Part shown: piece by piece, positions 1 through 64,000 of the stretch
How the letters are laid out: every line of letters begins with the position of its first letter
Numbering within the stretch: position 1 is the stretch's first letter
Source of the DNA: Collinsella aerofaciens
GTDB lineage: Bacteria; Actinomycetota; Coriobacteriia; Coriobacteriales; Coriobacteriaceae
Direction: 5' to 3'
DNA: 64,000 nucleotides
Assembly: GCF_020181355.1 (NCBI RefSeq)
Contig: NZ_CP084004.1
Location: 124,001-188,000 of the forward strand
The notes under the pieces: model-generated
The model's input: only the letters and a program-made list of their open reading frames with translations
The model's database searches: none
What the model was told of the DNA's origin: nothing
Made by a program: the position numbers and the translations under genes

Positions 1-13
1 ATCCTCCTCTAGC

Positions 14-1300
14 CTATTTAAAGAATCCATCGTAATCATACATCTTGATCTGGCCTTCGAGCTTATCGACCGTGTCGAGCACGACGCCGACCATGATGAG
101 GATGGACGTGCCGCCAAATGCCTGGATCAGATGGTTACCCGTGAAGGAGAAGATGATCGAAGGCACGATGGCGATGAGCGCCAAAAAGACAGCGCTGGGA
201 AGCGTGATCTTGTTGAGCGCGTTCTTGATGTAGGCCGCGGTAGCCCTACCCGGACGCACGCCCGGAATAAAGCCGCCCTGCTTCTTAAGGTTATCGGCCG
301 TGTCATCGGGGTTGAACACCATGGAGGTGTAGAAGTACGCGAAGAACACGATGAGGACAACGTTAAGCACCCAGTTGAGCCAACCGGTCGAAAGCGCGGA
401 GGCAACTGCCTGAATCCAGCCGATGCCGGGGAAGAACACGGCAATCTGAGCCGGGAAGTACAGCAGCGCCGAAGCGAAGATGATCGGCACGACACCCGCG
501 GTGTTGACCTTGATGGGCAGGTAGGTGGTCTGGCCACCCATCATGCGACGGCCCACGACGCGCTTAGCGTAGGAGACCGGGATGCGGCGCTGGCCGCGCT
601 CAAGGAAAACAATCAGCGGGATAACCAGCAAAATGATGGCGCAGATGATCACCATGGTGATGATGCCACCGGCATTGCCCTCGGTGCTGGAGAAGATAGC
701 CTGCGGCAGGCCGGCCATGATGTTCGCAAAGATGATCAGCGACATGCCATTGCCGATACCGCGCTGGGTGATGAGCTCACCAATCCACATGATCAGCATG
801 GCGCCCGCAGTGAGCGTGCCGACGATCATGAGGTCGAAGATGATCTCGGGAGCGCCGGCGCCATTGAAGCTGATGCCGAAGCTCTTAAAGAGGAAGAGGT
901 AACCCACGGAGTTGAGGATTGCCAGAGCCAGGGTGAGGTAACGCGAATACTGCGTGATCTTGGTCTGACCGACCTCGCCCTCGCGGGCAAGCTCATGCAG
1001 GGAAGGCACAACGGCCTGGAGCATCTGGAGGATGATCGAGCTGGTGATGTAAGGCATGATGCCCAGCGAAAACACCGACACATAGCTCAACGCGCCGCCA
1101 GAGAAAAGATTCAGGAGGGCCATAGCACCTGCGGCGACCGAATTGTTATCGGTCGAGAAAAGGCCCAGCATCCCCTGGAAGGGAATGCCGGGCACAGGAA
1201 CGTGCGCACCAATGCGGTACACGACGAGCATAGCTATGGTAAAAAGAATCTTTTCGCGCAATTCTTTGATGCGGAAAGCATTCTTAAGACCATTTAGCAC
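14..1300 (-). CDS. secY: Preprotein translocase subunit SecY
   Basis: Central channel subunit of the Sec translocon in the cytoplasmic membrane. The 428-residue product has the family's usual length, an N-terminal amphipathic segment ([18 protein letters not shown]) and about ten hydrophobic segments. Its start overlaps the rplO stop by 7 nt, which indicates translational coupling. It is the last complete gene of the spc half. The first ten bases of the window read, on the minus strand, as a strong Shine-Dalgarno (AGAGGAGGAT), so another gene, probably adk by actinobacterial convention, follows just outside. Assignment is secure. Confidence 0.98.
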
Positions 1301-1743
1301 GGCAGCTCGACCTTTCCGCCGGCGGCCTCGATCTTGGCCTGCGCAGAAGCGCTGACCTTGTCGACCTTGACCGTGAACTTCTTGGTGAGCTCACCATTGC
1401 CGAGCACCTTGACGGGCTCGAACTCGCTCTTGGTGATGCGAGCGGCCTTAAGAGCGGCACCGTCGATCACAGCGCCGTCCTCGAACTTACGCTCGAGACG
1501 CTCAACGTTAACGGCGGTGTACTCGATACGACGGGGGTTGCGGAAGCCCGGAAGCTTGGGCAGGCGCATAGCCAGCGGAGTCTGGCCACCCTCGAAGCCG
1601 GCACCCTTGGTGCCGCCAGAGCGGGAACCCTGGCCCTTCTGGCCGCGGCCAGAAGTGGTGCCGTGACCCGAAGAATTGCCACGGCCGACGCGCTTACGGT
1701 TCTTGGTGGAACCGGGCGCGGGAGTAAGATCGTGAAGCTGCAT
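1294..1743 (-). CDS. rplO: 50S ribosomal protein L15
   Basis: Large-subunit protein that binds 23S rRNA late in assembly. The 149-residue product has the typical glycine- and arginine-rich N-terminus ([18 protein letters not shown]) and the [10 protein letters not shown] block. It lies between rpmD (3-nt gap) and secY (overlap), the standard spc order. Normal length and no irregularity. Confidence 0.98.
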
Positions 1744-1746
1744 TTG

Positions 1747-1929
1747 CTACTCCTCTACAATCTCGACAAGGTGCTTGACCTTGAAGATCATGCCGCGGAC
1801 GGACTCGTTGTCAGCAATCTCGCGAACCTCGCGGATCCTGTGGAGACCGAGGGCACGGACAGTACGGACCTGGTCCTGCTTGCAACCATTGGTGCTGCGG
1901 ACCTGCTTGATCTTGATGGTGTCAGCCAT
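1747..1929 (-). CDS. rpmD: 50S ribosomal protein L30
   Basis: Small (60 residues) large-subunit protein with the family signature near its N-terminus (IKQVRSTNGCKQDQVRTVRALGL). It begins 2 nt downstream of the rpsE stop and is followed by rplO after 3 nt, so it is a tightly coupled member of the spc operon. Length and position are as expected. Confidence 0.97.
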   Translation of the reverse strand: MADTIKIKQVRSTNGCKQDQVRTVRALGLHRIREVREIADNESVRGMIFKVKHLVEIVEE

Positions 1930-1931
1930 GC

Positions 1932-2456
1932 TTAGTTCTCCTTACCGACGAACATCTCGGAGACCGTCAGGCCACGGCGAGCCGCGACGTCCTCAGGGCT
2001 GGAGAGCTCCTTGAGGCCCTCGACGGCAGCCTTGATGATGTTGAGGCCGTTGTCGGTACCGAGGGACTTGGACAGGACGTTCTTGATGCCAGCAAGCTCA
2101 AAGAGGGGACGCACAGCGCCGCCGGCGATAACGCCGGTACCCTCGACAGCGGGCTTGATGATGATGCGGCCGGCACCAAAGTGGCCGAGAACCTCGTGCG
2201 GGATGGTGCCCTGCTCGGTCACCGGCACGTGGAACATGTTCTTCTTGGCATCGAGAGACGCCTTGGAGATGGCCATGGGCACCTCAGCGGACTTGCCCAT
2301 GCCAACGCCGACGTTGCCCTTGCCGTCGCCAACGACGACGAGAGCGACGAGGCTCATGCGACGACCACCCTTGACGGTCTTCGACACGCGGTTGATGTAA
2401 ACGACGCGCTCCTCGAACTCGGAGGCCTCGCGCTGCTGCTTCTGATTACGAGCCAT
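1932..2456 (-). CDS. rpsE: 30S ribosomal protein S5
   Basis: Small-subunit protein important for decoding fidelity. The 174-residue sequence carries the N-terminal dsRNA-binding-like domain ([33 protein letters not shown]) and the C-terminal alpha/beta domain ([19 protein letters not shown]). It is preceded by rplR and a clear AGGAGG-type ribosome binding site, in canonical spc order. Confidence 0.98.
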
Positions 2457-2470
2457 GTGCTACATACCTC

Positions 2471-2839
2471 CTAGAACTCGAGACCGGCGGCACGAGCACC
2501 GTCGGCGAGGGCCTTGACGCGGCCATGGTAGATACGGCCACCGCGATCGAAGGCGACCTTGGTGATGCCGGCCTCGATGGCGCGCTTGCCAACGAGCTGA
2601 CCGACCTTCTCCGCAGCCTCCTTGTTCGAGGTGTGGGTGCCCTTGAACTCGGCCTCGAGGGTCGAGGCAGAGACGAGCGTCAGGCTGGAGCCCTTGCTGT
2701 CGTCGATGATCTGGGCATAGATGTTGGCGTTAGTACGGGTCACGCGAAGACGCGGACGCTCGGAGGTACCCGAGACCTTGCCGCGAACACGACGCTGACG
2801 ACGCTTGAGGCCTTCCAGCTTCGCCTTATGCTTGTTCAT
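2471..2839 (-). CDS. rplR: 50S ribosomal protein L18
   Basis: 5S rRNA-binding protein of the large subunit. At 122 residues it has normal length, with the basic N-terminus ([19 protein letters not shown]) and the C-terminal [20 protein letters not shown] signature. It follows rplF after a 75-nt gap that holds a small hairpin (2868-2889) without a U-run, so transcription probably continues through. Confidence 0.98.
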
Positions 2840-2867
2840 ACGTAAACTCCTAAAAAGGTTGATCTTG

Positions 2868-2889
2868 CCAGCACCTGACGGGGTGCTGG
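2868..2889. other. Intra-operon hairpin between rplF and rplR
   Basis: CCAGCACC (2868-2875) pairs perfectly with GGTGCTGG (2882-2889) around a 6-nt loop. There is no run of T on either side, so a full intrinsic terminator is unlikely. It could be a processing or attenuating structure in the spc mRNA. This is a structural observation only. Confidence 0.5.
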
Positions 2890-2914
2890 TCTTATGCGAG
2901 TGAGTCGGTTACGA

Positions 2915-3451
2915 CTACTTGGCGGCCTTACCCAGCTTGCGGCGGATGTGCTCGCCAACGTAGTGGATACCCTTGCCCTTGTAAGGCTCGGGAGGACGAT
3001 GGCCGCGGATCTCAGCGGCGATCTGACCGACCTGCTGCTTGTTGATACCCTTGACGTTCACGTGGGTGTTGTCGGGAACCTCGAAGGTGATGCCCTCGGG
3101 AGCCTCGACGATCACGGGGTGCGAGAAGCCCAGGGAGAACTCGAGGTTCTTGCCCTTCTGCTGCACGCGGTAACCGACGCCGGCGAGCTCGAGCTTCTTC
3201 TCGAAGCCCTCGGAAACGCCAACAACCATGTTGTGGATGAGGGCGCGGGTGAGGCCGTGGCGGGCACGGGTCTCACGCTCGTCGTCGGGACGGGAAACGG
3301 TGAGGACGTTGTCCTCGACGTTGATAGCGAGCTTCTCAAAGACATCGAGCTCGAGCTGGCCCTTGGGGCCCTTGACGACAACGTTGTTGCCGTTGACTGC
3401 CACTTCGACTCCGGCGGGAATCTGGACAGGCTTATTACCGATACGAGACAC
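2915..3451 (-). CDS. rplF: 50S ribosomal protein L6
   Basis: Large-subunit protein near the factor-binding region. The 178 residues begin with [17 protein letters not shown] and show the duplicated L6 fold with the C-terminal motif [16 protein letters not shown]. Canonical location between rpsH and rplR. No unusual feature apart from the somewhat longer spacing to rplR. Confidence 0.98.
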
Positions 3452-3484
3452 GGTGATCTCCTTTCCTTCTACCTACCGAGCGAA

Positions 3485-3883
3485 TTACCAGACGTAAGCG
3501 ATGATCTCGCCGCCGACGTTGTGCTTGCGAGCATCGCGGTCGGTCATGACGCCATGGCTGGTGGAAATAATGGCGGTACCAAGGCCACCGCGGACGCGGG
3601 GCATGTCGGCAACGCCGGTGTACTTACGCAGGCCCGGCTTGGAAATGCGGCGGATGCCGTTGATGACCTTAGCCTTCTTGGGACCATACTTAAGCGTGAT
3701 GTGCAGAGTCTTCTGGGGAACGGTGTCCTCGACATCGTAGCCCTCGATGTAGCCCTCCTCGTGCAGAACACGAGCGATCTCGACGAGCTTCTTGCTGCTC
3801 GGCATGGAGACCGTGGCCTTGTTCACAGAGTTAGCGTTACGAATGCGCGTAAGCATATCTGCGATCGGGTCTGTAAGGTTCAT
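3485..3883 (-). CDS. rpsH: 30S ribosomal protein S8
   Basis: 16S rRNA-binding protein and, in other bacteria, translational repressor of the spc operon through a site near rplE. The 132-residue product starts [18 protein letters not shown] and ends with the GGEIIAYVW signature. It precedes rplF and follows rpsN after a 119-nt gap with no other gene. Typical length. Confidence 0.98.
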
Positions 3884-4002
3884 ACAGATTCTCCTTCGTT
3901 CTTGATGAACACGTGCTCTTGGTTCTTCGCCGCCCTTAACGGCAAAGCCTTTTTAGCGCGTTTTCCCTGTTCCAAACTGATGCTTGAAACGCTGGTAGTG
4001 AC

Positions 4003-4188
4003 TTACCAGCTGGCCTTCTTAACGCCGGGAAGCTCGCCCTTGAGTGCAAGCTCGCGGAAGCAGACACGGCACAAGCCGAACTTGCGGTACACAGAGTGCG
4101 GACGGCCGCAGCGCTGGCAGCGCGTGTACTCACGAGTAGAGAACTTCTGCTTGCGATTGCACTTGACGATCATCGATGTCTTAGCCAC
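4003..4188 (-). CDS. rpsZ: 30S ribosomal protein S14, zinc-binding (type Z)
   Basis: Short S14 of 61 residues with two CxxC pairs ([20 protein letters not shown]) that coordinate zinc, the form that does not belong to the zinc-starvation replacement set. It sits between rplE and rpsH as in most Gram-positive bacteria, preceded by an AGGAGG ribosome binding site. Also called rpsN in many annotations. Confidence 0.96.
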
Positions 4189-4222
4189 TTATATCCTCCT
4201 CACATAGAGTATTGTTCGCCCC

Positions 4223-4252
4223 AAGCGCCGCCCCCTTGTGGGAACGGCGCTT
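4223..4252. other. Intra-operon hairpin between rplE and rpsN
   Basis: AAGCGCCG (4223-4230) pairs perfectly with CGGCGCTT (4245-4252) in the 79-nt gap between the rplE stop and the rpsN start. No U-run follows in the direction of transcription. It may be an mRNA regulatory or processing element of the spc message. Confidence 0.45.
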
Positions 4253-4267
4253 ATAGGGCAGGTGAAC

Positions 4268-4825
4268 CTATTTCTTGAACGGGAAACCGAAGGCGTCCAG
4301 AAGGGCCTTGGCCTCCTCATCGGTATTGGCGGTGGTCACGAAAGTGATGTCCATACCGCGCTGGTGATCGACGGAGTCGAAGTCGATTTCGGGGAAGATG
4401 AGCTGCTCGGTGACGCCCATGGAGAAGTTACCACGGCCGTCGAAGCTCTTGGCGGAGATGCCGCGGAAGTCGCGGATACGGGGGATCGCGACGGAGGTCA
4501 GACGATCGAAGAACTCCCACATACGGTCGCCACGCAGGGTAACCTTGCAGCCGATCGGCATACCAGCGCGCAGGCGGAAGGTAGCGATGGACTTGCGGGC
4601 ACGGGTGATCATCGGCTGCTGGCCGGTGATGGCGCGCAGGTCGCGCACGGCACCGTCGATGGCCTTGGAATCGGTAGCGGCCTCGCCGACACCCATGTTC
4701 ACGACGATCTTCTCAAACTTGGGGATCATCATGACGTTCTCGTACTGGAACTTGTCCTGAAGCTGCTGCTTGACCTCGTTGTTGTACTTGGTCTTCAGAC
4801 GCGGCACATACTTCTCTTCTGCCAT
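4268..4825 (-). CDS. rplE: 50S ribosomal protein L5
   Basis: 5S rRNA-binding protein of the central protuberance. The 185-residue product has family-typical features ([36 protein letters not shown]) and normal length. In almost all bacteria it directly follows rplX; here it is the first gene of its transcription unit, and the partner half of the operon lies about 48.7 kb away (rplX stop at 53490). A candidate promoter lies about 140 nt upstream of its start. Confidence 0.98.
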
Positions 4826-4962
4826 TGTTCACTCCTTCTTGGGGTTTTAAGCACGGGGCGTGGCCACGATGGGTTGTCCTCGTGCCTCCTGACTGCATCC
4901 GCGCCGCTCATGGCATTTCGCGGTTTGGACTCGACGCAGCAGGAGCCGACAAAACAATCGGT

Positions 4963-4991
4963 ACTATACGCGCATCGTGAGCGTATTTCCA
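4963..4991 (-). promoter_or_regulatory. Candidate sigma-70 promoter for the separated spc half
   Basis: On the minus strand a TATAGT -10 box (4963-4968) is preceded, after exactly 17 nt, by TGGAAA (4986-4991), matching 4 of 6 positions of a consensus -35. Transcription from here would start near 4956 and read about 130 nt of leader into rplE. Its placement just upstream of the gene that lost its usual operon neighbours makes it functionally plausible. Not experimentally known. Confidence 0.55.
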
Positions 4992-5052
4992 GAAAAACCT
5001 CGTCTGCCTGCACAACTCCACAACTCCCCCGCACAAATGGGTCCCAACAAGC

Positions 5053-5119
5053 AGTTGCGGTGAAATAGGGACTGTTGGGCGGCCTAACAGGCTTAAACAA
5101 TCCGTATTTCACCGCAACT
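5053..5119. repeat. Long hairpin between xdhC and the rplE promoter
   Basis: A perfect 15-nt inverted repeat (AGTTGCGGTGAAATA at 5053-5067, complement at 5105-5119) extends inward with one further near-complementary block (GGACTGTT against AACAATCC). The whole structure lies between the xdhC stop (5137) and the rplE promoter. It could insulate the two units or be a dispersed palindromic repeat. The remaining part of the 311-nt gap 4826-5136 holds only the promoter. Confidence 0.6.
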
Positions 5120-5136
5120 TATTGGTGGGGATGCGA

Positions 5137-6180
5137 TTAGCGCTTGCGGGGGACGAGCTTGGTGCGGCGCAGGTGGATCATCTCGGCGGCGATGGAGATG
5201 GCGATCTCCTCGGGGTCCTCGGCCTCGATGGCAACGCCGATCGGAAGGTGCAGCTCGCCGATCTGGTCCTGCGTAAAGCCTTCCTGCTCCAGGCGGGCAC
5301 GCACAAAGGCCGTCTTGCGGCGCGAGCCCAGACAGCCCAGGTAGGCAGGCTTGGCGCGCATGGCCTGAATCACCACGTCGATATCGGACTTGTGACCCGC
5401 CGTGGCGACGACCACCAGGTCGCGCGGGCCGATGGGGCACAGCTCGCTCAGGTTCTTGTAATCGACCAGGCGACGATCGTAGACACCGGGCACCCATTCG
5501 GGCGTCAACGTGCCGGGGCGGTCATCGCAGGCCACGACGGCAAAGCCCGCCGCCGTGAGCACGCGCGCCGTCGCGGCGCCCACGTGCCCGCAGCCAAAGA
5601 TGTAGGTCAGGCCCTCGGGGCAGAGCGTCTCGATGTGCGCCGCGGGAATCTCAGAGGCAGCGTTGGTGTAGGTGACGTTACTCCCCTCCTCCACCAGTGA
5701 AAGCCCGGGGCAGCCCGCAATGGTATGGCGCGATGCCTCGCCATGGTACTCGGCCACATCGCCCTCGAGCGCGCTCGCGATAAACGGTTCAAAGTCGATG
5801 ACGAAGTCGCCGATGCGCCGATAGACCAAGACGTCGGCAATTTCCTGGAACAACGGTGCCTGGGTCGCATCCAGATGCAGATAGCACAGGCAGATGGCTC
5901 CGCCGCAGATCATGCCGGTATCGGAGTTCTCGCCGCCCATGGTGTAGCGGACCAGACGCGACTGTCCCGCGCTCAGGAGTTCGCGCGCCTCATCCAGCGC
6001 AAAGAGCTCAATCTTGCCGCCGCCGATAGTGCCCGCCTGGCTGCCGTCGGCAAAGACGGCCATCCAGGCGCCCACGCCGCGCGGCGACGACCCCGCCGTG
6101 CCGGCCACGACCACGAGCTCGCACGTCTCGCCAGCACGCAGGGCGGCAAGCGCCGCATTCACAACATCGAGCTTTTCCAT
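5137..6180 (-). CDS. xdhC: XdhC/CoxI-family molybdenum hydroxylase maturation protein
   Basis: Family members bind molybdenum cofactor, help sulfurate it and insert it into xanthine dehydrogenase-type enzymes. The 347-residue protein has an N-terminal XdhC/CoxI domain (AGSSPRGVGAWMAV, GTIGGGKIE) and a C-terminal Rossmann domain with YIFGCGHVGAATARVL and YLGCLGSRRK. It lies 9 nt downstream of yqeB and probably shares its transcript. The context (yqeB, yqeC, mocA) points to the selenium-dependent hydroxylase system, with XdhD at 26.7-29.4 kb as the likely client. Confidence 0.92.
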   Translation of the reverse strand: MEKLDVVNAALAALRAGETCELVVVAGTAGSSPRGVGAWMAVFADGSQAGTIGGGKIELFALDEARELLSAGQSRLVRYTMGGENSDTGMICGGAICLCYLHLDATQAPLFQEIADVLVYRRIGDFVIDFEPFIASALEGDVAEYHGEASRHTIAGCPGLSLVEEGSNVTYTNAASEIPAAHIETLCPEGLTYIFGCGHVGAATARVLTAAGFAVVACDDRPGTLTPEWVPGVYDRRLVDYKNLSELCPIGPRDLVVVATAGHKSDIDVVIQAMRAKPAYLGCLGSRRKTAFVRARLEQEGFTQDQIGELHLPIGVAIEAEDPEEIAISIAAEMIHLRRTKLVPRKR

Positions 6181-6189
6181 TGCCGCCTT

Positions 6190-6984
6190 CTATCCTCTAA
6201 AGACATCGGTGAGCATGGCGAGTGCCTCGAGCACGCCGCCGCCGACCGACGTCGCCTTGTCCGAAATGTAGTTGATATAGCTGGCATCGCCGCGCGGATC
6301 GACATCGGCGCATTTAAAGCCCTCAGTCACCTGCACGCCGTTCGCCAAAAGTCCGCGCAGACAGCCATCGATCTGCGTGCACATGGGCGTATCGCCCGCG
6401 TAGCCAATCACGTTTCCGGCACTCACGATGTCGCCGATTGCGCGGTCGGACCGAAACACGCCGGCGGCGGGGCTGTGAATAACGCGCTCTTTGCCATAGC
6501 CGGCGATAATGCCTGGCACGCCCGTGTTGGGCTGGGGCGAACCCTGGGTGATGACGCGGCCCAGAAAATGCCCGCGCATGGTCTCGACCACGGCGTCGCA
6601 ATCGACCGGCGCGGTAAAGCCCGGCCCCACGGCGATGACGACAGGAGCCATATCGCGCGTGGTGCCCAAGTTGCGCTTAGCCAGAATCGCGTCGACCACG
6701 GCAGCGGGTTTCAGCTCGCCGAGCATCTTGGCCTGGGGGTCCACCACAACGGCGACGTCTCCCGCTTGGGTAATCTCGAGCGCCTCTGCCGGCGTCTGCG
6801 CCAAGCGGGCGCGAATGCCCTCGACCTGGACCTCGCCCAGGCGAATGGCCTCGCAAAAACTGATTGTGCGGCGGATGCACGTGGGAACCGCGATATCGGC
6901 CATAACGACCGACACGCCAGCGCGCACCAAGCGAGCGGCGACGCCCGTGGCGATATCGCCGGCACCGCGAATATAAACGAGCAT
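6190..6984 (-). CDS. yqeB: Selenium-dependent molybdenum hydroxylase system protein YqeB
   Basis: A 264-residue member of the YqeB family, a marker of genomes that use selenium as a labile cofactor in molybdenum hydroxylases; biochemical role unknown. The N-terminus MLVYIRGAGDIATGVA is a nucleotide-binding-like glycine motif, and ITQGSPQPNTGVPG is conserved in the family. It heads a two-gene unit with xdhC and is divergent from yqeC across about 100 nt of AT-rich DNA (6985-7086) that must hold both promoters. Confidence 0.9.
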   Translation of the reverse strand: MLVYIRGAGDIATGVAARLVRAGVSVVMADIAVPTCIRRTISFCEAIRLGEVQVEGIRARLAQTPAEALEITQAGDVAVVVDPQAKMLGELKPAAVVDAILAKRNLGTTRDMAPVVIAVGPGFTAPVDCDAVVETMRGHFLGRVITQGSPQPNTGVPGIIAGYGKERVIHSPAAGVFRSDRAIGDIVSAGNVIGYAGDTPMCTQIDGCLRGLLANGVQVTEGFKCADVDPRGDASYINYISDKATSVGGGVLEALAMLTDVFRG

Positions 6985-7086
6985 TCCCGGGGCACCTCCC
7001 TGTGCTACGGTTTGAGCAGAGCAAAAGCGGTTCGACCTCTACTCTGATGATTATTTATTATCACAGTATTATACGGCGGTGAACAG

Positions 7087-7824
7087 ATGGAAACGACGAG
7101 CGGAAACCTTGCCTCCACGCTCAAGATCGAGCCGGGCATTACCGCAATTATCGGCAGTGGCGGCAAGTCGACCCTACTAAAGACGCTCGGCCTTGAGCTT
7201 ATGCGCGCCGGCGGCCGCGTGCTCCTCTGTACCACCACGCACATGTTTCCCGTCGCCGGCGTGCCATGGGACGGGTCGAGCCGTCGCCTGGGCGCCGCGC
7301 CTTGGAAGCCGGGAGCTCTGCATGTTCCTGGCTGCACTTGCGAGGCATGCGCTGGCATGAGCCGCGGAAGTATCTGCCAGGCGGGTGTTTTGGACCCGGA
7401 GACAGGCAAGCTCTCCGCCCCCGCCGAGCCGCTCAACGAGCTGGCGCAGCGCTTTGACTACGTGTTGGCCGAGGCAGATGGCAGCAAGCGACTCCCGCTC
7501 AAGGCGCATGCCGCCTGGGAGCCGGTAATTCCCGACGCCACGGCAAACGTTGTCTGGGTCGTCGGCGCTTCGGGGCTGGGCAAGCCCGTCGCCGAGGCTG
7601 CCCACCGCCCCGAGCTCTTCTGCGAGCGCTGCGGCTGCGAGCCCACCGACGCTGCCACCCCAGAGCGCGTCGCCATGGTGCTCAATGCCGAGCTGCGAAT
7701 GCTGAACCTCAACAATGCCCGCATCATGCTCAACCAAGTCGACACGCTTGCCGACCCAACGATGGCAGATTGCTTCGAGGCAGCCCTCGGCAGCCCCATC
7801 GTCGCCACCAGCCTCAAGGGGTAG
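7087..7824 (+). CDS. yqeC: Putative selenium-dependent hydroxylase accessory protein YqeC
   Basis: The 245-residue protein has an N-terminal P-loop (ITAIIGSGGKSTLLKTL) and a following LCTTTHMFP segment, as in YqeC proteins that co-occur with YqeB and selD. A role in making or inserting the selenium-containing cofactor is proposed from co-occurrence, not shown. It is the only plus-strand gene of this block, divergent from yqeB. Its TAG stop is embedded in the left arm of the long palindrome at 7819-7923. Confidence 0.88.
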   Translation: METTSGNLASTLKIEPGITAIIGSGGKSTLLKTLGLELMRAGGRVLLCTTTHMFPVAGVPWDGSSRRLGAAPWKPGALHVPGCTCEACAGMSRGSICQAGVLDPETGKLSAPAEPLNELAQRFDYVLAEADGSKRLPLKAHAAWEPVIPDATANVVWVVGASGLGKPVAEAAHRPELFCERCGCEPTDAATPERVAMVLNAELRMLNLNNARIMLNQVDTLADPTMADCFEAALGSPIVATSLKG

Positions 7825-7923
7825 CTAATTTGGGACGGGGCTCTTTTAGCTACCCCATGTTGAGAGAAAAATCATCAGGCAGGCAAGGGTAGCTAAAAGA
7901 GCCCCGTCCCAAATTAGCTACCC
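7819..7923. repeat. Nested long inverted repeat between yqeC and hydantoinase
   Basis: Two 37-nt arms (7819-7855 and 7887-7923) are perfect reverse complements around a 31-nt spacer. Each arm itself begins GGGTAGCTAA and ends TTAGCTACCC, so the decamer occurs four times in alternating orientation. The left arm supplies the yqeC stop codon. It lies between convergent genes and could act as a bidirectional terminator, but its perfection and nested design resemble a dispersed palindromic repeat or MITE-like element. Confidence 0.85.
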
Positions 7924-7937
7924 TGGCGGCCTTCCTG

Positions 7938-9305
7938 CTAGCGGGGGACGTAGCGGCCGGGTTGGGCTCCGGTGGGCTCGCCGTCGCGTGCCACCAGCAC
8001 GCCGTTCACAAACACGACCTTGGCGCGGCCATGTGCCCCAAAACCCTCGAGCGGCGTGTAGTCCACAGCTTGATGCTGTGTCGCGGCACTGATTGTCCAG
8101 CGCGCTTTGGGATCCCACACGCACACATCGGCATCGGCGCCCTCGGCAAGACAGCCCTTGCGCGGGTACATGCCAAACACGCGCGCCGGGTTCTCGCTCA
8201 TCAAGCGGCACAGATCCTCGGGGCCCAGCTGGCCCTCAAAGCTCGTGGCAATCGCGACGGGACGATGTTCCACGCCGGGCCCGCCGTTGGGAATCGCGCG
8301 GAAATCGTCGCGCCCGCGGTCCTTTTGCCCGTGCAGGTTAAAGCTGCAATGATCGGTCGCAATCGTATCGATCTCGCCGGCCACAAGCGCCTCGCGTAGC
8401 GCGGCACGGTCACCGGCATGGCGCAGCGGCGGGCTCATCACATACTTGGCACCCGCAAAGCCGTCCTCGCCCTGCTCCAAGTAGCAAGTATCGTCGAGCA
8501 TCAGATACTGAGGGCAGGTCTCGACATAGATGTTCTTCTGCCCGCGCGCTTTGGCGGCGCGGATGGCCTCGAGCCCCAGCTTGGTCGAAAGGTGCACCAC
8601 GTTGACCGGTGCGTCGCCGGCCAGGTGCGCCAGATACAGCAGACGGCTCACCGCCTCGGCCTCGCACACGTCCGGACGGCTGAGCGCATGGCCCTCGGGT
8701 CCATGAATCCCTCGCTCGTACACGCGCTTCTGCAGTTCATTCACCAGCGTGCCGTTCTCGCAATGCACGCACAGTATGCCGCCAATATGTTTGAGCTCCT
8801 CGAGCACCTCGAGTGTCTCGGCATCGTCCAAGCGCAGGTGGTCATAGGCAAAGTAGGTCTTAAACGACGACACGCCCGCCTCGCGCATGGCCGAAAGATC
8901 GGCGCGGTTGCGCTCGTTCCACTCGGCGAGTGCCATATGAAAGGCGTAGTTGGCCGTGCAGGTTCCGCCGGCGCGGCGATGCCACTCGGCCAAGGCATCG
9001 GGCATGGTCACGCCGCGATCGGCCGTCGCGTAGTCCACGATGGTCGTCGTGCCGCCGCAGGCAGCTGCGCGCGTGCCGGTCTCAAAGCTATCGGCTGTCC
9101 AATCCATGCCGGTCCAGCACTGCATGTGCGTGTGGCCGTCGATAAAGCCGGGAAACACCCAGCAGCCCGCGGCGTCCTCGACGGTATCGCCCTCGGCCGG
9201 CTCAATCGCCGCGGCGATCCGCACGATCTTATCGCCATCCATGGCAAGATCGGCGCGGCGAAGCCCCTGGGGCGTCACGAGCGCGCCGTTTTTGATGATG
9301 ATCAT
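7938..9305 (-). CDS. hyuA: Dihydropyrimidinase / D-hydantoinase family cyclic amidohydrolase
   Basis: Zinc-dependent hydrolase of cyclic ureides such as hydantoins and dihydropyrimidines. The 455 residues show the HTHMQ metal motif (about residue 58), the lysine to be carbamylated (SSFKTYFAY), a metal-binding HCENG, HLS and the TDHCSF aspartate. In the homologous Escherichia coli cluster hyuA accompanies ygeW, ygeX and ygeY. Here it follows mocA after 9 nt, so the two form one unit; its expected role is ring opening of a purine-derived ureide, an inference from context. Confidence 0.9.
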   Translation of the reverse strand: MIIIKNGALVTPQGLRRADLAMDGDKIVRIAAAIEPAEGDTVEDAAGCWVFPGFIDGHTHMQCWTGMDWTADSFETGTRAAACGGTTTIVDYATADRGVTMPDALAEWHRRAGGTCTANYAFHMALAEWNERNRADLSAMREAGVSSFKTYFAYDHLRLDDAETLEVLEELKHIGGILCVHCENGTLVNELQKRVYERGIHGPEGHALSRPDVCEAEAVSRLLYLAHLAGDAPVNVVHLSTKLGLEAIRAAKARGQKNIYVETCPQYLMLDDTCYLEQGEDGFAGAKYVMSPPLRHAGDRAALREALVAGEIDTIATDHCSFNLHGQKDRGRDDFRAIPNGGPGVEHRPVAIATSFEGQLGPEDLCRLMSENPARVFGMYPRKGCLAEGADADVCVWDPKARWTISAATQHQAVDYTPLEGFGAHGRAKVVFVNGVLVARDGEPTGAQPGRYVPR

Positions 9306-9314
9306 AATTGCTCC

Positions 9315-9929
9315 TTATTGATTGATGCTGTTGGCCACGCGATCAAAATACGAGCAGGCGGCGATATGCTCCGTTATGCGTCGCTGTCCCTTGGCGGTAT
9401 CGACGTCCCACAGCTCGTAGGCACGCGCCTCGACCAGCACCACGTCAATACGGTCCTTGAGGATCGAACCGCCGCCGTCCTTGCCCTCAAGACGCATGAG
9501 CGCATCGAACAGTTCCGCCGGAAAGAGCACCGGGCTCGAAGGCTCACCGTTGCACGCAAGACGCACCGGATGCTTGCGGCCACGTTCGTCAAATGCACGA
9601 ACCATAGCCTCAAAAGAATCCGAACTCACGAGCGGCTGGTCGCCCGGCAAAAAGAGGCAACCTTTCCAGTTGCGTTCGACTCCCCACGAAAGGCCCGCAC
9701 GGACGCTTTCGCTGCGCAGCTCGCCATCGTGCAGCACGCACGGGCAATGCTTGTCCTCGCAAATCTGAGCGACCTCGGGCCAACGCGTCGAAACCACGAC
9801 GTCAAAGCCCCGGGGAACCGAATCGATGGTCCGGGCAATCAGCGGCTCGCCATAGATATCGGCAAGCATCTTGTTAGAGCCAAACCGCTTGCCCTCGCCC
9901 GAAGCCATAATGACGCATCCAAGTTTCAT
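9315..9929 (-). CDS. mocA: MocA-like molybdenum cofactor nucleotidyltransferase
   Basis: Nucleotidyltransferase of the MobA/MocA type, expected to convert molybdopterin cofactor to the cytosine dinucleotide form used by xanthine dehydrogenase-like enzymes. The protein of 204 residues has the N-terminal nucleotide-binding loop (CVIMASGEGKRFGSNK) and LFLPGDQPLVSSDSF. I chose the ATG at 9929 because AGGGGAGG lies a few bases upstream, although the frame is open further. It is upstream of and close to the hydantoinase gene. Confidence 0.88.
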   Translation of the reverse strand: MKLGCVIMASGEGKRFGSNKMLADIYGEPLIARTIDSVPRGFDVVVSTRWPEVAQICEDKHCPCVLHDGELRSESVRAGLSWGVERNWKGCLFLPGDQPLVSSDSFEAMVRAFDERGRKHPVRLACNGEPSSPVLFPAELFDALMRLEGKDGGGSILKDRIDVVLVEARAYELWDVDTAKGQRRITEHIAACSYFDRVANSINQ

Positions 9930-10016
9930 GGTGATACCTCCCCTGAAACCATCGTACCCATAACTCGCGCCGCGGGCATCTACATCGAAAGCGCTTATCC
10001 CGCACGCCCGCGATGC

Positions 10017-10055
10017 AAAAAGGGGCACCCCGCCGGTTGGCAGAGCGCCCCCTTT
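10017..10055 (-). terminator. Intrinsic terminator downstream of ygeW
   Basis: On the minus strand AAAGGGGGCGC and GTGCCCCTTT form a GC-rich stem followed by a T-run (TTTTT). It lies 24 nt after the ygeW stop and should end the dpaL-ygeY-ygeW transcript before mocA. Confidence 0.75.
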
Positions 10056-10078
10056 ACATGGCTTACCTCAACCCGGCT

Positions 10079-11281
10079 TTAGGCCTGGAACCAACGGGCG
10101 GTGTTGCGCTCGTCGAGGGCCTTGAGGGTAGCGGCGGGATCGGCAACCTTCTGCAGGAACATCATGGCTGCGATGGCGTACGGCTTGTAGCTGGCCTCCT
10201 TGTACATGCCCACGCGGTGCATGTCGAAGACGTCGGCGTTGACCTCGCCGTGCTCGCAGGAGACACCGGAGATGTCGGCGGGCAGCGGGTGCATAAAGAT
10301 GGTGTCCTGGCCGTTGGCAGTCTTCTCCATGAGCTCGGTCGTGGAGCACCAATCCTGATGGGTGGCGTTCTGAGCGAGCAGCTCCTTCTCGAGCGCAGCG
10401 ATGCCGGCGTCGTCGCCCTCGGCGTACAGGTTGGTACGCTTCTCCATGGCGGCAAACGGAGCCCAGCTCTTGGGGATCACAATGTCGGCGCCTTCGAAGG
10501 CCTCGGCCATGGTGTTGACCTGCTTAAAGGTGGTGCCGGACTCGGCGGCATAGCCCTTGGCGCGCTCGACGACCTCGGGCATGAGGTCGTAGCCCTCGGG
10601 GTGAGCCAGGGTGACGTCCATGCCAAAACGGGGCAGCAGGCTGATCAGCGACTGCGGGCAGGACAGCGGCTTGCCGTAAGAGGGCGAATAGGCCCAGGTG
10701 ACGGCAACCTTCTTGCCCTTGAGGTTCTCAAGGCCGCCAAACTCGTTGATGAGGTAGAGCATGTCGGCAGAAGACTGCGTGGGGTGGTCGGAGTCGGACT
10801 GCAGGGAGATGAGCGTGGGACGGTGATCCAGAACGCCGTCCTCGTAGGCCTGCTGTACGGACTCGGAGACCTCGGCCATGTAGGCGTCGCCCTTGCCGAT
10901 GTACATGTCGTCGCGGATGCCGATGACGTCGGCCATGAAGGAGATCATGGTAGCGGTCTCGCGGACGGTCTCGCCGTGAGCGATCTGGGACTTCTTCTCG
11001 TCCAGGTCCTGCAGCTCAAGGCCGAGCAGGTTGGCGGCCTTAGAGAAGGAGAAGCGCGTACGGGTGGAGTTGTCGCGGAACAGCGAGACGGCAAGACCGG
11101 AGTCGAAGATCTTGGACGAAACGTTGTTCTCACGCAGCTCGCGCAGGGCGTCGGCGACGATGTAGAGCGCCTTAAGCTCATCGGTGGTCTTGTCCCAGGT
11201 GTGCAGGAAGTCGCTGCCGTACATACCCTTAAAATCGAGGCCGTTCAGCTGCTCGACGAGCTCGGTAAACTTAGCGTCCAT
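10079..11281 (-). CDS. ygeW: YgeW, carbamoyltransferase-family protein
   Basis: Member of the aspartate/ornithine carbamoyltransferase superfamily, YgeW branch, whose natural substrate is not settled. The 400-residue product carries the carbamoyl-phosphate loop FRDNSTRTRFSF, the HPTQSSADM motif and HPLPADISG. Start chosen at 11281, with AAAGGA upstream; the longer open frame has no comparable start. It follows ygeY and is thought to act on a carbamoylated purine-breakdown intermediate. No carbamate kinase gene, its usual partner, is present in the window. Confidence 0.92.
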   Translation of the reverse strand: MDAKFTELVEQLNGLDFKGMYGSDFLHTWDKTTDELKALYIVADALRELRENNVSSKIFDSGLAVSLFRDNSTRTRFSFSKAANLLGLELQDLDEKKSQIAHGETVRETATMISFMADVIGIRDDMYIGKGDAYMAEVSESVQQAYEDGVLDHRPTLISLQSDSDHPTQSSADMLYLINEFGGLENLKGKKVAVTWAYSPSYGKPLSCPQSLISLLPRFGMDVTLAHPEGYDLMPEVVERAKGYAAESGTTFKQVNTMAEAFEGADIVIPKSWAPFAAMEKRTNLYAEGDDAGIAALEKELLAQNATHQDWCSTTELMEKTANGQDTIFMHPLPADISGVSCEHGEVNADVFDMHRVGMYKEASYKPYAIAAMMFLQKVADPAATLKALDERNTARWFQA

Positions 11282-11482
11282 GGAAATGTCCTTTCTAAAG
11301 ATGAAACGATCGCAATGAGTAGATGTGCTCCGCCATGCGCGTGTGGCTAGAACATGCAGAGCACCATGACGAGGACCCGCCACCGTTGAGGAAGCATGGG
11401 AGATAACGACCGCGGGCCCCAAGTCAACAGGGGGTGCCGGGGACACGAGCGGCCCCCGGCTCAACAAAATCGAGGAATGGGA

Positions 11483-12868
11483 CTAATCGATCTTGTTGTT
11501 GGTCAGACCGGCGCGGAACACGGTGGCATCGCCATCGGCCTGGCTCGGATCGTAGAGGTTCAGGGCAGCCACGTACATGGCGGCAGCGGTGACCAGGTCG
11601 TCCTTGTAGGTGACCTCGTTGGGAGCGTGAGCCTGAGACTCGGCACCCGGGCCAAAGCCCACGCAGGGGATGCCGTAGCGGCCCTGGATGGAAACGCAGT
11701 TCGTGGAGAAGGTCCACTTGTCGCACAGCGGGCGACCGGTGCGCTTGTCCATGCTGGGCTCGCAGCCGATGCGCTCGTCACCAAACATGGCCTTGTGGGC
11801 GTCGACGAGGGCCTTGACGTGCGGAGCGGTCTCCTTGTTGATCCACGTGGGGAAGTAAGCCTCGGTCTCGTAGACCTCGCCGGTCCAGGACGGACGGTCG
11901 TACATGTACATGGAGACCTTCACGTCGTCGCCGTACTTCTTGGCGGCCGGCAGGTTGCGGATCTCGTCCAGGCAGGACTCCCAGGTCTCACCGGCGGTCA
12001 TGCGACGGTCGATGGAGATGGCGCAGGAGTCAGCGACAGCGCAGCGGCTGGGACTGGTGTAGAAGATCTGGCTGACGGTGCAGGTGCCGCGGCCCAGGAA
12101 GCGGGCATCCTCGAAGTGCTCGGGGTTGTACTTGGGGTCGAGCATCTTGACGAGACCCTTGATGTCGGTCGACTCGTCGCAGCCGTTGTTGTTGAGAGCG
12201 CGGACGTCGGCGATGATGTCGGCCATCTTGTAGATGGCGTTGTCGCCGCGGTCGGGAGCGGAGCCGTGGCAGGAGGTGCCGTGAACGTCGACGCGGATCT
12301 CCATGCGGCCGCGGTGACCGCGATAGATGCCGCCGTCGGTGGGCTCGGTGGAAATGACGAACTCGGGCTTAATGCCGTCCTTGTTGTAGATGTACTGCCA
12401 GCACATGCCGTCGCAGTCCTCTTCCTGGACGGTGCCGACGACCATGATCTTGTAACCCTCGGGGATGAGGCCCATGTCCTTCATCATCTTGGCAGCGTAG
12501 GTAGCGGAAGCCATGCCGCCCTCCTGGTCAGAGCCGCCGCGGCCGTAGATGATCTCGTCGGTCTCGTAGCCCTCATAGGGATCGGCGTCCCAGTTCTCAA
12601 TGTTGCCGATGCCGACGGTGTCGATGTGGGAGTCGATGGCGATAATCTTGTCGCCCTCGCCCATAAAGCCCATGACGTTGCCCAGGCCGTCGACCTTGAC
12701 CTCGTCATAGCCAAGGCTCTCCATCTCGGCCTTGATGCAGGCAACAACCTCACCCTCCTCGCAGGACTCAGAGGGATGGCTAATCATTGCGCGAAGAAAA
12801 CGCGTCATATCAGCACGGTGGGACTCAGCAGCAGCCTTGATAGCGTCGAAATCGAGTTCTTTAGCCAT
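11483..12868 (-). CDS. ygeY: YgeY-family selenium metabolism-linked M20 hydrolase
   Basis: M20 metallopeptidase/amidohydrolase related to ArgE and DapE. The 461 residues include the metal-binding [11 protein letters not shown] (about residue 97) and the catalytic EEDCDG segment. YgeY proteins co-occur with selenium-dependent molybdenum hydroxylases and have been linked to anaerobic urate breakdown. It lies between dpaL and ygeW, all on the minus strand. The substrate, probably an N-carbamoyl or peptide-like intermediate, is inferred. Confidence 0.92.
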
Positions 12869-12942
12869 TGTTCATAACCTTTCAAACGAAGGAATCTACC
12901 TGTGAGGTGGCGGAGCGATACCTATTTACTCCGCCCCAACGA

Positions 12943-14157
12943 TTAGCAAGTGGGATATTCGCCTTCCCAAACAATGCGGCGATACTGGTCGGGATCGGTG
13001 TCGCCCTCGGTGGAGAAGCAGAGCACGGAGCTCGTCTTGTCCAGGCCGATGAGCTCCTTGAGCTCGGCGTACTCGGGATCGAGCATGAGGGTCTCGACCA
13101 GGCCGGTGGTCACAGCGCCGGACTCGCCGGAGATGACGCGCGGGTCGCCCTTCTCGGGGGCGCCTAGGGTGCGCATGCCGCGAGCGGTGACCCAGTCGGG
13201 GCAGGACACGAAGGCGGTAGCGTGGTTGCGCAGGATATCCCAGCCCAGGATATTGGGCTCGCCACAGCACAGGCCGGCCATGATGGAGGGCATGTCGCCG
13301 TCCACGATGCGCGGGTCGCCGTCGCCGGCGGCAGCGCCCTTGTACAGGCAGGCGGCCGGAGCGCACTCGACCACGACGAAGGTGGGCGGGTTATCGGGAT
13401 ACAGGTTGGTGAAGTAGCCCACCACGGCGCCGGCGAGCGAACCCACGCCAGCCTGGACAAACACGTGCGTCGGGCGGTTGATGGCCATCTCGCGCAGCTG
13501 CTCGGCAGCCTCGGAAGCCATGGTGCCGTAACCCTCCATGATCCAGGACGGGATCTTCTCGTAGCCCTCCCAGGCGGTGTCCTGAACGATGACGCCGCGC
13601 TCGCAGGCGTCGGCCTCGGCGGCGGCCATGCGCACGCACTCGTCGTAGTTGACCTCTTCGATGGTCACCGTGGCGCCCTCGGCGGCGATGTTATCGAAGC
13701 GGGGCTTGGTGGAACCCTTGGGCATGTGCACGACGGCCTTCTGGCCGAGCCTGTTGGCAGCCCATGCCACGCCGCGGCCATGGTTGCCGTCGGTGGCGGT
13801 AAAGAAGGTGGCCTGGCCAAAGTCCTTGGCAAGCTGATCGGAGGTCAGGTAATCGAAGGTGCACTCGGCAACGTCCTTGCCGGTCTCGTCGGCAATGTAG
13901 TTGGCCATGGCAAACGAGCCGCCCAGGACCTTAAAGGCGTTGAGGCCAAAGCGATAGCTCTCGTCCTTAACGCACAGGTTGGACAGGCCCAGGCGCGCGG
14001 CCTGGCCGTCCAGGCGGGCAAGCGGAGTGACGGTGTACTGGGGGAACGACTGGTGGAAGGCACGGGCCTTCTTCACGTGGTCGAGGCTCATGATTCCCAA
14101 GTGCTTGTCATCGCTCTTGGGCATCGTGTTGCCCGCCCACTGGATCTTATCGGCCAT
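12943..14157 (-). CDS. dpaL: Diaminopropionate ammonia-lyase (YgeX)
   Basis: PLP enzyme that converts 2,3-diaminopropionate to pyruvate and two ammonia through 2-aminoacrylate. The 404-residue sequence has the fold-type II lysine in GLNAFKVLGGSFAM, the TDGNHGRGVAW phosphate loop and a downstream GVGSLAGAVVG motif. First gene of the dpaL-ygeY-ygeW unit, transcribed away from a YheO-type regulator. Two matching dyads in the shared upstream region suggest control by that regulator. RidA at 37.2 kb would deal with the aminoacrylate by-product. Confidence 0.94.
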   Translation of the reverse strand: MADKIQWAGNTMPKSDDKHLGIMSLDHVKKARAFHQSFPQYTVTPLARLDGQAARLGLSNLCVKDESYRFGLNAFKVLGGSFAMANYIADETGKDVAECTFDYLTSDQLAKDFGQATFFTATDGNHGRGVAWAANRLGQKAVVHMPKGSTKPRFDNIAAEGATVTIEEVNYDECVRMAAAEADACERGVIVQDTAWEGYEKIPSWIMEGYGTMASEAAEQLREMAINRPTHVFVQAGVGSLAGAVVGYFTNLYPDNPPTFVVVECAPAACLYKGAAAGDGDPRIVDGDMPSIMAGLCCGEPNILGWDILRNHATAFVSCPDWVTARGMRTLGAPEKGDPRVISGESGAVTTGLVETLMLDPEYAELKELIGLDKTSSVLCFSTEGDTDPDQYRRIVWEGEYPTC

Positions 14158-14249
14158 ACGGTGAACTCCTTAAGTCCTCTCTTGCCGGCCCCCGCATACG
14201 CGTTTCAGCCCATTCCCATTCATGCGACTGAACTTTTATGTGGATGCCA

Positions 14250-14264
14250 AACAAAAAGTTTGTT
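14250..14264. promoter_or_regulatory. Candidate operator dyad 1 (dpaL-yheO intergenic)
   Basis: The 15-mer AACAAAAAGTTTGTT is a perfect dyad of the form AACAAA-N3-TTTGTT. It lies 93 nt upstream of dpaL. A second copy with the same arms is 51 nt away (centre to centre), a spacing close to five helical turns. A binding site for the adjacent YheO-type regulator is the simplest reading. Confidence 0.55.
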
Positions 14265-14300
14265 AGCACTGTTCTATCACACTTTTTGATTGGCAAACCT

Positions 14301-14315
14301 AACAAATTGTTTGTT
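14301..14315. promoter_or_regulatory. Candidate operator dyad 2 (dpaL-yheO intergenic)
   Basis: AACAAATTGTTTGTT repeats the arms AACAAA and TTTGTT of the dyad at 14250. It is about 120 nt upstream of the regulator start at 14435. The pair could serve autoregulation of the regulator and control of dpaL. No binding data exist. Confidence 0.55.
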
Positions 14316-14434
14316 GCCGTAATCGGTACCTTATCGCCGACGAACGGTTACATAACGCAGCAACGCTTTCGTTATTTGCGAACAGGTGTGGTTTATGGCA
14401 AAGTATGCCCAAACTAATTTTTAGGAAGGCACCC

Positions 14435-15088
14435 ATGACCCCGTCACAGATTGAGTTTTACAAGCGCCTCGCACACGGTCTGGCGCTCCAGTTTGGCCCC
14501 AACTGCGAAGTCGTCGTCCACGATCTGGAGACCGAGGACGTGGACCACTCCATCGTAGTGATCGAAAACGGCCACGTCAGCGGGCGCAAACTGGGTGACG
14601 GTCCCAGCCATATTGTGCTTGAGTCCATGCACGATGGCACCACCGACGTGCACGACCGCGAGCCATACCTCACCAAAACCGCCGATGGCAAGCTGCTCAA
14701 GTCCTCGACCATCTTTATCCGCAACGACGAAGGCAAGCCCGTCGGCATTTTGGGCATCAACTTTGACATTACGCTTATGAAGGCTTTTGAGCGCTCGCTC
14801 GACGCTTTCACCGGCACCGGCGGCACGGGCTATACCGAGCCCGAGCCCATCACCAAAAACATCGGCGACCTGCTCGAAGACCTACTGCGCGAGTGCGAAC
14901 AGTTTGTGGGCAAGCCCGCGGCGCTCATGACCAAAGACGAGCGCATTCGTGCCATTGGCTACCTCGACCGTCGCGGTGCCTTCCTCATTTCCAAGTCGAG
15001 CGAGCGCGCCTGCGAGTTCTTTGGCATCTCCAAGTACAGCTTCTATAGCTACCTCAATGAGGCCAAGGCGGCGACCGGCGACAAGTAG
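14435..15088 (+). CDS. YheO-type PAS/HTH transcriptional regulator
   Basis: The 217-residue protein has the N-terminal YheO-like PAS domain (about residues 10-120; VVHDLETEDVDHSIVVIENGHVSGR) and a C-terminal HTH segment (FGISKYSFYSYL). Relatives such as DauR control amino acid and nitrogen compound catabolism. The start at 14435 follows TTTTTAGGAAGG; an in-frame ATG at 14405 lacks a ribosome binding site. Divergent from dpaL across a region with two identical-arm dyads. A paralogue is at 36398 beside the NCS2 permease. Confidence 0.88.
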   Translation: MTPSQIEFYKRLAHGLALQFGPNCEVVVHDLETEDVDHSIVVIENGHVSGRKLGDGPSHIVLESMHDGTTDVHDREPYLTKTADGKLLKSSTIFIRNDEGKPVGILGINFDITLMKAFERSLDAFTGTGGTGYTEPEPITKNIGDLLEDLLRECEQFVGKPAALMTKDERIRAIGYLDRRGAFLISKSSERACEFFGISKYSFYSYLNEAKAATGDK

Positions 15089-15211
15089 GCACTCGCTTGG
15101 ATTGCCCCTCCCCTTTTGGGCGCGAGTTCTGGAAAGCACGAATCCAAGACCGAGCCGCTTGGGAAGTTCCATATAATCGATGTCATTAGTATTTCGAAAG
15201 GATGGAACAGA

Positions 15212-16201
15212 ATGGCGTTGAGCAAGGCATCATGCACCGGTCGCGGATTGATTCCGGCAATTGGTGGACATGTGCACCGCATGTTCGATGAGGGTGAAGA
15301 CGACCTGTTTTCGCTGAGCCTTGACGATGTGATGGATGATCGCCCGTGGACCGCCGACGAACTCATGGGCGGCGGCGGGGCTCGCCCGTCAAGCCCCAAT
15401 CCCGCACTTGCGCCTAAGACCGCATCTGCGCCGACTCCTGCGCAGCCGGCTGTTTCGACGCCCGCGCCTACACCCGCACCCACTTCGGCGCCCACGCCCG
15501 CTCCCCGCCCCGCAAGCGACCCGTCCGAGACGGCGGCATTTCTCGCAGCAGCGACGCAGGGCAAATCGGCCGACAGCACCGTTATGTACAGCGCCCAGCA
15601 GTTGCCTGTTCCTGCGGCACGCAAGCCTCCGGTCGCAAGGCTCGATGAGCCCGTTGCCCGTCAGGTTGCCTACGATTCCTGGGCCGCAGCCGATCTGGAT
15701 GAGACCTCTACCGGCATGCCGGCGCTCGACGTTCCAGTTAACCCGCTTTTTGCCGCCAACACGAGCGCCGCAGACTATGAGGGCGGTACGGCATATTCCG
15801 ATTATTCCGATGGCTATGCTGGCAACGGTCGCATCGAGACAGAGGATTATGGCACCGCATCGAGCGATTATCCCAACGATCCGTACGCTGCCACGCCTGC
15901 ACCGGAATATGACCCGGAGGCCGCGTCCGCGCCGGCGTATACCAAAAGCACGGGCGAAGAGCGCTTCGCCGATTATTACGCCGAGGAAAAGGCGCTGCGT
16001 TTCTCGGAATTTCCGCAGGCTGTCAAGGTTGCCTTTATCGCCATTATCATTGCCCTGCTCGGCGTCATTGCGTTTGAGGGATTCCAGCTGTTCCGCGGCC
16101 CCACCCAAGCGGAGTCGGAGACCCAGCAAAAAGAGGACGATAACCAGTACCTGGACATCAACACCCTCAAGGGCGACCCCAACGACGGAGACGACGAGTA
16201 G
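15212..16201 (+). CDS. Single-pass membrane protein with Pro/Ala/Thr-rich linker
   Basis: Unrecognised protein of 329 residues. It has a hydrophilic N-terminal part, a low-complexity proline/alanine/threonine stretch (about residues 62-95), a long acidic and tyrosine-rich region, one clear membrane segment near the C-terminus (VAFIAIIIALLGVIAFEGF) and an acidic tail. Start chosen at 15212 with GAAAGGA upstream; a TATAAT box is at 15172-15177. No partner gene is evident, and it forms the left border of the accessory island. Function unknown. Confidence 0.7.
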   Translation: MALSKASCTGRGLIPAIGGHVHRMFDEGEDDLFSLSLDDVMDDRPWTADELMGGGGARPSSPNPALAPKTASAPTPAQPAVSTPAPTPAPTSAPTPAPRPASDPSETAAFLAAATQGKSADSTVMYSAQQLPVPAARKPPVARLDEPVARQVAYDSWAAADLDETSTGMPALDVPVNPLFAANTSAADYEGGTAYSDYSDGYAGNGRIETEDYGTASSDYPNDPYAATPAPEYDPEAASAPAYTKSTGEERFADYYAEEKALRFSEFPQAVKVAFIAIIIALLGVIAFEGFQLFRGPTQAESETQQKEDDNQYLDINTLKGDPNDGDDE

Positions 16202-16338
16202 CGAGAGCTGAAGGCGGCCGCTGGATCCCGCATCCAGCACCGGCTTCTAAGTGCTGTTTTGTCATCCAGCTACACTTTTCCGAAGTTTTAAGGTGCCTAT
16301 TTCGACACTTTTCCGGATTTTATACTCTGTCCCTCCAG

Positions 16339-16632
16339 ATGCGCTTTACGGTGCAGGCATTGGAAGAAGGGCCATGTGCCGCTGGCGGCCCACATGTTCT
16401 GCAGATCAAGCTGCTCGGAGACGATTCGCGCGAGCCATCTAGCTGGAAGCTCTTCGCCGACGGCGCGTGCGTTGCGGACGGATCCGGCGCCTTTGCCCGC
16501 GAGTGCTTCTGCGAGGGCGCCGAGGTGTTTTTGGACCTGTGCCGAGATGCCGTCGAGGCTGCCGAGCTGCGTCAATGGAGCCAGAGGGAATACGAGCTGC
16601 TGAGCGCCGCGCGTGGGGTTGCTATGGCGTAA
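16339..16632 (+). CDS. Small uncharacterised protein, duplicated 1.85 kb away
   Basis: A 97-residue product of unknown function with no clear ribosome binding site. Its last 66 residues reappear, truncated, at 18276-18537. Between the two copies the plus-strand frame differs at about 9 residues, whereas the overlapping minus-strand frame differs at about 19, which argues that the plus frame is or was the coding one. The block ECFCEGAEVFLDLCRDA is unchanged. A TATACT box lies at 16321-16326. It overlaps the left copy of a 200-bp direct repeat flanking the AbiE operon. Confidence 0.45.
   Translation: MRFTVQALEEGPCAAGGPHVLQIKLLGDDSREPSSWKLFADGACVADGSGAFARECFCEGAEVFLDLCRDAVEAAELRQWSQREYELLSAARGVAMA
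16428..16627 (+). repeat. Left copy of 200-bp direct repeat flanking abiE
   Basis: Aligns without gaps to 18276-18475 (constant offset of 1848 bases), with scattered substitutions. The two copies enclose the abiEi-abiEii operon and its operator. This suggests either a tandem duplication into which the module settled or duplication on integration. Confidence 0.75.
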
Positions 16633-16654
16633 GCGAGAGATCTCAGCAGTGTTA

Positions 16655-17488
16655 CTAACGAGCAGAATCGATTTTTGCAATCAAATCGTTCGCCCATGCC
16701 ACGGCATCATCGACAGTCGGCAAAACGTTAAGTCCTTCCGCCTGGGAGAAATACAGTGAGTCCCAGCCCACTCCCCTCGAGATCATTGGAGGCCACTCCT
16801 GCTCCGCACGATACGTAAAGAGTCTGATACAAACCTCTCGAGTTTTTAGGTAATCAATTTCCCCGTTGGAAATTGCAATCTGGAGATCTATCAGATCATG
16901 GGCGCGCTCGCTGCCGGGGCTGCTCGCAGCATGAAGTTTCTGGGCAATCTGATGCTCGAGCCTCATGCACGGAACCGGCCCCGGTTCGGGAAACCCGAGA
17001 CCTTTCAATATTGCCGCAGCTTCAGGCGAGGAAACCATATCGGGATCGTCGGCGTCGCCGATTTCGTTATGACCGACCTCAAGCGGCAGCGTCATCCACG
17101 ATTTACCATTGTAGGCAATCTTGATTTCGAACGGACGCATGACGTAAGCAGTTGGAATTCCCTTCGGAGATGCGGGCTCCCTCGGAACAATGGCACCCGA
17201 GAATCCGTTCCAGCCTATAGTGAGCGAATCTTCAAGCTTCGTCATGTAATCGTTCAGTGAGGATGCCCTAGCGGTATCGAGGTCGCGCGAGAACCGCGTG
17301 ACATCCTTCCCAAAGCGAATCTTCAGGGCATTTCCACCCTTTGCGGCTCCATCGGGTAGCATCTGCCCAACAACAACGGCCGCAATGAGCCTTTTAACAC
17401 GGCCCGGTTCTTCGCCCAAATCAGTGCAGAGTCGGTCTATCGCTATGTCAAGGTTACGTCTGCTGGTTGGCTTCTTGACTTCCTTCAC
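16655..17488 (-). CDS. abiEii: AbiEii-family nucleotidyltransferase toxin
   Basis: Toxin of a type IV toxin-antitoxin/abortive infection pair; family members are nucleotidyltransferases that act on tRNA or other nucleotide substrates. In the 277-residue protein the motif KGGNALKIRFG followed by RFSRDLD corresponds to the GG-(x)n-DLD catalytic signature. Its start overlaps the abiEi stop by 4 nt, so the two are translationally coupled. Expected role is phage defence or plasmid-type stabilisation. Confidence 0.85.
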   Translation of the reverse strand: MKEVKKPTSRRNLDIAIDRLCTDLGEEPGRVKRLIAAVVVGQMLPDGAAKGGNALKIRFGKDVTRFSRDLDTARASSLNDYMTKLEDSLTIGWNGFSGAIVPREPASPKGIPTAYVMRPFEIKIAYNGKSWMTLPLEVGHNEIGDADDPDMVSSPEAAAILKGLGFPEPGPVPCMRLEHQIAQKLHAASSPGSERAHDLIDLQIAISNGEIDYLKTREVCIRLFTYRAEQEWPPMISRGVGWDSLYFSQAEGLNVLPTVDDAVAWANDLIAKIDSAR

Positions 17489-18012
17489 GACAGCTCCTTC
17501 ATCAGTCTCTCATGCTCATTGGAGGTAATAAGGCCCTCGGCTTGAGCGTGCTTGGTTGCCTCGATGAGGCGTTCGGTCATAACGGACCCCTTACAAGCCT
17601 CAATCGCATCAGCAACGCATTGAGAAGGGATTCCTTCATAGAACGTCGTTTTCGCATTCTCTGGAGCGGGCACTGTTTTTACCCAAGCTGGCAGTTTGCG
17701 GCGAATACGCTTTGGTGTTGCCACGGTCACGGCACGAGGATCAACAAGTGCAAGTGCATGCATAGAAAGCACTGATTCGCCCCACAGGAAACCCTCGTCA
17801 CCAACAAGAGCCACTGCCTCCGCAAAGACGTCACGGGGCGTCGGAACCCATTGGGTGAGCTTGTACACTCCATGTCCTCGGCGCATCAATTTCCCAGTGG
17901 CACACCATCGGCTCAGTTCTCCGGTGGTTACGCCAATCTCGCGTGCCTGCGCAGCAGTCACGATGCCGTAGCCATCTGCCGCCAGTTCGAATATTTCATC
18001 AAAGTGTTTCAT
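17485..18012 (-). CDS. abiEi: AbiEi-family antitoxin / transcriptional regulator
   Basis: The 175-residue protein has an N-terminal winged helix (VTAAQAREIGVTTGELSRWC) and the GHGVYKL segment, followed by an AbiEi C-terminal domain. In the family it represses its own operon and neutralises AbiEii without direct contact. Located immediately upstream of abiEii, with a 12-bp perfect inverted repeat overlapping its start codon, a likely autoregulatory operator. Confidence 0.85.
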   Translation of the reverse strand: MKHFDEIFELAADGYGIVTAAQAREIGVTTGELSRWCATGKLMRRGHGVYKLTQWVPTPRDVFAEAVALVGDEGFLWGESVLSMHALALVDPRAVTVATPKRIRRKLPAWVKTVPAPENAKTTFYEGIPSQCVADAIEACKGSVMTERLIEATKHAQAEGLITSNEHERLMKELS

Positions 18013-18048
18013 GTCAAAAGACTAACACTTTTGTATGTCTTTTGACAT
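18011..18048. promoter_or_regulatory. Candidate AbiEi operator palindrome
   Basis: ATGTCAAAAGAC (18011-18022) and GTCTTTTGACAT (18037-18048) are perfect 12-nt inverted repeats separated by 14 nt. The left arm includes the abiEi start codon. Autoregulation through inverted repeats in the promoter is known for AbiEi proteins, so this is the probable binding site. Confidence 0.7.
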
Positions 18049-18275
18049 AGACATGGTCTTAATCAAGCATTAGAGATCTATTTAAATTCGTATAGCATTG
18101 CAATCGCCCTCTCTGAATTCGAAGCCCGCGCCGACAGCATGCGGAACTAAAAAGTACCGGCAAGAACGATATCGAATGAAATCGCTCCCGCTGGCATATA
18201 TCTTACCATATAAACGAACACGTGTTCGTTCTCATCAATTATCGATTTATCACACGCCCGCTTTAGCCGCTGCCC

Positions 18276-18537
18276 GCGCGAATCGTCTAGCCGATAGCTC
18301 TTCGCCGACAGCGCGTGCATCGCAAGCGGCTCGGGTACCTTTGACCGCGAGTGCTTCTGCGAGGGCGCCGAGGTGTTCCTGGACCTGTGCCGCGACGCCG
18401 CGCACGCGGCCGAGCTGCACCAGTGGAGCCAAAGGGAGTACGAGCTGCTGAGTGCCGCGCGCGGGATTGCAATGGTTTGGAAACAGAGCGGTGGCGTTAT
18501 CGAACTGTCGGCGCCGCCGCCTCACCAATTAGGCTGA
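18276..18537 (+). pseudogene. Truncated second copy of the small 16339 gene
   Basis: Right copy of the 200-bp direct repeat (18276-18475) followed by a unique tail. In the frame matching the 16339 gene a TAG stop at 18295-18297 replaces a lysine codon, and no start follows, but the frame then stays open to TGA at 18535-18537. It is therefore a 5'-broken copy. It marks the right border of the AbiE segment. Confidence 0.65.
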
Positions 18538-18696
18538 AAGCAATCCACTCCACGTGAGCTCTGCAAGTATCTCCCAACCGCCGAACACTCACCGATCGCC
18601 ATCGATCGTTCCCCAATCAGCCGGCAACTGAATCAGCGGCACAGGGTGTAAGGTAAAATGTGTAAACGGATTCAATCATTGCCAAGGAGCGAGTCG

Positions 18697-18996
18697 ATGG
18701 GATCATTTTTCAACAAAGCACTCCAGTTCCTGAGCAAGAACTGGAAGAGAATCGTCACATCACTTGGCACCCTTGCTGCGGGCCTCTTCCTCGGAAAAAG
18801 CCTAGAGAAGCACGAAGCAGAGAAAGAGTTTTCGAAGCTCCAAAAAGTAATCAGGAAGCAAGAAGCCAAACTCATAGCGCTTGAGTCAATACAGAAGAAA
18901 AGTTTCAGCGATCAAAGAAAGATACGAGAACTCAAAACAAAAATTAGAAAGCTCGAGACGCAGAAGGATTCGCTTTCAAAACCGCCAAGGAACTAG
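18697..18996 (+). CDS. Small membrane-anchored coiled-coil protein
   Basis: Unrecognised 99-residue protein. Residues about 18-36 form a hydrophobic segment (IVTSLGTLAAGLFLGKSL), and the rest is a lysine- and glutamate-rich heptad-like coiled coil. Start at 18697 follows AAGGAG at a good distance; an in-frame ATG at 18658 lacks a site. It precedes the 444-residue gene by 15 nt, so the two are a likely operon. Position next to AbiE and an IS suggests a defence or mobile function, which is inference. Confidence 0.65.
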   Translation: MGSFFNKALQFLSKNWKRIVTSLGTLAAGLFLGKSLEKHEAEKEFSKLQKVIRKQEAKLIALESIQKKSFSDQRKIRELKTKIRKLETQKDSLSKPPRN

Positions 18997-19011
18997 GTTG
19001 AGAGATCTCCA

Positions 19012-20346
19012 ATGTTTAGGAAAAAGAAGGACCCGCTTAGGGAAGTCGATGCGATCCTCCTAGATCATGAGAATCGCATCGCCGCACTCGTAGCAAATGC
19101 TGCGCTTCTCGAAGAGACAAATGTGGAAGATAGCCTCACTCCCGAGGATGAAACTGGGGTCGAGGAATGCGCACCGTCACCCATTGTCGTTCCAACCTGG
19201 AATGAGATGGTGGCACGAGCGAGCAAATTCGCTTCGGAAGAGGATAGCCTCGACAGCCTCCTGACACAGTCAGACTGTGATGAAATAGACAGCAAACTCG
19301 CCGCTCTGAATGAGGAATTCGCCGCACAGCATCGCCTTGACAAGTTTGACATCGGCATTGCAGTGATGTCGGGAATTCTAGCTGCCGCAGTGGACATGTT
19401 CCTAGTCGGCGTTCCCGCTAGAACTCACGAACAAGGCTTACGAGCACAACCCCTTGAGAACTACGTCCGCGACCAGTTTAAGAAATGGCTTCCCGAAGAC
19501 GAAATGAAAAAACTCGCCGCAACGCCTGCAGCAAAGGTCCCGTATGACGCACAATACAATGCCGGCTTTACCGAAACGTGGGTTGAAGGACTATACCCTA
19601 CGATGCACAGGCTCTACTCGCTAGGCCATGACCCGCTGCTGGGTTTTGTAGTGGGCGTGGGAGACATCCTCAACGGAACCATTACCACCGTCGACAAGAC
19701 CGGCAACGTAGTAGTTCAACAAATTGGCAGATACACAGATCGCAAGGCATCGACCGTTGCCGAAGCCCTCATCAGACAGTTCATCCATCTCAAAACCGAT
19801 GTGAACACCGCCATGGGTCTCCCGGCGCCCCTCATGGGACTGTTCAATATTATGCAGTTTGGCGAACTTGGGACGGAGAAGCAAACAGTTGCCGAGATTG
19901 TCCAAGGCATGTACTACGAAGGCTACGACTTCGAACACTTCTGCGCGCAGAGCATCCCCACCATGCTCGCCGAGATCGCGGTGCGAGTCTCATACTTCTC
20001 CAAACGAATCCATGAGGGGCATAGCGTGAAGGAGTCCATCCCGTTCTCCAAGAACAGGGAGAAGCATCCCAAGCTCGCCACTATGCTGTTCCTGGCACAT
20101 TCAGTTGCCGCGGGTATCGATGCCGGCAGGATATACTTCTCGAAGAATCCAATGGAGCTCAGCTACCCTGAGATGGCCACCTTTGCCGTTTACGCCATGG
20201 GACAGCTGAAGTGGTCTTTGGTGAAGAAGCCCAATCTCAGACACAAGCACATCATGCAAGCACTTGATCTCGAGCTGCAGGAACTTGCGAAATCATCCGA
20301 AGAAAGGCTTGAAAACATGAAGGGTTTTGAGTTCATCTTCGCTTAA
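19012..20346 (+). CDS. Uncharacterised 444-residue protein of a two-gene module
   Basis: No known family recognised. An acidic N-terminal region (residues 1-105) precedes a hydrophobic stretch (FDIGIAVMSGILAAAVDMFL, about 113-132). Next come a segment YSLGHDPLLGFVVGVGDIL (about 203-221), an AEALIRQFIHLKTDVN helix, a MYYEGYDFEHF block near residue 302 and two further moderately hydrophobic helices. The last 40 residues are charged. Base composition is less G+C-rich than the flanking purine genes. It could be a membrane-associated effector paired with the upstream coiled-coil protein. Confidence 0.7.
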   Translation: MFRKKKDPLREVDAILLDHENRIAALVANAALLEETNVEDSLTPEDETGVEECAPSPIVVPTWNEMVARASKFASEEDSLDSLLTQSDCDEIDSKLAALNEEFAAQHRLDKFDIGIAVMSGILAAAVDMFLVGVPARTHEQGLRAQPLENYVRDQFKKWLPEDEMKKLAATPAAKVPYDAQYNAGFTETWVEGLYPTMHRLYSLGHDPLLGFVVGVGDILNGTITTVDKTGNVVVQQIGRYTDRKASTVAEALIRQFIHLKTDVNTAMGLPAPLMGLFNIMQFGELGTEKQTVAEIVQGMYYEGYDFEHFCAQSIPTMLAEIAVRVSYFSKRIHEGHSVKESIPFSKNREKHPKLATMLFLAHSVAAGIDAGRIYFSKNPMELSYPEMATFAVYAMGQLKWSLVKKPNLRHKHIMQALDLELQELAKSSEERLENMKGFEFIFA

Positions 20347-20636
20347 AACTGAGAAGTTGAACCTTTCCGATTTTATTAAAGTCGGAAGCTCCCTCCGGCA
20401 CATAGGCAGCATAGGCCCGACGTCGCCCGTTTGCAAACGGAGAACCGTCTCGCAGTCTAGCCATCTTCCGGCTGGACGTTTCACGTGCGAGATTGCAATG
20501 ACGCAATCGGCATCAGTCGTGGCATAGGATCCGCCTGCAATAGCCGCTTGCCGACACGCTCCGTTTTAACGACATTTAGGTGGATATCGTAAAACTAATC
20601 GGCCATCTGCTTCAACAGCACTGAAAGGAGCCAGTC

Positions 20637-20831
20637 ATAGGCTTCACACTCGCATCGCGTAAAGTTACGAGTATTTCGGAATACGTTCACAAAGAAATGA
20701 GCACCCACATTGAGTCCATCACCGTCGACAGAGGGGGCACCTTTATCTTTAAAGCCTGGATCCCGATGAACGTGAATCAGATCAAACGCGCCTGTGCTCG
20801 GTTGGCCAAGGAGCAGGCCGGGGATTGCTGA
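20637..20831 (+). CDS. Possible 64-residue protein with ATA start (or 44 residues from ATG 20697)
   Basis: A perfect AAAGGAG site at 20624-20630 is followed after 6 nt by ATA, then an open frame of 64 codons with coding-like composition (DRGGTFIFKAWIPMNVNQIK). The only internal ATG (20697) has no good ribosome binding site. Either ATA is used as a rare start or an ATG has mutated, leaving a decayed gene. The opposite strand is also open here, so coding is uncertain. The preceding 290 bases (20347-20636) hold no gene that I can support. Confidence 0.35.
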   Translation: MGFTLASRKVTSISEYVHKEMSTHIESITVDRGGTFIFKAWIPMNVNQIKRACARLAKEQAGDC

Positions 20832-20837
20832 TTGATC

Positions 20838-20933
20838 GTGAAATACCTGACCGCTTTGATCTCGTCCCTCACGGCGCTCATCGGACTTTCCGAGGCGCCC
20901 AAGCAGCGATCGAAGCAAAGAAAGACGATATGA
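20838..20933 (+). CDS. Possible 31-residue hydrophobic peptide
   Basis: Starting with GTG 7 nt after the preceding stop, the frame encodes a hydrophobic helix (YLTALISSLTALIGL) and a basic tail (KQRSKQRKTI), the layout of many small membrane toxins and holin-like peptides. There is no separate ribosome binding site, so expression would need coupling. It ends just at the apparent left end of the IS110 element. It could be chance. Confidence 0.28.
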   Translation: MKYLTALISSLTALIGLSEAPKQRSKQRKTI

Positions 20934-20939
20934 GAAAGC

Positions 20940-22440
20940 CATTTGGGTCGCCTCCCCCGCGGCGCAGCTTCTTTCCGCGGGCTCGGGATGCCACAATGGG
21001 CTTTGAGTATCGGCCCGTGCGGTAGCCCTTACCGCACCTGCGGGGAGGAGGCTTCCCATGCCCCATGTTACCTCCATCGGCCTGGACGTCCACGCGCGAT
21101 CGGTCGCCGCCGCGGCGTTCAACCCCTTCACCGGCGAGGTGGTGCACCGTGACTTCGGGACGGACGCCGCCGAGATCGCGGAGTGGGCCCTCGGGTTCGA
21201 GGAGCCCAGGGCCTGCTACGAGAGCGGCCCCACCGGCTTCCACATGGCGCGCGAGCTGCGCGCGCTCGGCCTCGACTGCGCCGTGGCAGCCGTCTCCAAG
21301 ATGCAGAGGCCAGCGGCGGACGCGCGCCGCAAGAACGACCGGCGCGACGCCGAGTTCATCGCCCGCATGCTCGCCACCCACAACATCGTGGAGGTCCCGC
21401 TGCCCGATGCGGCCGTCGAGGCCGCCCGGGACCTCGACCGCGCCCTCGACGACGCCACGGCGGAGTACCGCCGCGCCAGGCAGCGCCTCAACATGTTCCT
21501 GATCAGGCTGGGCCACGTCTGGGACGAGCGCAACGCCGACGGGGCGAGGAAGGGATCCTGGACGCGCGCCCACTGGAGGTGGATATCCGGGATCAGGCTC
21601 GAGGGGCCCCAGCGCGACGTGCTCGAGTACTACGTCACGGCCGCGAGGTGCGCGGAGTCGGACCGCCGGCAGCTCGAGAAGAAGGTGCTCGCCCTCGCCC
21701 GGACCGACCGGTGGCGCCCGGCCGTCGAGGCGCTCTCCTGCATCAAGGGAATCGACACCCTGACGGCCTTCAGGCTCGCAGCCGAGGCGGGCTCCTTCAC
21801 GAGGTTCCGGACGGCCCCGGCCTTCGCGAGCTGGTGCGGGCTGGTCCCGTCGGAGCGCTCGAGCGGCGAGACCGAGCGGCGCGGCGGGATAACCAAGACG
21901 GGCAACCGGCTCGCCAGGACGGCACTGGTGGAGTCGGCGTGGCACTACCTGACGTGCACGCCCCGCCCGAAGGCCCCGGCGCCCGGCGCGGACGTCCCCG
22001 CGGCGATCCGGGCGCGCGCCGACGACTGCACCGCCAGGCTCTGCCGCCGCCGCGAGGCGCTGGCGGCGGCGGGCAAGAGCTCGTGCAAGGCAAACGCCGC
22101 CGTCGCGCGCGAGCTCGCCTGCTGGGTCTGGGAGATCGGGCGCCGGGCGGAGGGGACCCTCGGCTGACCCCGTCGGACAACAAGCCTCCCGCCGGGAGGG
22201 CCCGCGCCTCGACGCATCGCCGGCGCGCGTTCACGAGCCCTTTTTGGGCAGCCCAAGGGCCGCGCCCGTGAACAAGACTGGTTTCGGACGAGCGCGCCGG
22301 ACGGAGAATCGAAATGCGGTGGGGTGCGCGGACATACCGGGCTGACCGCCGGCAGCGCGCCCGCAAGAGCCCGCGGATATTAGCTTGCCAGGCAAGCGTC
22401 GACTAAACGTGCAGCGTGCGCGGGCCCTCCCGACGGGAAA
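20940..22440 (+). mobile_element. IS110-family insertion sequence
   Basis: A transposase gene flanked by non-coding ends, with much higher G+C than the adjoining DNA. The left end (about 120 nt) folds into two hairpins: CCCGCGG 20956-20962 with CCGCGGG 20975-20981, and GTGCGGTA 21017-21024 with TACCGCAC 21030-21037. The right non-coding part is about 270 nt. IS110 elements encode a bridge RNA in one non-coding end. Exact boundaries cannot be fixed because this family lacks long terminal inverted repeats. Confidence 0.75.
21058..22167 (+). CDS. IS110-family DEDD transposase
   Basis: The 369-residue protein has the RuvC-like DEDD domain at its N-terminus (GLDVHARSVAAAAF; YESGPTGF; KNDRRDAEFIARML) and the C-terminal Transposase_20 region (IKGIDTLTAFRLAAEAG; SWCGLVPSERSSGE; TKTGNRLART), which contains the family serine. 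It catalyses RNA-guided recombination in characterised relatives. Start at 21058 follows GGGGAGGAGG. Intact and full length, so the element may be active. Confidence 0.92.
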   Translation: MPHVTSIGLDVHARSVAAAAFNPFTGEVVHRDFGTDAAEIAEWALGFEEPRACYESGPTGFHMARELRALGLDCAVAAVSKMQRPAADARRKNDRRDAEFIARMLATHNIVEVPLPDAAVEAARDLDRALDDATAEYRRARQRLNMFLIRLGHVWDERNADGARKGSWTRAHWRWISGIRLEGPQRDVLEYYVTAARCAESDRRQLEKKVLALARTDRWRPAVEALSCIKGIDTLTAFRLAAEAGSFTRFRTAPAFASWCGLVPSERSSGETERRGGITKTGNRLARTALVESAWHYLTCTPRPKAPAPGADVPAAIRARADDCTARLCRRREALAAAGKSSCKANAAVARELACWVWEIGRRAEGTLG

Positions 22441-22442
22441 CG

Positions 22443-22467
22443 AAAAAGCCCGGTTTAAAACCGGGCT
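22443..22467 (-). terminator. Intrinsic terminator (minus strand)
   Basis: AGCCCGGTTT and its complement AAACCGGGCT form a 10-bp stem; reading on the minus strand it is followed by TTTTT. It ends transcription coming from the broken gene region at 22.5-23.1 kb and shields the IS110 element. Confidence 0.75.
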
Positions 22468-22661
22468 CGAACAAACACGCCTATTGACAATGGCTTTCTC
22501 ATATTAGCAGCATTCGAAGCATAACAAGTCGCTGCCATTAAGGCACCGACCTCTTGACCAAGCAACGGCGTTTCCCAGCTCTCCAGAACTTGGGCTGCCG
22601 TCAACTTTATTCTATCCGCGAGCATCTGGTTTACCAAATGGATTTTCGGTAAAGGAAGCAC
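22455..22661 (-). other. Unrecognised 68-codon open frame before the terminator
   Basis: A minus-strand frame with coding-like composition (LLGQEVGALMAATCYAS) that runs into the terminator stem, so its last codons are probably not native. I do not recognise it; it may be the C-terminal scrap of a larger protein cut by the IS110 insertion. Confidence 0.25.
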
Positions 22662-22679
22662 GGCACGCCCGCAAAACCA

Positions 22680-23070
22680 CTACGCCCCAAGTGCCGCCAT
22701 GGGGATCACCGCCACGCCGTCGTCGCGTGTGTAGGCAATGCTCCCCTTTCCAACCACAACCGCCAAAAACGCCGGCGCGGCATTCTGGGCGGCAGGATTG
22801 GAGAGCACTTTCCTCTCCAGCGCCTTGAGATTTCTCGCTCCATCGTCTGCTTTCGCATCACTCAGCTTGACCTCGATGGCTCCCATCCGCACAGGTCCTC
22901 GGTCAGCTTGAGCCTGTTGAAGAGATCCAGGTGCGCAGCGATGGTCCTCTCGTCGGGGCCCGTCTCACCGTACGAGGCGTCCTTTATGAGCGTCTTGTAC
23001 GTGACAGCCTGGCTCTCGTTCATGGCAAGAGCTCGCAAAAGGCCGTGTGCAAGCTCGGGCGATCATGCGA
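22680..23070 (-). pseudogene. Remnant of a DUF4143-type ATPase
   Basis: The 3' part encodes the typical C-terminus (GAIEVKLSDAKADDGARNL; FLAVVVGKGSIAYTRDDGV), while the upstream part in another frame encodes the middle HTH region (NESQAVTYKTLIKDASYGE; LDLFNRLKLTEDLCG). The two frames meet at about 22890, where an internal deletion joins them. The Walker-containing N-terminal half is missing. Clearly broken. Confidence 0.7.
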
Positions 23071-23206
23071 TATACGAAATTACGCCATTCTCAATGCTGT
23101 TTTTACGCCGTTCTCAATGTAGTTTTTACGCCATTTTCATTGTAGGTTTTACGCTTGGCATCCTTAGCGCGACCCATTCCGAGCAATCACATCAGAGCGC
23201 GCTTGG

Positions 23207-24598
23207 TTATCTCCGCTCGCACATCTCGGCAAATGAAATCAGCTTGGTATCTCCCCTGCTCGCCGCAGCTTCCTGACATCCTTGCGTAAAGCCACGCTTC
23301 GAGAAGATCACGTAGCTTTTATGCTGACGCCTAAAGAGCTCGCTTCGGTACACGAGCTTTTCCAGAACATCCTCGCCTGCCGGTTCGTTACGCCATTTGC
23401 ACTCCGCAAAGAGCGCCGCGCCCTCTCCGTCGTCGACAATCAAATCGATCTCTTCCTGCGTACGCGTCCGATTGTCCGTTCCCCACCAACGGCCAACTGT
23501 TGCCGGCACCACACCAAGTTCGCCCGCGCGTGCGAGTTCGTACACGTATTGTCTGCATATAAGCTCAAAGACCGTACCCATGTAATCCGATACGTGCGGC
23601 TCAATGCGCCTATACGCCATCTCGGCCATATCGTTTTGAATCAGCCCAATGTTCTGCGGCACAAACTTGTACCAGAACCTAAACATCTGGTCGCTCAGCA
23701 GATACACGGCTCGCTTATTGCTCGTCTCGTTTAGGGGCAGCTCGCGCTCGACAATCCCAAGCGACGCCAGCTTATCCACATAGCTCTTTACGTTGCTCGC
23801 AGGGATTCCCATAGAGCTCGCAATCTCTGAGATCTTCGAGCGCCCCTGGGCAATTGCTTGCACGATCGCATCATATTGCTCGGGATTGCGGCACTCTTGC
23901 AATAGCAGGTTACTCGGCTCCTCAAAGAGATAGCCCGTAGGAGTAAGAAAAAGACGTTTGATGTTGTCCTCGAGCGATACGGTAGGATCGACTTTCTCGA
24001 TATATGCAGGAATGCCGCCCGTCATGCCATAGCAAACCGCAGCGTCTTCGCGACCCATGCTCTGCCACAAGCCGAGGGTCGTCGTAAAATCCAGCGGCAT
24101 GATCTTAAACTGGGCCGTACGCCTACCGTATAGCGGACTCTCGTAGCCCAGCACCTGCTCTTCCATGAACGAAAGCGACGACCCGCACAGGATAAGCATG
24201 AGCTTGGTCTCTTTGTACAAGTGATCGATCTTGTCTTGCAGCAACGAGCTGATCTCGGGATTCGATTGGGCGAGATAGGGATACTCGTCAATCACGACAA
24301 TCAAACGTTCCGTGCGAGCCATGGTGGCCAACGCATCGAACGCCTCGTCAAAACTACGAAACGACACACCTGCAGCACCAACCGAACCCGCAAGTATCGC
24401 CTGGCTAAAGCCGTGCAGGTTTGCCACTGCATTGGTACGACGAGCTTGAAAGTAAATAGCCTTCTTGCCTTGGATAAACTCTGTGATAAGACGCGTTTTA
24501 CCCACGCGACGGCGGCCGTAAATCACAGGCATTTCAAAGGAGCCCGTGCCATACAGTCGATTGAGCTCGGACATTTCCACTGTTCTTCCGATAAACAT
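23207..24598 (-). CDS. Solitary AAA ATPase with DUF234-type C-terminal domain
   Basis: The 463-residue protein shows Walker A (YGRRRVGKTRLI, about residue 27) and Walker B (LIVVIDEYPYL, about 100), a central winged helix (SEIASSMGIPASNVKSYVDKL), then a restriction-endonuclease-like C-terminal region (EEIDLIVDDGEGAALFAECKW). Such archaeal-type ATPases are common in gut anaerobes and of unknown function, often in mobile or defence settings. The start is preceded by AAGGAAGG and by a 56-bp palindrome. Confidence 0.85.
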   Translation of the reverse strand: MFIGRTVEMSELNRLYGTGSFEMPVIYGRRRVGKTRLITEFIQGKKAIYFQARRTNAVANLHGFSQAILAGSVGAAGVSFRSFDEAFDALATMARTERLIVVIDEYPYLAQSNPEISSLLQDKIDHLYKETKLMLILCGSSLSFMEEQVLGYESPLYGRRTAQFKIMPLDFTTTLGLWQSMGREDAAVCYGMTGGIPAYIEKVDPTVSLEDNIKRLFLTPTGYLFEEPSNLLLQECRNPEQYDAIVQAIAQGRSKISEIASSMGIPASNVKSYVDKLASLGIVERELPLNETSNKRAVYLLSDQMFRFWYKFVPQNIGLIQNDMAEMAYRRIEPHVSDYMGTVFELICRQYVYELARAGELGVVPATVGRWWGTDNRTRTQEEIDLIVDDGEGAALFAECKWRNEPAGEDVLEKLVYRSELFRRQHKSYVIFSKRGFTQGCQEAAASRGDTKLISFAEMCERR

Positions 24599-24613
24599 AG
24601 GGCCATCCTTCCT

Positions 24614-24669
24614 TTGCGTTATAGCTAGCTATATTATACCTTCCTATAATATAGCTAGCTATAACGCAA
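24614..24669. repeat. 56-bp near-perfect palindrome upstream of the ATPase
   Basis: Two 25-nt perfect inverted arms (24614-24638, 24645-24669) surround CCTTCC. Each arm holds the inner palindrome ATAGCTAGCTAT and a TATAAT-like end. It lies 15 bp upstream of the ATPase start and could be a promoter with overlapping operator, or a small mobile palindrome. The very high AT content contrasts with the surroundings. Confidence 0.8.
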
Positions 24670-24720
24670 TTCGACAAGCGGCGCACGCAAAAGGGGCGGT
24701 ACACCCCCGCACGTGGACCG

Positions 24721-24954
24721 TTCCGGAAAATGTATCCCGTTCTGGAGCCAAAAACTGGGCCGTAGTTTCCGCCAAGCATGCCATCCGGAAAGCGTGTCCC
24801 GTTCTGAGCCTGAATTCTGGGATGCACTTTCCGCTGAAGCTTCTACCGGAAAGCGAATCCCATTCTGAGCGTCGAATCCGGGACGCAGTTTCCGGTTGAG
24901 GGCTGTTCCGGAAAGCTTGTCCCGTTCCGAGCGGCAATTCCGGGTCACGGTTTC
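24721..24954. repeat. Hairpin array 1 (four units of about 62 nt)
   Basis: Four consecutive units beginning CCGGAAA at about 24723, 24785, 24846 and 24908. Each unit reads CCGGAAA, a few variable bases, a TCCCGTTCTGAGC-like core, a short loop, then TGGGA-GCA-CTTTCCG. The two halves of a unit are inverted complements, so each can form a stem-loop. The gap between the ATPase and the AbiEi-like gene (24599-25251) holds this array, the 56-bp palindrome and nothing coding that I can support. Confidence 0.8.
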
Positions 24955-25251
24955 CTCAGGTACAAGGCGACAGTCCGCCGCCCTTATCACATGCCTTCAA
25001 ATATGCGATCCAGAAACACAAAACAGCAGATAGAATGCTCTTTTTCAAAAAGTACACGTCCCGAAACTTACCAAGACTTCATATCCAGCTACCGTTCACG
25101 GTCGCCGATTACCGCCCACCGATTCAAACAAGAAATATGTCGCCAAAAGCAGGCCATCTACCTGCATGGTTAGATTTTGGTCAGCTTTTGGTCAGCTGAG
25201 CGGCAAGTTCCAGCTGATACGTTTTTGCTACCCAAAAGGAGGCGGTAGCTC

Positions 25252-26250
25252 ATGACCCATTGCAATGACCAACTCATCGACCAACTGCTCACTCAAGCCG
25301 AACAAGAGGGCCGCTGTCTGATTCCCCCGAGCGCGGCGATCCGAAAAGCGCTCCTTCGGCGCACCGGCGGCACGGTTGTCTCGCTCATGCCGGGGTTGTT
25401 TGCGCGAAAAACGCGCTGGGATGAACTCAACCGAGCGCAACGCCATTGCGAGATTATCCGCGCCCTTGCGATCATCCATCCCGATTGGACGTTCTGCTCG
25501 TTTTCGGCAGCTTGCCTGCTGGGGCTCGAGGTCTCGTGGCGGCACCTGAACGTCGTGCATGTTTGCAGCTCGACAAAGCCGTCGGCTCGTCCGGGCTCAC
25601 ATATTCAGCGGCACCAGATCGAGCCGGCCGGAGCAATACGCAGAGCCGGCATATCGGTAACGCCGCCCATCCAAACGGTCACAGATTGCCTGCTGCAAAC
25701 TGGTTTTGCCGACGGCATGCCCATTGCCGATTCGGCGATCTTAAAGCTCGGCCTTGCACGGGAACAGCTGATGGAGGCCGTTGAGCAACGAGCGACTGCC
25801 CGCAATGGTCGCGCAATTCGCACCGCCCTCACGACACTTCGATATGCCGACGCCCGCGCCGAGAGCGGCGGGGAATCGGTCGCCCGAGCCGTCATGATCG
25901 AGACGGGCTTTGCGCCCGACTGGCTTCAATACGAGCTGACGGACCCCTTCGATTCGGCCAAGCCCATACGAACGGACTTTGCCTGGGAGCGCCAGGCGCG
26001 GGAACTCACGCTGGGCGAGCTCGACGGGCTCATCAAATATACCGACCAGACCATGCTGGCCGGACGCACCACCGCCGAGGCGCTCGTTGCCGAACGACAG
26101 CGCGAGGCGTACCTATCGCTCTACGGTCACCCTCTGCTGCGCTTTACCATGAACGAGGTCCGCTCGACAGGAATGCTCGCCAAAAAGCTGCAGACGGCAG
26201 GCATCCAGCAGACCGCGCTGCCGACATGGCTCAACGATATTGAGCTGTAG
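25252..26250 (+). CDS. AbiEi-like regulator with nuclease-like C-terminal domain
   Basis: The 332-residue protein resembles the solitary AbiEi-type proteins of actinobacteria: an N-terminal winged-helix region, the SFSAACLLGL segment, and a C-terminal part with an E-D-ExD/K-like arrangement (ESGGES; RTDFAWER; LGELDGLIKY) suggestive of a PD-(D/E)xK or Vsr-like fold. No AbiEii partner is adjacent. AAAAGGAGG precedes the ATG. It is bracketed by two arrays of related hairpins. Function unknown. Confidence 0.7.
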   Translation: MTHCNDQLIDQLLTQAEQEGRCLIPPSAAIRKALLRRTGGTVVSLMPGLFARKTRWDELNRAQRHCEIIRALAIIHPDWTFCSFSAACLLGLEVSWRHLNVVHVCSSTKPSARPGSHIQRHQIEPAGAIRRAGISVTPPIQTVTDCLLQTGFADGMPIADSAILKLGLAREQLMEAVEQRATARNGRAIRTALTTLRYADARAESGGESVARAVMIETGFAPDWLQYELTDPFDSAKPIRTDFAWERQARELTLGELDGLIKYTDQTMLAGRTTAEALVAERQREAYLSLYGHPLLRFTMNEVRSTGMLAKKLQTAGIQQTALPTWLNDIEL

Positions 26251-26283
26251 GAGCTGCTGAGCTTATGCCCGCCTGCCCACCAA

Positions 26284-26550
26284 ACTGGGACACACTTTCC
26301 GGTTGGCAGCACCCGCGAAAACCATGTCCCAAATTGAGCGCTCAAAACGGGATGTACTTTCCAGATGGCATGCCTAGCGGAAACCGTGTCCCGGAATCAA
26401 GGCCTAGAACGGGACAGACTTTCCGGTTGAAGCGCCCAGCGGAAACTGCATCCCGGAATAGACGCTCAAACTGGGACGCAGTTTCCGGTTTCCTGCTGTT
26501 CCGGAAAGCACGTCCCATTCTGGAGCCGAAATCTGGGACGCAGTTTCCGT
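26284..26550. repeat. Hairpin array 2 (about four and a half units)
   Basis: Units of the same design as at 24721-24954: CGGAAA, variable bases, GTCCC or ATCCC, loop, CGGGA or TGGGA, GCAGTTTCCGG. Unit starts are near 26316, 26378, 26440 and 26502, again a period of about 62 nt, preceded by a half unit. The array fills most of the 420 nt between the AbiEi-like gene and the 3' end of xdhD. Confidence 0.8.
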
Positions 26551-26670
26551 ATGCGGAGGCGCTCCAAACAAAAGGCCCCGGCTCGCGATAAAGTCGAGGC
26601 CAAAGGCGCAGCATATACAGTTGATGTTGAGCGCGAACAGCCCATCAGCAATGGTCGTCCGCACCCCACC

Positions 26671-29448
26671 CTACCCGCGGTTGCGAACGCGGCTGTACGG
26701 CGTATCCACCATGGGCAGATCCGGACGCAGCTTGCCGTCGAATGCGCGATAGGCGTTCTGTACGGCGGGCGCCGTGGGAATCGTTGCGATCTCACCGATG
26801 CCCTTGCCGCCGTATGCCACGGGCAACAGCTCGTCCTTCTCCACGTAGATGGCGTGGATATTCGGAATCTCGGGCGCACGGAACAGCCCGAGCGTACCGT
26901 ACCTTGCCTGGGGTACGCAGTCCTTGAGCGGCCAGTCCTCGGTAAGCGCATAGCCCATACCCATGAGCACGCCGCCTTCGATCTGACCCTGGATGGAGAT
27001 GGGGTTGACCACCTTGCCGGAATCGTGCGCGGCATAGACCTCGCTCACGCGGCCGTCATCATCCAGAATGACCACATGCGTGGCAAACCCGTAGCAGATG
27101 TGGCTCTTGGGGTTGGGAACGTCGGCGCCCAGCTTGTCGGTCGGCTCCAGGTACACGTAGCCAAACTCGCATCCCTCGAGCGCCTTGATGGCAGCCGCGG
27201 GATCCTGAGGATGCATACCTTGGCCGGCGACGAGCTCCTGCGTGCGCAGCTGATAAGCGCGACCGTCGTCGTACTCAATCTTGACGCCGTCGCCATGCGC
27301 GCTCACGGGAGTATCGGGTGCGGGCTTGCCGGCCTCGATGTCAAGCATGGCATCGCGCAGCAGGAAGGCGGCACCGCGCACGGCCTCGCCGGTCACGACC
27401 GTCTGACGCGAGCCAGACGTGGTGCCGGAGTCGGGAGCGTTCTCGGTGGAGCACTCGCCATTGGCAATGCAGCTCAGCGGCAGACCGCAGGCCTCGGCAA
27501 CGTCCTGCAAAAAGACCGTGTTGCAGCCCTGGCCGATGTCGGACGTGGCGGCGTAGACCACGGCGCGGCCATCCTCGACGCGGATCTTGCAGCGGCCGGC
27601 ATCGGGCAGGCCCACGCCCACGCCGGCGTTCTTCATGGCGCAGGCGATACCGGCGTGTCCGGGATGCGCGTAGTAGGCATCCTTGACCTCGAGCAGCGTC
27701 TCCTTCAGTGCCGTGGAGCAATCGGCAATCTGGCCGTTGGGCAAAACCTCGCCCGGCTCGATGGCGTTACGGTAGCGGATCTCCCACGGATCCAGGCCGA
27801 CCTTCTCGGCCAGCAGGTCGATCAGGCTCTCGAGCGCAAACTCGGACTGGCAAACGCCAAAGCCGCGGTACGCACCGGCGGGCGGGTTGTTGGTGTAGTA
27901 GCCAAAGCCGCGAATGTCGGTGTTCTGGTACTTGTAGGGGCCGACGGCATGCGTACAGGCGCGCTCGAGCACCGGGCCGCACAGCGACGCGTAGGCGCCG
28001 GTATCAAAGTTGATCTCGCAATCCAGGCCGGTAAAGTTGCCCTCGGCGTCGCAGCCCAGTGTAAAGGTGCCGTCCATGGCGTGACGCTTGGGATGGAAAG
28101 CGAGCGACTCGGCACGCGTGAGCTTACACTTCACAGGACGCTGGAACTTATATGCGGCGAGCGCGGCCAAGTGCTGGATGGACACGTCCTCCTTGCCGCC
28201 AAAGCCGCCACCCACGAGCATGGTCTCGACGACCACGCGCTCGGGCTCGCTATCCCAGCCAAACATGTGAGCGCACTCTTTGCGCGTGTCGTAGGCGCCC
28301 TGGTCGGTCGACTGCACCTTGACGCCATTCTTGTACGGGAAGGCAACGGCGCACTCGGGCTCCAAGAAGGCATGCTCGGTAAAGGGCGTGGTAAAGCGCT
28401 GCGTCACGGTAAACGCGCTCTCTGCCAGCGCCTTGGCGGCGTCACCGCGCGTCACGTGACGGCTCTGGCACACGTTGTCCTTGAGCTCCACCGTGTTGCC
28501 AAAGGCAAAGAAGCTGTCGTGCAGGCGCGGGGCGTCGGCAGACCTGGCCTCGGCGATGTTGCGCACGGGCTCCAGCGGCTCGTAATCGATCTTTACGAGC
28601 TTCTTGGCCTTCTCGAGCGTCGCCTCGTCCTCGGCAACCACCAGCACGATGGCATCGCCCACGCAGCGGGTGATGTCGCCCTGGGCGATCATGACGTCCC
28701 AGTCCTGGATAAGGTGGCCGACCTGGTTGACCGGCACGTCCTCGGCGCGCAGGATGCCCACCACACCGGGCAGGGCCTCGGCCTTGGAGGTGTCGATGGA
28801 GAGCACACGGGCGCGCGGGTACTTGGAGCGCACGGCGCTGGCATAGGTCAGACCCGGCTGATCGAGCTCGTCGATGTCGTCGGGATACTTGCCCTCGCCG
28901 AGCACCTTCTTACGCACGTCGATGCGGAAGGCGCGCTTGCCCACGCCGTAGTCGTCGCCGCGCTCCAAATCCTCGTCGATCTGCTTTTCGCCACGGAGCA
29001 CCGCAGCTGCCAGCGAAATGCCCTCGATAATCTTTTTGTAGCCGGTGCAGCGGCAGACATTGCCACGGATGGCGTACTTGATCTGCTCCTCGGTGGGCTC
29101 GGGGTCCTCGGCGATCAGCGCTGCACCCGCCATGACCATGCCGGGGATGCAAAAACCGCACTGCACGGCGCCCACGGCGCCAAAGGCGTACACAAAGGCC
29201 TCGCGCACGTCCTCGGGCAGGCCCTCGACGGTCACGATGTTACGGCCGGCGGCAAGAGCAGTGGTCAGTACGCACGCCTTGACGGCCGCACCGTCCACAT
29301 GGATGGTGCAGGTGCCGCAGGCGCCCTCGGAGCAGCCGTCCTTGGCGGAGTGAATGTGCAGGTCGTCGCGCAGATAGCGCAGCAGTGGTTTATTCTCCGT
29401 CGTCGTGTGCTCGACACCGTTAACGGTAAAAGTGAATTCCTGTGCCAT
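26671..29448 (-). CDS. xdhD: Selenium-dependent xanthine dehydrogenase-like molybdenum hydroxylase XdhD
   Basis: Catalytic enzyme of purine hydroxylation. The 925-residue protein fuses an N-terminal 2Fe-2S part (CSEGACGTC about residues 39-47; CGFC and CRCTGYKKI about 103-140) to the two molybdopterin-binding domains (VGGGFGGKE, PPAGAYRGFGVCQSE, GKGIGEIATIP with the active-site glutamate). This matches the selenium-dependent XDH/XdhD branch. It has no FAD domain, and no separate FAD subunit gene is nearby; the polyferredoxin and YgfK just upstream may carry electrons. The maturation genes lie in the other block at 5-10 kb. Confidence 0.92.
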   Translation of the reverse strand: MAQEFTFTVNGVEHTTTENKPLLRYLRDDLHIHSAKDGCSEGACGTCTIHVDGAAVKACVLTTALAAGRNIVTVEGLPEDVREAFVYAFGAVGAVQCGFCIPGMVMAGAALIAEDPEPTEEQIKYAIRGNVCRCTGYKKIIEGISLAAAVLRGEKQIDEDLERGDDYGVGKRAFRIDVRKKVLGEGKYPDDIDELDQPGLTYASAVRSKYPRARVLSIDTSKAEALPGVVGILRAEDVPVNQVGHLIQDWDVMIAQGDITRCVGDAIVLVVAEDEATLEKAKKLVKIDYEPLEPVRNIAEARSADAPRLHDSFFAFGNTVELKDNVCQSRHVTRGDAAKALAESAFTVTQRFTTPFTEHAFLEPECAVAFPYKNGVKVQSTDQGAYDTRKECAHMFGWDSEPERVVVETMLVGGGFGGKEDVSIQHLAALAAYKFQRPVKCKLTRAESLAFHPKRHAMDGTFTLGCDAEGNFTGLDCEINFDTGAYASLCGPVLERACTHAVGPYKYQNTDIRGFGYYTNNPPAGAYRGFGVCQSEFALESLIDLLAEKVGLDPWEIRYRNAIEPGEVLPNGQIADCSTALKETLLEVKDAYYAHPGHAGIACAMKNAGVGVGLPDAGRCKIRVEDGRAVVYAATSDIGQGCNTVFLQDVAEACGLPLSCIANGECSTENAPDSGTTSGSRQTVVTGEAVRGAAFLLRDAMLDIEAGKPAPDTPVSAHGDGVKIEYDDGRAYQLRTQELVAGQGMHPQDPAAAIKALEGCEFGYVYLEPTDKLGADVPNPKSHICYGFATHVVILDDDGRVSEVYAAHDSGKVVNPISIQGQIEGGVLMGMGYALTEDWPLKDCVPQARYGTLGLFRAPEIPNIHAIYVEKDELLPVAYGGKGIGEIATIPTAPAVQNAYRAFDGKLRPDLPMVDTPYSRVRNRG

Positions 29449-29460
29449 GGTGATTCCCTT

Positions 29461-29940
29461 CTACACGCCGGCGGCGATGCCGGTGCGGTCGTGGATGGCG
29501 CCATGCGGGCAGACGACGGCGCACATGCCGCACGACAGGCAGTCCACGCCGTCGATATGGGCGCAGTTGTCCTCGATGCGGATAGCGCCGGCAGGGCACT
29601 TTTTGGCGCACATACCGCAACCGATACAGCTCGTGTCGCAGACCTTGCGCGCAATGGCACCCTTATCGGTGTTGTTGCAGCGCACCAGAATGTTCTGGTA
29701 GCCGGGGACGAAGGCAATCACGCGCTGCGGGCACGCCACGCCGCACAGGCCACAGCCCGTGCACTTGGAGCGGTCCACGCGGGCGATGCCATCGACCAGC
29801 GCAATGGCGCCGTGGGGGCAGGCCGTGACGCAGGCGCCACAGCCAATGCAGCCTTCGCTGCAGCGGGCATCGCCGCCTGCGGAGGCGCAACCGCTTCCGC
29901 AGGCAACGTAGGCCACGTTATGTTGAATGGATTTGGCCAT
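29461..29940 (-). CDS. Polyferredoxin with four [4Fe-4S] motifs
   Basis: Electron carrier of 159 residues with four CxxCxxCxxxCP motifs (CIGCGACVTACP, CTGCGLCGVACP, CIGCGMCAKKCP, CLSCGMCAVVCP) plus extra N-terminal cysteines, arranged like the C-terminal part of RnfB. It is 12 nt from both ygfK and xdhD, so all three are one transcript. It probably shuttles electrons between XdhD and YgfK. Confidence 0.88.
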   Translation of the reverse strand: MAKSIQHNVAYVACGSGCASAGGDARCSEGCIGCGACVTACPHGAIALVDGIARVDRSKCTGCGLCGVACPQRVIAFVPGYQNILVRCNNTDKGAIARKVCDTSCIGCGMCAKKCPAGAIRIEDNCAHIDGVDCLSCGMCAVVCPHGAIHDRTGIAAGV

Positions 29941-29951
29941 AAGAGACTCGC

Positions 29952-32951
29952 CTATTTCTTAAGAAGGTACGAATAGTTGTCGCGCACAGCCCTGATGGTC
30001 AGGCGGACGGCCTCGGGAAGACCGGTGTTGACGGCATCGACCGATACGGTGCGGACCGTGCCGGCGACGCGGACCTTAAAGTGGTCCTCGCCCACGGCCA
30101 GGAAGCCCTCGTTCTCGGAGTTCTCCATGTCCTGCTCGCTCCAGAACAGGGTGAGTTTGTCCTTGTAGGGACGACCCTCCTGGTAGGGGCAGAACACGGC
30201 GCAGTTGCCGCACTCGTTGCACATGCCGTCGACATGAACGACCTGATGCTTGGCCAGGCCCGGCACCTTGATGGCAACGTTGGCGCGGTTGGGGCACACG
30301 TCGCAGCAGACCTCGCACACCGAACCGCAGCCCAGGCAGCGGGTCTTGGTGCAGTTGCGCTTGTCGCGGCACAGCGACCCCTTGCGCTCGTAGCAGGTGT
30401 CCTCGCGACCGGCCTGCTCGTTGCAGTCGGCGTACTTGTTAAAGTCCACGCCAGCGATGGCGCGGGCGACTTCGGCGGCGTCGGCAATAGCCTCGACCAC
30501 GGTGGCCGGACCGCGACGACAGTCGCCCGCAGCCCAGACGCCCTCGACACCGGTGGAGGTGGCGGCAAGACGGCCACGACGGTCGTGCTCGACGCCCGCG
30601 GCATCATACAGGCTGGCATCGATACCCTCACCCACGGCGCAGATCACCGTGGTGGCGGGAAGCTCAACGGTCTCGCCCGTGGCAACGGGGCTGCGACGGC
30701 CGCTTGCATCCGGCTCGCCAAGCTCCATAACATCGCAGGTCAGCACGGCGCCGTTGAGTGCCTTGGGAGCCAGCAGCTCGCAGAACTCAACGCCGTCGGC
30801 AAGAGCAAGATCAAGCTCTTCCTCGTCGGCGGGCATCTGCTTCTTGGTGCGGCGATACACCAGGCGCACGTTCTTCACACCAGCCAGGCGCTTGGCCACG
30901 CGGGCAGCATCCATGGCGGTGTTGCCGGCGCCAATGACTACGACGTCCTCGCCCAGCTCGAGCTTCTCGCCCCTCTTGGCGGCCTCGAGGAACTCCAGCA
31001 CGTCGAGCTCGGCGCCCTCGCCCAAGCCCGCAGAGCCGGGCATCCAGGCACCGGTGGCCACGACAACGTCGGTAAAGCCCTGAGCCTTGAGCTCGCCGAT
31101 GGACTCCACGCGAGCGTTGAGCTGCACCTTGGCGCCAAAGGCCAGGCAGAGCTCGGCATCGTGGGAGATGTCGTCGCTCGCGATACGGAACTCGGGGATC
31201 ACGTGACGGACCACGCCGCCAAGCGAATCGCGGGCCTCGAAGATGGTGACGCGCACGCCGGCGCGCGTCAGGAAGAACGCCGTCGCCAGACCGGCAGGGC
31301 CGCCGCCGATAACGGCAACATTGCGCTCGCTGTCGTTGGCGATGGCCTGGGCGCGCAGCTTGGGCAGCACGGCGGTCATGGCCTCGCGGGCGGCCTTGAG
31401 CTTGCTGGCGCGAATCTGGGCGCCCTCGGGCTCGTAGAACGCACGCTCGCAAGCGCGGCCGCAGGGATGCGGGCAGATGGTGCCGGTAATGAACGGCAGG
31501 GCGTTGCGCTCGATGATGATGTTGAGCGCGTCCTCGTAGCGGCCCTCGTCAACAGCTGCCAGATAGGCGGGAATATCCTGCTGGATGGGGCAGCTCGTGC
31601 GGCACGGCGTGGTAAAGCAGTCGGAAAGCGGGCTCTTGCCGGCGACCTTGCGGTCGGGCAGCGGACGCAGCGGCTTCTTGTAGAGCGGGTTGGTGAGCGA
31701 ATCGGCCTGGATCGCGGCCACGGCGTCGAGCGAGACGCCCGCGAACGGCTTGCCATCCAGATCGGTGAACTCGCCGGCCATCTGGCTAAAGCGCTCGTAG
31801 CCACCGGGCTTGAGCACGTCGGTCGCCAGGGTAACGGGCCAAATGCCGGCATCGTACAGGGCGCGGATGTTGTAGACCGTGGCACCACCGGAGTGGCTGA
31901 TGCGCAGCTTGCCATCGAACTGCTCGGTAATGCGGCGGGCGGCCTCGATGGTCAGCGAGAACAGCGAACGGCCGGACATGTACATCTCGGTAGAGGGCAG
32001 CTCGTTCCTCGTCACGTCGACGGGGAAGGTATTGGTCAGCTTGACGCCAAACTCCAGGCCGCGCTCGGCGCACAGGGCAATCAGGCGCTCGAACATAGGC
32101 ACGGCATCGGCCCACTGCAGGTCCTCGCGGAAGTGCGTGTCATCGAAGACGATGTAATCAAAGCCCAGCTCGTTGAGGCGCTGACGTGCAAACTCATAGC
32201 CCAGCAGCGTGGGGTTGCACTTGATGTAGGTGTTGAGGCCCTTCTCGGTGATCAGATAGGTCGCGATGCGCTCGATCTCGGCCGGCGGGCAGCCGTGCAG
32301 GGTAGACTCGGTGATGGAGTTGGAGACGCGCGCCGGGATGGACTCGACAAACGCGGCGTCAACATGCTCAAACTTGTCCAGGTTGGCGAGCGCCCATGCG
32401 CGGCACTCGTTCCAGACGTCGGAGCCGCTAGCGTCCTTCATGCCCTCAATGTACGCATCGACCTTGGGACTCTTGATGCCCTCGAGGTCATAGCCCACGG
32501 ACATGTTAAAGACAAATCCGTCCGGGCTGCCCAGGCCGTACTCGCGAGCGATGAGGTGGCAGGCAAACCATGCCTTCACGTACTCGGCAAAAGCCTGCGG
32601 AACCTCGAGCTCGGTCGACCACTCGCAGTTGTAGCACTCGTCCTGTGCCACAATGCAGGGCTTGTTCACACACTTGGAGAGCTCCTCGCCGTCCATAACC
32701 TGAACGGTCTTGAGCTCAAAGAAGCGGGAGCCGGCCACATAAGAGGCCACGATGTTCTGGGCAAGCTGCGTGTTGGGGCCGGCGGCCGGGCCAAACGGAG
32801 TCTCGATGCGCTCGTCAAAAATGGGAAGCGCTCCCTCCTGGTTGGCCGTGACCATCTTGCGCACGCCAAAGATGGCGCCCTGAGTCTTGTGCTCCTCGAT
32901 GATCCAGTTCATCAGCTGCGAAAACGGGATCGGCCTCATGATGTCGCTCAT
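29952..32951 (-). CDS. ygfK: YgfK, putative selenate-reductase-like flavin/Fe-S oxidoreductase
   Basis: Product of 999 residues. The N-terminal half has the dihydroorotate-dehydrogenase-like region (IETPFGPAAGPNTQLAQNI). The middle has GltD-like cysteines (CFTTPCRTSCPIQQDIPAYL), followed by FAD (VAVIGGGPAGLATAFFLTRAG) and NAD(P) (VVVIGAGNTAMDAARVAKR) motifs. The C-terminal 4Fe-4S region contains CNECGNCAVFCPYQEGRP. Linked genetically to anaerobic urate degradation in gut bacteria; a reductive role coupled to XdhD is inferred. Start at 32951 follows GAGAGGAG; the longer frame to 33083 is not convincing. Confidence 0.92.
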   Translation of the reverse strand: MSDIMRPIPFSQLMNWIIEEHKTQGAIFGVRKMVTANQEGALPIFDERIETPFGPAAGPNTQLAQNIVASYVAGSRFFELKTVQVMDGEELSKCVNKPCIVAQDECYNCEWSTELEVPQAFAEYVKAWFACHLIAREYGLGSPDGFVFNMSVGYDLEGIKSPKVDAYIEGMKDASGSDVWNECRAWALANLDKFEHVDAAFVESIPARVSNSITESTLHGCPPAEIERIATYLITEKGLNTYIKCNPTLLGYEFARQRLNELGFDYIVFDDTHFREDLQWADAVPMFERLIALCAERGLEFGVKLTNTFPVDVTRNELPSTEMYMSGRSLFSLTIEAARRITEQFDGKLRISHSGGATVYNIRALYDAGIWPVTLATDVLKPGGYERFSQMAGEFTDLDGKPFAGVSLDAVAAIQADSLTNPLYKKPLRPLPDRKVAGKSPLSDCFTTPCRTSCPIQQDIPAYLAAVDEGRYEDALNIIIERNALPFITGTICPHPCGRACERAFYEPEGAQIRASKLKAAREAMTAVLPKLRAQAIANDSERNVAVIGGGPAGLATAFFLTRAGVRVTIFEARDSLGGVVRHVIPEFRIASDDISHDAELCLAFGAKVQLNARVESIGELKAQGFTDVVVATGAWMPGSAGLGEGAELDVLEFLEAAKRGEKLELGEDVVVIGAGNTAMDAARVAKRLAGVKNVRLVYRRTKKQMPADEEELDLALADGVEFCELLAPKALNGAVLTCDVMELGEPDASGRRSPVATGETVELPATTVICAVGEGIDASLYDAAGVEHDRRGRLAATSTGVEGVWAAGDCRRGPATVVEAIADAAEVARAIAGVDFNKYADCNEQAGREDTCYERKGSLCRDKRNCTKTRCLGCGSVCEVCCDVCPNRANVAIKVPGLAKHQVVHVDGMCNECGNCAVFCPYQEGRPYKDKLTLFWSEQDMENSENEGFLAVGEDHFKVRVAGTVRTVSVDAVNTGLPEAVRLTIRAVRDNYSYLLKK

Positions 32952-33100
32952 AATGAGCTCCTCTCTGTAACGCCCGGCGAGACCGCGCGGCGGGCGCAAA
33001 TACGGTGTAGCGCTAGCACAGCGCCGGCGACCCCGCGGAGGCCGCCTATACGTGCGTCGGATGCGGCGAAACATCCGACGCACGCGAATCTACTTGTGAA

Positions 33101-34456
33101 TTAGTAGGCGCGATCGTTGAGCGTGCTCCAGAGCTTCTTGGACTCAGCCATGGTCCACGCGTTGATCTTGTCCTCATCAATGCCAACGAACTCGCGATCC
33201 TTGTACAGGACGCGGCCGTTGATGATGGTGGTGCGGCAGTTTTTGCCCATCATGCCAAAGAGCATGTGGCCGTCGATGTTCTCCTCGCTCAGCGGCGTAA
33301 AGGGCTTGTAGTCCATAACGATAACGTCGGCGGCAGCGCCGGCCTCGAGCACACCAAGCTTGCGATCGAAGTACTTGCTCGCCATCTTGGCGTTGTTCTC
33401 AAACAGCATAGTCATGGCCTCGCACCAGCCCACGTTGGGCATGGCAGCGTTGTGGCGCTGAATGATCAGGAAGACCTTAAGGCTCTCGAGCATATCGTGG
33501 GTGTAGGCGTCGGTACCCATGCACACGGGGATGCCGCGGCGGAAGAACTCGAGCACGGGGGCGCAGCCCACGGCGTTGCCCATATTGGATTCGGGGTTGT
33601 TGACCAGCCAGGTGCCGGACTCCTTGACGATATCCATCTCGGCAGGCGTCACGTGGATGCAGTGGCCCAGCATGGTGTCGGGACCAAGCAGGTTGTGCTG
33701 CAGCAGGCGCTCGACGGGGCTGATGCCACCGCGGTTGAGGCGGGAGTCCCACACGTCATTCATGCCCTCGCACACATGGATGTGGAAGCCGGTCAGGCCG
33801 TTGTTGGCCTCGGCCATCTTGTCCATGGTCTCGTCCGACAGCGTAAAGGTGGCATGCCCGCCAAACATGGCAGCGATCATGTGGTTGTCGTTATCGCGAC
33901 GCTCCTTGGCGGCCCACTGGGCAAATTCGGCGTTCTCGGCAATGGCCTGGTCGCATTTTTCCTGGCCACGGCGATCGGAAACCTCGTAGCACAGGCACGA
34001 ACGCATGCCCAGCTCCTGAGCTGCATCCTTAATGGTAAAGAGGCTTCCCGGGATCTCGCAGAAGCTCGCATGGTGATCGAAGATCGTGGTGACGCCGTCG
34101 CGGATGGAGTCCAAAATCGTAGCATAGGCGCTGGCCTTGGTGCCGTCGAGCGTCAGGTTGTCGTCGATCTTCCACCACTGCTGCTCGAGATTCTCCAAGA
34201 AGTTGGTGGGGTTGCAGCCCTTAATGGCAAGGCCGCGGGCCAGACCCGAGTAGATGTGGGTGTGGCAGTTGATAAGTCCGGGCATGATGAGGTTGCCCTG
34301 GGCATCGACGTACTCGGCATCCGGGTACTTGGCCTTGAGCTCGCGCTCGGGGCCCACTTCGACGATCGTATCTCCGTCAATGGCGACCGCACCGTTTGGA
34401 ATAAACGGGGTCTGAGCGTTGCGGGTAAAGATGGAACCGTTAGCGACCAGAAGCAT
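33101..34456 (-). CDS. ssnA: SsnA-type aminohydrolase
   Basis: Metal-dependent hydrolase of the guanine deaminase/chlorohydrolase superfamily. The 451 residues show GLINCHTHIYSGLARG, FHIHVCEG, HCIHVTP and the metal aspartate in MGTDAYTHD. SsnA is part of the conserved purine-degradation set. Start at 34456 is preceded by AAGGGAG. Expected to deaminate or open a purine intermediate. The 149 nt to ygfK hold no gene. Confidence 0.9.
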   Translation of the reverse strand: MLLVANGSIFTRNAQTPFIPNGAVAIDGDTIVEVGPERELKAKYPDAEYVDAQGNLIMPGLINCHTHIYSGLARGLAIKGCNPTNFLENLEQQWWKIDDNLTLDGTKASAYATILDSIRDGVTTIFDHHASFCEIPGSLFTIKDAAQELGMRSCLCYEVSDRRGQEKCDQAIAENAEFAQWAAKERRDNDNHMIAAMFGGHATFTLSDETMDKMAEANNGLTGFHIHVCEGMNDVWDSRLNRGGISPVERLLQHNLLGPDTMLGHCIHVTPAEMDIVKESGTWLVNNPESNMGNAVGCAPVLEFFRRGIPVCMGTDAYTHDMLESLKVFLIIQRHNAAMPNVGWCEAMTMLFENNAKMASKYFDRKLGVLEAGAAADVIVMDYKPFTPLSEENIDGHMLFGMMGKNCRTTIINGRVLYKDREFVGIDEDKINAWTMAESKKLWSTLNDRAY

Positions 34457-34651
34457 GGATGCTCCCTTCAACATCAGAGGCGGGGTTTGACACCTCTGAC
34501 ATGGCGGAGTGCGAAGCGCCGGCCTACACCGGAAACGGGCCCTCTCCCGTCAACGCTTCACCAAAGGGACAAACCCTTTGAAGTGCGGCTTGGTACCGCA
34601 TGGCGTCGGCGGACGAGGCGATGCGTCCGCCGACGAATAGCACCGAATTGG

Positions 34652-36046
34652 TTACTTCTTGCTCTCGGGCAAGACCAGATCCACGGCAGCGTCCTTGGCA
34701 GCATCGATGTGCTGAGCCACGACCGGCGTCTGCGGAAGGATCAGGTTAAGGACAATGGCCATGATGGCGGTGGGGGTTACGGCATTGGAGCCGATGACGG
34801 TGGACACCCAGGCGGGCATACCCTCGCCGGCAAGGCAACCGCTGGCCATCCAGATACCCAGGCCAAAGACGACGGAGGTGCCGACGATGGTGGTGGTGCG
34901 CTGCGTGAGGCCCTCGCGGGTGAACATGCGCACGCCGTTCATGGTGATGGTGCCAAAGACGCCGACGGTCGCGCCGCCGATGACGGGCTGCGGGATAGCG
35001 GAAAGGACGGCAGAGAGCTGCGGGAACAGACCGGCGATGGCAAAGACGGCCGCAATGATCACAAAGACCCACTTGTTGACGACCTTGTTGGAGCAGATGA
35101 TGCCCACGTTCTGGCCAAGGGCGCTGGTGGGAAGACCGCCCAGCAGACCGCCGACCATAGAGGTGAGGCCCTGGGACACGATAGCGCCGGAGAGCTCGCG
35201 CTCGGTGGGCATACGGTCGATGGAGCCCAGGCAGGCGGCGGAGACGTCACCGATAACTTGGATGGCAACCATGGGGAACACGACGGCGAGGGTAATGCAG
35301 ACCTCGGGATCAAACTTGAGCGCGTAGGGCATGAGCTTGGGAAGAGCGAAGACCTGAGCGGTGGCGACGCTGGAGAAGTCGATCATGCCAAAGGGGATGG
35401 AGACGATCATGCCAACGATCATGCCAAAGAACACGGATCCCAGCTTGAGCGTGCCCTTGCCAAAGTTGGCGAGCGCAAAGACCACGGCGAAGGTGATAAG
35501 AGCGACGCACCAGGCCTGCGGGGTGCCCCACAGCGGCGTACCCATACCGCCGGCCATATACTTGACGGCCGTGGGATACAGCGAAACGCCGATGGAGAAG
35601 ATGACCGTACCGGTCACGACGGGCGGGAACAGCCACTTGATCTTGCTGTAGGCCAGACCAAAGAGGACCGCGACGGCGCCGCCGACGATCTCGCCACCCA
35701 GCAGCGCACCAAAGCTAAAGCCCGAGGCACCCATGGCCTGCAGGGCCGGCAGGAACGCGAACGAAACGCCCATGACGATGGGCAGGCCGCCGCCGATGCG
35801 ACGGAAGGGAGCGAAGGCCTGAAGGGCCGTGTCGATCGCCGAAAGAATGAGCGCGACCTGGATGATGTCGGTACTCTGCTGGCTATTAAAGCCGTAGACG
35901 CCGGCCATGATGACCGCCGGGGTAATGATGCCGGCAAACGATGCCAGTACGTGCTGAAGGGCACACGGGATCATTTCCTTAACGGGAGGCATGCCTTCGC
36001 GAGTGAACAGGGCTTCAGTACCGTTCGTAACCGTCTCCTGGGTCAT
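34652..36046 (-). CDS. NCS2-family xanthine/urate permease
   Basis: Cytoplasmic membrane transporter of 464 residues with about 12-14 hydrophobic segments. Family features include AIQVIGDVSAACLGS (substrate-binding acidic residue region) and the signature ALGQNVGIICSNKV. It belongs with xanthine and urate symporters rather than uracil carriers by context. It is the first gene transcribed from the right purine block and would supply substrate to XdhD. A YheO-type regulator is divergent from it. Confidence 0.88.
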   Translation of the reverse strand: MTQETVTNGTEALFTREGMPPVKEMIPCALQHVLASFAGIITPAVIMAGVYGFNSQQSTDIIQVALILSAIDTALQAFAPFRRIGGGLPIVMGVSFAFLPALQAMGASGFSFGALLGGEIVGGAVAVLFGLAYSKIKWLFPPVVTGTVIFSIGVSLYPTAVKYMAGGMGTPLWGTPQAWCVALITFAVVFALANFGKGTLKLGSVFFGMIVGMIVSIPFGMIDFSSVATAQVFALPKLMPYALKFDPEVCITLAVVFPMVAIQVIGDVSAACLGSIDRMPTERELSGAIVSQGLTSMVGGLLGGLPTSALGQNVGIICSNKVVNKWVFVIIAAVFAIAGLFPQLSAVLSAIPQPVIGGATVGVFGTITMNGVRMFTREGLTQRTTTIVGTSVVFGLGIWMASGCLAGEGMPAWVSTVIGSNAVTPTAIMAIVLNLILPQTPVVAQHIDAAKDAAVDLVLPESKK

Positions 36047-36144
36047 TTGACCACCAATCCTCGAAGTAGTTGTTTTCGCATCTGACGCTCTATTGTGACG
36101 CAGTGCGGGGTTGAGGTTGTGCCTTCATTGCATATCGTATTAAA

Positions 36145-36161
36145 GATGATTCTCATTCTCA
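36145..36161. promoter_or_regulatory. Fur-box-like sequence upstream of the permease
   Basis: GATGATTCTCATTCTCA shares the TGATTCTCATT core with the classic Fur consensus. It lies about 100 nt upstream of the permease start in the 351-nt gap 36047-36397, which is otherwise AT-rich, without a gene, and must carry the divergent promoters. Iron control of a molybdenum/iron-sulfur enzyme set is imaginable but unproven. Confidence 0.3.
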
Positions 36162-36397
36162 ATAATAATTTTTTGTTATCAGACTATTCTTCAGCTGAAA
36201 TTACGCATTTCCGCAGGTCAGGAAAGTGTCTGGTCAAAATAACATCTAACATTTCTTTTGGTCAACCGTTTACCGCTAAATTCCTACCGTTCGTCTGCAT
36301 TACGCAATGTACCTGCGGATATACGAGATGATGGGCAGCGTGTTACCATGATAAAAAATTGTTATGAACACTTCGATAGAACCCAAAGGAGTTGCCC

Positions 36398-37054
36398 GTG
36401 AACGAGACCGTACGTCGCTTTTTGCCGATGGTCGATTTCCTGGAGCAGGTACTCGGTAAGAACAGCGAAATCGTCCTGCACGATTTCTCGGATCCCGACC
36501 ACGCCATCGTCGATATCCGCAACGGTATCGTGAGCGGCCGCAAGGTCGGCGGTCCCGCCACCGATCTGGCGCTCAAGATCATGCACGACGCCAAGTATCG
36601 CGACCTGCCGTTTATTACGGGCTACGAGGGCCGCGGTGCCGGTGGCAAGACGTTGGAGTCAGCGACGTACTTTATCCGCGAGAATGACGAGATCGTCGGC
36701 ATGCTCTGCGTCAACACCGACCTCTCGACCGTGCGCTCCATCAACGCCATGGCACAGCAGCTCATGGCGTGCTTCGACGCGGCGCCGACGCGCACGGAGC
36801 CCGCCTCTATCGAGGTCGAAAGCCTTTCGGAGTCCACACAGGAGCTCATCGACCGCAGCATTGCCGAGCTGCTGAGCGCTCGCGGGCTGGATGTGACGTC
36901 GCTTGGTCAAAGCGACCGCGTGGACGTCATTCGCCACCTCAACGGCAACGGGGTGTTCATGCTCAAGGGCGCCGTGGCCTGCGCCGCCACCGCGTTGGGC
37001 ATCTCGGAGCCCAGCGTCTACCGCTACCTGCAAAAAGTTCGCAAGGAGGGCTAA
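36398..37054 (+). CDS. YheO-type PAS/HTH transcriptional regulator (second copy)
   Basis: Paralogue of the 14435 regulator: 218 residues with a YheO PAS domain (IVLHDFSDPDHAIVDIRNGIVSGR) and C-terminal HTH (ALGISEPSVYRYLQKV). GTG at 36398 is chosen because AAAGGAG is 6 nt upstream; the TTG at 36392 is too close to that site. Divergent from the NCS2 permease, which it probably controls. A terminator follows at 37100. Confidence 0.87.
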   Translation: MNETVRRFLPMVDFLEQVLGKNSEIVLHDFSDPDHAIVDIRNGIVSGRKVGGPATDLALKIMHDAKYRDLPFITGYEGRGAGGKTLESATYFIRENDEIVGMLCVNTDLSTVRSINAMAQQLMACFDAAPTRTEPASIEVESLSESTQELIDRSIAELLSARGLDVTSLGQSDRVDVIRHLNGNGVFMLKGAVACAATALGISEPSVYRYLQKVRKEG

Positions 37055-37099
37055 CGAGCAAAATGGAGCGCGGCTCCACAAGCGATTCCTCACTTAACA

Positions 37100-37135
37100 A
37101 AAGACTCTGCAGCTCGCACGCGCTGCAGGGTCTTT
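37100..37135. terminator. Bidirectional intrinsic terminator
   Basis: AAGACTCTGCAGC pairs with GCTGCAGGGTCTT, followed by a T-run on the plus strand and an A-rich flank giving Ts on the minus strand. It separates the convergent YheO regulator and ridA genes. Confidence 0.85.
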
Positions 37136-37166
37136 TTGCATGTCATGTTTAGTTGTTGCCAACACC

Positions 37167-37544
37167 TTAGAGGGCGGCGACGACCTCGATCTCGACCAGA
37201 CCGCCAGCCGGAAGGGCGGCAACCTGGAAGGCGCTGCGCGCGGGAAACGGGGCCTCGAACTTGGAGGCGTAGATCTCGTTCACGGCGGCGAAGTCGGCGA
37301 TGTCGGCCAGGTAGACCGTGGTCTTGACGACATCGGCAAAGGTGGCGCCGGCAGCGGTCAGCAGGGCCTCGACATTGGCGAGGGACTGCTTGGCCTGGGC
37401 CTCGACGCCCTCGGGCATCTTGCCGGTCGCGGGGTCGATGCCCAGCTGGCCGGACAGGAACACCATGTTGCCGGCCTGGATACCGGGGGAATACGGGCCG
37501 ATGGCGGCCGGTGCGTTATCGGAAGACACGACGGTCTTGCTCAT
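37167..37544 (-). CDS. ridA: RidA-family enamine/imine deaminase
   Basis: The 125-residue protein has the YjgF/YER057c/UK114 signature (GPYSPGIQAGNMVFLSGQLG) and ARSAFQVAALPAGGLVEIE with the substrate-binding arginine. RidA hydrolyses 2-aminoacrylate, the reactive product of PLP enzymes such as the DpaL encoded at 12.9 kb, so its placement beside the purine block is sensible. Start at 37544 follows TAAGGAG; a longer frame upstream has no site. Confidence 0.93.
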   Translation of the reverse strand: MSKTVVSSDNAPAAIGPYSPGIQAGNMVFLSGQLGIDPATGKMPEGVEAQAKQSLANVEALLTAAGATFADVVKTTVYLADIADFAAVNEIYASKFEAPFPARSAFQVAALPAGGLVEIEVVAAL

Positions 37545-37843
37545 GTTTTTCTCCTTACGATCAGATAGAGAGCGTGAGCGCGGCGTTCGCACCGGGAGGC
37601 ACAATTCGGTCTGAACACCGCGCTTGATTGGGATAGTACTCAAGGTTTCCGTGCGATGCAAGAATATTATCAGCTTGCGAGAATATTTTATCGCCCAACG
37701 GTTTCTCCGAACCGCTGAACGGTTCTCATGTGGAGCAGCCAGTCCAAGCTGCTGAAGACTTTGTCCTGCTTAGGCTGCGGGCATCGCCCATCGCGACGGC
37801 GCCACTATACTTTTGAGTATCTGAGCATTTTGAAAGGCAGGAT

Positions 37844-40339
37844 ATGACCGCAACCGCCAGTCGAACCACCAACCGCAGACCCGAGCTCTTGGCCCCCGCC
37901 GGAGGCCCGGAGCCCTTTGCCGCCGCACTCGCTGCCGGCGCCGATGCCATCTACTGCGGCATGGGCAGCTTCAACGCCCGCCGCAAGGCAACAAACTTTA
38001 CCGACGAGGCCTTTGAGCAGGCCTGCCGCGCTGCGCACCTGGCCGGCTCGCGCGTCTACGTCACGGTCAACATCGTCATCAAGGAATCCGAGATGAGCGA
38101 TGCGCTGCAGCTCATCCATCGTTGCTCCACGCTGGGCGCCGACGCCTTTATTATCCAGGACTGGGGCCTGTTCTTTGAGGTCAAGCGCACCATGCCCGGC
38201 ATCGAGACACACATCTCGACTCAGGCGAACATCCATGATGACCGCGGAACGCTTTGGTGCCGCGAGCAGGGCGCCGACCGCGTGACCCTCTCGCGCGAGC
38301 TCTCCATCGATGAGATCACCGCCATCCACGACGCCGCGCCCGACGTTGACCTGGAGGTCTTTAGCCACGGCGCCATCTGCTTTTGCTACTCGGGCCTGTG
38401 CCTGCTGTCGAGCTTTGCCATGGCGGGTCGCTCGGCCAACCGCGGCATGTGCGCCCAGCCCTGTCGCCTGCCTTACGAGCTGATCGACGAGAACGGCCGC
38501 TCGCTCTCCCCTGCCGGTCGCGAGCGCGCGCTGTGCCCGCGCGACACCAACACCTCGCAGCTCGTTCGCCGTCTGTATGACGCCGGCGCCGCGTCGCTCA
38601 AGCTCGAGGGCCGCATGAAGGCCCCCGATTACGTGTATTCCATCGTCGACGTGTATCGTCATCAGATTGATGACATGCTGGCCAATGTTTCGACCTCTAA
38701 GGATGAAGAGGCCGCCCGCCAGCGCCAGCTCAAGCGCTGCTTTAACCGTGACTTTACGCACGCCTACCAAGACGGCACCTCGGGTGACGAGATGATGAGC
38801 TACGAGCGCTCCAACAACCGCGGCCAGATCGTGGGCACGGTGCTCGGCAGCCGCCTGGCCAACCGCGATGTGCGCGGCCTCAAGCCCGACGACCGCCGTC
38901 GCCGCGCCGCCATCGCCCGCATTGAGCTGTTTGAGCCCGTGGGCAAGGGCGACCTGCTGGAGCTTCGTCATGACGACGAGTTTGACCAGTTCCTGACCAC
39001 CATCGCCGCCGATGATGCCGCCGTCGGCGACGTCATCGAGTGCCGCGTGCCCCGCAGCATGCCCGAGGGCTGCCGCGTGCGCGTGATTCGCAGCCAGCGC
39101 GCTATTGACGCCGCCGGCGCCGCGCTCAAGCGCGACGTGCTGCGCCGCCGTGCCGTAGATGTAACCGTTGTGGCGCGTTTGGGTGAACCGTTTGCCGTCA
39201 CGCTTACTTGCTGCGACGACCCATCGCTCACCGCCACGGCCACGGGCTTTACCGTCGAGGCCGCCAAGACCCGCGCGGTTGAGGCGTCCGATCTGGTGGA
39301 GCATGTGGGCCGCATGGGCTCCTCGCCCTTTGAGGCTGCAAGCTTTGAGGTGGCGCTCGATGAGGGCTGCGGCATGGGCTTCTCCGCCGTGCACAGGGTA
39401 CGTGCCGCCGCCTGCAAGTCGCTGGAGGAGACCATTCTGGAGCCGTACGAGGAGCGCGCCCGAACGCTCGAGCTGCCGGCGATTATTACCAGTGATTCCC
39501 GCCCCGCGCCCGAGCACTACCGCGATGAGCCGCAGATCTGCGCCACCGTCACCTCGCTCGAGGCCGCCGAGGCAGCGCGCGCGGAGGGTGCATCGCGCAT
39601 CTACATGACCACCGACGCGCTCGATGCGGCCGAGCTCTCCCCCGCCGATGCGTTTGAGCAGGGCATCGTACCCGTGCTCGATGAGGTCTGCCGCGCCGTC
39701 GACCACGTACGTGTCGACCCGTGGATACAGGCTGGAGCGACTGTCGCCGTCGGCAATATCTCCGAGCTTGCCCTGGCCACCCAGGTTGGCGCCACGGCCG
39801 AGATTCGCTCCTGCCTGCCCGTGCACAACACGCCTTGCATGGAGGCACTTGCCAAGCGCGGAGCCGGTGCGTTTTGGCTCTCGCCCGAGATCACGCTCGA
39901 CGAGATCGTCTCACTCGGCGCCGACGCGCCCGCGGCTCTGGGCATCACCGTCTTTGGCCGCCCGCGCGTCATGACAAGCGAGCATTGCATTCTGCAGGTT
40001 GCCAACGGCTGCATCCACGATTGTGCCAACTGCTGTCTGCGTGCCCGCAAGCTCTCGCTCAAGAATATCGACGGCAAGGTCATGCCCGTCCGCACCGACA
40101 TCCACGGCCGCTCTCGCCTGTACGATGCCTACCCCATCGACCTCACGCCGCAGGTTCCTCAGCTGTTCGATGCCGGCGTGCGTCGTCTCATGGTGGACGG
40201 AACGCTGCTCGAGACGGATGAGGTGGGCCGTGCCGTCGCCCGCGTCCGTCGCGCCGTCGAAGCAGCGCAGGCCGGCCGCAAGCCCGCCGCCCGCCTACGC
40301 GGGGCGACCTCGGGCTGCATGTTTGTGGGAATTAGCTAA
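37844..40339 (+). CDS. U32 family peptidase (RlhA-like)
   Basis: The 831-residue protein carries the U32 domain with the iron-sulfur cysteines (HGAICFCYSGLCLLSSF; RGMCAQPCRLPY) and a long C-terminal extension with further CxxC-type cysteines (NGCIHDCANCCLRARK). Several U32 proteins are now known to be RNA- or cofactor-hydroxylating enzymes rather than proteases; the length is closest to RlhA-type proteins that modify 23S rRNA. A TATACT box sits at 37806. The 299-nt gap from ridA holds promoters only. Confidence 0.85.
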   Translation: MTATASRTTNRRPELLAPAGGPEPFAAALAAGADAIYCGMGSFNARRKATNFTDEAFEQACRAAHLAGSRVYVTVNIVIKESEMSDALQLIHRCSTLGADAFIIQDWGLFFEVKRTMPGIETHISTQANIHDDRGTLWCREQGADRVTLSRELSIDEITAIHDAAPDVDLEVFSHGAICFCYSGLCLLSSFAMAGRSANRGMCAQPCRLPYELIDENGRSLSPAGRERALCPRDTNTSQLVRRLYDAGAASLKLEGRMKAPDYVYSIVDVYRHQIDDMLANVSTSKDEEAARQRQLKRCFNRDFTHAYQDGTSGDEMMSYERSNNRGQIVGTVLGSRLANRDVRGLKPDDRRRRAAIARIELFEPVGKGDLLELRHDDEFDQFLTTIAADDAAVGDVIECRVPRSMPEGCRVRVIRSQRAIDAAGAALKRDVLRRRAVDVTVVARLGEPFAVTLTCCDDPSLTATATGFTVEAAKTRAVEASDLVEHVGRMGSSPFEAASFEVALDEGCGMGFSAVHRVRAAACKSLEETILEPYEERARTLELPAIITSDSRPAPEHYRDEPQICATVTSLEAAEAARAEGASRIYMTTDALDAAELSPADAFEQGIVPVLDEVCRAVDHVRVDPWIQAGATVAVGNISELALATQVGATAEIRSCLPVHNTPCMEALAKRGAGAFWLSPEITLDEIVSLGADAPAALGITVFGRPRVMTSEHCILQVANGCIHDCANCCLRARKLSLKNIDGKVMPVRTDIHGRSRLYDAYPIDLTPQVPQLFDAGVRRLMVDGTLLETDEVGRAVARVRRAVEAAQAGRKPAARLRGATSGCMFVGIS

Positions 40340-40354
40340 CCGAAAGGCTTACAC

Positions 40355-41014
40355 GTGAACGAAGAACCTCAAGTCCTCTACTGCGACGCCTGGCTCATGG
40401 CCATCGACAAGCCCGCCGGCATGATTGTCCACGGCGACGGCACCGGCGAGCGCACGCTCACCGACTACGCCAGCGATCTGTTGCTGGCGATGGGCGACGG
40501 CTTTGCCGCGACCGACATGCAGCCGCTCAACCGCCTGGACCGCGACACCACCGGCGTGGTGCTGTTCTCGCTCGACAAGCAGACGCAGCCCGCCTTTGAC
40601 CAGATGGTCATCGACCACGCTTTCGAAAAGCACTACCTGGCGCTCGCCGAGGGCAAGATCGACTGGAACGAAAAGCTCATCGACAAGCCCATCGCCCGCG
40701 ACCGACACGACAGTCGAAAGATGCGCGTCGGCGCCAGCGGCAAGCCGTCTCAAACGCGCGTGAAGGTGCTCAAGCGTCTTAAGAGCCGTCGTGGTCTGCC
40801 CACGCGCTCGTATATCGATGTCGAGCTGCTCACCGGCCGCAAGCACCAAATCCGTGTGCATCTGGCGAGCGAGCGTCATCCCCTGGTAGGCGACGACCTG
40901 TACGGCACGCCGCTTCCTTGCGGCCTCATGCTCCATGCCCACAGCGTGTCCTTCACGCATCCCGTAACCGGCGAGCACATCCACATCGAAGCCCCTTGCC
41001 CCTGGGAGCCCTAA
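40355..41014 (+). CDS. RluA-family pseudouridine synthase
   Basis: RNA uridine isomerase of 219 residues with the catalytic NRLDRDTTG motif (about residue 61) and the C-terminal GRKHQIRVHLA motif. No S4 domain is present, so it resembles the short RluA-type enzymes. It starts 15 nt after the U32 gene and is probably cotranscribed, which links two RNA-modification functions. Its TAA stop abuts the first of several palindromes. Confidence 0.88.
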   Translation: MNEEPQVLYCDAWLMAIDKPAGMIVHGDGTGERTLTDYASDLLLAMGDGFAATDMQPLNRLDRDTTGVVLFSLDKQTQPAFDQMVIDHAFEKHYLALAEGKIDWNEKLIDKPIARDRHDSRKMRVGASGKPSQTRVKVLKRLKSRRGLPTRSYIDVELLTGRKHQIRVHLASERHPLVGDDLYGTPLPCGLMLHAHSVSFTHPVTGEHIHIEAPCPWEP

Positions 41015-41052
41015 ACCACCACAATGGGAACAGGCACCTTTATGATGGTTTT
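41014..41052. repeat. Palindrome abutting the pseudouridine synthase stop
   Basis: AACCACCACAA-type left arm, a shared core (ACAGGCACCTTT) and an imperfect right arm TTATGATGGTTTT. A nearly identical element with perfect 11-nt arms is at 41384-41420. Confidence 0.65.
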
Positions 41053-41082
41053 GCCGCGATGGCTCAGCCGCGGTCCCAAAAC

Positions 41083-41300
41083 GTCTCGATCTGTAACAGT
41101 TAGAACCCATTTTCCGGTCTATCTGTTACAGATCGAGACATTCGAATCCCCTCAAGGGAATAATCTCAATCTGTAACAGTAACTCGGCAAAATCAGTCCC
41201 AGATGTTACAGATTGAGACAAAGGGACGGCGCGGTTCGTAAGTATCTCGATCTGTAACACCTAGCCCACTTTTAACGGTCCAGTTGTTACAGACTTAGAC
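41083..41300. repeat. Three consecutive hairpins with a shared arm sequence
   Basis: Hairpin 1: a 17-nt perfect arm GTCTCGATCTGTAACAG at 41083-41099 and its complement at 41123-41139. Hairpin 2: TCTCAATCTGTAACA 41164-41178 with 41204-41218. Hairpin 3: ATCTCGATCTGTAACA near 41245 with an imperfect partner ending at 41300. All three share the TCTGTAACA core. Together with flanking palindromes and a terminator they fill the 430-nt gap 41015-41444, which has no gene. Confidence 0.85.
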
Positions 41301-41316
41301 AAACCGGCAGACAACG

Positions 41317-41352
41317 AAAGCGGCGACGCCCGTGATGGACGTTGCCGCTTTT
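41317..41352 (+). terminator. Intrinsic terminator after the U32-RluA operon
   Basis: AAAGCGGC with inner ACG pairs with CGT and GCCGCTTT, followed by TTC on the plus strand. It can also serve the convergent deoR transcript. Reasonable but not strong U-run. Confidence 0.6.
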
Positions 41353-41383
41353 CTATTGAGAAAACTACTCGGTTTTCGTTACT

Positions 41384-41420
41384 AACCACCACAATGGGGA
41401 CAGGCACCTTTGTGGTGGTT
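41384..41420. repeat. Second copy of the CACCACAA palindrome
   Basis: AACCACCACAA (41384-41394) and TTGTGGTGGTT (41410-41420) are perfect inverted repeats around a core shared with the element at 41014. It lies 25 nt beyond the deoR stop. Confidence 0.7.
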
Positions 41421-41444
41421 TTGGTCTTAGCCCGTCCCTTGCTG

Positions 41445-42191
41445 TTAGACCGTGATGACGTTGTCCATTGCCCGGTACTTGGCAGGGACATCGCCTGCGG
41501 TAATAATCGTTGCGTCACGGAAGTCCGCGAACTTGACGGGCGCCACCATGCCAAATTTACTGGCGTCCGAGATTACGAAGCGCTTGGCCGTATGGCGCAT
41601 CGAGATACGCTTTACTTGCGCCTCCTCGATATCGGGCGCCGTGAAGCCCTGCTCGGCGGCAATGCCGTTAGAGCCCCAAAAGCCACAGTTGAAGTTGTAG
41701 CGGTCTAAGGTTGCCAAGGCATCGGGGCCAACGAGCGCCTCGGTCTCGGGTTTGAGCTCGCCACCCAGCACCACGGTACGCATGCCGCGCAAAGCAAGGC
41801 GTTGAGCATGGAGCACGGAATCGGTCACATAGGTGACATCTTCAAGGTGTGGAAGATGCTCGATGAGCCTGAGCGTCGTCGAACCCGAGTCGATGTATAC
41901 AAAGCTCTCGGGCTCCACAAGTGCCGCCGCACGGGCGCAGATACGTTCCTTGTCGTCGTTATGGAGATCGCTGCGCTCATTAAGCGTTAGGTCGCGCGTC
42001 ACGTGCGCGCGCTCAAGGCTCGTCGCCCCACCGTGCACCTTGGCGATACGGTGTGCGCGATTGAGCGTCTGCAGGTCGCGCCGAATGGTAGACGCCGTCA
42101 CGCCCAGGGCTTCGGCAAGCTCCGGCACGGTAACCGAGCCGGTCTGCTGAACCATCGACACGATCGCGTTGAGCCTATCTTCCGCTAGCAT
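41445..42191 (-). CDS. DeoR-family transcriptional regulator
   Basis: A 248-residue repressor with the DeoR N-terminal HTH (MLAEDRLNAIVSMVQQTGSV; VTASTIRRDLQTL) and the sugar-phosphate sensor domain (VYIDSGSTTLRLIEHL; GGELKPETEALVGP). It follows the Gfo/Idh oxidoreductase gene by 3 nt and probably controls that unit in response to a phosphorylated sugar. Ligand unknown. Confidence 0.88.
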   Translation of the reverse strand: MLAEDRLNAIVSMVQQTGSVTVPELAEALGVTASTIRRDLQTLNRAHRIAKVHGGATSLERAHVTRDLTLNERSDLHNDDKERICARAAALVEPESFVYIDSGSTTLRLIEHLPHLEDVTYVTDSVLHAQRLALRGMRTVVLGGELKPETEALVGPDALATLDRYNFNCGFWGSNGIAAEQGFTAPDIEEAQVKRISMRHTAKRFVISDASKFGMVAPVKFADFRDATIITAGDVPAKYRAMDNVITV

Positions 42192-42194
42192 CGC

Positions 42195-43274
42195 TTACTC
42201 CTCCTCGGGGTACACGACTCCCCAGTCGGCGCGTAGCTTGGTCATCAGCTCCATAACATCAGAAGCATAATCCAGCAGCTCACGCTTAGAGTCGTCGCCG
42301 GCAACGGCCTTCTCAAGATCGGCCATCTCATAGCAAAGGGCGTAAGCCTCGGTGCCGGCGTGGACCTCCTCGCGGTGGCCGTCCGCAGTCCACACGATGG
42401 TCGCGTGATCGGCGCGCGGATACTCGTTGACCTCGATATAGCACTTATCGAAGCTAATAATCGAGCGCTTGGGTTGCTTGGAGTGAAGCGTAAGGCTCAC
42501 AACACCCAGCTGCTGCTCGGCATTACGGCAGACGATGCCGCCCGCAACGTCAACACCGGTCTCACAGGTGTTGCCCAACGAAACGACCTCAATGGGCTGG
42601 CTTGCCATAAAGAGACGCATGACGGACAGGGCATACACGCCAATGTCGAGCATGGCACCGCCAGCAAGGTTGCGGTTGTAGAAGCGATTGGTCAGATCGC
42701 CGTACTCCTTGTAGCTACCAAAGTTGAGCTGGGCGAGGTTCATGCGGCCGAACTCACCGGCATCCATGCGACGGCGCAGCTCTTGATACAAGGGCATATG
42801 AAGCACCGTGGTGGCGTCCATGAGGACGACGTTGTGCTCGTCGGCGATGGCACGCGCCTCGTCGAGCTCAGCGGAATTGAGGGTAATGGCTTTCTCGCAG
42901 AGCACGTGCTTGCCGGCGGCCAGCGCGTCACGCAGATAGGTGATATGCGTGTTGTGCGGCGTGGTGATATAGACGGCGTCGATGCCCGGATCGGCGTAGA
43001 GGTCCTCAACCGATTCATAGACCTTCTCGATGCCATACTGCTCAGCAAAAGCCTGAGCCTTGGACAGCGTACGGTTGGCGACGCCCGCAAGCTTGCGGCC
43101 GGCAAGAGCGAGAGACTGGGCCATCTGGTTGGCGATAACGCCGCACCCGATCACAGCCCAACGAAGCTCGGGAGCCGTAAAGATATCATCGGGGAATGGC
43201 TTGTCCTGGACCGAAGCGAACGCTGCTTTTGCGGCTGCCGCGGAGTCGAGTGGAGCCTGCTTGGAATCTACCAT
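42195..43274 (-). CDS. Gfo/Idh/MocA-family oxidoreductase
   Basis: NAD(P)-dependent sugar or polyol dehydrogenase of 359 residues. Rossmann motif (LRWAVIGCGVIANQMAQSLA, about residues 41-60), then the conserved EKAI segment (HVLCEKAITLN) and the C-terminal Gfo/Idh domain. The start at 43274 follows AGGAGG by 5 nt; other in-frame starts upstream are weaker. Cotranscribed with deoR. Confidence 0.88.
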   Translation of the reverse strand: MVDSKQAPLDSAAAAKAAFASVQDKPFPDDIFTAPELRWAVIGCGVIANQMAQSLALAGRKLAGVANRTLSKAQAFAEQYGIEKVYESVEDLYADPGIDAVYITTPHNTHITYLRDALAAGKHVLCEKAITLNSAELDEARAIADEHNVVLMDATTVLHMPLYQELRRRMDAGEFGRMNLAQLNFGSYKEYGDLTNRFYNRNLAGGAMLDIGVYALSVMRLFMASQPIEVVSLGNTCETGVDVAGGIVCRNAEQQLGVVSLTLHSKQPKRSIISFDKCYIEVNEYPRADHATIVWTADGHREEVHAGTEAYALCYEMADLEKAVAGDDSKRELLDYASDVMELMTKLRADWGVVYPEEE

Positions 43275-43324
43275 ATGTGCCTCCTGTGTCATAGAACGTC
43301 TTGCATTTCGGATAGCTCTATATT

Positions 43325-43358
43325 CGCACAAACACGCGCGTCTGTGCGCGTTTTTGCG
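43325..43358. promoter_or_regulatory. Imperfect dyad upstream of the oxidoreductase
   Basis: CGCACAAACACGCGC and GCGCGTTTTTGCG are imperfect inverted repeats, followed to about 43450 by several ACGCA/TGCGT half-site-like motifs. Position upstream of the deoR-controlled unit makes it a candidate operator. Rest of 43275-43700 has no gene. Confidence 0.35.
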
Positions 43359-43549
43359 TATCTCACCGCTAAACGGTCATTTTTGTCCCGTAAACGGCGC
43401 ATCTATACGCATATTCACGCAATCCCACGCACGCAAATACGCACAAATGCGAACCGGTCATTGCTCAGAGACAGGGGCTTATGCTTAGAACTCAAAAGAC
43501 AGGATGATCCGCTTCGCCTTCGCTCATGGCGCGCTGCAGCTCTAAGGAC

Positions 43550-43603
43550 CGTCCCAAACTGCCGACAGAAAAGGAACGTTCCAAACTGCAGACAGAAAAA
43601 GAA
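43550..43603. repeat. Tandem repeat, two 27-nt units
   Basis: Units at 43550-43576 and 43577-43603 differ at four positions and both contain CCAAACTGC and GACAGAAAA; a third partial unit (CGTCCC) follows. Located in non-coding DNA next to an IS remnant. Confidence 0.6.
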
Positions 43604-43739
43604 CGTCCCCAGGCGCCGGCATTTCAAGAGCACTCATTTAAGTCTGTCCCCAATGAGTGGGAGTAATCAGAGACCCTTTGCGAGGGAGGCCGGACGTGGC
43701 CTTCCTCGTTTTTATTCATGGACTTTAGTCCGTGCCGCG

Positions 43740-43925
43740 CGGCACGCGCGGCATAGAAAGCCACCCGCTCAGCGGGTGGAGGCCAATTTCCGCTACGCGA
43801 CAAAAACCTTCCCCCTAGCATGAGGATTGTTCAGGTCATCATACTAGGGGGAAGGTGATTGCTGTGGCCCAGAAAGCCAACAGCCTCGCGTACACGAAAT
43901 GGCTGTGCAAGTACCGCATCGCACC
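43740..43925 (+). mobile_element. IS200/IS605-type left-end remnant with truncated tnpA
   Basis: The hairpin CCACCCGCT-C-AGCGGGTGG (43761-43779) resembles the subterminal hairpin of IS200-type ends. It is followed by a 12-nt inverted pair (43807-43818 and 43844-43855) and the start of a TnpA-like frame (GTG 43864; AQKANSLAYTKWLCKYRI). After about 20 codons similarity stops and a different coding fragment begins. Only the left end survives. Confidence 0.65.
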
Positions 43926-44141
43926 GAGGTCAAGCTCATCGCCGCCATCGTCGAGAAGCACCCCAAGGTGCGCTTTGCCGCGAGCCGCACCTCGGCCCAC
44001 GCCGACCTCTACGACCGCATGGAGCAGGCCCTGTGCGAGTGCGTGGCCAACGCGGTGGAGGTCGTCCGCTCCGACATCAGCCCCGCGTTTCTTGTCCACA
44101 CCGGTCCAAACCTCGTGGGTGTGGCGGTCCAGGGACTCTAG
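43921..44141 (+). pseudogene. C-terminal fragment resembling a DegV-family protein
   Basis: The frame encodes about 72 residues ending with ISPAFLVHTGPNLVGVAVQ, similar to the end of DegV/EDD fatty-acid-binding proteins (a HTGPG-like motif). No start of its own is convincing; it is fused to the truncated tnpA. A strong terminator follows. The family assignment is tentative. Confidence 0.4.
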
Positions 44142-44175
44142 CGGAGGCGGGGCGTCCTGCCCCAAAAACAAATGC

Positions 44176-44225
44176 AAAAGACGAGCACTTCTTGCCGCTC
44201 AATTGGCAAGAAGCGCTCGTCTTTT
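44176..44225. terminator. Bidirectional intrinsic terminator
   Basis: Long stem: AAAGACGAGC-A-CTTCTTGCC pairs with GGCAAGAAG-C-GCTCGTCTTT around an 8-nt loop, with T-runs on both strands. It ends the sugar-locus operon on the minus strand and the fragment on the plus strand. Confidence 0.88.
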
Positions 44226-44257
44226 CTTAACGCGTTGTATGGCGGAGAGAGCGCAAG

Positions 44258-45142
44258 TTACGCGAGCGCCCTTCTTGCCAGCTCGGCCGCGCCGAGGATT
44301 CCTTGGTCGCCGCCGCAGCCCGGGGCGCAGATGTAGCTCTCCATGTCCTTAAGCTCGGCGGTCTGGATGTAGCCACCCAGATATTCGAGGGTCTTCTTGC
44401 GGACGATGCCGTAGAGCTGCTCCTGGTGCATCACGCCGCCGCCGAGGACGATGCGGCGAGGCGAGTACATGAGCACGAGGTTCGCGCACATCTGCCCCAG
44501 ATAATCCCCCTCGAGCGCCCACACCTCATCGTTGTCCGCGAGCTCGGCCGCGGGCTTTCCCCAGCGCGCGGCGATGGCGGGGCCGGAGGCGAGCCCCTCG
44601 AGACAGCTCGCGTGGCTCGGGCAGACGCAGCGTCCCTCCTCGGTGGGACGGGTCCTTACCAGCATGTGACCGGCCTCGGGGTGCAGCATGCCGTGAAGGA
44701 GTCTGCCCGCGCACATGACGCCCGCGCCCACGCCGGTGCCGATGGTCACGTAGACGGCGTCCTCGAGCCCCTTGCAGCAGCCGAAGACCACTTCGCCGAG
44801 GCAGGCAACGTTCACGTCCGTGTCGTAGGCCACCGGAATCCCGAGGGCGTCGGCGAACGCGGCGCGAAGACCATGGCCTCGCCACGCGAGCTTGGGCGTC
44901 TGGAGGATGGAGCCGTAGCGCTCGTCGTTGGGGTCGACGCAGGTCGGGCCGAAGGCGCCGATGCCCAACGCGTCCACATCGCGGGCGGTGAACCACTCGA
45001 TCATCTGCGGGACGGTCTCGGCGGGCGTAAGCGTCGGGGTCTCCATACGGTCGAGGACCTCGCCGTCGCCGGACACCACGGCACAGACCATCTTGGTCCC
45101 GCCGGCTTCGAGGGCGCCGAGCCTCATTTGCTTTTCGCTCAT
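44258..45142 (-). CDS. ROK-family fructokinase-like sugar kinase
   Basis: The 294-residue kinase begins LGALEAGGTKMVCAV, the phosphate loop typical of ROK fructokinases of the GmuE/ScrK type, with GIGAFGPTCVDP, TIGTGVGAGV and zinc-type residues (HPEAGHMLV; CVCPSHASCLEGLASG). It phosphorylates a hexose, probably fructose. Last gene of the operon, downstream of GH172, consistent with intracellular release of free fructose. Confidence 0.88.
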   Translation of the reverse strand: MSEKQMRLGALEAGGTKMVCAVVSGDGEVLDRMETPTLTPAETVPQMIEWFTARDVDALGIGAFGPTCVDPNDERYGSILQTPKLAWRGHGLRAAFADALGIPVAYDTDVNVACLGEVVFGCCKGLEDAVYVTIGTGVGAGVMCAGRLLHGMLHPEAGHMLVRTRPTEEGRCVCPSHASCLEGLASGPAIAARWGKPAAELADNDEVWALEGDYLGQMCANLVLMYSPRRIVLGGGVMHQEQLYGIVRKKTLEYLGGYIQTAELKDMESYICAPGCGGDQGILGAAELARRALA

Positions 45143-45221
45143 GTGATCCTCCTTACAAAGGGACGCCCGCAGTCATGGTCAACCGCGGGCGCCCATAACG
45201 TTGGCTTGTTTCGAGGCGACC

Positions 45222-46346
45222 CTACCTGGGCACGCGGTCCTGCCTTGCGGCAAACGGGGCGAGCACGGCGTGCGGCTCGCTTTGGTACCAGTAGGCGACG
45301 GTGGAGATGTCGTCCTCGCGCTCGTAGAGCTTGATGTCGTCGTTGCCGAGGTCCTGGAACGTCACGCGCAGGTCCTCCTTGAACGAGATCGGGTCGGGAA
45401 GGTGCCACCTGTAGAGGCCGTGCCTGGGCAGCGCGTCGTCGTTAGTCGCGAGCATCGGATTCGGGTTCGGCTTGCCCGCGCTGAAGCGGTCGCGCGTGGC
45501 GTCGCGCGTCGAGCGGTACGGGTAGCCGGCGAACAGCGTGTTGAAGCACTGCGCCTCGGGCAACGCGTGGGGCGGCCTGTCGAGGAAGGCCCAGGCACCG
45601 CCGAAGTAGTCCTCGGCTCCCGTCGAGGTGACCGTGGGGAACTCCTCGTCGCCGTCGAGGAAGAACTTCATCTCGCCCTCGCCCCACCAATAGCGCTCCA
45701 GGGCGCACAGGGCCATGTAGGTGCCGACGTAGTAGCCCTTGCCGCGCACGCCGTCGAGCACGGTGTAGTCGACGCCCCTGCGGGTGCTGCGCTCGCGGTT
45801 AAAGCGGGCGTGGAAGTACATGGCGTCGTCCGGCACGTCGGTGAGCGCGTAGTTGAACGTGTAGAAGATGTACTTAATGAACCCGGGGTGCTCGCTCGTA
45901 AGCGTGACCTTGGCGTGCTTCCTGAAGGGCATCTCGAAGTAGCAGTTCATGCCGCCCGTCGGGTTCACGCAGATGGGCATCGAGTTGACGATGGCGCGCT
46001 CACCGAAGCCGTTGCAGAAGAAGTCGCCGACAGGGCACTCGACCGAGGGGGTCTCCTCGTCGTCCCAGTAGAAGCGCAGCACGAGGTCACGCATGACGAA
46101 GCTGCCGGCGGCGGTCTTGTCGGGGACGGTCATCCAGATGTGGCGGATGATGCCGGGGCCCTCGATGTCCGCGAGCGTGATGGTCTCGCCGGACTCAAGG
46201 GGCACGCAGCACGAGCCCTTGCGGCCGACGCCGAGGTGGCTGGCCGACATGGCGGCGCGGCCCTTCTCGCCCGTGATGTTCTCGGGGGTGATGGCGCGGC
46301 TTTCCTCACCGCCGTGCATCCACACGTCCTTAAGGAACTCTCTCAT
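45222..46346 (-). CDS. GH172-family (DUF2961) glycoside hydrolase
   Basis: The 374-residue protein is a DUF2961 member with the conserved WWGEGEMKF (Glu 223/225) and STGAEDYFGGAW (Glu 245) motifs that in characterised GH172 enzymes carry the catalytic glutamates. Known activities are on alpha-fructofuranosides such as difructose dianhydride I and on D-arabinofuranosides. No signal peptide, so it acts in the cytoplasm on a PTS-imported sugar. Together with a fructokinase this favours a fructose-containing substrate (inference). Confidence 0.85.
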   Translation of the reverse strand: MREFLKDVWMHGGEESRAITPENITGEKGRAAMSASHLGVGRKGSCCVPLESGETITLADIEGPGIIRHIWMTVPDKTAAGSFVMRDLVLRFYWDDEETPSVECPVGDFFCNGFGERAIVNSMPICVNPTGGMNCYFEMPFRKHAKVTLTSEHPGFIKYIFYTFNYALTDVPDDAMYFHARFNRERSTRRGVDYTVLDGVRGKGYYVGTYMALCALERYWWGEGEMKFFLDGDEEFPTVTSTGAEDYFGGAWAFLDRPPHALPEAQCFNTLFAGYPYRSTRDATRDRFSAGKPNPNPMLATNDDALPRHGLYRWHLPDPISFKEDLRVTFQDLGNDDIKLYEREDDISTVAYWYQSEPHAVLAPFAARQDRVPR

Positions 46347-46358
46347 CGTCGACCTCCT

Positions 46359-46757
46359 CTATTCGTCGTCGTCGCACTCGGCGGAACTGGCACCGTTCAC
46401 GTAGATGATCTGCTGGCGCGCCTCGTTGACGAGGGCGTCGAAGTCGAGTTTCTCGTCGGGGCGCGCGAGCGCGACCGTCATGGCGAGCGGGAGGTTGACA
46501 CCCGCGATCACGTGGATCCGGTCGGAGGCGAAGCGGGAAAAGCGCTGGTTCACGCTGCCGCCGTACGCGTCGGTGAGGACGACGACCTCGTCAGTGCCCG
46601 AAAGAGCCGCCTCGACCGCCGCGTCGAGCCCCTCGCCGTTGTCGTTCACGTAGGCGCACACGGCGTTGACGGCGTCGCCCTTACCCGTAAGGAACTCGAG
46701 GGTGTCCTTGAAGCCCTGGGCGAGAAGGGAATGGCTCGCCACAACTATCTTTCTCAT
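46359..46757 (-). CDS. PTS EIIA component, mannose family
   Basis: Phosphoryl carrier of 132 residues. The phosphorylated histidine is His9 in VVASHSLLAQGF; LTDAYGGSVNQRF and GVNLPLAM are family features. It is encoded 13 nt before the GH172 gene and after EIID, making the full A-B-C-D complement separate polypeptides. Confidence 0.9.
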   Translation of the reverse strand: MRKIVVASHSLLAQGFKDTLEFLTGKGDAVNAVCAYVNDNGEGLDAAVEAALSGTDEVVVLTDAYGGSVNQRFSRFASDRIHVIAGVNLPLAMTVALARPDEKLDFDALVNEARQQIIYVNGASSAECDDDE

Positions 46758-46783
46758 TGATTCACCAATCTCTTGGGTCGAAG

Positions 46784-47617
46784 CTAGGCGAGGATGCCGG
46801 CGGCGGAGGCGACCATCGCGAGGACGATCACCACGAGGATGAGGGCCGTCATGCTCGCGTTCTTCTTGGTAAGAAGGTAATACGCGCTTCCCGTGATGGC
46901 GGCGGGGATCATGGCAGGCAGGATCTTGTCGAGCAGCGGCTGAATCTCCATCGCGACGTCGCCGAAGCTGAAGCTAATCGGGCAGGTGACGCCGATGACC
47001 GAGGCGATGAGGCAGCCGACCACGGTGAGGCCGAGCACGGAGGCGGCGGCAGTGAGGTTGGGAAGCTTCTCGCTGAAGTCGGTGACGAGCTTCACGCCCT
47101 GCTTGTAGCCGAACTCGAGGGCGTGCATGCGGACCCAGAAGATGGCCAGGATGAGCGCGAACCAGATGCCGGCTCCCACGGGGTTGCCCTCGATGGCCAT
47201 GTAGGCGGCGATGGAGCCCATGATGGTCGGGATCATGGTCATGAGCAGGGAGTCGCCGACGCCGGCGAGCGGTCCCATGGTGCCGATCTTCAGGTCTTGG
47301 ACGGCGTCCGCCGCCGCTAGGCCGTCGCGCTCCTCCATGGCCACGCAGGCGCCAAGGATGATGGCGGCGAGCCAAGGCTGGGTGTTGTAGTAGCGGAAGT
47401 GGTTGTTGAGCGCTTGCTTATAGTCCTCGTCGTTCGTGTAGATCTTCCTCAGGACCGGCGAGAGGGCGTAGGCGACTGAGGCGCCCTGCTGGGTCTGGTA
47501 GTTGAAGGTGCACACGCTCATGAGCCAGCGCCAGTTCGCGTTGCGCAGGTCCTTCTTGGTGACCTTGTAGCCGGAGGGCTTGCCCTCGGCGACGGCGGTG
47601 ATGTTCTCGTTTTCCAT
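46784..47617 (-). CDS. PTS EIID component, mannose family
   Basis: Membrane component of 277 residues, with the EIID start (KVTKKDLRNANWRWLMSVC; NYQTQQGASVAYAL) and C-terminal hydrophobic helices. It pairs with EIIC in the translocation unit. Two nt separate it from EIIC. Confidence 0.92.
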   Translation of the reverse strand: MENENITAVAEGKPSGYKVTKKDLRNANWRWLMSVCTFNYQTQQGASVAYALSPVLRKIYTNDEDYKQALNNHFRYYNTQPWLAAIILGACVAMEERDGLAAADAVQDLKIGTMGPLAGVGDSLLMTMIPTIMGSIAAYMAIEGNPVGAGIWFALILAIFWVRMHALEFGYKQGVKLVTDFSEKLPNLTAAASVLGLTVVGCLIASVIGVTCPISFSFGDVAMEIQPLLDKILPAMIPAAITGSAYYLLTKKNASMTALILVVIVLAMVASAAGILA

Positions 47618-47619
47618 GG

Positions 47620-48405
47620 TTACTCATCCTCTCCGATGAAGGCGTCTGCGGAAGCGTGGGCGGCGAGCTCGGTGTCCCTCTCGGCACGCTGGTAGAACGC
47701 AATCGCGAGGGCAACGCCGACGATGGCGGCGCCGATGATGGGCACGTTCAGGAAGGCCGAGAGGAAGAAGCCGGCGAGCAGGTACTGGAAGTACTTGGCG
47801 GTTGGCATGTAGCGGAGCAGCATGGCGATACCGACGGCCGGGAGCATCTTGCCGGCGAGGGTGAGGCCGGAGAGGAACCACTGGGGCATGACCTCGAGGA
47901 GCCAGTTGACGGCGGGCTGGCCGAGCGTCACGGAGACAAAGACGGGCAGGGCGGCGCACAGGCCGAAGAGCGCGGGGCAGACCCACAGGATGGCGTTCAT
48001 CTGATTGAACTTACCCTCGTTGCAGAACTTCTGGGACTTCTCGACGACAAAGCCGTTGAGGATCTTGGCGACGACGTCGAGCTGGATGCCGAGCATGCCG
48101 ACCGGCAGGCCGATGGCGAGGCCCGTGTCGGAGCCCAGGGTCACGCCGTAGGCGGTGGCGATGATGACCATCGTGCCGTAGTCGGGAATGGAGGAGCCGC
48201 CGAAGCCCGCGACGCCGAGCTGCATGAGCTGAATGGTGCCGCCGATGACAAGGCCGGTCTTCCAGTCGCCCATGACGACTCCGGTGATGAGGCCCCAGAA
48301 AACGGCGTAATTGACGAAGATCATCGGGATGCCGTAGTAGTCCACGTGCTTGATGAAGGCCAGCAGGGTCAAAAGGACGACCTGCAGGATAGTGAAGTTG
48401 ACCAT
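47620..48405 (-). CDS. PTS EIIC component, mannose family
   Basis: Integral membrane component of 261 residues forming the sugar channel. Features include GVVMGDWKTGLVIGGTIQLM and the glycine-rich GVAGFGGSSIPDYGT stretch, followed by hydrophobic helices. Follows EIIB by 9 nt. Substrate not deducible from sequence alone. Confidence 0.92.
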   Translation of the reverse strand: MVNFTILQVVLLTLLAFIKHVDYYGIPMIFVNYAVFWGLITGVVMGDWKTGLVIGGTIQLMQLGVAGFGGSSIPDYGTMVIIATAYGVTLGSDTGLAIGLPVGMLGIQLDVVAKILNGFVVEKSQKFCNEGKFNQMNAILWVCPALFGLCAALPVFVSVTLGQPAVNWLLEVMPQWFLSGLTLAGKMLPAVGIAMLLRYMPTAKYFQYLLAGFFLSAFLNVPIIGAAIVGVALAIAFYQRAERDTELAAHASADAFIGEDE

Positions 48406-48414
48406 ATTTCCCCC

Positions 48415-48888
48415 TTAGATGAGGTCTGCGACGGAGACGGGCTTGTCGGCGGGCACGAACTGGGCCGTCACCTTGACGCCACGGGCGATGAGCGCCTTGT
48501 AGCTCTGGACGTTCTCGGCGGAGGCGTAGGCGCGCTGGGTGAGCTGGATGCCGTCCTCCTTGACGAGCGAGCCGCCGACGACCAGCGACGGGAGCTCGAC
48601 GCCCGACTCGACCAGGCGAAGCATCGTCTCGGGCTCCTTGGCGATGACGAAGACCTTCTCGCGGTCGTACTTGCCCGCGGCGAAGTTCTTGAGCGCGGTC
48701 TGCTCGGAGATGATCGAAACGGCCATGCCCGCGGGGCGCGCCATCCTCATGGTGGACTTCAGGACCTCGTCGCCGGCGACCTTGTCGTCGATGACCATGA
48801 CTCGGGTCGCGCCCGACACCGGGGCCCACTGCGTCACGATGATGCCGTGAAGCAGGCGATTGTCGATTCGTGCCATAACAACACTCAT
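48415..48888 (-). CDS. PTS EIIB component, mannose family
   Basis: The 157-residue carrier has the phosphohistidine in ARIDNRLLHGIIVTQW and ends with a KVTAQFVPADKPV segment. Start at 48888 chosen on AGGAG and because the N-terminus then matches the family; the frame is open further upstream. It is the first PTS gene after levR, with a 123-nt gap that may hold the operon promoter. Confidence 0.9.
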   Translation of the reverse strand: MSVVMARIDNRLLHGIIVTQWAPVSGATRVMVIDDKVAGDEVLKSTMRMARPAGMAVSIISEQTALKNFAAGKYDREKVFVIAKEPETMLRLVESGVELPSLVVGGSLVKEDGIQLTQRAYASAENVQSYKALIARGVKVTAQFVPADKPVSVADLI

Positions 48889-49011
48889 GTTTGCTCCTAT
48901 CAAATGAAGTTTTGCGTTCGGTACTGCCTCGGCGCTATCCGGATTCGCGCCGGGCAAGGGGTTATCGGATTATTGAGGACGCGCGGTCAGCTTGCGGCGG
49001 CGTGGGGAAGG

Positions 49012-51753
49012 TCACTCGTCGAGCAGGAGGTCCGAGGAGCCGAGGCGCTCTTCTCGCGCCGGGGCGGCGCTCACGCTTATGTAGTCGAAGACATATGCGA
49101 TCTCGCTTACGGGAACCTCTACGCGATAGCGCGTCGAGATGCTCGAGAAGCTCTGCCTGAAGGACTCGATGAAATCGGCGCGTTCCTCCTCGAAGCGGTC
49201 CTGGCCAACGTAGGTCTCAATGGGGTTTCTGGTAACAAGGCGCTCGACGAGACAGCAGAGGTGAACGTAGAGCCCAATGATGGCGTTGCTGCCGATCTTC
49301 TCGCCTGTCCTGCGCTGAAGCTCGTGCACGGCGCTCTCGATCTCATGGAATAGCCGCTCCGGGTCGAGGATGGTGATGGAGCGGATGACGTTCTGCAGCG
49401 TCATGTTCGAGAGCAGCTTCTCGTGGAAAGAAGAGAGCTCGGAAGCGTCAAGCCACCTGCCGAACACGGCATCAACCTTAGAGGCGGACGCCGTCGACAT
49501 GATGTCCTCGAGGGCGACGAAGGGGACGGAGGCGACCCCGGGGTCTCCCGTGCCGATGACGGCGCAGACGCGGTGCTCGGAGAAAACGGCGTCGTTCGAC
49601 CCGTTCGCGACGAGCTGCTTGAAGGGCCTCGTGAGCAGGCGCGCGCCTATGGTGCGCGGGAGGCTCTGCGAGACGAGCTGGCGTATCCTCTCCGCGGCGT
49701 CGACCCCGGACTCGGAGCAGAAGACGATGGCGTCCTCACGGTTGACGCGCTCGATCACCTTGCAGTGCGTCACGCACGCGGCGGTCGCATCGCCAAGAAC
49801 CTCGGCGATGGACTTGCCGCCGAGCAGCCCGACCCCGATCTCGAGCGCAAGACCGGTAGAGACGTTGTTCACCACGCCGATAGTGGAGTCGGTAACGTTC
49901 TCGAGGGCCTTATAGGCCTCCTCCAAGGAGCCCATGTCGACGAGGAACACGACCCCGGTGCAGTAGGAATGGCGGTCGACGAGGCGCTGGAGCGGACCGA
50001 CGATGTCCTTCAGCTGCTGGTCGTAGGGCATGTCGACAGCCTCGTACACATGCATGCCGAGCATACGGTTCGCCGCGTCGGCGATGCTCGTCGCCGTTGA
50101 GTAGCCGTGGGACAAGATGACGCAGAGCGTCCGAAGGGCCTTCGCATCGCGAGACTCCGATGCGACGCACAGCGTCAGAAGCGTCTTCGTGAAGTGATCG
50201 AGCGAGATTCCCAGCGCCCCTTCCACGTCTGCGGCGACCTGATCGGAGACACTCGAGGCAAACGGCAATTCGGAGGTCACGGCACCGAGGAGATGGGAGA
50301 TTTGCTCCGCACAGGCAGACTTTCGCTTAGCCAGGCCGATACCCGGCCACAACTGCAGGCAAATCTCCTGGGCCAGTAGAAAAGCGACCTTCCTCGAAAG
50401 CTCGATGCCATAAGAAGAGCCTGCGTCGGCAAGGACCGCGCCCACGACGCGCTCGAAGGCGCGCGACCTCGAGGAGGCGACGCCGTGGTCGAAGATCAAG
50501 TGATCCTCAACGCCGCGCACAGCGGAGACAGCTTGCGAGACAAGCTCGGAGACAGAGAGCTCCCCGGCGCAGAATCGCTCATCGAGGGAGCACAGGGCAT
50601 CGAGCGCCTGCTCGACCGGCCCTGTGCTCTCGGCGGCATCCAGAGACGCGTCGATCAGAACGCCATCGTCGGGCTGTTGATCGATCTGCGCGGAGGAGAG
50701 GAGCCCGCTGGGAAGAAGATACGGGCGAACGACGACGTAGTCGCCCTCGCGATTGAGGAACGCTTTGGCACAGCAGTTCGTCACGCAGGCGCGCAAGCCG
50801 GCGATGTTATCGGAAAAGTCCGCGTTCACGAGGCAACGGTATGCGCCGCGGCTGATCTTCACATCAGAACCGATTCGGCACCCCTCGCTGCGCAGGAAGC
50901 TCAAGATGAGATCCTCGCGCTCCTCGGGGGTCCGCTCCTTGAGTGAGGGGACGCGGGCACAGATGGGCATTTTGCTGTAGGCCGAGGAAACCTTCAGGTC
51001 ATCGGCGGAAAGCGTCGTCGAAAGAACGAGGCGAGCGCGCGGCGCATCCTGGGAGGCATCGAGCCCGAGGGCCGTCGCAAGGCAGTGCTCCATCGCAGAG
51101 GGAGAGAGTGCCTCGATGCCGTTGACAAAGACCACACCCCCGCGCGCTTTCGCGATCGACTCGTCAAGAAGCCCGTTGAACGAGGCGGCGTCCGGGACCC
51201 CGGCGCAGTCGATGCGCACATAGGAGGAGTCGCGGGACAGCAAGCCCTGGTTCTTGCCGTACTCGTACACAAGGCGAGAAAGGAAAGACTTACCGACACC
51301 CACGCCGCCGCTCAAGAGGATGGGCAGGCCAAACGGAGGGTACTGAACCGCAGCCTTGCACTGCTCGACAACGGAGCTGAGGCTCATGTCGAAGCCCACG
51401 GCACGCGCGAAGTCGCGGTGATCGGCGATTCCCGTCGCCTGGATGAGGTCGGCGAGCGAGGCATACTCGCTTGCAGAGAGCTTTACCTGAAAACGCTTCT
51501 GGAACGCGCGGCGATGAAAATAACGGACAGGCCTGCCCGCCACCTTAACCACAAGACCGGCGCGAACAAGGTCGTTGAGGTACTGGCTCGCCAGGCTCCT
51601 GGGGATGATGAGCGTCTCGGCGATGTCGGAGGTGGACAGACGGGCAAGGTCGTCGAGCGAGACGGCAGAGGTGAGGGCCTCGAGATGCTCGAGAATCCTG
51701 TCCCTCATGTCGACGGGTTTCTTTGCCAAGCTGTCCTGTGTGGTCTTGTCCAT
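49012..51753 (-). CDS. LevR-like PTS-controlled regulator lacking sigma-54 contact motif
   Basis: A 913-residue regulator with LevR architecture: N-terminal winged helix (about 15-85), AAA+ domain (Walker A SGGVGVGKS at 148-156), PRD1 (about 375-480), EIIA-like domain with His549 in SHGYSTATS, an EIIB-like part with Cys at 679-680 (VFCSESGVDAAERIR), and PRD2 with LYVHLCCLVERL (about 828-839). However, no GAFTGA loop is present and the Walker B site reads GGVVFVNGIEAL instead of a DE pair. It likely controls the downstream PTS operon without sigma-54. Confidence 0.88.
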   Translation of the reverse strand: MDKTTQDSLAKKPVDMRDRILEHLEALTSAVSLDDLARLSTSDIAETLIIPRSLASQYLNDLVRAGLVVKVAGRPVRYFHRRAFQKRFQVKLSASEYASLADLIQATGIADHRDFARAVGFDMSLSSVVEQCKAAVQYPPFGLPILLSGGVGVGKSFLSRLVYEYGKNQGLLSRDSSYVRIDCAGVPDAASFNGLLDESIAKARGGVVFVNGIEALSPSAMEHCLATALGLDASQDAPRARLVLSTTLSADDLKVSSAYSKMPICARVPSLKERTPEEREDLILSFLRSEGCRIGSDVKISRGAYRCLVNADFSDNIAGLRACVTNCCAKAFLNREGDYVVVRPYLLPSGLLSSAQIDQQPDDGVLIDASLDAAESTGPVEQALDALCSLDERFCAGELSVSELVSQAVSAVRGVEDHLIFDHGVASSRSRAFERVVGAVLADAGSSYGIELSRKVAFLLAQEICLQLWPGIGLAKRKSACAEQISHLLGAVTSELPFASSVSDQVAADVEGALGISLDHFTKTLLTLCVASESRDAKALRTLCVILSHGYSTATSIADAANRMLGMHVYEAVDMPYDQQLKDIVGPLQRLVDRHSYCTGVVFLVDMGSLEEAYKALENVTDSTIGVVNNVSTGLALEIGVGLLGGKSIAEVLGDATAACVTHCKVIERVNREDAIVFCSESGVDAAERIRQLVSQSLPRTIGARLLTRPFKQLVANGSNDAVFSEHRVCAVIGTGDPGVASVPFVALEDIMSTASASKVDAVFGRWLDASELSSFHEKLLSNMTLQNVIRSITILDPERLFHEIESAVHELQRRTGEKIGSNAIIGLYVHLCCLVERLVTRNPIETYVGQDRFEEERADFIESFRQSFSSISTRYRVEVPVSEIAYVFDYISVSAAPAREERLGSSDLLLDE

Positions 51754-51946
51754 GACTTCTTACCTCCTCGTACAAGGAGTATAAGGGGAGAACAGAGAAC
51801 GGAAGGGGGCGCGTGGGGGAATCAACAGCTCCGAGGAAAAGTCCACCACTTGAGGGGCAGAAAACAACGGCCATTGAACATTCAGGGCCGACGCTCAACA
51901 CTTCGGCTCGACACTTCGCTTTGGAAAGGGCCCCGGCGCGCCGGGC

Positions 51947-52310
51947 CTAAAGCTTAACCATGCGCGCGGCGATGCGGGCGCAGTCGCAGGCGGCCTTCTT
52001 CTCGAAGGTGTTGTAGTCGACGACCCGGCCCTCGGCGCAGGGCTTGTCGCTGATGGCGCGCACGACGACGAGGGGCACGCCGTTGAGATAGGAGGCCTGC
52101 GCGATGGTGCAGCCCTCCATCTCGCAGCACAGGTCGCCGAAGGCCGCGAGGATTCGCTCCTTCTGTTCCGCGGGCGAGACGAACTGGTCGCCGGAGACGA
52201 CGCGGCCCTTGAGGACCTTAATGTCGGGGGCGACGGCGGCCGCGGCGGCGCACGCCGCCAGCAAGGGCCGGAACGGATCGCGCAAGATCAAGGCGTCGCC
52301 CGGGAGGTCG
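51947..52310 (-). pseudogene. mtnN: 3' part of an MTA/SAH nucleosidase gene
   Basis: The C-terminal half of 5'-methylthioadenosine/S-adenosylhomocysteine nucleosidase is recognisable: VVSGDQFVSPAEQKERI, CCEMEG (glutamate) and VVVRAISDKPC (catalytic aspartate). The N-terminal half is replaced by an IS3-type transposase remnant on the opposite strand, so the gene is broken. Its end is followed by a GC-rich palindrome at 51933-51951. The 193 nt to levR hold only its promoter region. Confidence 0.8.
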
Positions 52311-52316
52311 GGCGTT

Positions 52317-52722
52317 ACCGTCAGCCGGTGCCGCGTCTGCCGCATCATGAGGGAGAACGGCCTGGCCGGCGCATACGGCAGGAAGAGGTTCAAGGTGCAC
52401 CCCGGGGCGGTCAACGAGGCCGACGTGTCGAACGTCGTCGCGCGCGGCTTCGGCGGCAGGGCGCCGTGCACCCATATATGCAGCGACTTGGCCTGCGTGC
52501 GCGTCGGGGCGTCGTGGAACTACGTCTGCCTGCTCGTCGACCTCTGCAACGGGGAGATCGTCGGCCACTCCGAAGGACCGAGGAGGGACGCGCGAGCTCC
52601 GAGCCAAGCTCTTGGATTACGTGCACTGGTACAACAACTTCAGGATCCACTCGACGCTGGGCTACATGTCGCCGGTCGAGTTCAGGGAGGCGGGGCCGTC
52701 CCTCCCGGAATCGTCCAAATAA
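52317..52722 (+). pseudogene. IS3-family OrfB transposase remnant
   Basis: The frame encodes parts of an IS150/IS3-type integrase: CRVCRIMRENGLAGAYGRKR, ICSDLACVRVGASWNYVCL with a catalytic aspartate, and, after an internal deletion and frame change near 52590, LLDYVHWYNNFRIHSTLGY with MSPVEFREAG. The segment with the second aspartate is lost. It truncates mtnN and marks the right border of the sugar locus. Confidence 0.8.
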
Positions 52723-53431
52723 GTGTTGCCAATCCATAGCCAATCCAGCCATCATCTTCGCGAAGGCGGACGTCAGGAAAAGCTCGGCTTGAGCTCGGTC
52801 GGACGCGGTCTGTGGGGCATCATTCAGGCTCAGGGGGTCTCCTTGTCTTCTTCGGTCGCAACCTGAATGATAGGGACGGCCCCTTCTCTCTTTCCCCTTC
52901 GTTTTCGACGCGTCACCCTCTCGGCGGGCTTAAGGCCCGCGCTCGCGGGTGCAGGGGCTACGCCCAAACCCCAAAAACGTAACGCCGTGCTCGAAGCGTT
53001 TCCGGACGTCAGCGTAATCTCAAATCCCGTTCGTCAACTCATGGGCAAGCCACCTGAGACTACTCATTTCTCCTACTGGCAATGAAGACCTGCGACCTGC
53101 AGTTTTGCAAACTGCTTGAAAGCCACCTGCGTTGATTCACTTCCTATTGCAGCTGGCGGCTTGCACGCGAAAAGGCATTTAAGTTTCAAAACGGGCGTTT
53201 TCGGCGCTATCGAGCCTCCAAAGGCATCCCGCCGCGCCCTTTGGGACAAAAACAAAAACTCAAAGCCCTGAGTTCGAAAATAGTTTTTGGAGTTGTCCCG
53301 ACTTTTGTCCCCGAAGCCGACGAAACGCGACAGGGTATCACCTGGCGGCACTCGATTCGAGACGGCACCGAAAACTGGATGCAACCGGAATGACGGGACG
53401 GCAGAACCGAAGCCATCGAGTGGGGATAGAA
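52723..53431. other. Intergenic region without supported genes
   Basis: About 700 nt between the IS3 remnant and the S10-half terminator. It contains a perfect 10-nt inverted repeat (ATCATTCAGG 52819-52828, CCTGAATGAT 52862-52871). A minus-strand open frame at 53073-53471 reads through the terminator and looks spurious. I see no other gene. This is the breakpoint region of the split ribosomal operon on the rplX side. Confidence 0.6.
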
Positions 53432-53463
53432 AAAGGCCCGGGTGCCGTGGCATCCGGGCCTTT
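53432..53463 (-). terminator. Strong intrinsic terminator after rplX
   Basis: AAAGGCCCGG-TGCC pairs with GGCA-CCGGGCCTTT; on the minus strand it is followed by a TTTTT run. It lies 27 nt beyond the rplX stop, so the S10 half ends here instead of continuing into rplE. Confidence 0.9.
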
Positions 53464-53489
53464 GCTAGCAACTTGATGTTGCGGGCAGC

Positions 53490-53795
53490 TTAGAACTTGT
53501 GGCCGCACTTCTTGCAGACGCGCAGCTTGTTCTTGCCGTCCTTCTCGTGACCGACGCGGGTAACCTTACCGCACTCGGGGCAAACGAGATTGACGTTGGA
53601 GGCGTCGATGGGAGCCTCCTGCGAAACGATGCCGCCCTGCTGGTTGGCAGCGTTGGGCTTAACGGCCTTCTTGACGACCGAAACGCCCTCGACAACGACC
53701 TTGTTCTCGGCAGGGAGAGCACGCAGGACAACGCCCTGCTTGCCGCGATCCTTACCAGAGAGAACCTGGACCTTATCGCCCTTCTTGATATACAT
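53490..53795 (-). CDS. rplX: 50S ribosomal protein L24
   Basis: Assembly initiator of the large subunit. The 101 residues start [20 protein letters not shown] (KOW motif) and end with a CxxC pair ([19 protein letters not shown]). It follows rplN by 13 nt. It is here the last gene of its operon, which is unusual because rplE normally follows within a few bases. Confidence 0.98.
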
Positions 53796-53808
53796 ATATC
53801 TCCCCTAA

Positions 53809-54177
53809 CTACAGGGTCTCGGGAGCGAGCGAGACGATCTTCATGTACTTCTTGTCACGAAGCTCGCGAGCGACGGGCCCGAAGATACGGGTGCCGACGG
53901 GCGAACCATCGTTGTTGATGACAACGCAGGCGTTCTCATCAAAGCGAATGTAGGAGCCATCCTTGCGGCGGATCTCCTTAACGGTGCGAACGACGACGCA
54001 ACGGACAACGTCCTTCTTCTTGACGTTGGCGCCAGGGGTAGCCTCCTGGACAGCACCGATGAACACATCGCCGATGCCTGCATAACGACGCTTGGAACCG
54101 CCAAGCACCTTGATGCAGCGAATCTTGCGAGCGCCGGAGTTGTCGGCGACGTTCAGCATGGTTTGCATCTGAATCAT
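53809..54177 (-). CDS. rplN: 50S ribosomal protein L14
   Basis: The 122-residue protein begins [19 protein letters not shown], the L14 signature, and has normal length. It binds 23S rRNA at the subunit interface. It is separated from rpsQ by 118 nt without a gene, which may hold an internal promoter (start of the spc unit in other bacteria). Confidence 0.98.
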
Positions 54178-54295
54178 GGTAGATGTTCCTCCGAACTAAG
54201 AACCGAAGAGAGGTGCGCAGCCTTTATACGGCCCGTGGTATGCAAGCCAGGTATACGCACATCTTCGGAAACGTACAAGTCGTAAGAGCGACTGC

Positions 54296-54556
54296 TTATT
54301 TAGCGCGCTCGACGACCTCGATGAGGCGCCAACGCTTCATCTTGGACATAGGACGGGTCTCCATAACGCGGACGGTGTCGCCCACGCCAGCCGTGCACTC
54401 CTCGTCGTGAGCGTGCAGCTTCTTGGAGCTGGTCATCATCTTGCCGTACTTGGGGTGACGCTTGCGCTCGGTGATGGTGACAACAATGGTCTTGGCACCG
54501 GAGACGGAGGTAACGACACCCGTACGGACCTTACGCGAGTTACGCGAATCAGTCAT
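54296..54556 (-). CDS. rpsQ: 30S ribosomal protein S17
   Basis: Small-subunit protein of 86 residues with the OB-fold features RTGVVTSVSGAKTIVVTI and GDTVRVMETRPMSKMKRW. It follows rpmC by 16 nt, standard order. Confidence 0.98.
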   Translation of the reverse strand: MTDSRNSRKVRTGVVTSVSGAKTIVVTITERKRHPKYGKMMTSSKKLHAHDEECTAGVGDTVRVMETRPMSKMKRWRLIEVVERAK

Positions 54557-54572
54557 GTTCTCTCCTTAGGTC

Positions 54573-54788
54573 CTACTCGGCGACAGCGGACTTCTCCGCT
54601 GCGATCTCGCGGGCGCGCTGCTCCGTGAGGACGCGAGCGATGTCCTTCTTCACGGTGTTGACGCGAGCGGTGTTGTCCAGCTGGCTGGTGGCCATCTGGA
54701 AACGAAGGTTAAAGAGCTCGGCGCGCATTTCCTTCAGCTTCTCAACGAGCTGAGCGTCCGAGAGCTCACGAATCTCTGCGGGCTTCAT
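54573..54788 (-). CDS. rpmC: 50S ribosomal protein L29
   Basis: 71-residue protein at the tunnel exit, starting [18 protein letters not shown] and containing LFNLRFQMATSQLDN. Its ATG overlaps the rplP TAA by one base, so translation is coupled. Normal. Confidence 0.98.
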   Translation of the reverse strand: MKPAEIRELSDAQLVEKLKEMRAELFNLRFQMATSQLDNTARVNTVKKDIARVLTEQRAREIAAEKSAVAE

Positions 54789-55291
54789 TAGTTCTCCTCC
54801 TTGGCGGCGGCGGCGTCCTCAGCAGCCCACTTGGCCTCGAGAGCGGCCTCCTCAGCCATCTCCTTCTCGATGCGCTGCTCGGCGTTCTTGGCAGCAACAA
54901 TCTTGGTCTTGATGGGAAGCTTGTGCTGTGCAAGACGCAGAGCCTCGCGAGCGACCTCCTCGGGCACGCCCTTGACCTCGAACATGATGCGGCCGGGCTT
55001 GACGACGGCCACCCACTCCTCGGGGTTACCCTTACCAGAACCCATGCGAGTCTCGGCAGGCTTCTTGGTGATGGGCTTATCGGGGAAGATCGTGATGTAG
55101 ACACGACCGCCACGCTTCATGTAGCGGGTCATGGCAATACGAGCGGCCTCGATCTGACGGTTGGTGATCCAATGGGCCTCGAGAGCCTGGATACCAAACT
55201 CGCCGAAATGCAGCTCGGTATTACCCTTGGCCTGGCCCTTCATGGAGCCACGCTGCACCTTGCGGTGAAGAATACGCTTAGGGGCAAGCAC
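54788..55291 (-). CDS. rplP: 50S ribosomal protein L16 with C-terminal extension
   Basis: L16 organises the A-site region. The first 138 residues match the family ([40 protein letters not shown]), which normally ends about there. An additional 28-residue acidic, alanine-rich helix-like tail ([20 protein letters not shown]) brings the product to 167 residues. Start overlaps the rpsC stop by one base. Confidence 0.97.
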
Positions 55292-56001
55292 TACTGACCC
55301 CTCCTCTCGGAGTTACGACGACGAGGACGGGAAGAGCCCTCGAGTGCAGGGTTGGGAACAGGCTGGCCCGGGAGCTTCTCGCCCAGGTAGATCCAGACCT
55401 TCACGCCGCAAGCGCCCATGGTGGTGCTGGCGACAGCCGTGCCGTAGTCGATCTTGGCACGAAGGGTGTGCAGAGGCACGCGACCCTCACGGTACCACTC
55501 ACGACGGCCCATCTCGGCACCGCCGAGACGACCGGAGCACTGGATACGGATGCCCTTAGCGCCGGCCTTGCGGGCGGACTGGACAGCCTTGCGCATAGCG
55601 CGACGGAAGGCAACGCGGCCCTCGAGCTGCTCGGCGATAGACTGAGCAACGAGGTTGGCGTCAAGCTCGGGGCGCTTGATCTCGACAACGTCGACGGAGA
55701 GCTGGCCCTTGGAGACGCCAGCGACCTTCTCGAGCTCGGTACGGAGGGTATCGATCTCGGCACCCTTCTTACCGATGACAACGCCGGGGCGAGCAGTGAG
55801 GATGATGACCTTCACCTTGTCACCAGCGCGCTCGATCTCGACACGGGAGACAGCTGCGCGGGAAAGACGCTTCTCGAGGTACTTGCGGATCTCGAGATCG
55901 TTACCGAGGGTCTTAGCGTAATCCTTCTCTGCGAACCAGCGGGAGCGCCAGTTCTCGGTGATGCCAAGACGGAAGCCGGTGGGGTAGACTTTCTGACCCA
56001 T
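55291..56001 (-). CDS. rpsC: 30S ribosomal protein S3
   Basis: The 236-residue protein starts [18 protein letters not shown], includes the KH domain ([20 protein letters not shown]) and ends in a basic tail. It lies between rplV and rplP with 1-nt overlap to the latter. Usual length and order. Confidence 0.98.
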
Positions 56002-56007
56002 ACAGCT

Positions 56008-56379
56008 TTACGCCTCCTTTCGAGGAGCAACGACGACGGTGATGTGGGAAGTACGCTTCAGAATGCGAGAAGCGGAACCCTTGGCGCGGGGACGGATGCG
56101 CTTAAGCGTCGGACCCTCGTCAACATAGGCAGCGGCGACAACCAGGTTGTCGGCACGCAGACCGTTGTTGTTCTCGGCGTTCGCAACGGCGGAACGGAGA
56201 ACCTTCTCGACATCCACGGCGACGGCGCGGTCGCAGAAGTGGAGGATGTCGAAGGCCTGAGCGACAGGCTTGCGGCGGATCAGATCGACCACCAGGCGGG
56301 CCTTGCTGGGGGAAACACGCACGTACTTAGCGACGGCGCGAACCTCGGTGGCCTCAGTTTCAATAGACTTAGTTGCCAT
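56008..56379 (-). CDS. rplV: 50S ribosomal protein L22
   Basis: Tunnel-lining protein of 123 residues with [20 protein letters not shown] and the C-terminal [20 protein letters not shown] loop. Canonical position between rpsS and rpsC. Confidence 0.98.
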
Positions 56380-56393
56380 TTACGGTTAACCCC

Positions 56394-56654
56394 CTATTTG
56401 GCCTTGTGGCCACGGAACGTACGAGTCGGCGCGAACTCGCCGAGCTTGTGACCAACCATGGACTCGGTAACATACACGGGCACATGCTTGCGGCCGTCGT
56501 GGACGGCGATGGTGTGACCAACCATCTCGGGGAAGATGGTGGACGCGCGGGACCAGGTCTTCACGACGTCCTTCTTGCCAGCCTCGTTCATCGCGGTGAT
56601 ACGCGAGAGAAGGCGAGTCTCCACGAACGGGCCCTTTTTGAGACTTCTGCTCAT
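56394..56654 (-). CDS. rpsS: 30S ribosomal protein S19
   Basis: 86-residue small-subunit head protein; [19 protein letters not shown] and [18 protein letters not shown] are diagnostic. Located between rplB and rplV. Confidence 0.98.
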
Positions 56655-56686
56655 AAGTGCTTTCTCCTAAAACTCGGTATCCGAAA

Positions 56687-57517
56687 TTACTTCTTACGGC
56701 GACGAATGATGTGCTGGTTCGAGACCTTCTTCTTCTTGCGCGTACGAAGGCCCTTCGTCGGCTTACCCCAGGGGGTAACGGAGGGTCGACCAGAGGTGTG
56801 GTTCTTGCCCTCGCCACCGCCGTGCGGGTGGTCGACAGGGTTCATGACGGTACCGCGGACGGTCGGGCGCACGTTCAAGTGACGCTTACGGCCGGCCTTG
56901 CCGATGACGATGTTGGCGTGATCGGCGTTGCCGACCTCACCGACGGTGGCGCGGCAGGTAACGAGGATGCGGCGCATCTCGGAGGAAGGCATACGGACGA
57001 TAGCGTACTTGCCCTCCTTACCCATCAGCTGGCAGGAGTTACCGGCGGAACGGGCGATAGCAGCGCCCTTGCCCGGCTGGAACTCGACGGCGTGGATGAG
57101 CGTACCGACGGGGATGTCGGCGAGGGGCAGAGCGTTGCCCGGCTTGATGTCGGCGTCAGAACCGGACATGATGGTCTGACCAACCTCGAGGCCCTTGGGA
57201 GCCAAGATGTAGCGCTTCTCACCGTCAGCGTAGTGCAGCAGAGCGATGCGAGCGGAACGGTTCGGATCGTACTCGATCGTGGCAACCTTGGCGGGCACGC
57301 CGTCCTTGTTGCGCTTGAAGTCGATCACGCGGTAACGACGCTTCACGCCGCCGCCCTGGTGGCGGGTGGTGATGCGGCCGTTGTTGTTACGACCGGCCTT
57401 CTTGGGCAGGGGCTCGAGAAGAGACTTCTCGGGCTTGGTGCAGGTGATCTCGGAGAAGTCGGAGATCGTCTGCCAACGCCTACCAGCGGAGGTCGGCTTA
57501 AGGTGCTTTACAGCCAT
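56687..57517 (-). CDS. rplB: 50S ribosomal protein L2
   Basis: Peptidyl-transferase-region protein. From ATG 57517 (site GAAAGGGA) the product is 276 residues, the normal length, starting [20 protein letters not shown] and ending with [16 protein letters not shown] and a basic tail. The open frame continues upstream but without a better start. A 179-nt gap precedes it, holding a hairpin and a copy of the element found upstream of rplC. Confidence 0.98.
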
Positions 57518-57597
57518 TACAATCCCTTTCAATAGGAATCCGTTAGCCATCGCAGACAGGGATTCGAGGTTCTGCCTCGGGTGCGATGACACCGGAC

Positions 57598-57623
57598 GTA
57601 TACACGGCTCCGGGCGTGTCCAT
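57598..57623 (-). promoter_or_regulatory. Copy of a 26-bp element upstream of rplB
   Basis: This segment matches 59463-59488, upstream of rplC, in 24 of 26 bases. On the plus strand both begin GTATACACGGCT and end TCCAT. On the minus strand the copy carries a TATAC hexamer and a TATAAA box follows upstream at 57624-57629. It suggests a second, internal promoter or shared regulator site for rplB and downstream genes. Confidence 0.6.
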
Positions 57624-57650
57624 TTTATACGCCCAAAACCTTGAGCTCTC

Positions 57651-57670
57651 GCCTCCCCTATTTGGGAGGC
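57651..57670. other. Hairpin in the rplW-rplB gap
   Basis: GCCTCCC (57651-57657) pairs with GGGAGGC (57664-57670), flanked on both sides by GAGCTC. No U-run follows on the minus strand, so it is more likely a regulatory or processing hairpin than a full terminator. It lies about 27 nt after the rplW stop. Confidence 0.5.
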
Positions 57671-57696
57671 ATGAGCTCACTCAACAGCAGCGAGTC

Positions 57697-57984
57697 TTAG
57701 GCCTGGTTGCCAAAGACCTCGATGGTGTCGCCCTCGGCCAGCGTGACGATGGCCTTCTTCCAAGAACGGGTCTTGCCGGCGACATAGCGCACACGCTTGG
57801 TCTTGGGCTTGACCGTCAGGGTGTTCACGCGAACGACCTTGACGCCGAAGATCTCCTCGACAGCGTCCTTGATCTGATACTTGTTAGCATCCTTGGCGAC
57901 CTCGAACGTGTACTTGTTCTGCTCCATGCCGGAGAAGGAACGCTCGGACACGATCGGACGGATGATGATCTCGTGGGCGGTCAT
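57697..57984 (-). CDS. rplW: 50S ribosomal protein L23
   Basis: Tunnel-exit protein of 95 residues; MTAHEIIIRPIVSERSFSGM and the KRVRYVAGKTRSWKKAIV segment are typical. Its start is adjacent to the rplD stop. Docking site for trigger factor and SRP in characterised species. Confidence 0.98.
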   Translation of the reverse strand: MTAHEIIIRPIVSERSFSGMEQNKYTFEVAKDANKYQIKDAVEEIFGVKVVRVNTLTVKPKTKRVRYVAGKTRSWKKAIVTLAEGDTIEVFGNQA

Positions 57985-58611
57985 TTATGCAAGCACCTCC
58001 CCGAAGTGAGCGGCGATGTCGGCGGGCATCAGCACAGCGTTGTTGTTGACGAGATCGTAGGTGTTGGCCTCGTCGGCGGTGATGATGAACGTCTTGGGAA
58101 TGTTGCGGAACGACAGGTAGGCGTTGACGTCCTCATCGCGGACGATGATGGTCAGACGCTTGCCCTCAAGGCCGAGAGCCTTGAGCATGGCGACGGCAGC
58201 CTTGGTGGAAGGCTTCTCGAAGCCGTAGTCGTCGACGAGCACGAGCTCGCCATCGGCCAGCTTGGCGGACAGCGCGGAGCGCATAGCCAGCTTGACCTCC
58301 TTGTTGTTCATACGCTTAGCGTAGGAACGGGGCTTGGGGGCGAAGACAACGCCACCGTGACGCCACTGGGCAGCACGGATGGAACCCTGGCGGGCACGGC
58401 CGGTGCCCTTCTGACGCCAAGGCTTCTTGCCGCCACCGGAAACCTCAGAGCGGCCCTTAGCGGACTGGGTGCCCTGACGCCAAGAGGCCATCTGGCACTT
58501 GACGATGTGGTGCATAACGTGGATGTTCGGCTCGATGCCGTACACCTCAGCGGCGAGCTCGGCCTCGGCGACCTTCTTGCCCTCGCTGTTCTTTACTTCA
58601 AACTTTGCCAT
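57985..58611 (-). CDS. rplD: 50S ribosomal protein L4
   Basis: 208-residue protein with WRQGTQSAKGRSEVSGGGKK and the loop RPFG-like WRQKGTGRARQGSIRA. In enterobacteria L4 also represses the S10 operon; whether it does so here is unknown. Normal place between rplC and rplW. Confidence 0.98.
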   Translation of the reverse strand: MAKFEVKNSEGKKVAEAELAAEVYGIEPNIHVMHHIVKCQMASWRQGTQSAKGRSEVSGGGKKPWRQKGTGRARQGSIRAAQWRHGGVVFAPKPRSYAKRMNNKEVKLAMRSALSAKLADGELVLVDDYGFEKPSTKAAVAMLKALGLEGKRLTIIVRDEDVNAYLSFRNIPKTFIITADEANTYDLVNNNAVLMPADIAAHFGEVLA

Positions 58612-58657
58612 TTAAGTGTTCTCCTTGGTATGACGCTGGGCTAAATGGGCTGGGCCC

Positions 58658-59269
58658 TTAGGCCATACGGATGGCGACGAGACCATTCTTGGCACCCGGG
58701 ACAGCGCCCTTGACCAAGATGAGGTTCTGCTCGGCATCGATGCGGACAACGGAAAGGTTCTTGACGGTAACGCGCTCGTTACCCATGTGACCGGCCATCT
58801 TGACGCCCTTGAGGACGCGCGCAGGATAGGCGCACTGACCGATAGAACCGGGGTGACGCTGGAAGTGAGAACCATGCGTCATAGGACCGCGGCGCTGACC
58901 CCAGCGCTTGATGCGACCCTGGAAGCCCTTACCCTTGGAGGTACCGATGACGTCGACCTTCTCGACATCAGCGAAATCAGCGACGGTGACGACCTCGCCG
59001 ACCTTGTGCTCCTCGCCGTTCTCGACGCGGACCTCACGAAGGAAGCGGACAGGCTCGACGCCGGCCTTGGCGAAGTGACCAGCCATGGGCTTGTTCACGT
59101 TCTTGGCCTTGATGTCGCCGAAACCGATCTGGACGGCGTCATAGCCGTCGGTTGCCTGAGTTTTAACCTGCGAGACAGCGCAGGGGCCAGCCTGGATGAC
59201 CGTGACGGGAACGACGTTGTCGTCCTCGTCCCAAACCTGGGTCATGCCAATCTTGCGGCCGAGAATCAT
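58658..59269 (-). CDS. rplC: 50S ribosomal protein L3
   Basis: 203 residues from ATG 59269 ([16 protein letters not shown]); a TTG three codons upstream (59278) is an alternative and neither has a strong Shine-Dalgarno. Contains [20 protein letters not shown]. rpsJ, which precedes rplC in most bacteria, is absent here, so rplC heads the operon. A leader of roughly 190 nt separates it from the candidate promoter at 59462. Confidence 0.97.
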
Positions 59270-59461
59270 GCTGATCAAGATATGATCCCAACTCTCGCGT
59301 GGTCTTGGGACAATGCGTACACCACCGAGCGTACGCCCCTAGAGGACCACTACTTACACGACGTGCTCCCCAGTCTTGTATTGCGTCCGGACTACCTGAC
59401 AACCCTATTAAGCAGGCATTTTGTCCAGCCAGAATACTCCCCTGGTTACACACAGCTGTTT

Positions 59462-59488
59462 AGTATACACGGCTGCGGGCGTATCCAT
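59462..59488 (-). promoter_or_regulatory. Candidate promoter and 26-bp element upstream of rplC
   Basis: On the minus strand TATACT (59462-59467) is a good -10 hexamer. The adjacent 26 bp (59463-59488) recur upstream of rplB with two mismatches. A -35 match is poor, so the conserved segment may bind an activator instead. It would drive the S10 half. Other parts of the 457-nt gap 59270-59726 hold the long leader and a palindromic element. Confidence 0.5.
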
Positions 59489-59545
59489 CGAGATTCATAT
59501 TTCACTCACATTGTTTACGCAGGTAAAGTGCGTGGAGTCGCCTGG

Positions 59546-59682
59546 GCTTGGCAGAGGGGCGGCGAAATATATTAAGTTTGCTACTCTACAGTCCTGCGCA
59601 AGACGGAAAGCACATTAAGTGCTTTCCTTTGCGTGCGGAACTCGCGACAAACTTAATATATTTCGCCGCCCCTCTGCCAAGC
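59546..59682. repeat. Large inverted repeat with 35-nt perfect arms
   Basis: Arms at 59546-59580 and 59648-59682 are exact reverse complements (starting GCTTGGCAGAGGGGCGGCG). The 67-nt interior has its own hairpin (GGAAAGCAC 59605-59613, GTGCTTTCC 59619-59627). It stands between the rplC promoter and the histidine phosphatase 3' end. Too perfect for an ordinary terminator; resembles a MITE-like or REP-like element. Confidence 0.85.
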
Positions 59683-59726
59683 TCGGGAGACGACACGTTG
59701 ATGTCTGCTTAACTCTGCTCGCTCAG

Positions 59727-60353
59727 CTAATTACTTTGTTGAGGGTCCACTATTTGCTGGAGGGTGAACTGGCATTGCATTGGCTCGCCTTCTGCTTGTG
59801 GCTTTGCCTCTTCAAAACCGAAGATCATGATGGCGCAGTTGGGGAGTTTTGCTGGGAGCTCGAAGCCCTCTGGAGCTGCAGCCTTGATGAATTGGCGGCT
59901 GGCGCTGCCGTGGCTTACTGCTAAGAGGGTTTCGATGCCCTCGGAGCCCATGATATTGGTGAGGGTGGCTACCATGCGTTCTTGTAACGCTTTGCTTCCC
60001 TCTCCTCCGAAGGGGACCAGGTCCTCGCCCGGATCCCAGACGTCGGTGGGCAGGGCGTCGTGGGGGCCTTCTTCGAAGGTGCCGTAGCAGCGCTCGATGA
60101 TGCCTTCGCAGGGCTCAACCGCGGCGTCCGGACCGAGGAGCTCGCATGCGACGAGACTTGCCGTGGCCATGGCTCGGCCCAAAGGGGAGGAGACCACTTT
60201 GTCGGGAACGACGTTGTGGGCTTTGAACCACGCGGCTGCCATCCCGGCTTGCTGACGGCCCAGGTCGGTCAGCGGTGAATCGCAGCGGCCCTGGACCAGC
60301 TTTTTGACGTTGAACTCCGTCTGACCGTGGCGGAGTAGATACAGCTTCTTCAT
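59727..60353 (-). CDS. Histidine phosphatase (phosphoglycerate mutase) family protein
   Basis: 208 residues with the catalytic LYLLRHGQTEFN motif at the N-terminus and a second histidine in LLAVSHGSASRQF. Members are cofactor-dependent mutases or broad phosphatases; this one lacks features that would fix a substrate. It follows the CDF transporter by 39 nt and may be cotranscribed. Confidence 0.85.
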   Translation of the reverse strand: MKKLYLLRHGQTEFNVKKLVQGRCDSPLTDLGRQQAGMAAAWFKAHNVVPDKVVSSPLGRAMATASLVACELLGPDAAVEPCEGIIERCYGTFEEGPHDALPTDVWDPGEDLVPFGGEGSKALQERMVATLTNIMGSEGIETLLAVSHGSASRQFIKAAAPEGFELPAKLPNCAIMIFGFEEAKPQAEGEPMQCQFTLQQIVDPQQSN

Positions 60354-60392
60354 GCTCTCCCCTTCTGCATAACCTGCTTTGCCGGCGCAGCC

Positions 60393-61547
60393 TTACTCGT
60401 GGGTATGGCCTACGTAGTCTTCGTCGATCGTGATCTTGGCAATCGGCTTGGGGTATTCGAATTCCACCTTTTTTGCCAACGTACGCTTTAGGTCCTCGGC
60501 GCTCATCTGCAGATCCGAGGGACGCACGCAGTCAAAGATCACGTTGGTGTGCGTAGGACCCGGCACACAGCGTAGGTCATGAATCGAGAGGCGGTTATCG
60601 ATCTCCTGAGCCATGGCGTGAATGCGCAAGCGCATGCTCGCCACCTTGGGGTCATCGGTCACGATGGGATCGTAGTGAAGCGTGACGATCATGCCGTCTT
60701 CGACCCTAAACGACTGCTCGATGTTATCGAGCGTGTCGTGACTTTCCAGCGGGCTGGCCTCGGCCGCCATCTCGGCGTGCGCACTTGCAAACTTCCTGCC
60801 CGGACCATAATCGTGAACCATAAGGTCGTGGACGCCCAAAACGCCGGGATAGCTCATGATCTTGTCTCGAATGTGCTTGACCAGCTTGGGGTCGGGCGCC
60901 TGGCCCAAAAGCGGGCTCACCGTATCTCGGATAAGCTCAAAACCACTCCAGCCAATATAGGCGCCAACGGCAAGGCCGACCCATGCGTCAAGATTGATGT
61001 GCGTCACCTGCGAAACAATTGCGCACGCCAGCACAGCACCCGTAGCAAGAACATCGTTCTTTGAGTCCTGAGCCGTCGCATGCAGCGTCTCGGACTCAAT
61101 GCGGTCACCGAGCTTTTGGTTGAGGGCCGCCATCCACAGCTTTACAACCATCGAAAGCGCCAGGACCGCCACCAGGGCAAGCGAGAACTCGACAGGTTCG
61201 GGGTGGATGACGCGCTCAACCGAGGACTTGATAAGCTCAAGGCCGATCATCAGTACGAGTGCCGCCACGACCAGACCCGAGAGATACTCGTAGCGACCGT
61301 GGCCGTAAGGATGCTCGGGGTCGGCCGGCTTGCTCGCCAGCTTAAAGCCCAGCACGCTCACGATGTTCGAGCTGGCATCGGACAGGTTGTTCATGGCATC
61401 CGCCACGATCGAAACCGATCCCGAAACCACACCAATTGCACCCTTCGCCGCACATAGTGCCACATTGGCGAGAATACACACCACACCCGTCAACGTGCCC
61501 ACGCGCGCACGGTCGCCCTGCGCACGACGAACAATCCACTCGACCAT
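60393..61547 (-). CDS. Cation diffusion facilitator family transporter
   Basis: Metal/proton antiporter in the cytoplasmic membrane; 384 residues with six hydrophobic segments, VADAMNNLSDASSNIVSVLG in TM2 and HPYGHGRYEYLSG after it, and a histidine/aspartate-rich cytoplasmic domain (VHDLMVHDYGPGRKFASAHAE). Longer than the minimal CDF length of about 300. Likely exports Zn, Mn or Fe; specificity not deducible. Confidence 0.88.
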   Translation of the reverse strand: MVEWIVRRAQGDRARVGTLTGVVCILANVALCAAKGAIGVVSGSVSIVADAMNNLSDASSNIVSVLGFKLASKPADPEHPYGHGRYEYLSGLVVAALVLMIGLELIKSSVERVIHPEPVEFSLALVAVLALSMVVKLWMAALNQKLGDRIESETLHATAQDSKNDVLATGAVLACAIVSQVTHINLDAWVGLAVGAYIGWSGFELIRDTVSPLLGQAPDPKLVKHIRDKIMSYPGVLGVHDLMVHDYGPGRKFASAHAEMAAEASPLESHDTLDNIEQSFRVEDGMIVTLHYDPIVTDDPKVASMRLRIHAMAQEIDNRLSIHDLRCVPGPTHTNVIFDCVRPSDLQMSAEDLKRTLAKKVEFEYPKPIAKITIDEDYVGHTHE

Positions 61548-61661
61548 CTATATCCGCCCCCACGGTACTACCTATATATCTATTGCTCAAACGGATTGTA
61601 GTGTAGCCACTTTGTCCCCCAGATACAAAAAGGCCGCAACCCACATGGGCCACGACCTTGG

Positions 61662-61690
61662 AATGTGACATGCAGGACTGTCCCTTTGTC
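61662..61690. repeat. Partial copy of the TGTGACATG palindrome
   Basis: AATGTGACATGC and CTGTCCCTTTGTC match the element at 62927-62955, but here the right arm is degenerate (TCGAT instead of ACAT). It lies 8 nt beyond the PTS EIIC stop, so the gene is bracketed by the two copies. Confidence 0.6.
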
Positions 61691-61697
61691 GATCGAT

Positions 61698-62912
61698 TTA
61701 TGCGCTTGCTTCGACCGCGCTCTTCGAGGTTTCGGGCGAATCGACTCCGTCCCCCGTCGTCTGCCCCTTCGCCGGCACCACGCCAAAGCAGTAGCTCAGC
61801 GCCGCAGACACCGCAAATGCCGTGCCGCCGGCAGCGCAGCACCACAGCAGGTTTGAGATGCCGCCCGTGGCAAAGCCAATGACCATGAGGACATTCGTCA
61901 TGCCGATGGTATAGGCCGTAACGTGGCCCACGGCTGCAACAAGGCCTCCGACGGCGCCGCCAATGGCCATGCACGTCAGGCACCTGCCATATTTAAAGCC
62001 GCAACCGTACAGCGCCGGCTCGCTTACGCCGCCAAGAACACCCGAGATTGAATAGCCCAGCATGAGCGCCTTCTCGTCCGTATCCGCAACGCGAAGCGAC
62101 GCGCCAAAGGGCATGCCCCAAACGGCGAACGTTGCCATTGTCGCGGCGATCAGGATGCACGAATCCGTTCCCACACTCATAAACTGCGCATAGGCGAGCG
62201 ATAGGACAACGTTGCTGACGCCGGCGATCTTTAGGAACTCCCAGCCCGCGGCAAGCCCCATGAGCGTGAGCAGCGACACGATGCCACCGGAATTGCCAAG
62301 CATAAACATAAGCTGGCCCAACAGCATGCCCAGATAGCTGCCCGCCGGCGCCGTAATGCACAGGGAAACCGGAACCATGACGAGCATGGTCGCAAACGGA
62401 ACGAACGAAAACGCCACGGCCTTAGGGATAACGCGCTGAAAGAAACACTCCACTCGCCATAGCGCGGGCACCGAGATGAGAACCGGAATAACAGTCGTCG
62501 TGTAATCGTTGACCGGCGCGGGAAGCAGACCATACACGGAAGTCATCGATGCCCCCGTCGTCGATGCGGCATCGACGAGCTTAAGCAGATCGGGCGCAAT
62601 CAATACGCCGCCCAGCATCATGCCTAGCTGCTCCGAGCAACCGAGCTGGCGGGCGGCCGCCCAACCAAGATAGATGGGCAAAAAGTAGTAGCCGGCGTTA
62701 TAGAGCCAACTGTAGAACAGGCGATAGATTTCGGAATCGGCAGACCACAGGCCCAGCATGCCTTCGCCCATAATGACGGCGACGGTGCGAAACAACGCCG
62801 CGCAGACAATAAACGGCAGCGCCGACATCATGCTTTTGGACAGATAGTCCACCACGGCCATGACGGTCGACTTCAACGTCGTTGGCAGCGTAGCCTTAGA
62901 AACTTGTGACAT
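61698..62912 (-). CDS. Orphan PTS EIIC-type membrane protein
   Basis: 404 residues from ATG 62912 (site GAAAGG) with about ten hydrophobic segments. Features of glucose/beta-glucoside-superfamily EIIC: FIVCAALFRTVAVIMGEGML, PVNDYTTTVIPVL and GVLGGVSEPALYGCGFKYG. No EIIA or EIIB domain or gene is adjacent, so it must work with components encoded elsewhere or as a non-PTS carrier. The longer frame upstream overlaps accDA and is not used. Confidence 0.82.
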   Translation of the reverse strand: MSQVSKATLPTTLKSTVMAVVDYLSKSMMSALPFIVCAALFRTVAVIMGEGMLGLWSADSEIYRLFYSWLYNAGYYFLPIYLGWAAARQLGCSEQLGMMLGGVLIAPDLLKLVDAASTTGASMTSVYGLLPAPVNDYTTTVIPVLISVPALWRVECFFQRVIPKAVAFSFVPFATMLVMVPVSLCITAPAGSYLGMLLGQLMFMLGNSGGIVSLLTLMGLAAGWEFLKIAGVSNVVLSLAYAQFMSVGTDSCILIAATMATFAVWGMPFGASLRVADTDEKALMLGYSISGVLGGVSEPALYGCGFKYGRCLTCMAIGGAVGGLVAAVGHVTAYTIGMTNVLMVIGFATGGISNLLWCCAAGGTAFAVSAALSYCFGVVPAKGQTTGDGVDSPETSKSAVEASA

Positions 62913-62927
62913 GGAACGCCTTTCCCA

Positions 62928-62958
62928 ATGTGACATGCGGGCTGTCCCTTTGTCACAT
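62928..62958. repeat. Palindrome overlapping the accDA stop codon
   Basis: ATGTGACA (62928-62935) and TGTCACAT (62951-62958) are perfect inverted repeats around GCTGTCCCTT-type core. The right arm includes the accDA stop codon (62953-62955). A partial copy is at 61662. Confidence 0.7.
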
Positions 62959-64000
62959 CGTGCGGTACTGACCGATTGCGCGGTACTTTTCGTAGCGGCG
63001 GTTTGTGAGGGTCGCGTCGTCGAGCCGCCCAAGCGTATCGAAGGCATCAAATGCCGAGGACATGACGGCACCGGCGATCTCCTCATGCGACAGGCCCCTA
63101 TCGTCGACAATGCCGTCGATGATGCCGAGCGCCAACAGATCGGGGGCCGTGAGCTTAAGAGCCTCGGCGGCCTCATTCGCGCGCTCGGTATCCTTCCATA
63201 GGATCGACGCACAGGCCTCGGGGCTCACGACCGAATAGGCCGAGCTCGAGAGCATCAGGATGCGGTCGGCCACGGATAGCGCCAGCGCGCCACCAGAGCC
63301 GCCTTCGCCTGTCACCACCGAGACAATCGGTGTCTTAAGGCCGCTCATCTCCATGAGATTCTGGGCAATCGCCTCGCCCTGGCCGCGCTCCTCGGCACCG
63401 ATGCCGCAAAACGCACCCGAAGTATCGACCAGGCACAGAACCGGTCGACCAAACTTTTCGGCCTGACGCATAAGGCGACGCGCTTTGCGGTAGCCCTCGG
63501 GATGTGCCATGCCAAAGTTGCGGCGCATACGCTCTTTGGTCGTGGTGCCGCGCTCGATGGCGATGACCGTTACGGGGCGTCCGTCTTTCCAGCCAATGCC
63601 AGCCACCACAGCGGCGTCGTCGCCAAAGTAACGGTCGCCGTGCAGCTCCACAAACCCATCCAGGCCCAGCAAGATCATCTCGCCTGCCGTGGCGCGATCT
63701 GCCGAGCGGGTCTGCTTGACAATCTCGAGCGCGGTTTTTGGTGCCGCCGAGCGCTTAAACAAGTGTCCCAGCTTTTTGCCGCGACGACCCGTATGCACGA
63801 TCTCATGCGGTGCCCCCAGGCCGGGCGCGTGGCCTTCGTGCAGCGCCAACAGCTCGCCTACCGTGAGCGCAATCTCGCCACGTGGAACAACGGCATCGCA
63901 AAAGCCGTGCTCCAACAAAAACTCGGAGCGCTGGAATCCCTTGGGCAGGCGCTTGTGCATGTTCTGCTCGATCACGCGTGGGCCGGCAAATGCCGTCAGG
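62953..64000 (-). CDS. accDA: Acetyl-CoA carboxylase carboxyltransferase, AccD-AccA fusion (partial)
   Basis: The frame is open to the window end. Its first visible part (LTAFAGPRVIEQN; KRLPKGFQRSEFLLEHGF) is the C-terminus of the beta subunit AccD. It continues directly into a full alpha subunit AccA (GLDGFVELHGDRYFGDD; VTGEGGSGGALALSVADRI; VVSPEACASILW). The two carboxyltransferase halves that make malonyl-CoA are thus one polypeptide. The N-terminal zinc ribbon of AccD lies outside the window. Confidence 0.9.
   Translation of the reverse strand, partial: LTAFAGPRVIEQNMHKRLPKGFQRSEFLLEHGFCDAVVPRGEIALTVGELLALHEGHAPGLGAPHEIVHTGRRGKKLGHLFKRSAAPKTALEIVKQTRSADRATAGEMILLGLDGFVELHGDRYFGDDAAVVAGIGWKDGRPVTVIAIERGTTTKERMRRNFGMAHPEGYRKARRLMRQAEKFGRPVLCLVDTSGAFCGIGAEERGQGEAIAQNLMEMSGLKTPIVSVVTGEGGSGGALALSVADRILMLSSSAYSVVSPEACASILWKDTERANEAAEALKLTAPDLLALGIIDGIVDDRGLSHEEIAGAVMSSAFDAFDTLGRLDDATLTNRRYEKYRAIGQYRTM

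Follow-up and report, generated by a model that had tools for sequence, protein, structure and literature searches.

How does a ribosomal protein operon, whose gene order is among the best conserved in living things, come to be broken at rplX-rplE, a pair regarded as nearly universal? In the window (the whole stretch of Collinsella aerofaciens DNA that was analysed, 64,000 nucleotides), these two genes lie on the same strand, 48,664 bp (48.7 kb) apart. Both are intact, and each has one match in the whole genome (99.94% complete). The split of the S10-spc cluster by about 48.7 kb, claimed in a preliminary description of this DNA, is therefore real, and the block between the halves consists of metabolic and mobile genes, as claimed there, with defence genes also present (Table 1). 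The explanation that we favour, at a probability of roughly 0.7, is that the break is non-random and lies at an old regulatory seam between rplX and rplE.

The split among relatives of Collinsella

Misassembly of the split is unlikely because adjacency is excluded in 42 of the 43 genomes of the genus, including the single-contig assemblies G002 and G037 (the assembly of the 43rd, G035, breaks at the rplX/rplE place), and, as many independent assemblies agree, an artefact can be set aside almost entirely. We compared the organism's own family, the Coriobacteriaceae (f1), with the sister family (f5) and the next family (f2) of the order Coriobacteriales. Comparison of this interval among other Coriobacteriia had been proposed in the preliminary description, and it reveals a family-wide split: rplX and rplE are adjacent in none of 65 Coriobacteriaceae genomes, 64 of which were decidable. 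The gap ranges from 1.7 to 61 kb in the 34 measurable genomes. Order and strand of the halves are kept in 34 of the 65, and the halves are on separate contigs in 27; they lie about 870 kb apart on opposite strands in G017 and G024 and in swapped order in G042. In f5 the measured gaps are graded, from 77 bp to 32 kb, and in f2 the gap is at most 377 bp in all 59 measurable genomes (values omit G251, which gave one joined match). Outside the order, 48 of the 49 named loci have a gap of 22 bp or less, and across most of the Coriobacteriales the spacer exceeds that of the other bacteria in the comparison. On a FastTree tree of 98 rows (those having all seven proteins), the state of the gap changes at least six times. 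The split is no recent accident.

Loci were fetched for 43 of the 64 other Coriobacteriaceae genomes plus the window (20 with near-identical rplE, and G035, were omitted), for 15 of 60 f2 genomes and for 45 of the 75 f5 genomes surveyed; the last were picked for collinear gaps of up to about 7 kb, and their share of gaps above 1 kb is thus an unfair sample. When 20 junctions from rplC to secY were measured in the fetched loci of both split families, rplX/rplE alone opened, and all others were 300 bp or less.

Table 1. Features of the split ribosomal protein cluster and of the DNA between its halves (window coordinates).
Feature	Position	Strand	Remarks
rplX (L24)	53490..53795	-	TIGR01079, 120 bits, above cut-off; last gene of upstream half
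rplE (L5)	4268..4825	-	NF000585, 304 bits, above cut-off; first gene of downstream half
Rest of upstream half, rplC to rplN	53809..59269	-	Names presumed from gene order and sequence
Rest of downstream half: rpsZ (S14), rpsH, rplF, rplR, rpsE, rpmD, rplO, secY	14..4188	-	secY alone run against protein families; other names presumed from order and sequence
Intrinsic terminator after rplX	53432..53463	-	Inverted repeat, arms 53432-53446/53449-53463
Predicted promoter of rplE half	4963..4991	-	-35 TGGAAA 4991-4986, 17 nt, -10 TATAGT 4968-4963
Structured RNA leader of rplE	4837..4953	-	Model R1 match 4833-4911
Helix P1	4886..4945	-	CTCCTG 4945-4940 with CAGGAG 4891-4886
Helix P2	4851..4885	-	GCACGAGG 4885-4878 with CCCCGTGC 4858-4851
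rplE ribosome binding site AGGAG	4832..4836	-	Complementary to CTCCT of P1; alternative pairing possible
U32 peptidase	37844..40339	+	PF01136, 274 bits; opposite strand to operon
Gfo/Idh/MocA-type oxidoreductase	42195..43331	-	Also in 4.6-kb Collinsella gaps
Uric-acid/purine cluster, part 1	5137..14157	mixed	XdhC-related (-), yqeB (-), yqeC (+), hyuA (-), mocA-like (-), ygeW (-), ygeY (-), diaminopropionate ammonia-lyase (-)
Uric-acid/purine cluster, part 2	26671..36046	-	xdhD-like, 4Fe-4S protein, ygfK, ssnA, purine permease
Variable pocket	14405..26591	mixed	AbiE pair, BnzB-like, IS110 transposase, DUF234 ATPase
Variable pocket near rplX	44258..52471	-	ROK kinase, DUF2961, mannose-family PTS, DagR-like regulator, nucleosidase fragment

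Terminator, promoter and RNA leader at the junction

The terminator and the promoter candidate are both found where the preliminary description had placed them, and its view that both halves appear to be working operons is supported. A terminator-like hairpin follows rplX in 35 of 44 Coriobacteriaceae loci (21 of 220 shuffles), the promoter keeps its place in the family, and an RNA leader lies between promoter and rplE. Such hairpins also follow rplX in 31 of 45 sister-family loci, and number 0-2 at five control genes; none was found after rplX in nine of the 44 and 14 of the 45 loci, and some positives are weak. Furthermore, they occur in 18 of the 26 sister-family loci with gaps below 600 bp, and sister-family genomes with gaps of 226-505 bp, which leave no room for a cargo gene of ordinary length, carry them, often together with -10-like hexamers. 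There are 11 terminator matches in f2, six of which are the leader's own helix. The -10 hexamer stands 21-23 nt ahead of GGCTCCTG in all 43 Coriobacteriaceae sequences, although such hexamers are singly unexceptional (8/44, 6/31 and 0/9 beat shuffles at p<=0.1). In most loci of the own and sister families a terminator-like hairpin follows rplX, and a promoter in a fixed place, clear in the own family, precedes the leader, so that the cluster appears to form two units of transcription.

The leader folds into a pair of neighbouring hairpins with a short closing stem. Our model R1, built on a seed alignment (A1) of 34 leaders from f5 and f2 with f1 held out, has a sole match in the window (25.8 bits, E 4.4e-6) and, trained in this way, recovers 38 of 43 Coriobacteriaceae leaders. 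It missed the other five, as well as locus L173 and the f6 genomes. Across 35 sequences, 97.5% of cells are paired in P1 and 100% in P2, and both helices are nearly invariant inside the Coriobacteriaceae. The alignment contains 106 cells altered on both sides of a pair, against 36.9 in shuffles, and has a covariation score of 0.470, against 0.236; none of 500 shuffles was as high in either case. Two other measures were less decisive in A1: 15 pairs were altered on both sides, against 12.0 in shuffles (14 of 500 reached this number), and there were 34 further pair types, against 31.2 (63 of 500); in alignment A2 the latter numbered 8 against 8.4. Such conserved, covarying structure immediately ahead of a ribosomal gene is expected of a ribosomal protein leader.

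Of the 128 genomes of the order, 106 have a match to the model and the other 22 have none under the stricter filter; outside the order, one of about 304 genomes sampled from the phylum has a match, which is partial. The stricter filters of both searches lose weak matches, and 12 of the 42 members of the order in the phylum sample were missed. The place of rplE was known in 91 of the 106 matching genomes: 90 matches lie no more than 150 nt upstream of the gene, and the remaining one shares 104 nt with the extended rplE match. Rfam gave no match in the window at gathering score, and when 4700-5100 was searched permissively, two lncRNA matches were all that appeared, both below gathering score and on the other strand. 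The literature that we searched, mostly open-access, contained no report of an rplX/rplE break or of an rplE leader.

What might such a leader do? We infer that it would serve for autoregulation by one of the ribosomal proteins whose genes lie in the rplE half. Among these, S8 is the leading candidate ligand, because the S8 of E. coli acts at the same place: its operator is likewise a folded RNA at the start of rplE, and controls rplE and later genes (PMC10931766, PMC4176348). However, the E. coli operator resembles helix 21 of 16S rRNA, whereas the Coriobacteriales leader consists of two hairpins and a closing stem, and when pieces of the leader consensus were compared with the rRNA operon by blastn-short, none matched convincingly at the sequence level. 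Pairing of the CUCCU of P1 with the ribosome binding site is perhaps the means of control. The possibility of that pairing, and a position identical to that of the E. coli S8 operator, speak against a leader that stabilises or processes rplE mRNA and has no regulatory role; the near-invariance of the helices in the family and a ligand that is only a candidate leave this alternative a modest minority chance.

Two further ideas were rejected. The first was mimicry of rRNA: 11- and 12-mers are shared with 23S (E 0.02-0.08, 15-kb target), and the exact matches (12 nt, E 0.02, same target) come from own-family leader pieces only. These matches were not used because their 23S positions differ and because the best values for the f5 and f2 pieces against rRNA are E 0.57 and 0.15. 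The second was attenuation: a U-rich stretch follows P2 in f2, terminator-like in six f2 loci, but is absent from the f1 and f5 leaders read.

Cargo between the halves

The U32 peptidase gene is probably the founding cargo. It is present in 23 of 24 fully read family intervals (13 of 14 short and 10 of 10 long), including the 31-61 kb versions read, and the 4.6-kb gap of one Collinsella locus (L082) holds it together with an oxidoreductase gene. The two parts of the uric-acid/purine cluster contain the xdhD, ygfK, ssnA, hyuA, ygeW, ygeY and ygeX-type genes common to the known cluster for anaerobic uric-acid degradation (PMC12507026, PMC12542679), of which C. aerofaciens was already listed as a carrier; ygfK, ssnA and xdhD were assigned from Pfam domains and context. 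A site inside the ribosomal operon was not met in the accessible parts of those two reports. The carbamate kinase gene yqeA, as in E. coli, was absent among the ORFs scanned, a subset of those in the window. Of the variable pockets, that at 14405..26591 is mostly absent from the five 31-36 kb versions that were read, and that near rplX was not found in them. As to marks of a genomic island, there is no tRNA in the window and no integrase among the same subset of ORFs; when each edge was searched alone, there were no direct repeats at 4700-5400 and two weak families at 52400-53500.

The uric-acid marker ssnA is carried by 33 genomes; its place is decidable in 28, and in 26 of those it is at the seam, as might be expected if selection kept the cargo there for the high dosage or expression that a ribosomal locus offers, beyond mere tolerance. 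However, the cargo varies widely, lies on both strands and has its own regulators, and we regard such selection as rather unlikely.

Probable order of events at the seam

Because the leader is order-wide and terminator-like hairpins occur in sister loci with short gaps, the break in transcription probably preceded the insertions. This order rests on parsimony and the FastTree tree, and the short-gap sister genomes could be cases of secondary loss of cargo. With the halves uncoupled in transcription, insertions between them would spare essential genes, and the seam would become a place where genes can stay. The U32 peptidase gene would have entered in the ancestor of the Coriobacteriaceae, and the uric-acid cluster would have come to the seam in Collinsella and one other genus, followed by pockets of IS, defence and sugar-uptake genes; in the sister family, other genes would have entered independently.

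An inversion or translocation might instead have parted the halves first, the gap arising by rejoining and filling rather than insertion, and the rearranged genomes G017, G024 and G042 fit such a course. This seems improbable, as 34 of 65 genomes are collinear and 23 of 24 intervals contain U32, which one founding insertion would predict. The insertion of a block proposed in the preliminary description therefore survives as an old founding insertion followed by accretion (the 4.6-kb gap with U32 points the same way), but not as the arrival of one block. The repair of expression that was said to follow is probably in the wrong order, given the order-wide leader and the hairpins at gaps of 226-505 bp. 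Although the block is flanked by a terminator and a promoter and includes mobile and defence genes, a recent 48.7-kb insertion in the C. aerofaciens lineage, with both signals evolving afterwards, is very improbable: the lack of adjacency across the family contradicts it as a recent event, and the same leader and promoter in the family loci read and the hairpins in short-gap sister loci speak against it.

In the str-S10-spc-alpha clusters of Gammaproteobacteria and Bacilli, insertions arose between operons, with full disconnection later in some lineages, and 75 of 115 rearrangements part operons while leaving them intact; in the view of the authors, selection on synteny may be weakened once an insertion has occurred (PMC8046335). 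In contrast, the Coriobacteriales break interrupts spc itself; its position is constant, whole families share it, and a conserved RNA leader lies at it; 'Actinobacteria' is absent from the main text of that report. No parallel was found in the accessible part of a report on the Leptospira S10-spc-alpha cluster (PMC2481283). Predicted ribosomal protein leaders include an L31 leader of Coriobacteria (PMC7247131) and are, like ours, covarying RNAs upstream of a ribosomal gene, mostly in one lineage; rplE, uL5, uS8 and uL24 are absent from the main text of PMC7247131.

In summary, we think it somewhat better than an even chance that a previously undescribed, Coriobacteriales-specific class of ribosomal protein leader governs the rplE half, and that the junction, once that half was self-contained, became a long-lived docking place for accessory genes, independently in at least two sister families. 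The locus would give a family-by-family view of a conserved operon breaking up, from a wide spacer with a folded RNA, through terminator and promoter, to foreign genes, and raises the testable general question of whether transcriptional uncoupling comes before physical splitting. The leader bears on how spc is regulated, a point raised by a 2024 review. Finally, the genes with which Collinsella may degrade uric acid in the gut are now placed at a defined site.

The rplX-rplE split in the window and across the order

The split between rplX and rplE is real, ancient and general. In the window (G000:C1:124001-188000, from a 2.28-Mb genome that is 99.94% complete) the two genes lie 48,664 bp apart, and the identical L24 protein occurs in 13 named loci, all 13 titled Collinsella and six of them C. 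aerofaciens. When a joined L24+L5 query was applied to all 65 Coriobacteriaceae genomes from the family search (six genera), adjacent rplX and rplE were found in none (0/65). The genes were collinear on one contig in 34 of the 65, with gaps of 1.7 to 61 kb; these comprise 19/43 genomes of the window's own genus (4.6-61 kb) and 15/22 of the other five genera. The order of the two halves is swapped in G042, about 870 kb separates the halves in G017 and G024, where they are on opposite strands, and the genes are on different contigs in 27 genomes. One genome (G032, 72% complete) was without L24; in G035 each of the two genes lies at a contig end and only about 0.66 kb of the sequence between the genes is visible, and in G021 about 32 kb beyond rplX was without rplE. 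Among loci titled Collinsella or Coriobacteriaceae, rplE was absent downstream of rplX in 27 (9,997 bp covered in 24, less in three), and L027, titled Coriobacteriaceae, has a gap of 505 bp.

Gaps in the sister family and in the next family (f5 and f2, probably the Atopobiaceae and Eggerthellaceae, we infer) were also determined. In the sister family (75 genomes sampled), 64 collinear gaps span 77 bp to 32.3 kb (35 below 1 kb, 16 at 1-5 kb and 13 of at least 5 kb), and the halves are on different contigs in 11. Two Atopobium loci have gaps of 302 and 306 bp, and a Lancefieldella rimae locus had no rplE within 9,997 bp downstream. The 59 measurable gaps among 60 sampled f2 genomes are 22-377 bp (median 131). 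For 49 named loci whose titles do not assign them to the order, the gap is at most 22 bp in 48; the sole larger one, 360 bp, is in L074 (Desulfobulbaceae). Two adjacent L5 matches, one of them interrupted by two internal TAG stops, were seen in one sister-family genome (G299:C1:597579-599070).

Gap lengths at 20 junctions, rplC through secY, were determined in regions around loci (39-43 Coriobacteriaceae and 43-45 sister-family loci per junction). All but rplX-rplE are 300 bp or shorter, and rplX-rplE exceeds 500 bp in 14/14 Coriobacteriaceae loci with both genes in one sequence stretch and in 20/45 sister-family loci. In a FastTree built on 98 rows from a concatenation of seven proteins, f1 (the Coriobacteriaceae), f5 and f2 each form one clade (supports 100, 99 and 100), f1 and f5 group together when the tree is rooted on f2, and the gap state (below or above 1 kb) needs at least six changes. 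The preliminary description had proposed block insertion followed by repair of expression; in place of a recent event of this kind, we read the junction as a regulatory seam that is old and self-sufficient and at which genes accumulate.

Elsewhere in the cluster, the stretch of about 3.2 kb upstream of rplB yielded no rplC-rplD-rplW in 14 of 15 f2 loci (L204-L218), the remaining one having a 1.8-kb rplW-rplB gap; perhaps this family has a second break, in the S10 part. In the window, no rpsJ was seen immediately upstream of rplC; by eye, the closest gene on the same strand there resembles phosphoglycerate mutase, and a further leader may lie in the long 5' region that precedes rplC.

Features of the window (positions in the window's own coordinates)
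Feature	Position	Strand	Description
rplE	4268-4825	-	intact, single-copy in its genome
Leader of rplE	4833-4911		single R1 match, E 4.4e-6
Palindromic repeat	5043-5129		34-nt arms, core GTTGCGGTGAAATA; before rplE promoter
Pocket 1	14-26 kb		AbiE, BnzB-like, IS110, others; mostly missing from five 31-36 kb versions
AbiE pair	16655-18012		adjoins BnzB-like gene
BnzB-like gene	18658-20346		444 aa; PADLOC BnzB match, E 4e-63
PDC-S27	23207-24598		candidate defence ATPase, near BnzB-like gene
Pocket 2	44-52 kb		kinase, PTS, DagR-like; mostly missing from five 31-36 kb versions
Remnants downstream of rplX	51947-52740		nucleosidase gene fragment; IS3-type transposase remnants (by eye)
rplX	53490-53795	-	intact, single-copy in its genome
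Upstream of rplC	59270-60353		rpsJ not seen

Transcription signals and an RNA leader at rplE

The terminator after rplX and the promoter-like hexamers of the rplE half, both noted in the preliminary description, are present where it placed them. The 140 nt that follow rplX contain a terminator-like hairpin in 35/44 Coriobacteriaceae loci (21/220 shuffles) and in 31/45 sister-family loci (18/225 shuffles), including 18/26 sister-family loci with gaps below 600 bp. Controls after rplN, rpsC, rplB, rpsH or rplF gave 0-2 per family, and the position after rplE gave 11/45 in the sister family and 4/44 in the Coriobacteriaceae. In f2, 11/15 loci score terminator-like after rplX, six of these being the leader's own P2 helix.

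Upstream of rplE, the Coriobacteriaceae share a nearly invariant element, comprising in order the -10 box, GGCTCCTG.CGG, a hairpin and CGGCAGGAGGCACGAGGACAACC, then a part that varies, followed by CCCCGTGCTTAAAACCCC, the ribosome binding site and the start codon. The -10 hexamer stands 21-23 nt before GGCTCCTG in 43/43 loci (TATCAT 32, TATAGT 10, TAATAT 1), with a hexamer starting TGG 17 nt upstream of it in at least 35/43. Judged from sequence, the evidence for this putative promoter is the fixed position of the -10 hexamers, which one by one are ordinary against shuffles (8/44, 6/31 and 0/9).

A compact form of the leader architecture (P1 hairpin, P2 hairpin and short closing stem) is present in f5 and f2. 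In an alignment of 34 sequences from these families (A1), 106 cells changed on both sides against 36.9 in shuffles, and the covariation score was 0.470 against 0.236 (each 0/500 as high), with slid versions scoring at most 0.181. Less telling were the 15/18 pairs changed on both sides (shuffles 12.0; 14/500 as high) and the 34 further pair types (31.2; 63/500); the weakest helix is the closing stem, at 62.5% of cells. The Coriobacteriaceae alignment (A2), which varies little, lay above all shuffles in the number of cells changed on both sides (14, shuffles 4.1) and in the score (0.093, shuffles 0.056), and not in further pair types.

A covariance model built from A1 without Coriobacteriaceae sequences (R1) matched, at E <= 0.1 over 845 kb, 38/43 Coriobacteriaceae, 18/19 further f5 and 6/6 further f2 loci, with no match in L101, L140, L147, L155, L156 and L173. 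Across whole genomes (E <= 0.01) it matched 106 of 128 order genomes, 102 of them once; the 22 without a match include 11 Coriobacteriaceae and all five listed f6 genomes. Of 91 matches with a known rplE place, 90 lie at most 150 nt upstream of rplE, and the remaining one, in G076, shares 104 nt with the extended rplE match. Of 346 genomes sampled from the phylum, R1 matched 30/42 order members and one of about 304 others (five from the same class; the split being read from list order), that one partially (G449, E 1e-3, covering positions 31-54 of the 72 in the model). There were no matches in the 49 loci outside the order, and no Rfam family matched the leader at gathering score. In the portions of the literature searched, we found no earlier report of a break at rplX-rplE or of this leader.

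Cargo between the halves

A U32 peptidase gene is present in 13/14 Coriobacteriaceae intervals below 7.5 kb, opposite to the ribosomal genes in 13/13, and in 10/10 longer closed intervals covered in full, the window among them; the exception, G170, has a different ORF in a 1.7-1.8 kb gap. None was found in the f5 or f2 stretches examined, and f5 intervals contain other genes, among them those for a 2-hydroxyacid dehydrogenase, a sulfatase, an alcohol dehydrogenase and a large protein that carries a Listeria-Bacteroides repeat. At 1e-4, 11 of 20 representative f1 and f5 cargo ORFs, some possibly called on the wrong strand, had no Pfam match.

The window additionally carries a uric-acid cluster, the enzymes of which match those described in PMC12507026. 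Its marker, ssnA, is in 33/65 Coriobacteriaceae genomes: in the closed interval in 14, on the interval side of the rplX or rplE contig in 12, elsewhere in two (G071, G208) and undecidable in five. Five interval versions of 31-36 kb are without most of two pockets present in the window (table).

In the first pocket, a 112-aa ORF without a match precedes the BnzB-like gene, whose system name we take to be Bunzi. The GTTGCGGTGAAATA repeat also occurs in L001, L002, L014, L089, L092, L093, L095, L097 and L099, after rplX (L002, L014, L095) or between yqeC and hyuA (L093, L097), and looks like a small mobile element sited at the seam.

A possible reason for tolerance at one point

Repression by S8 in E. 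coli acts at the start of rplE, according to a review that treats other species as unknown (PMC10931766). The seam thus coincides with a point at which control is already handed over. When the P1 3' arm of the window leader is blocked, CUCCU becomes able to base-pair with the ribosome binding site in the predicted fold (-44.0 against -49.1 kcal/mol). We hypothesize that P1 formation would leave the ribosome binding site of rplE free, and that a bound ribosomal protein would shift the balance between P1 and this pairing. The direction of the effect is uncertain, since the unblocked predicted fold already pairs part of the ribosome binding site.

For other parts of the cluster, a relaxation of selection for gene order through insertion has been suggested (PMC8046335). 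We offer the leader RNA and promoter found here as a reason why the cluster tolerates a break at one point.
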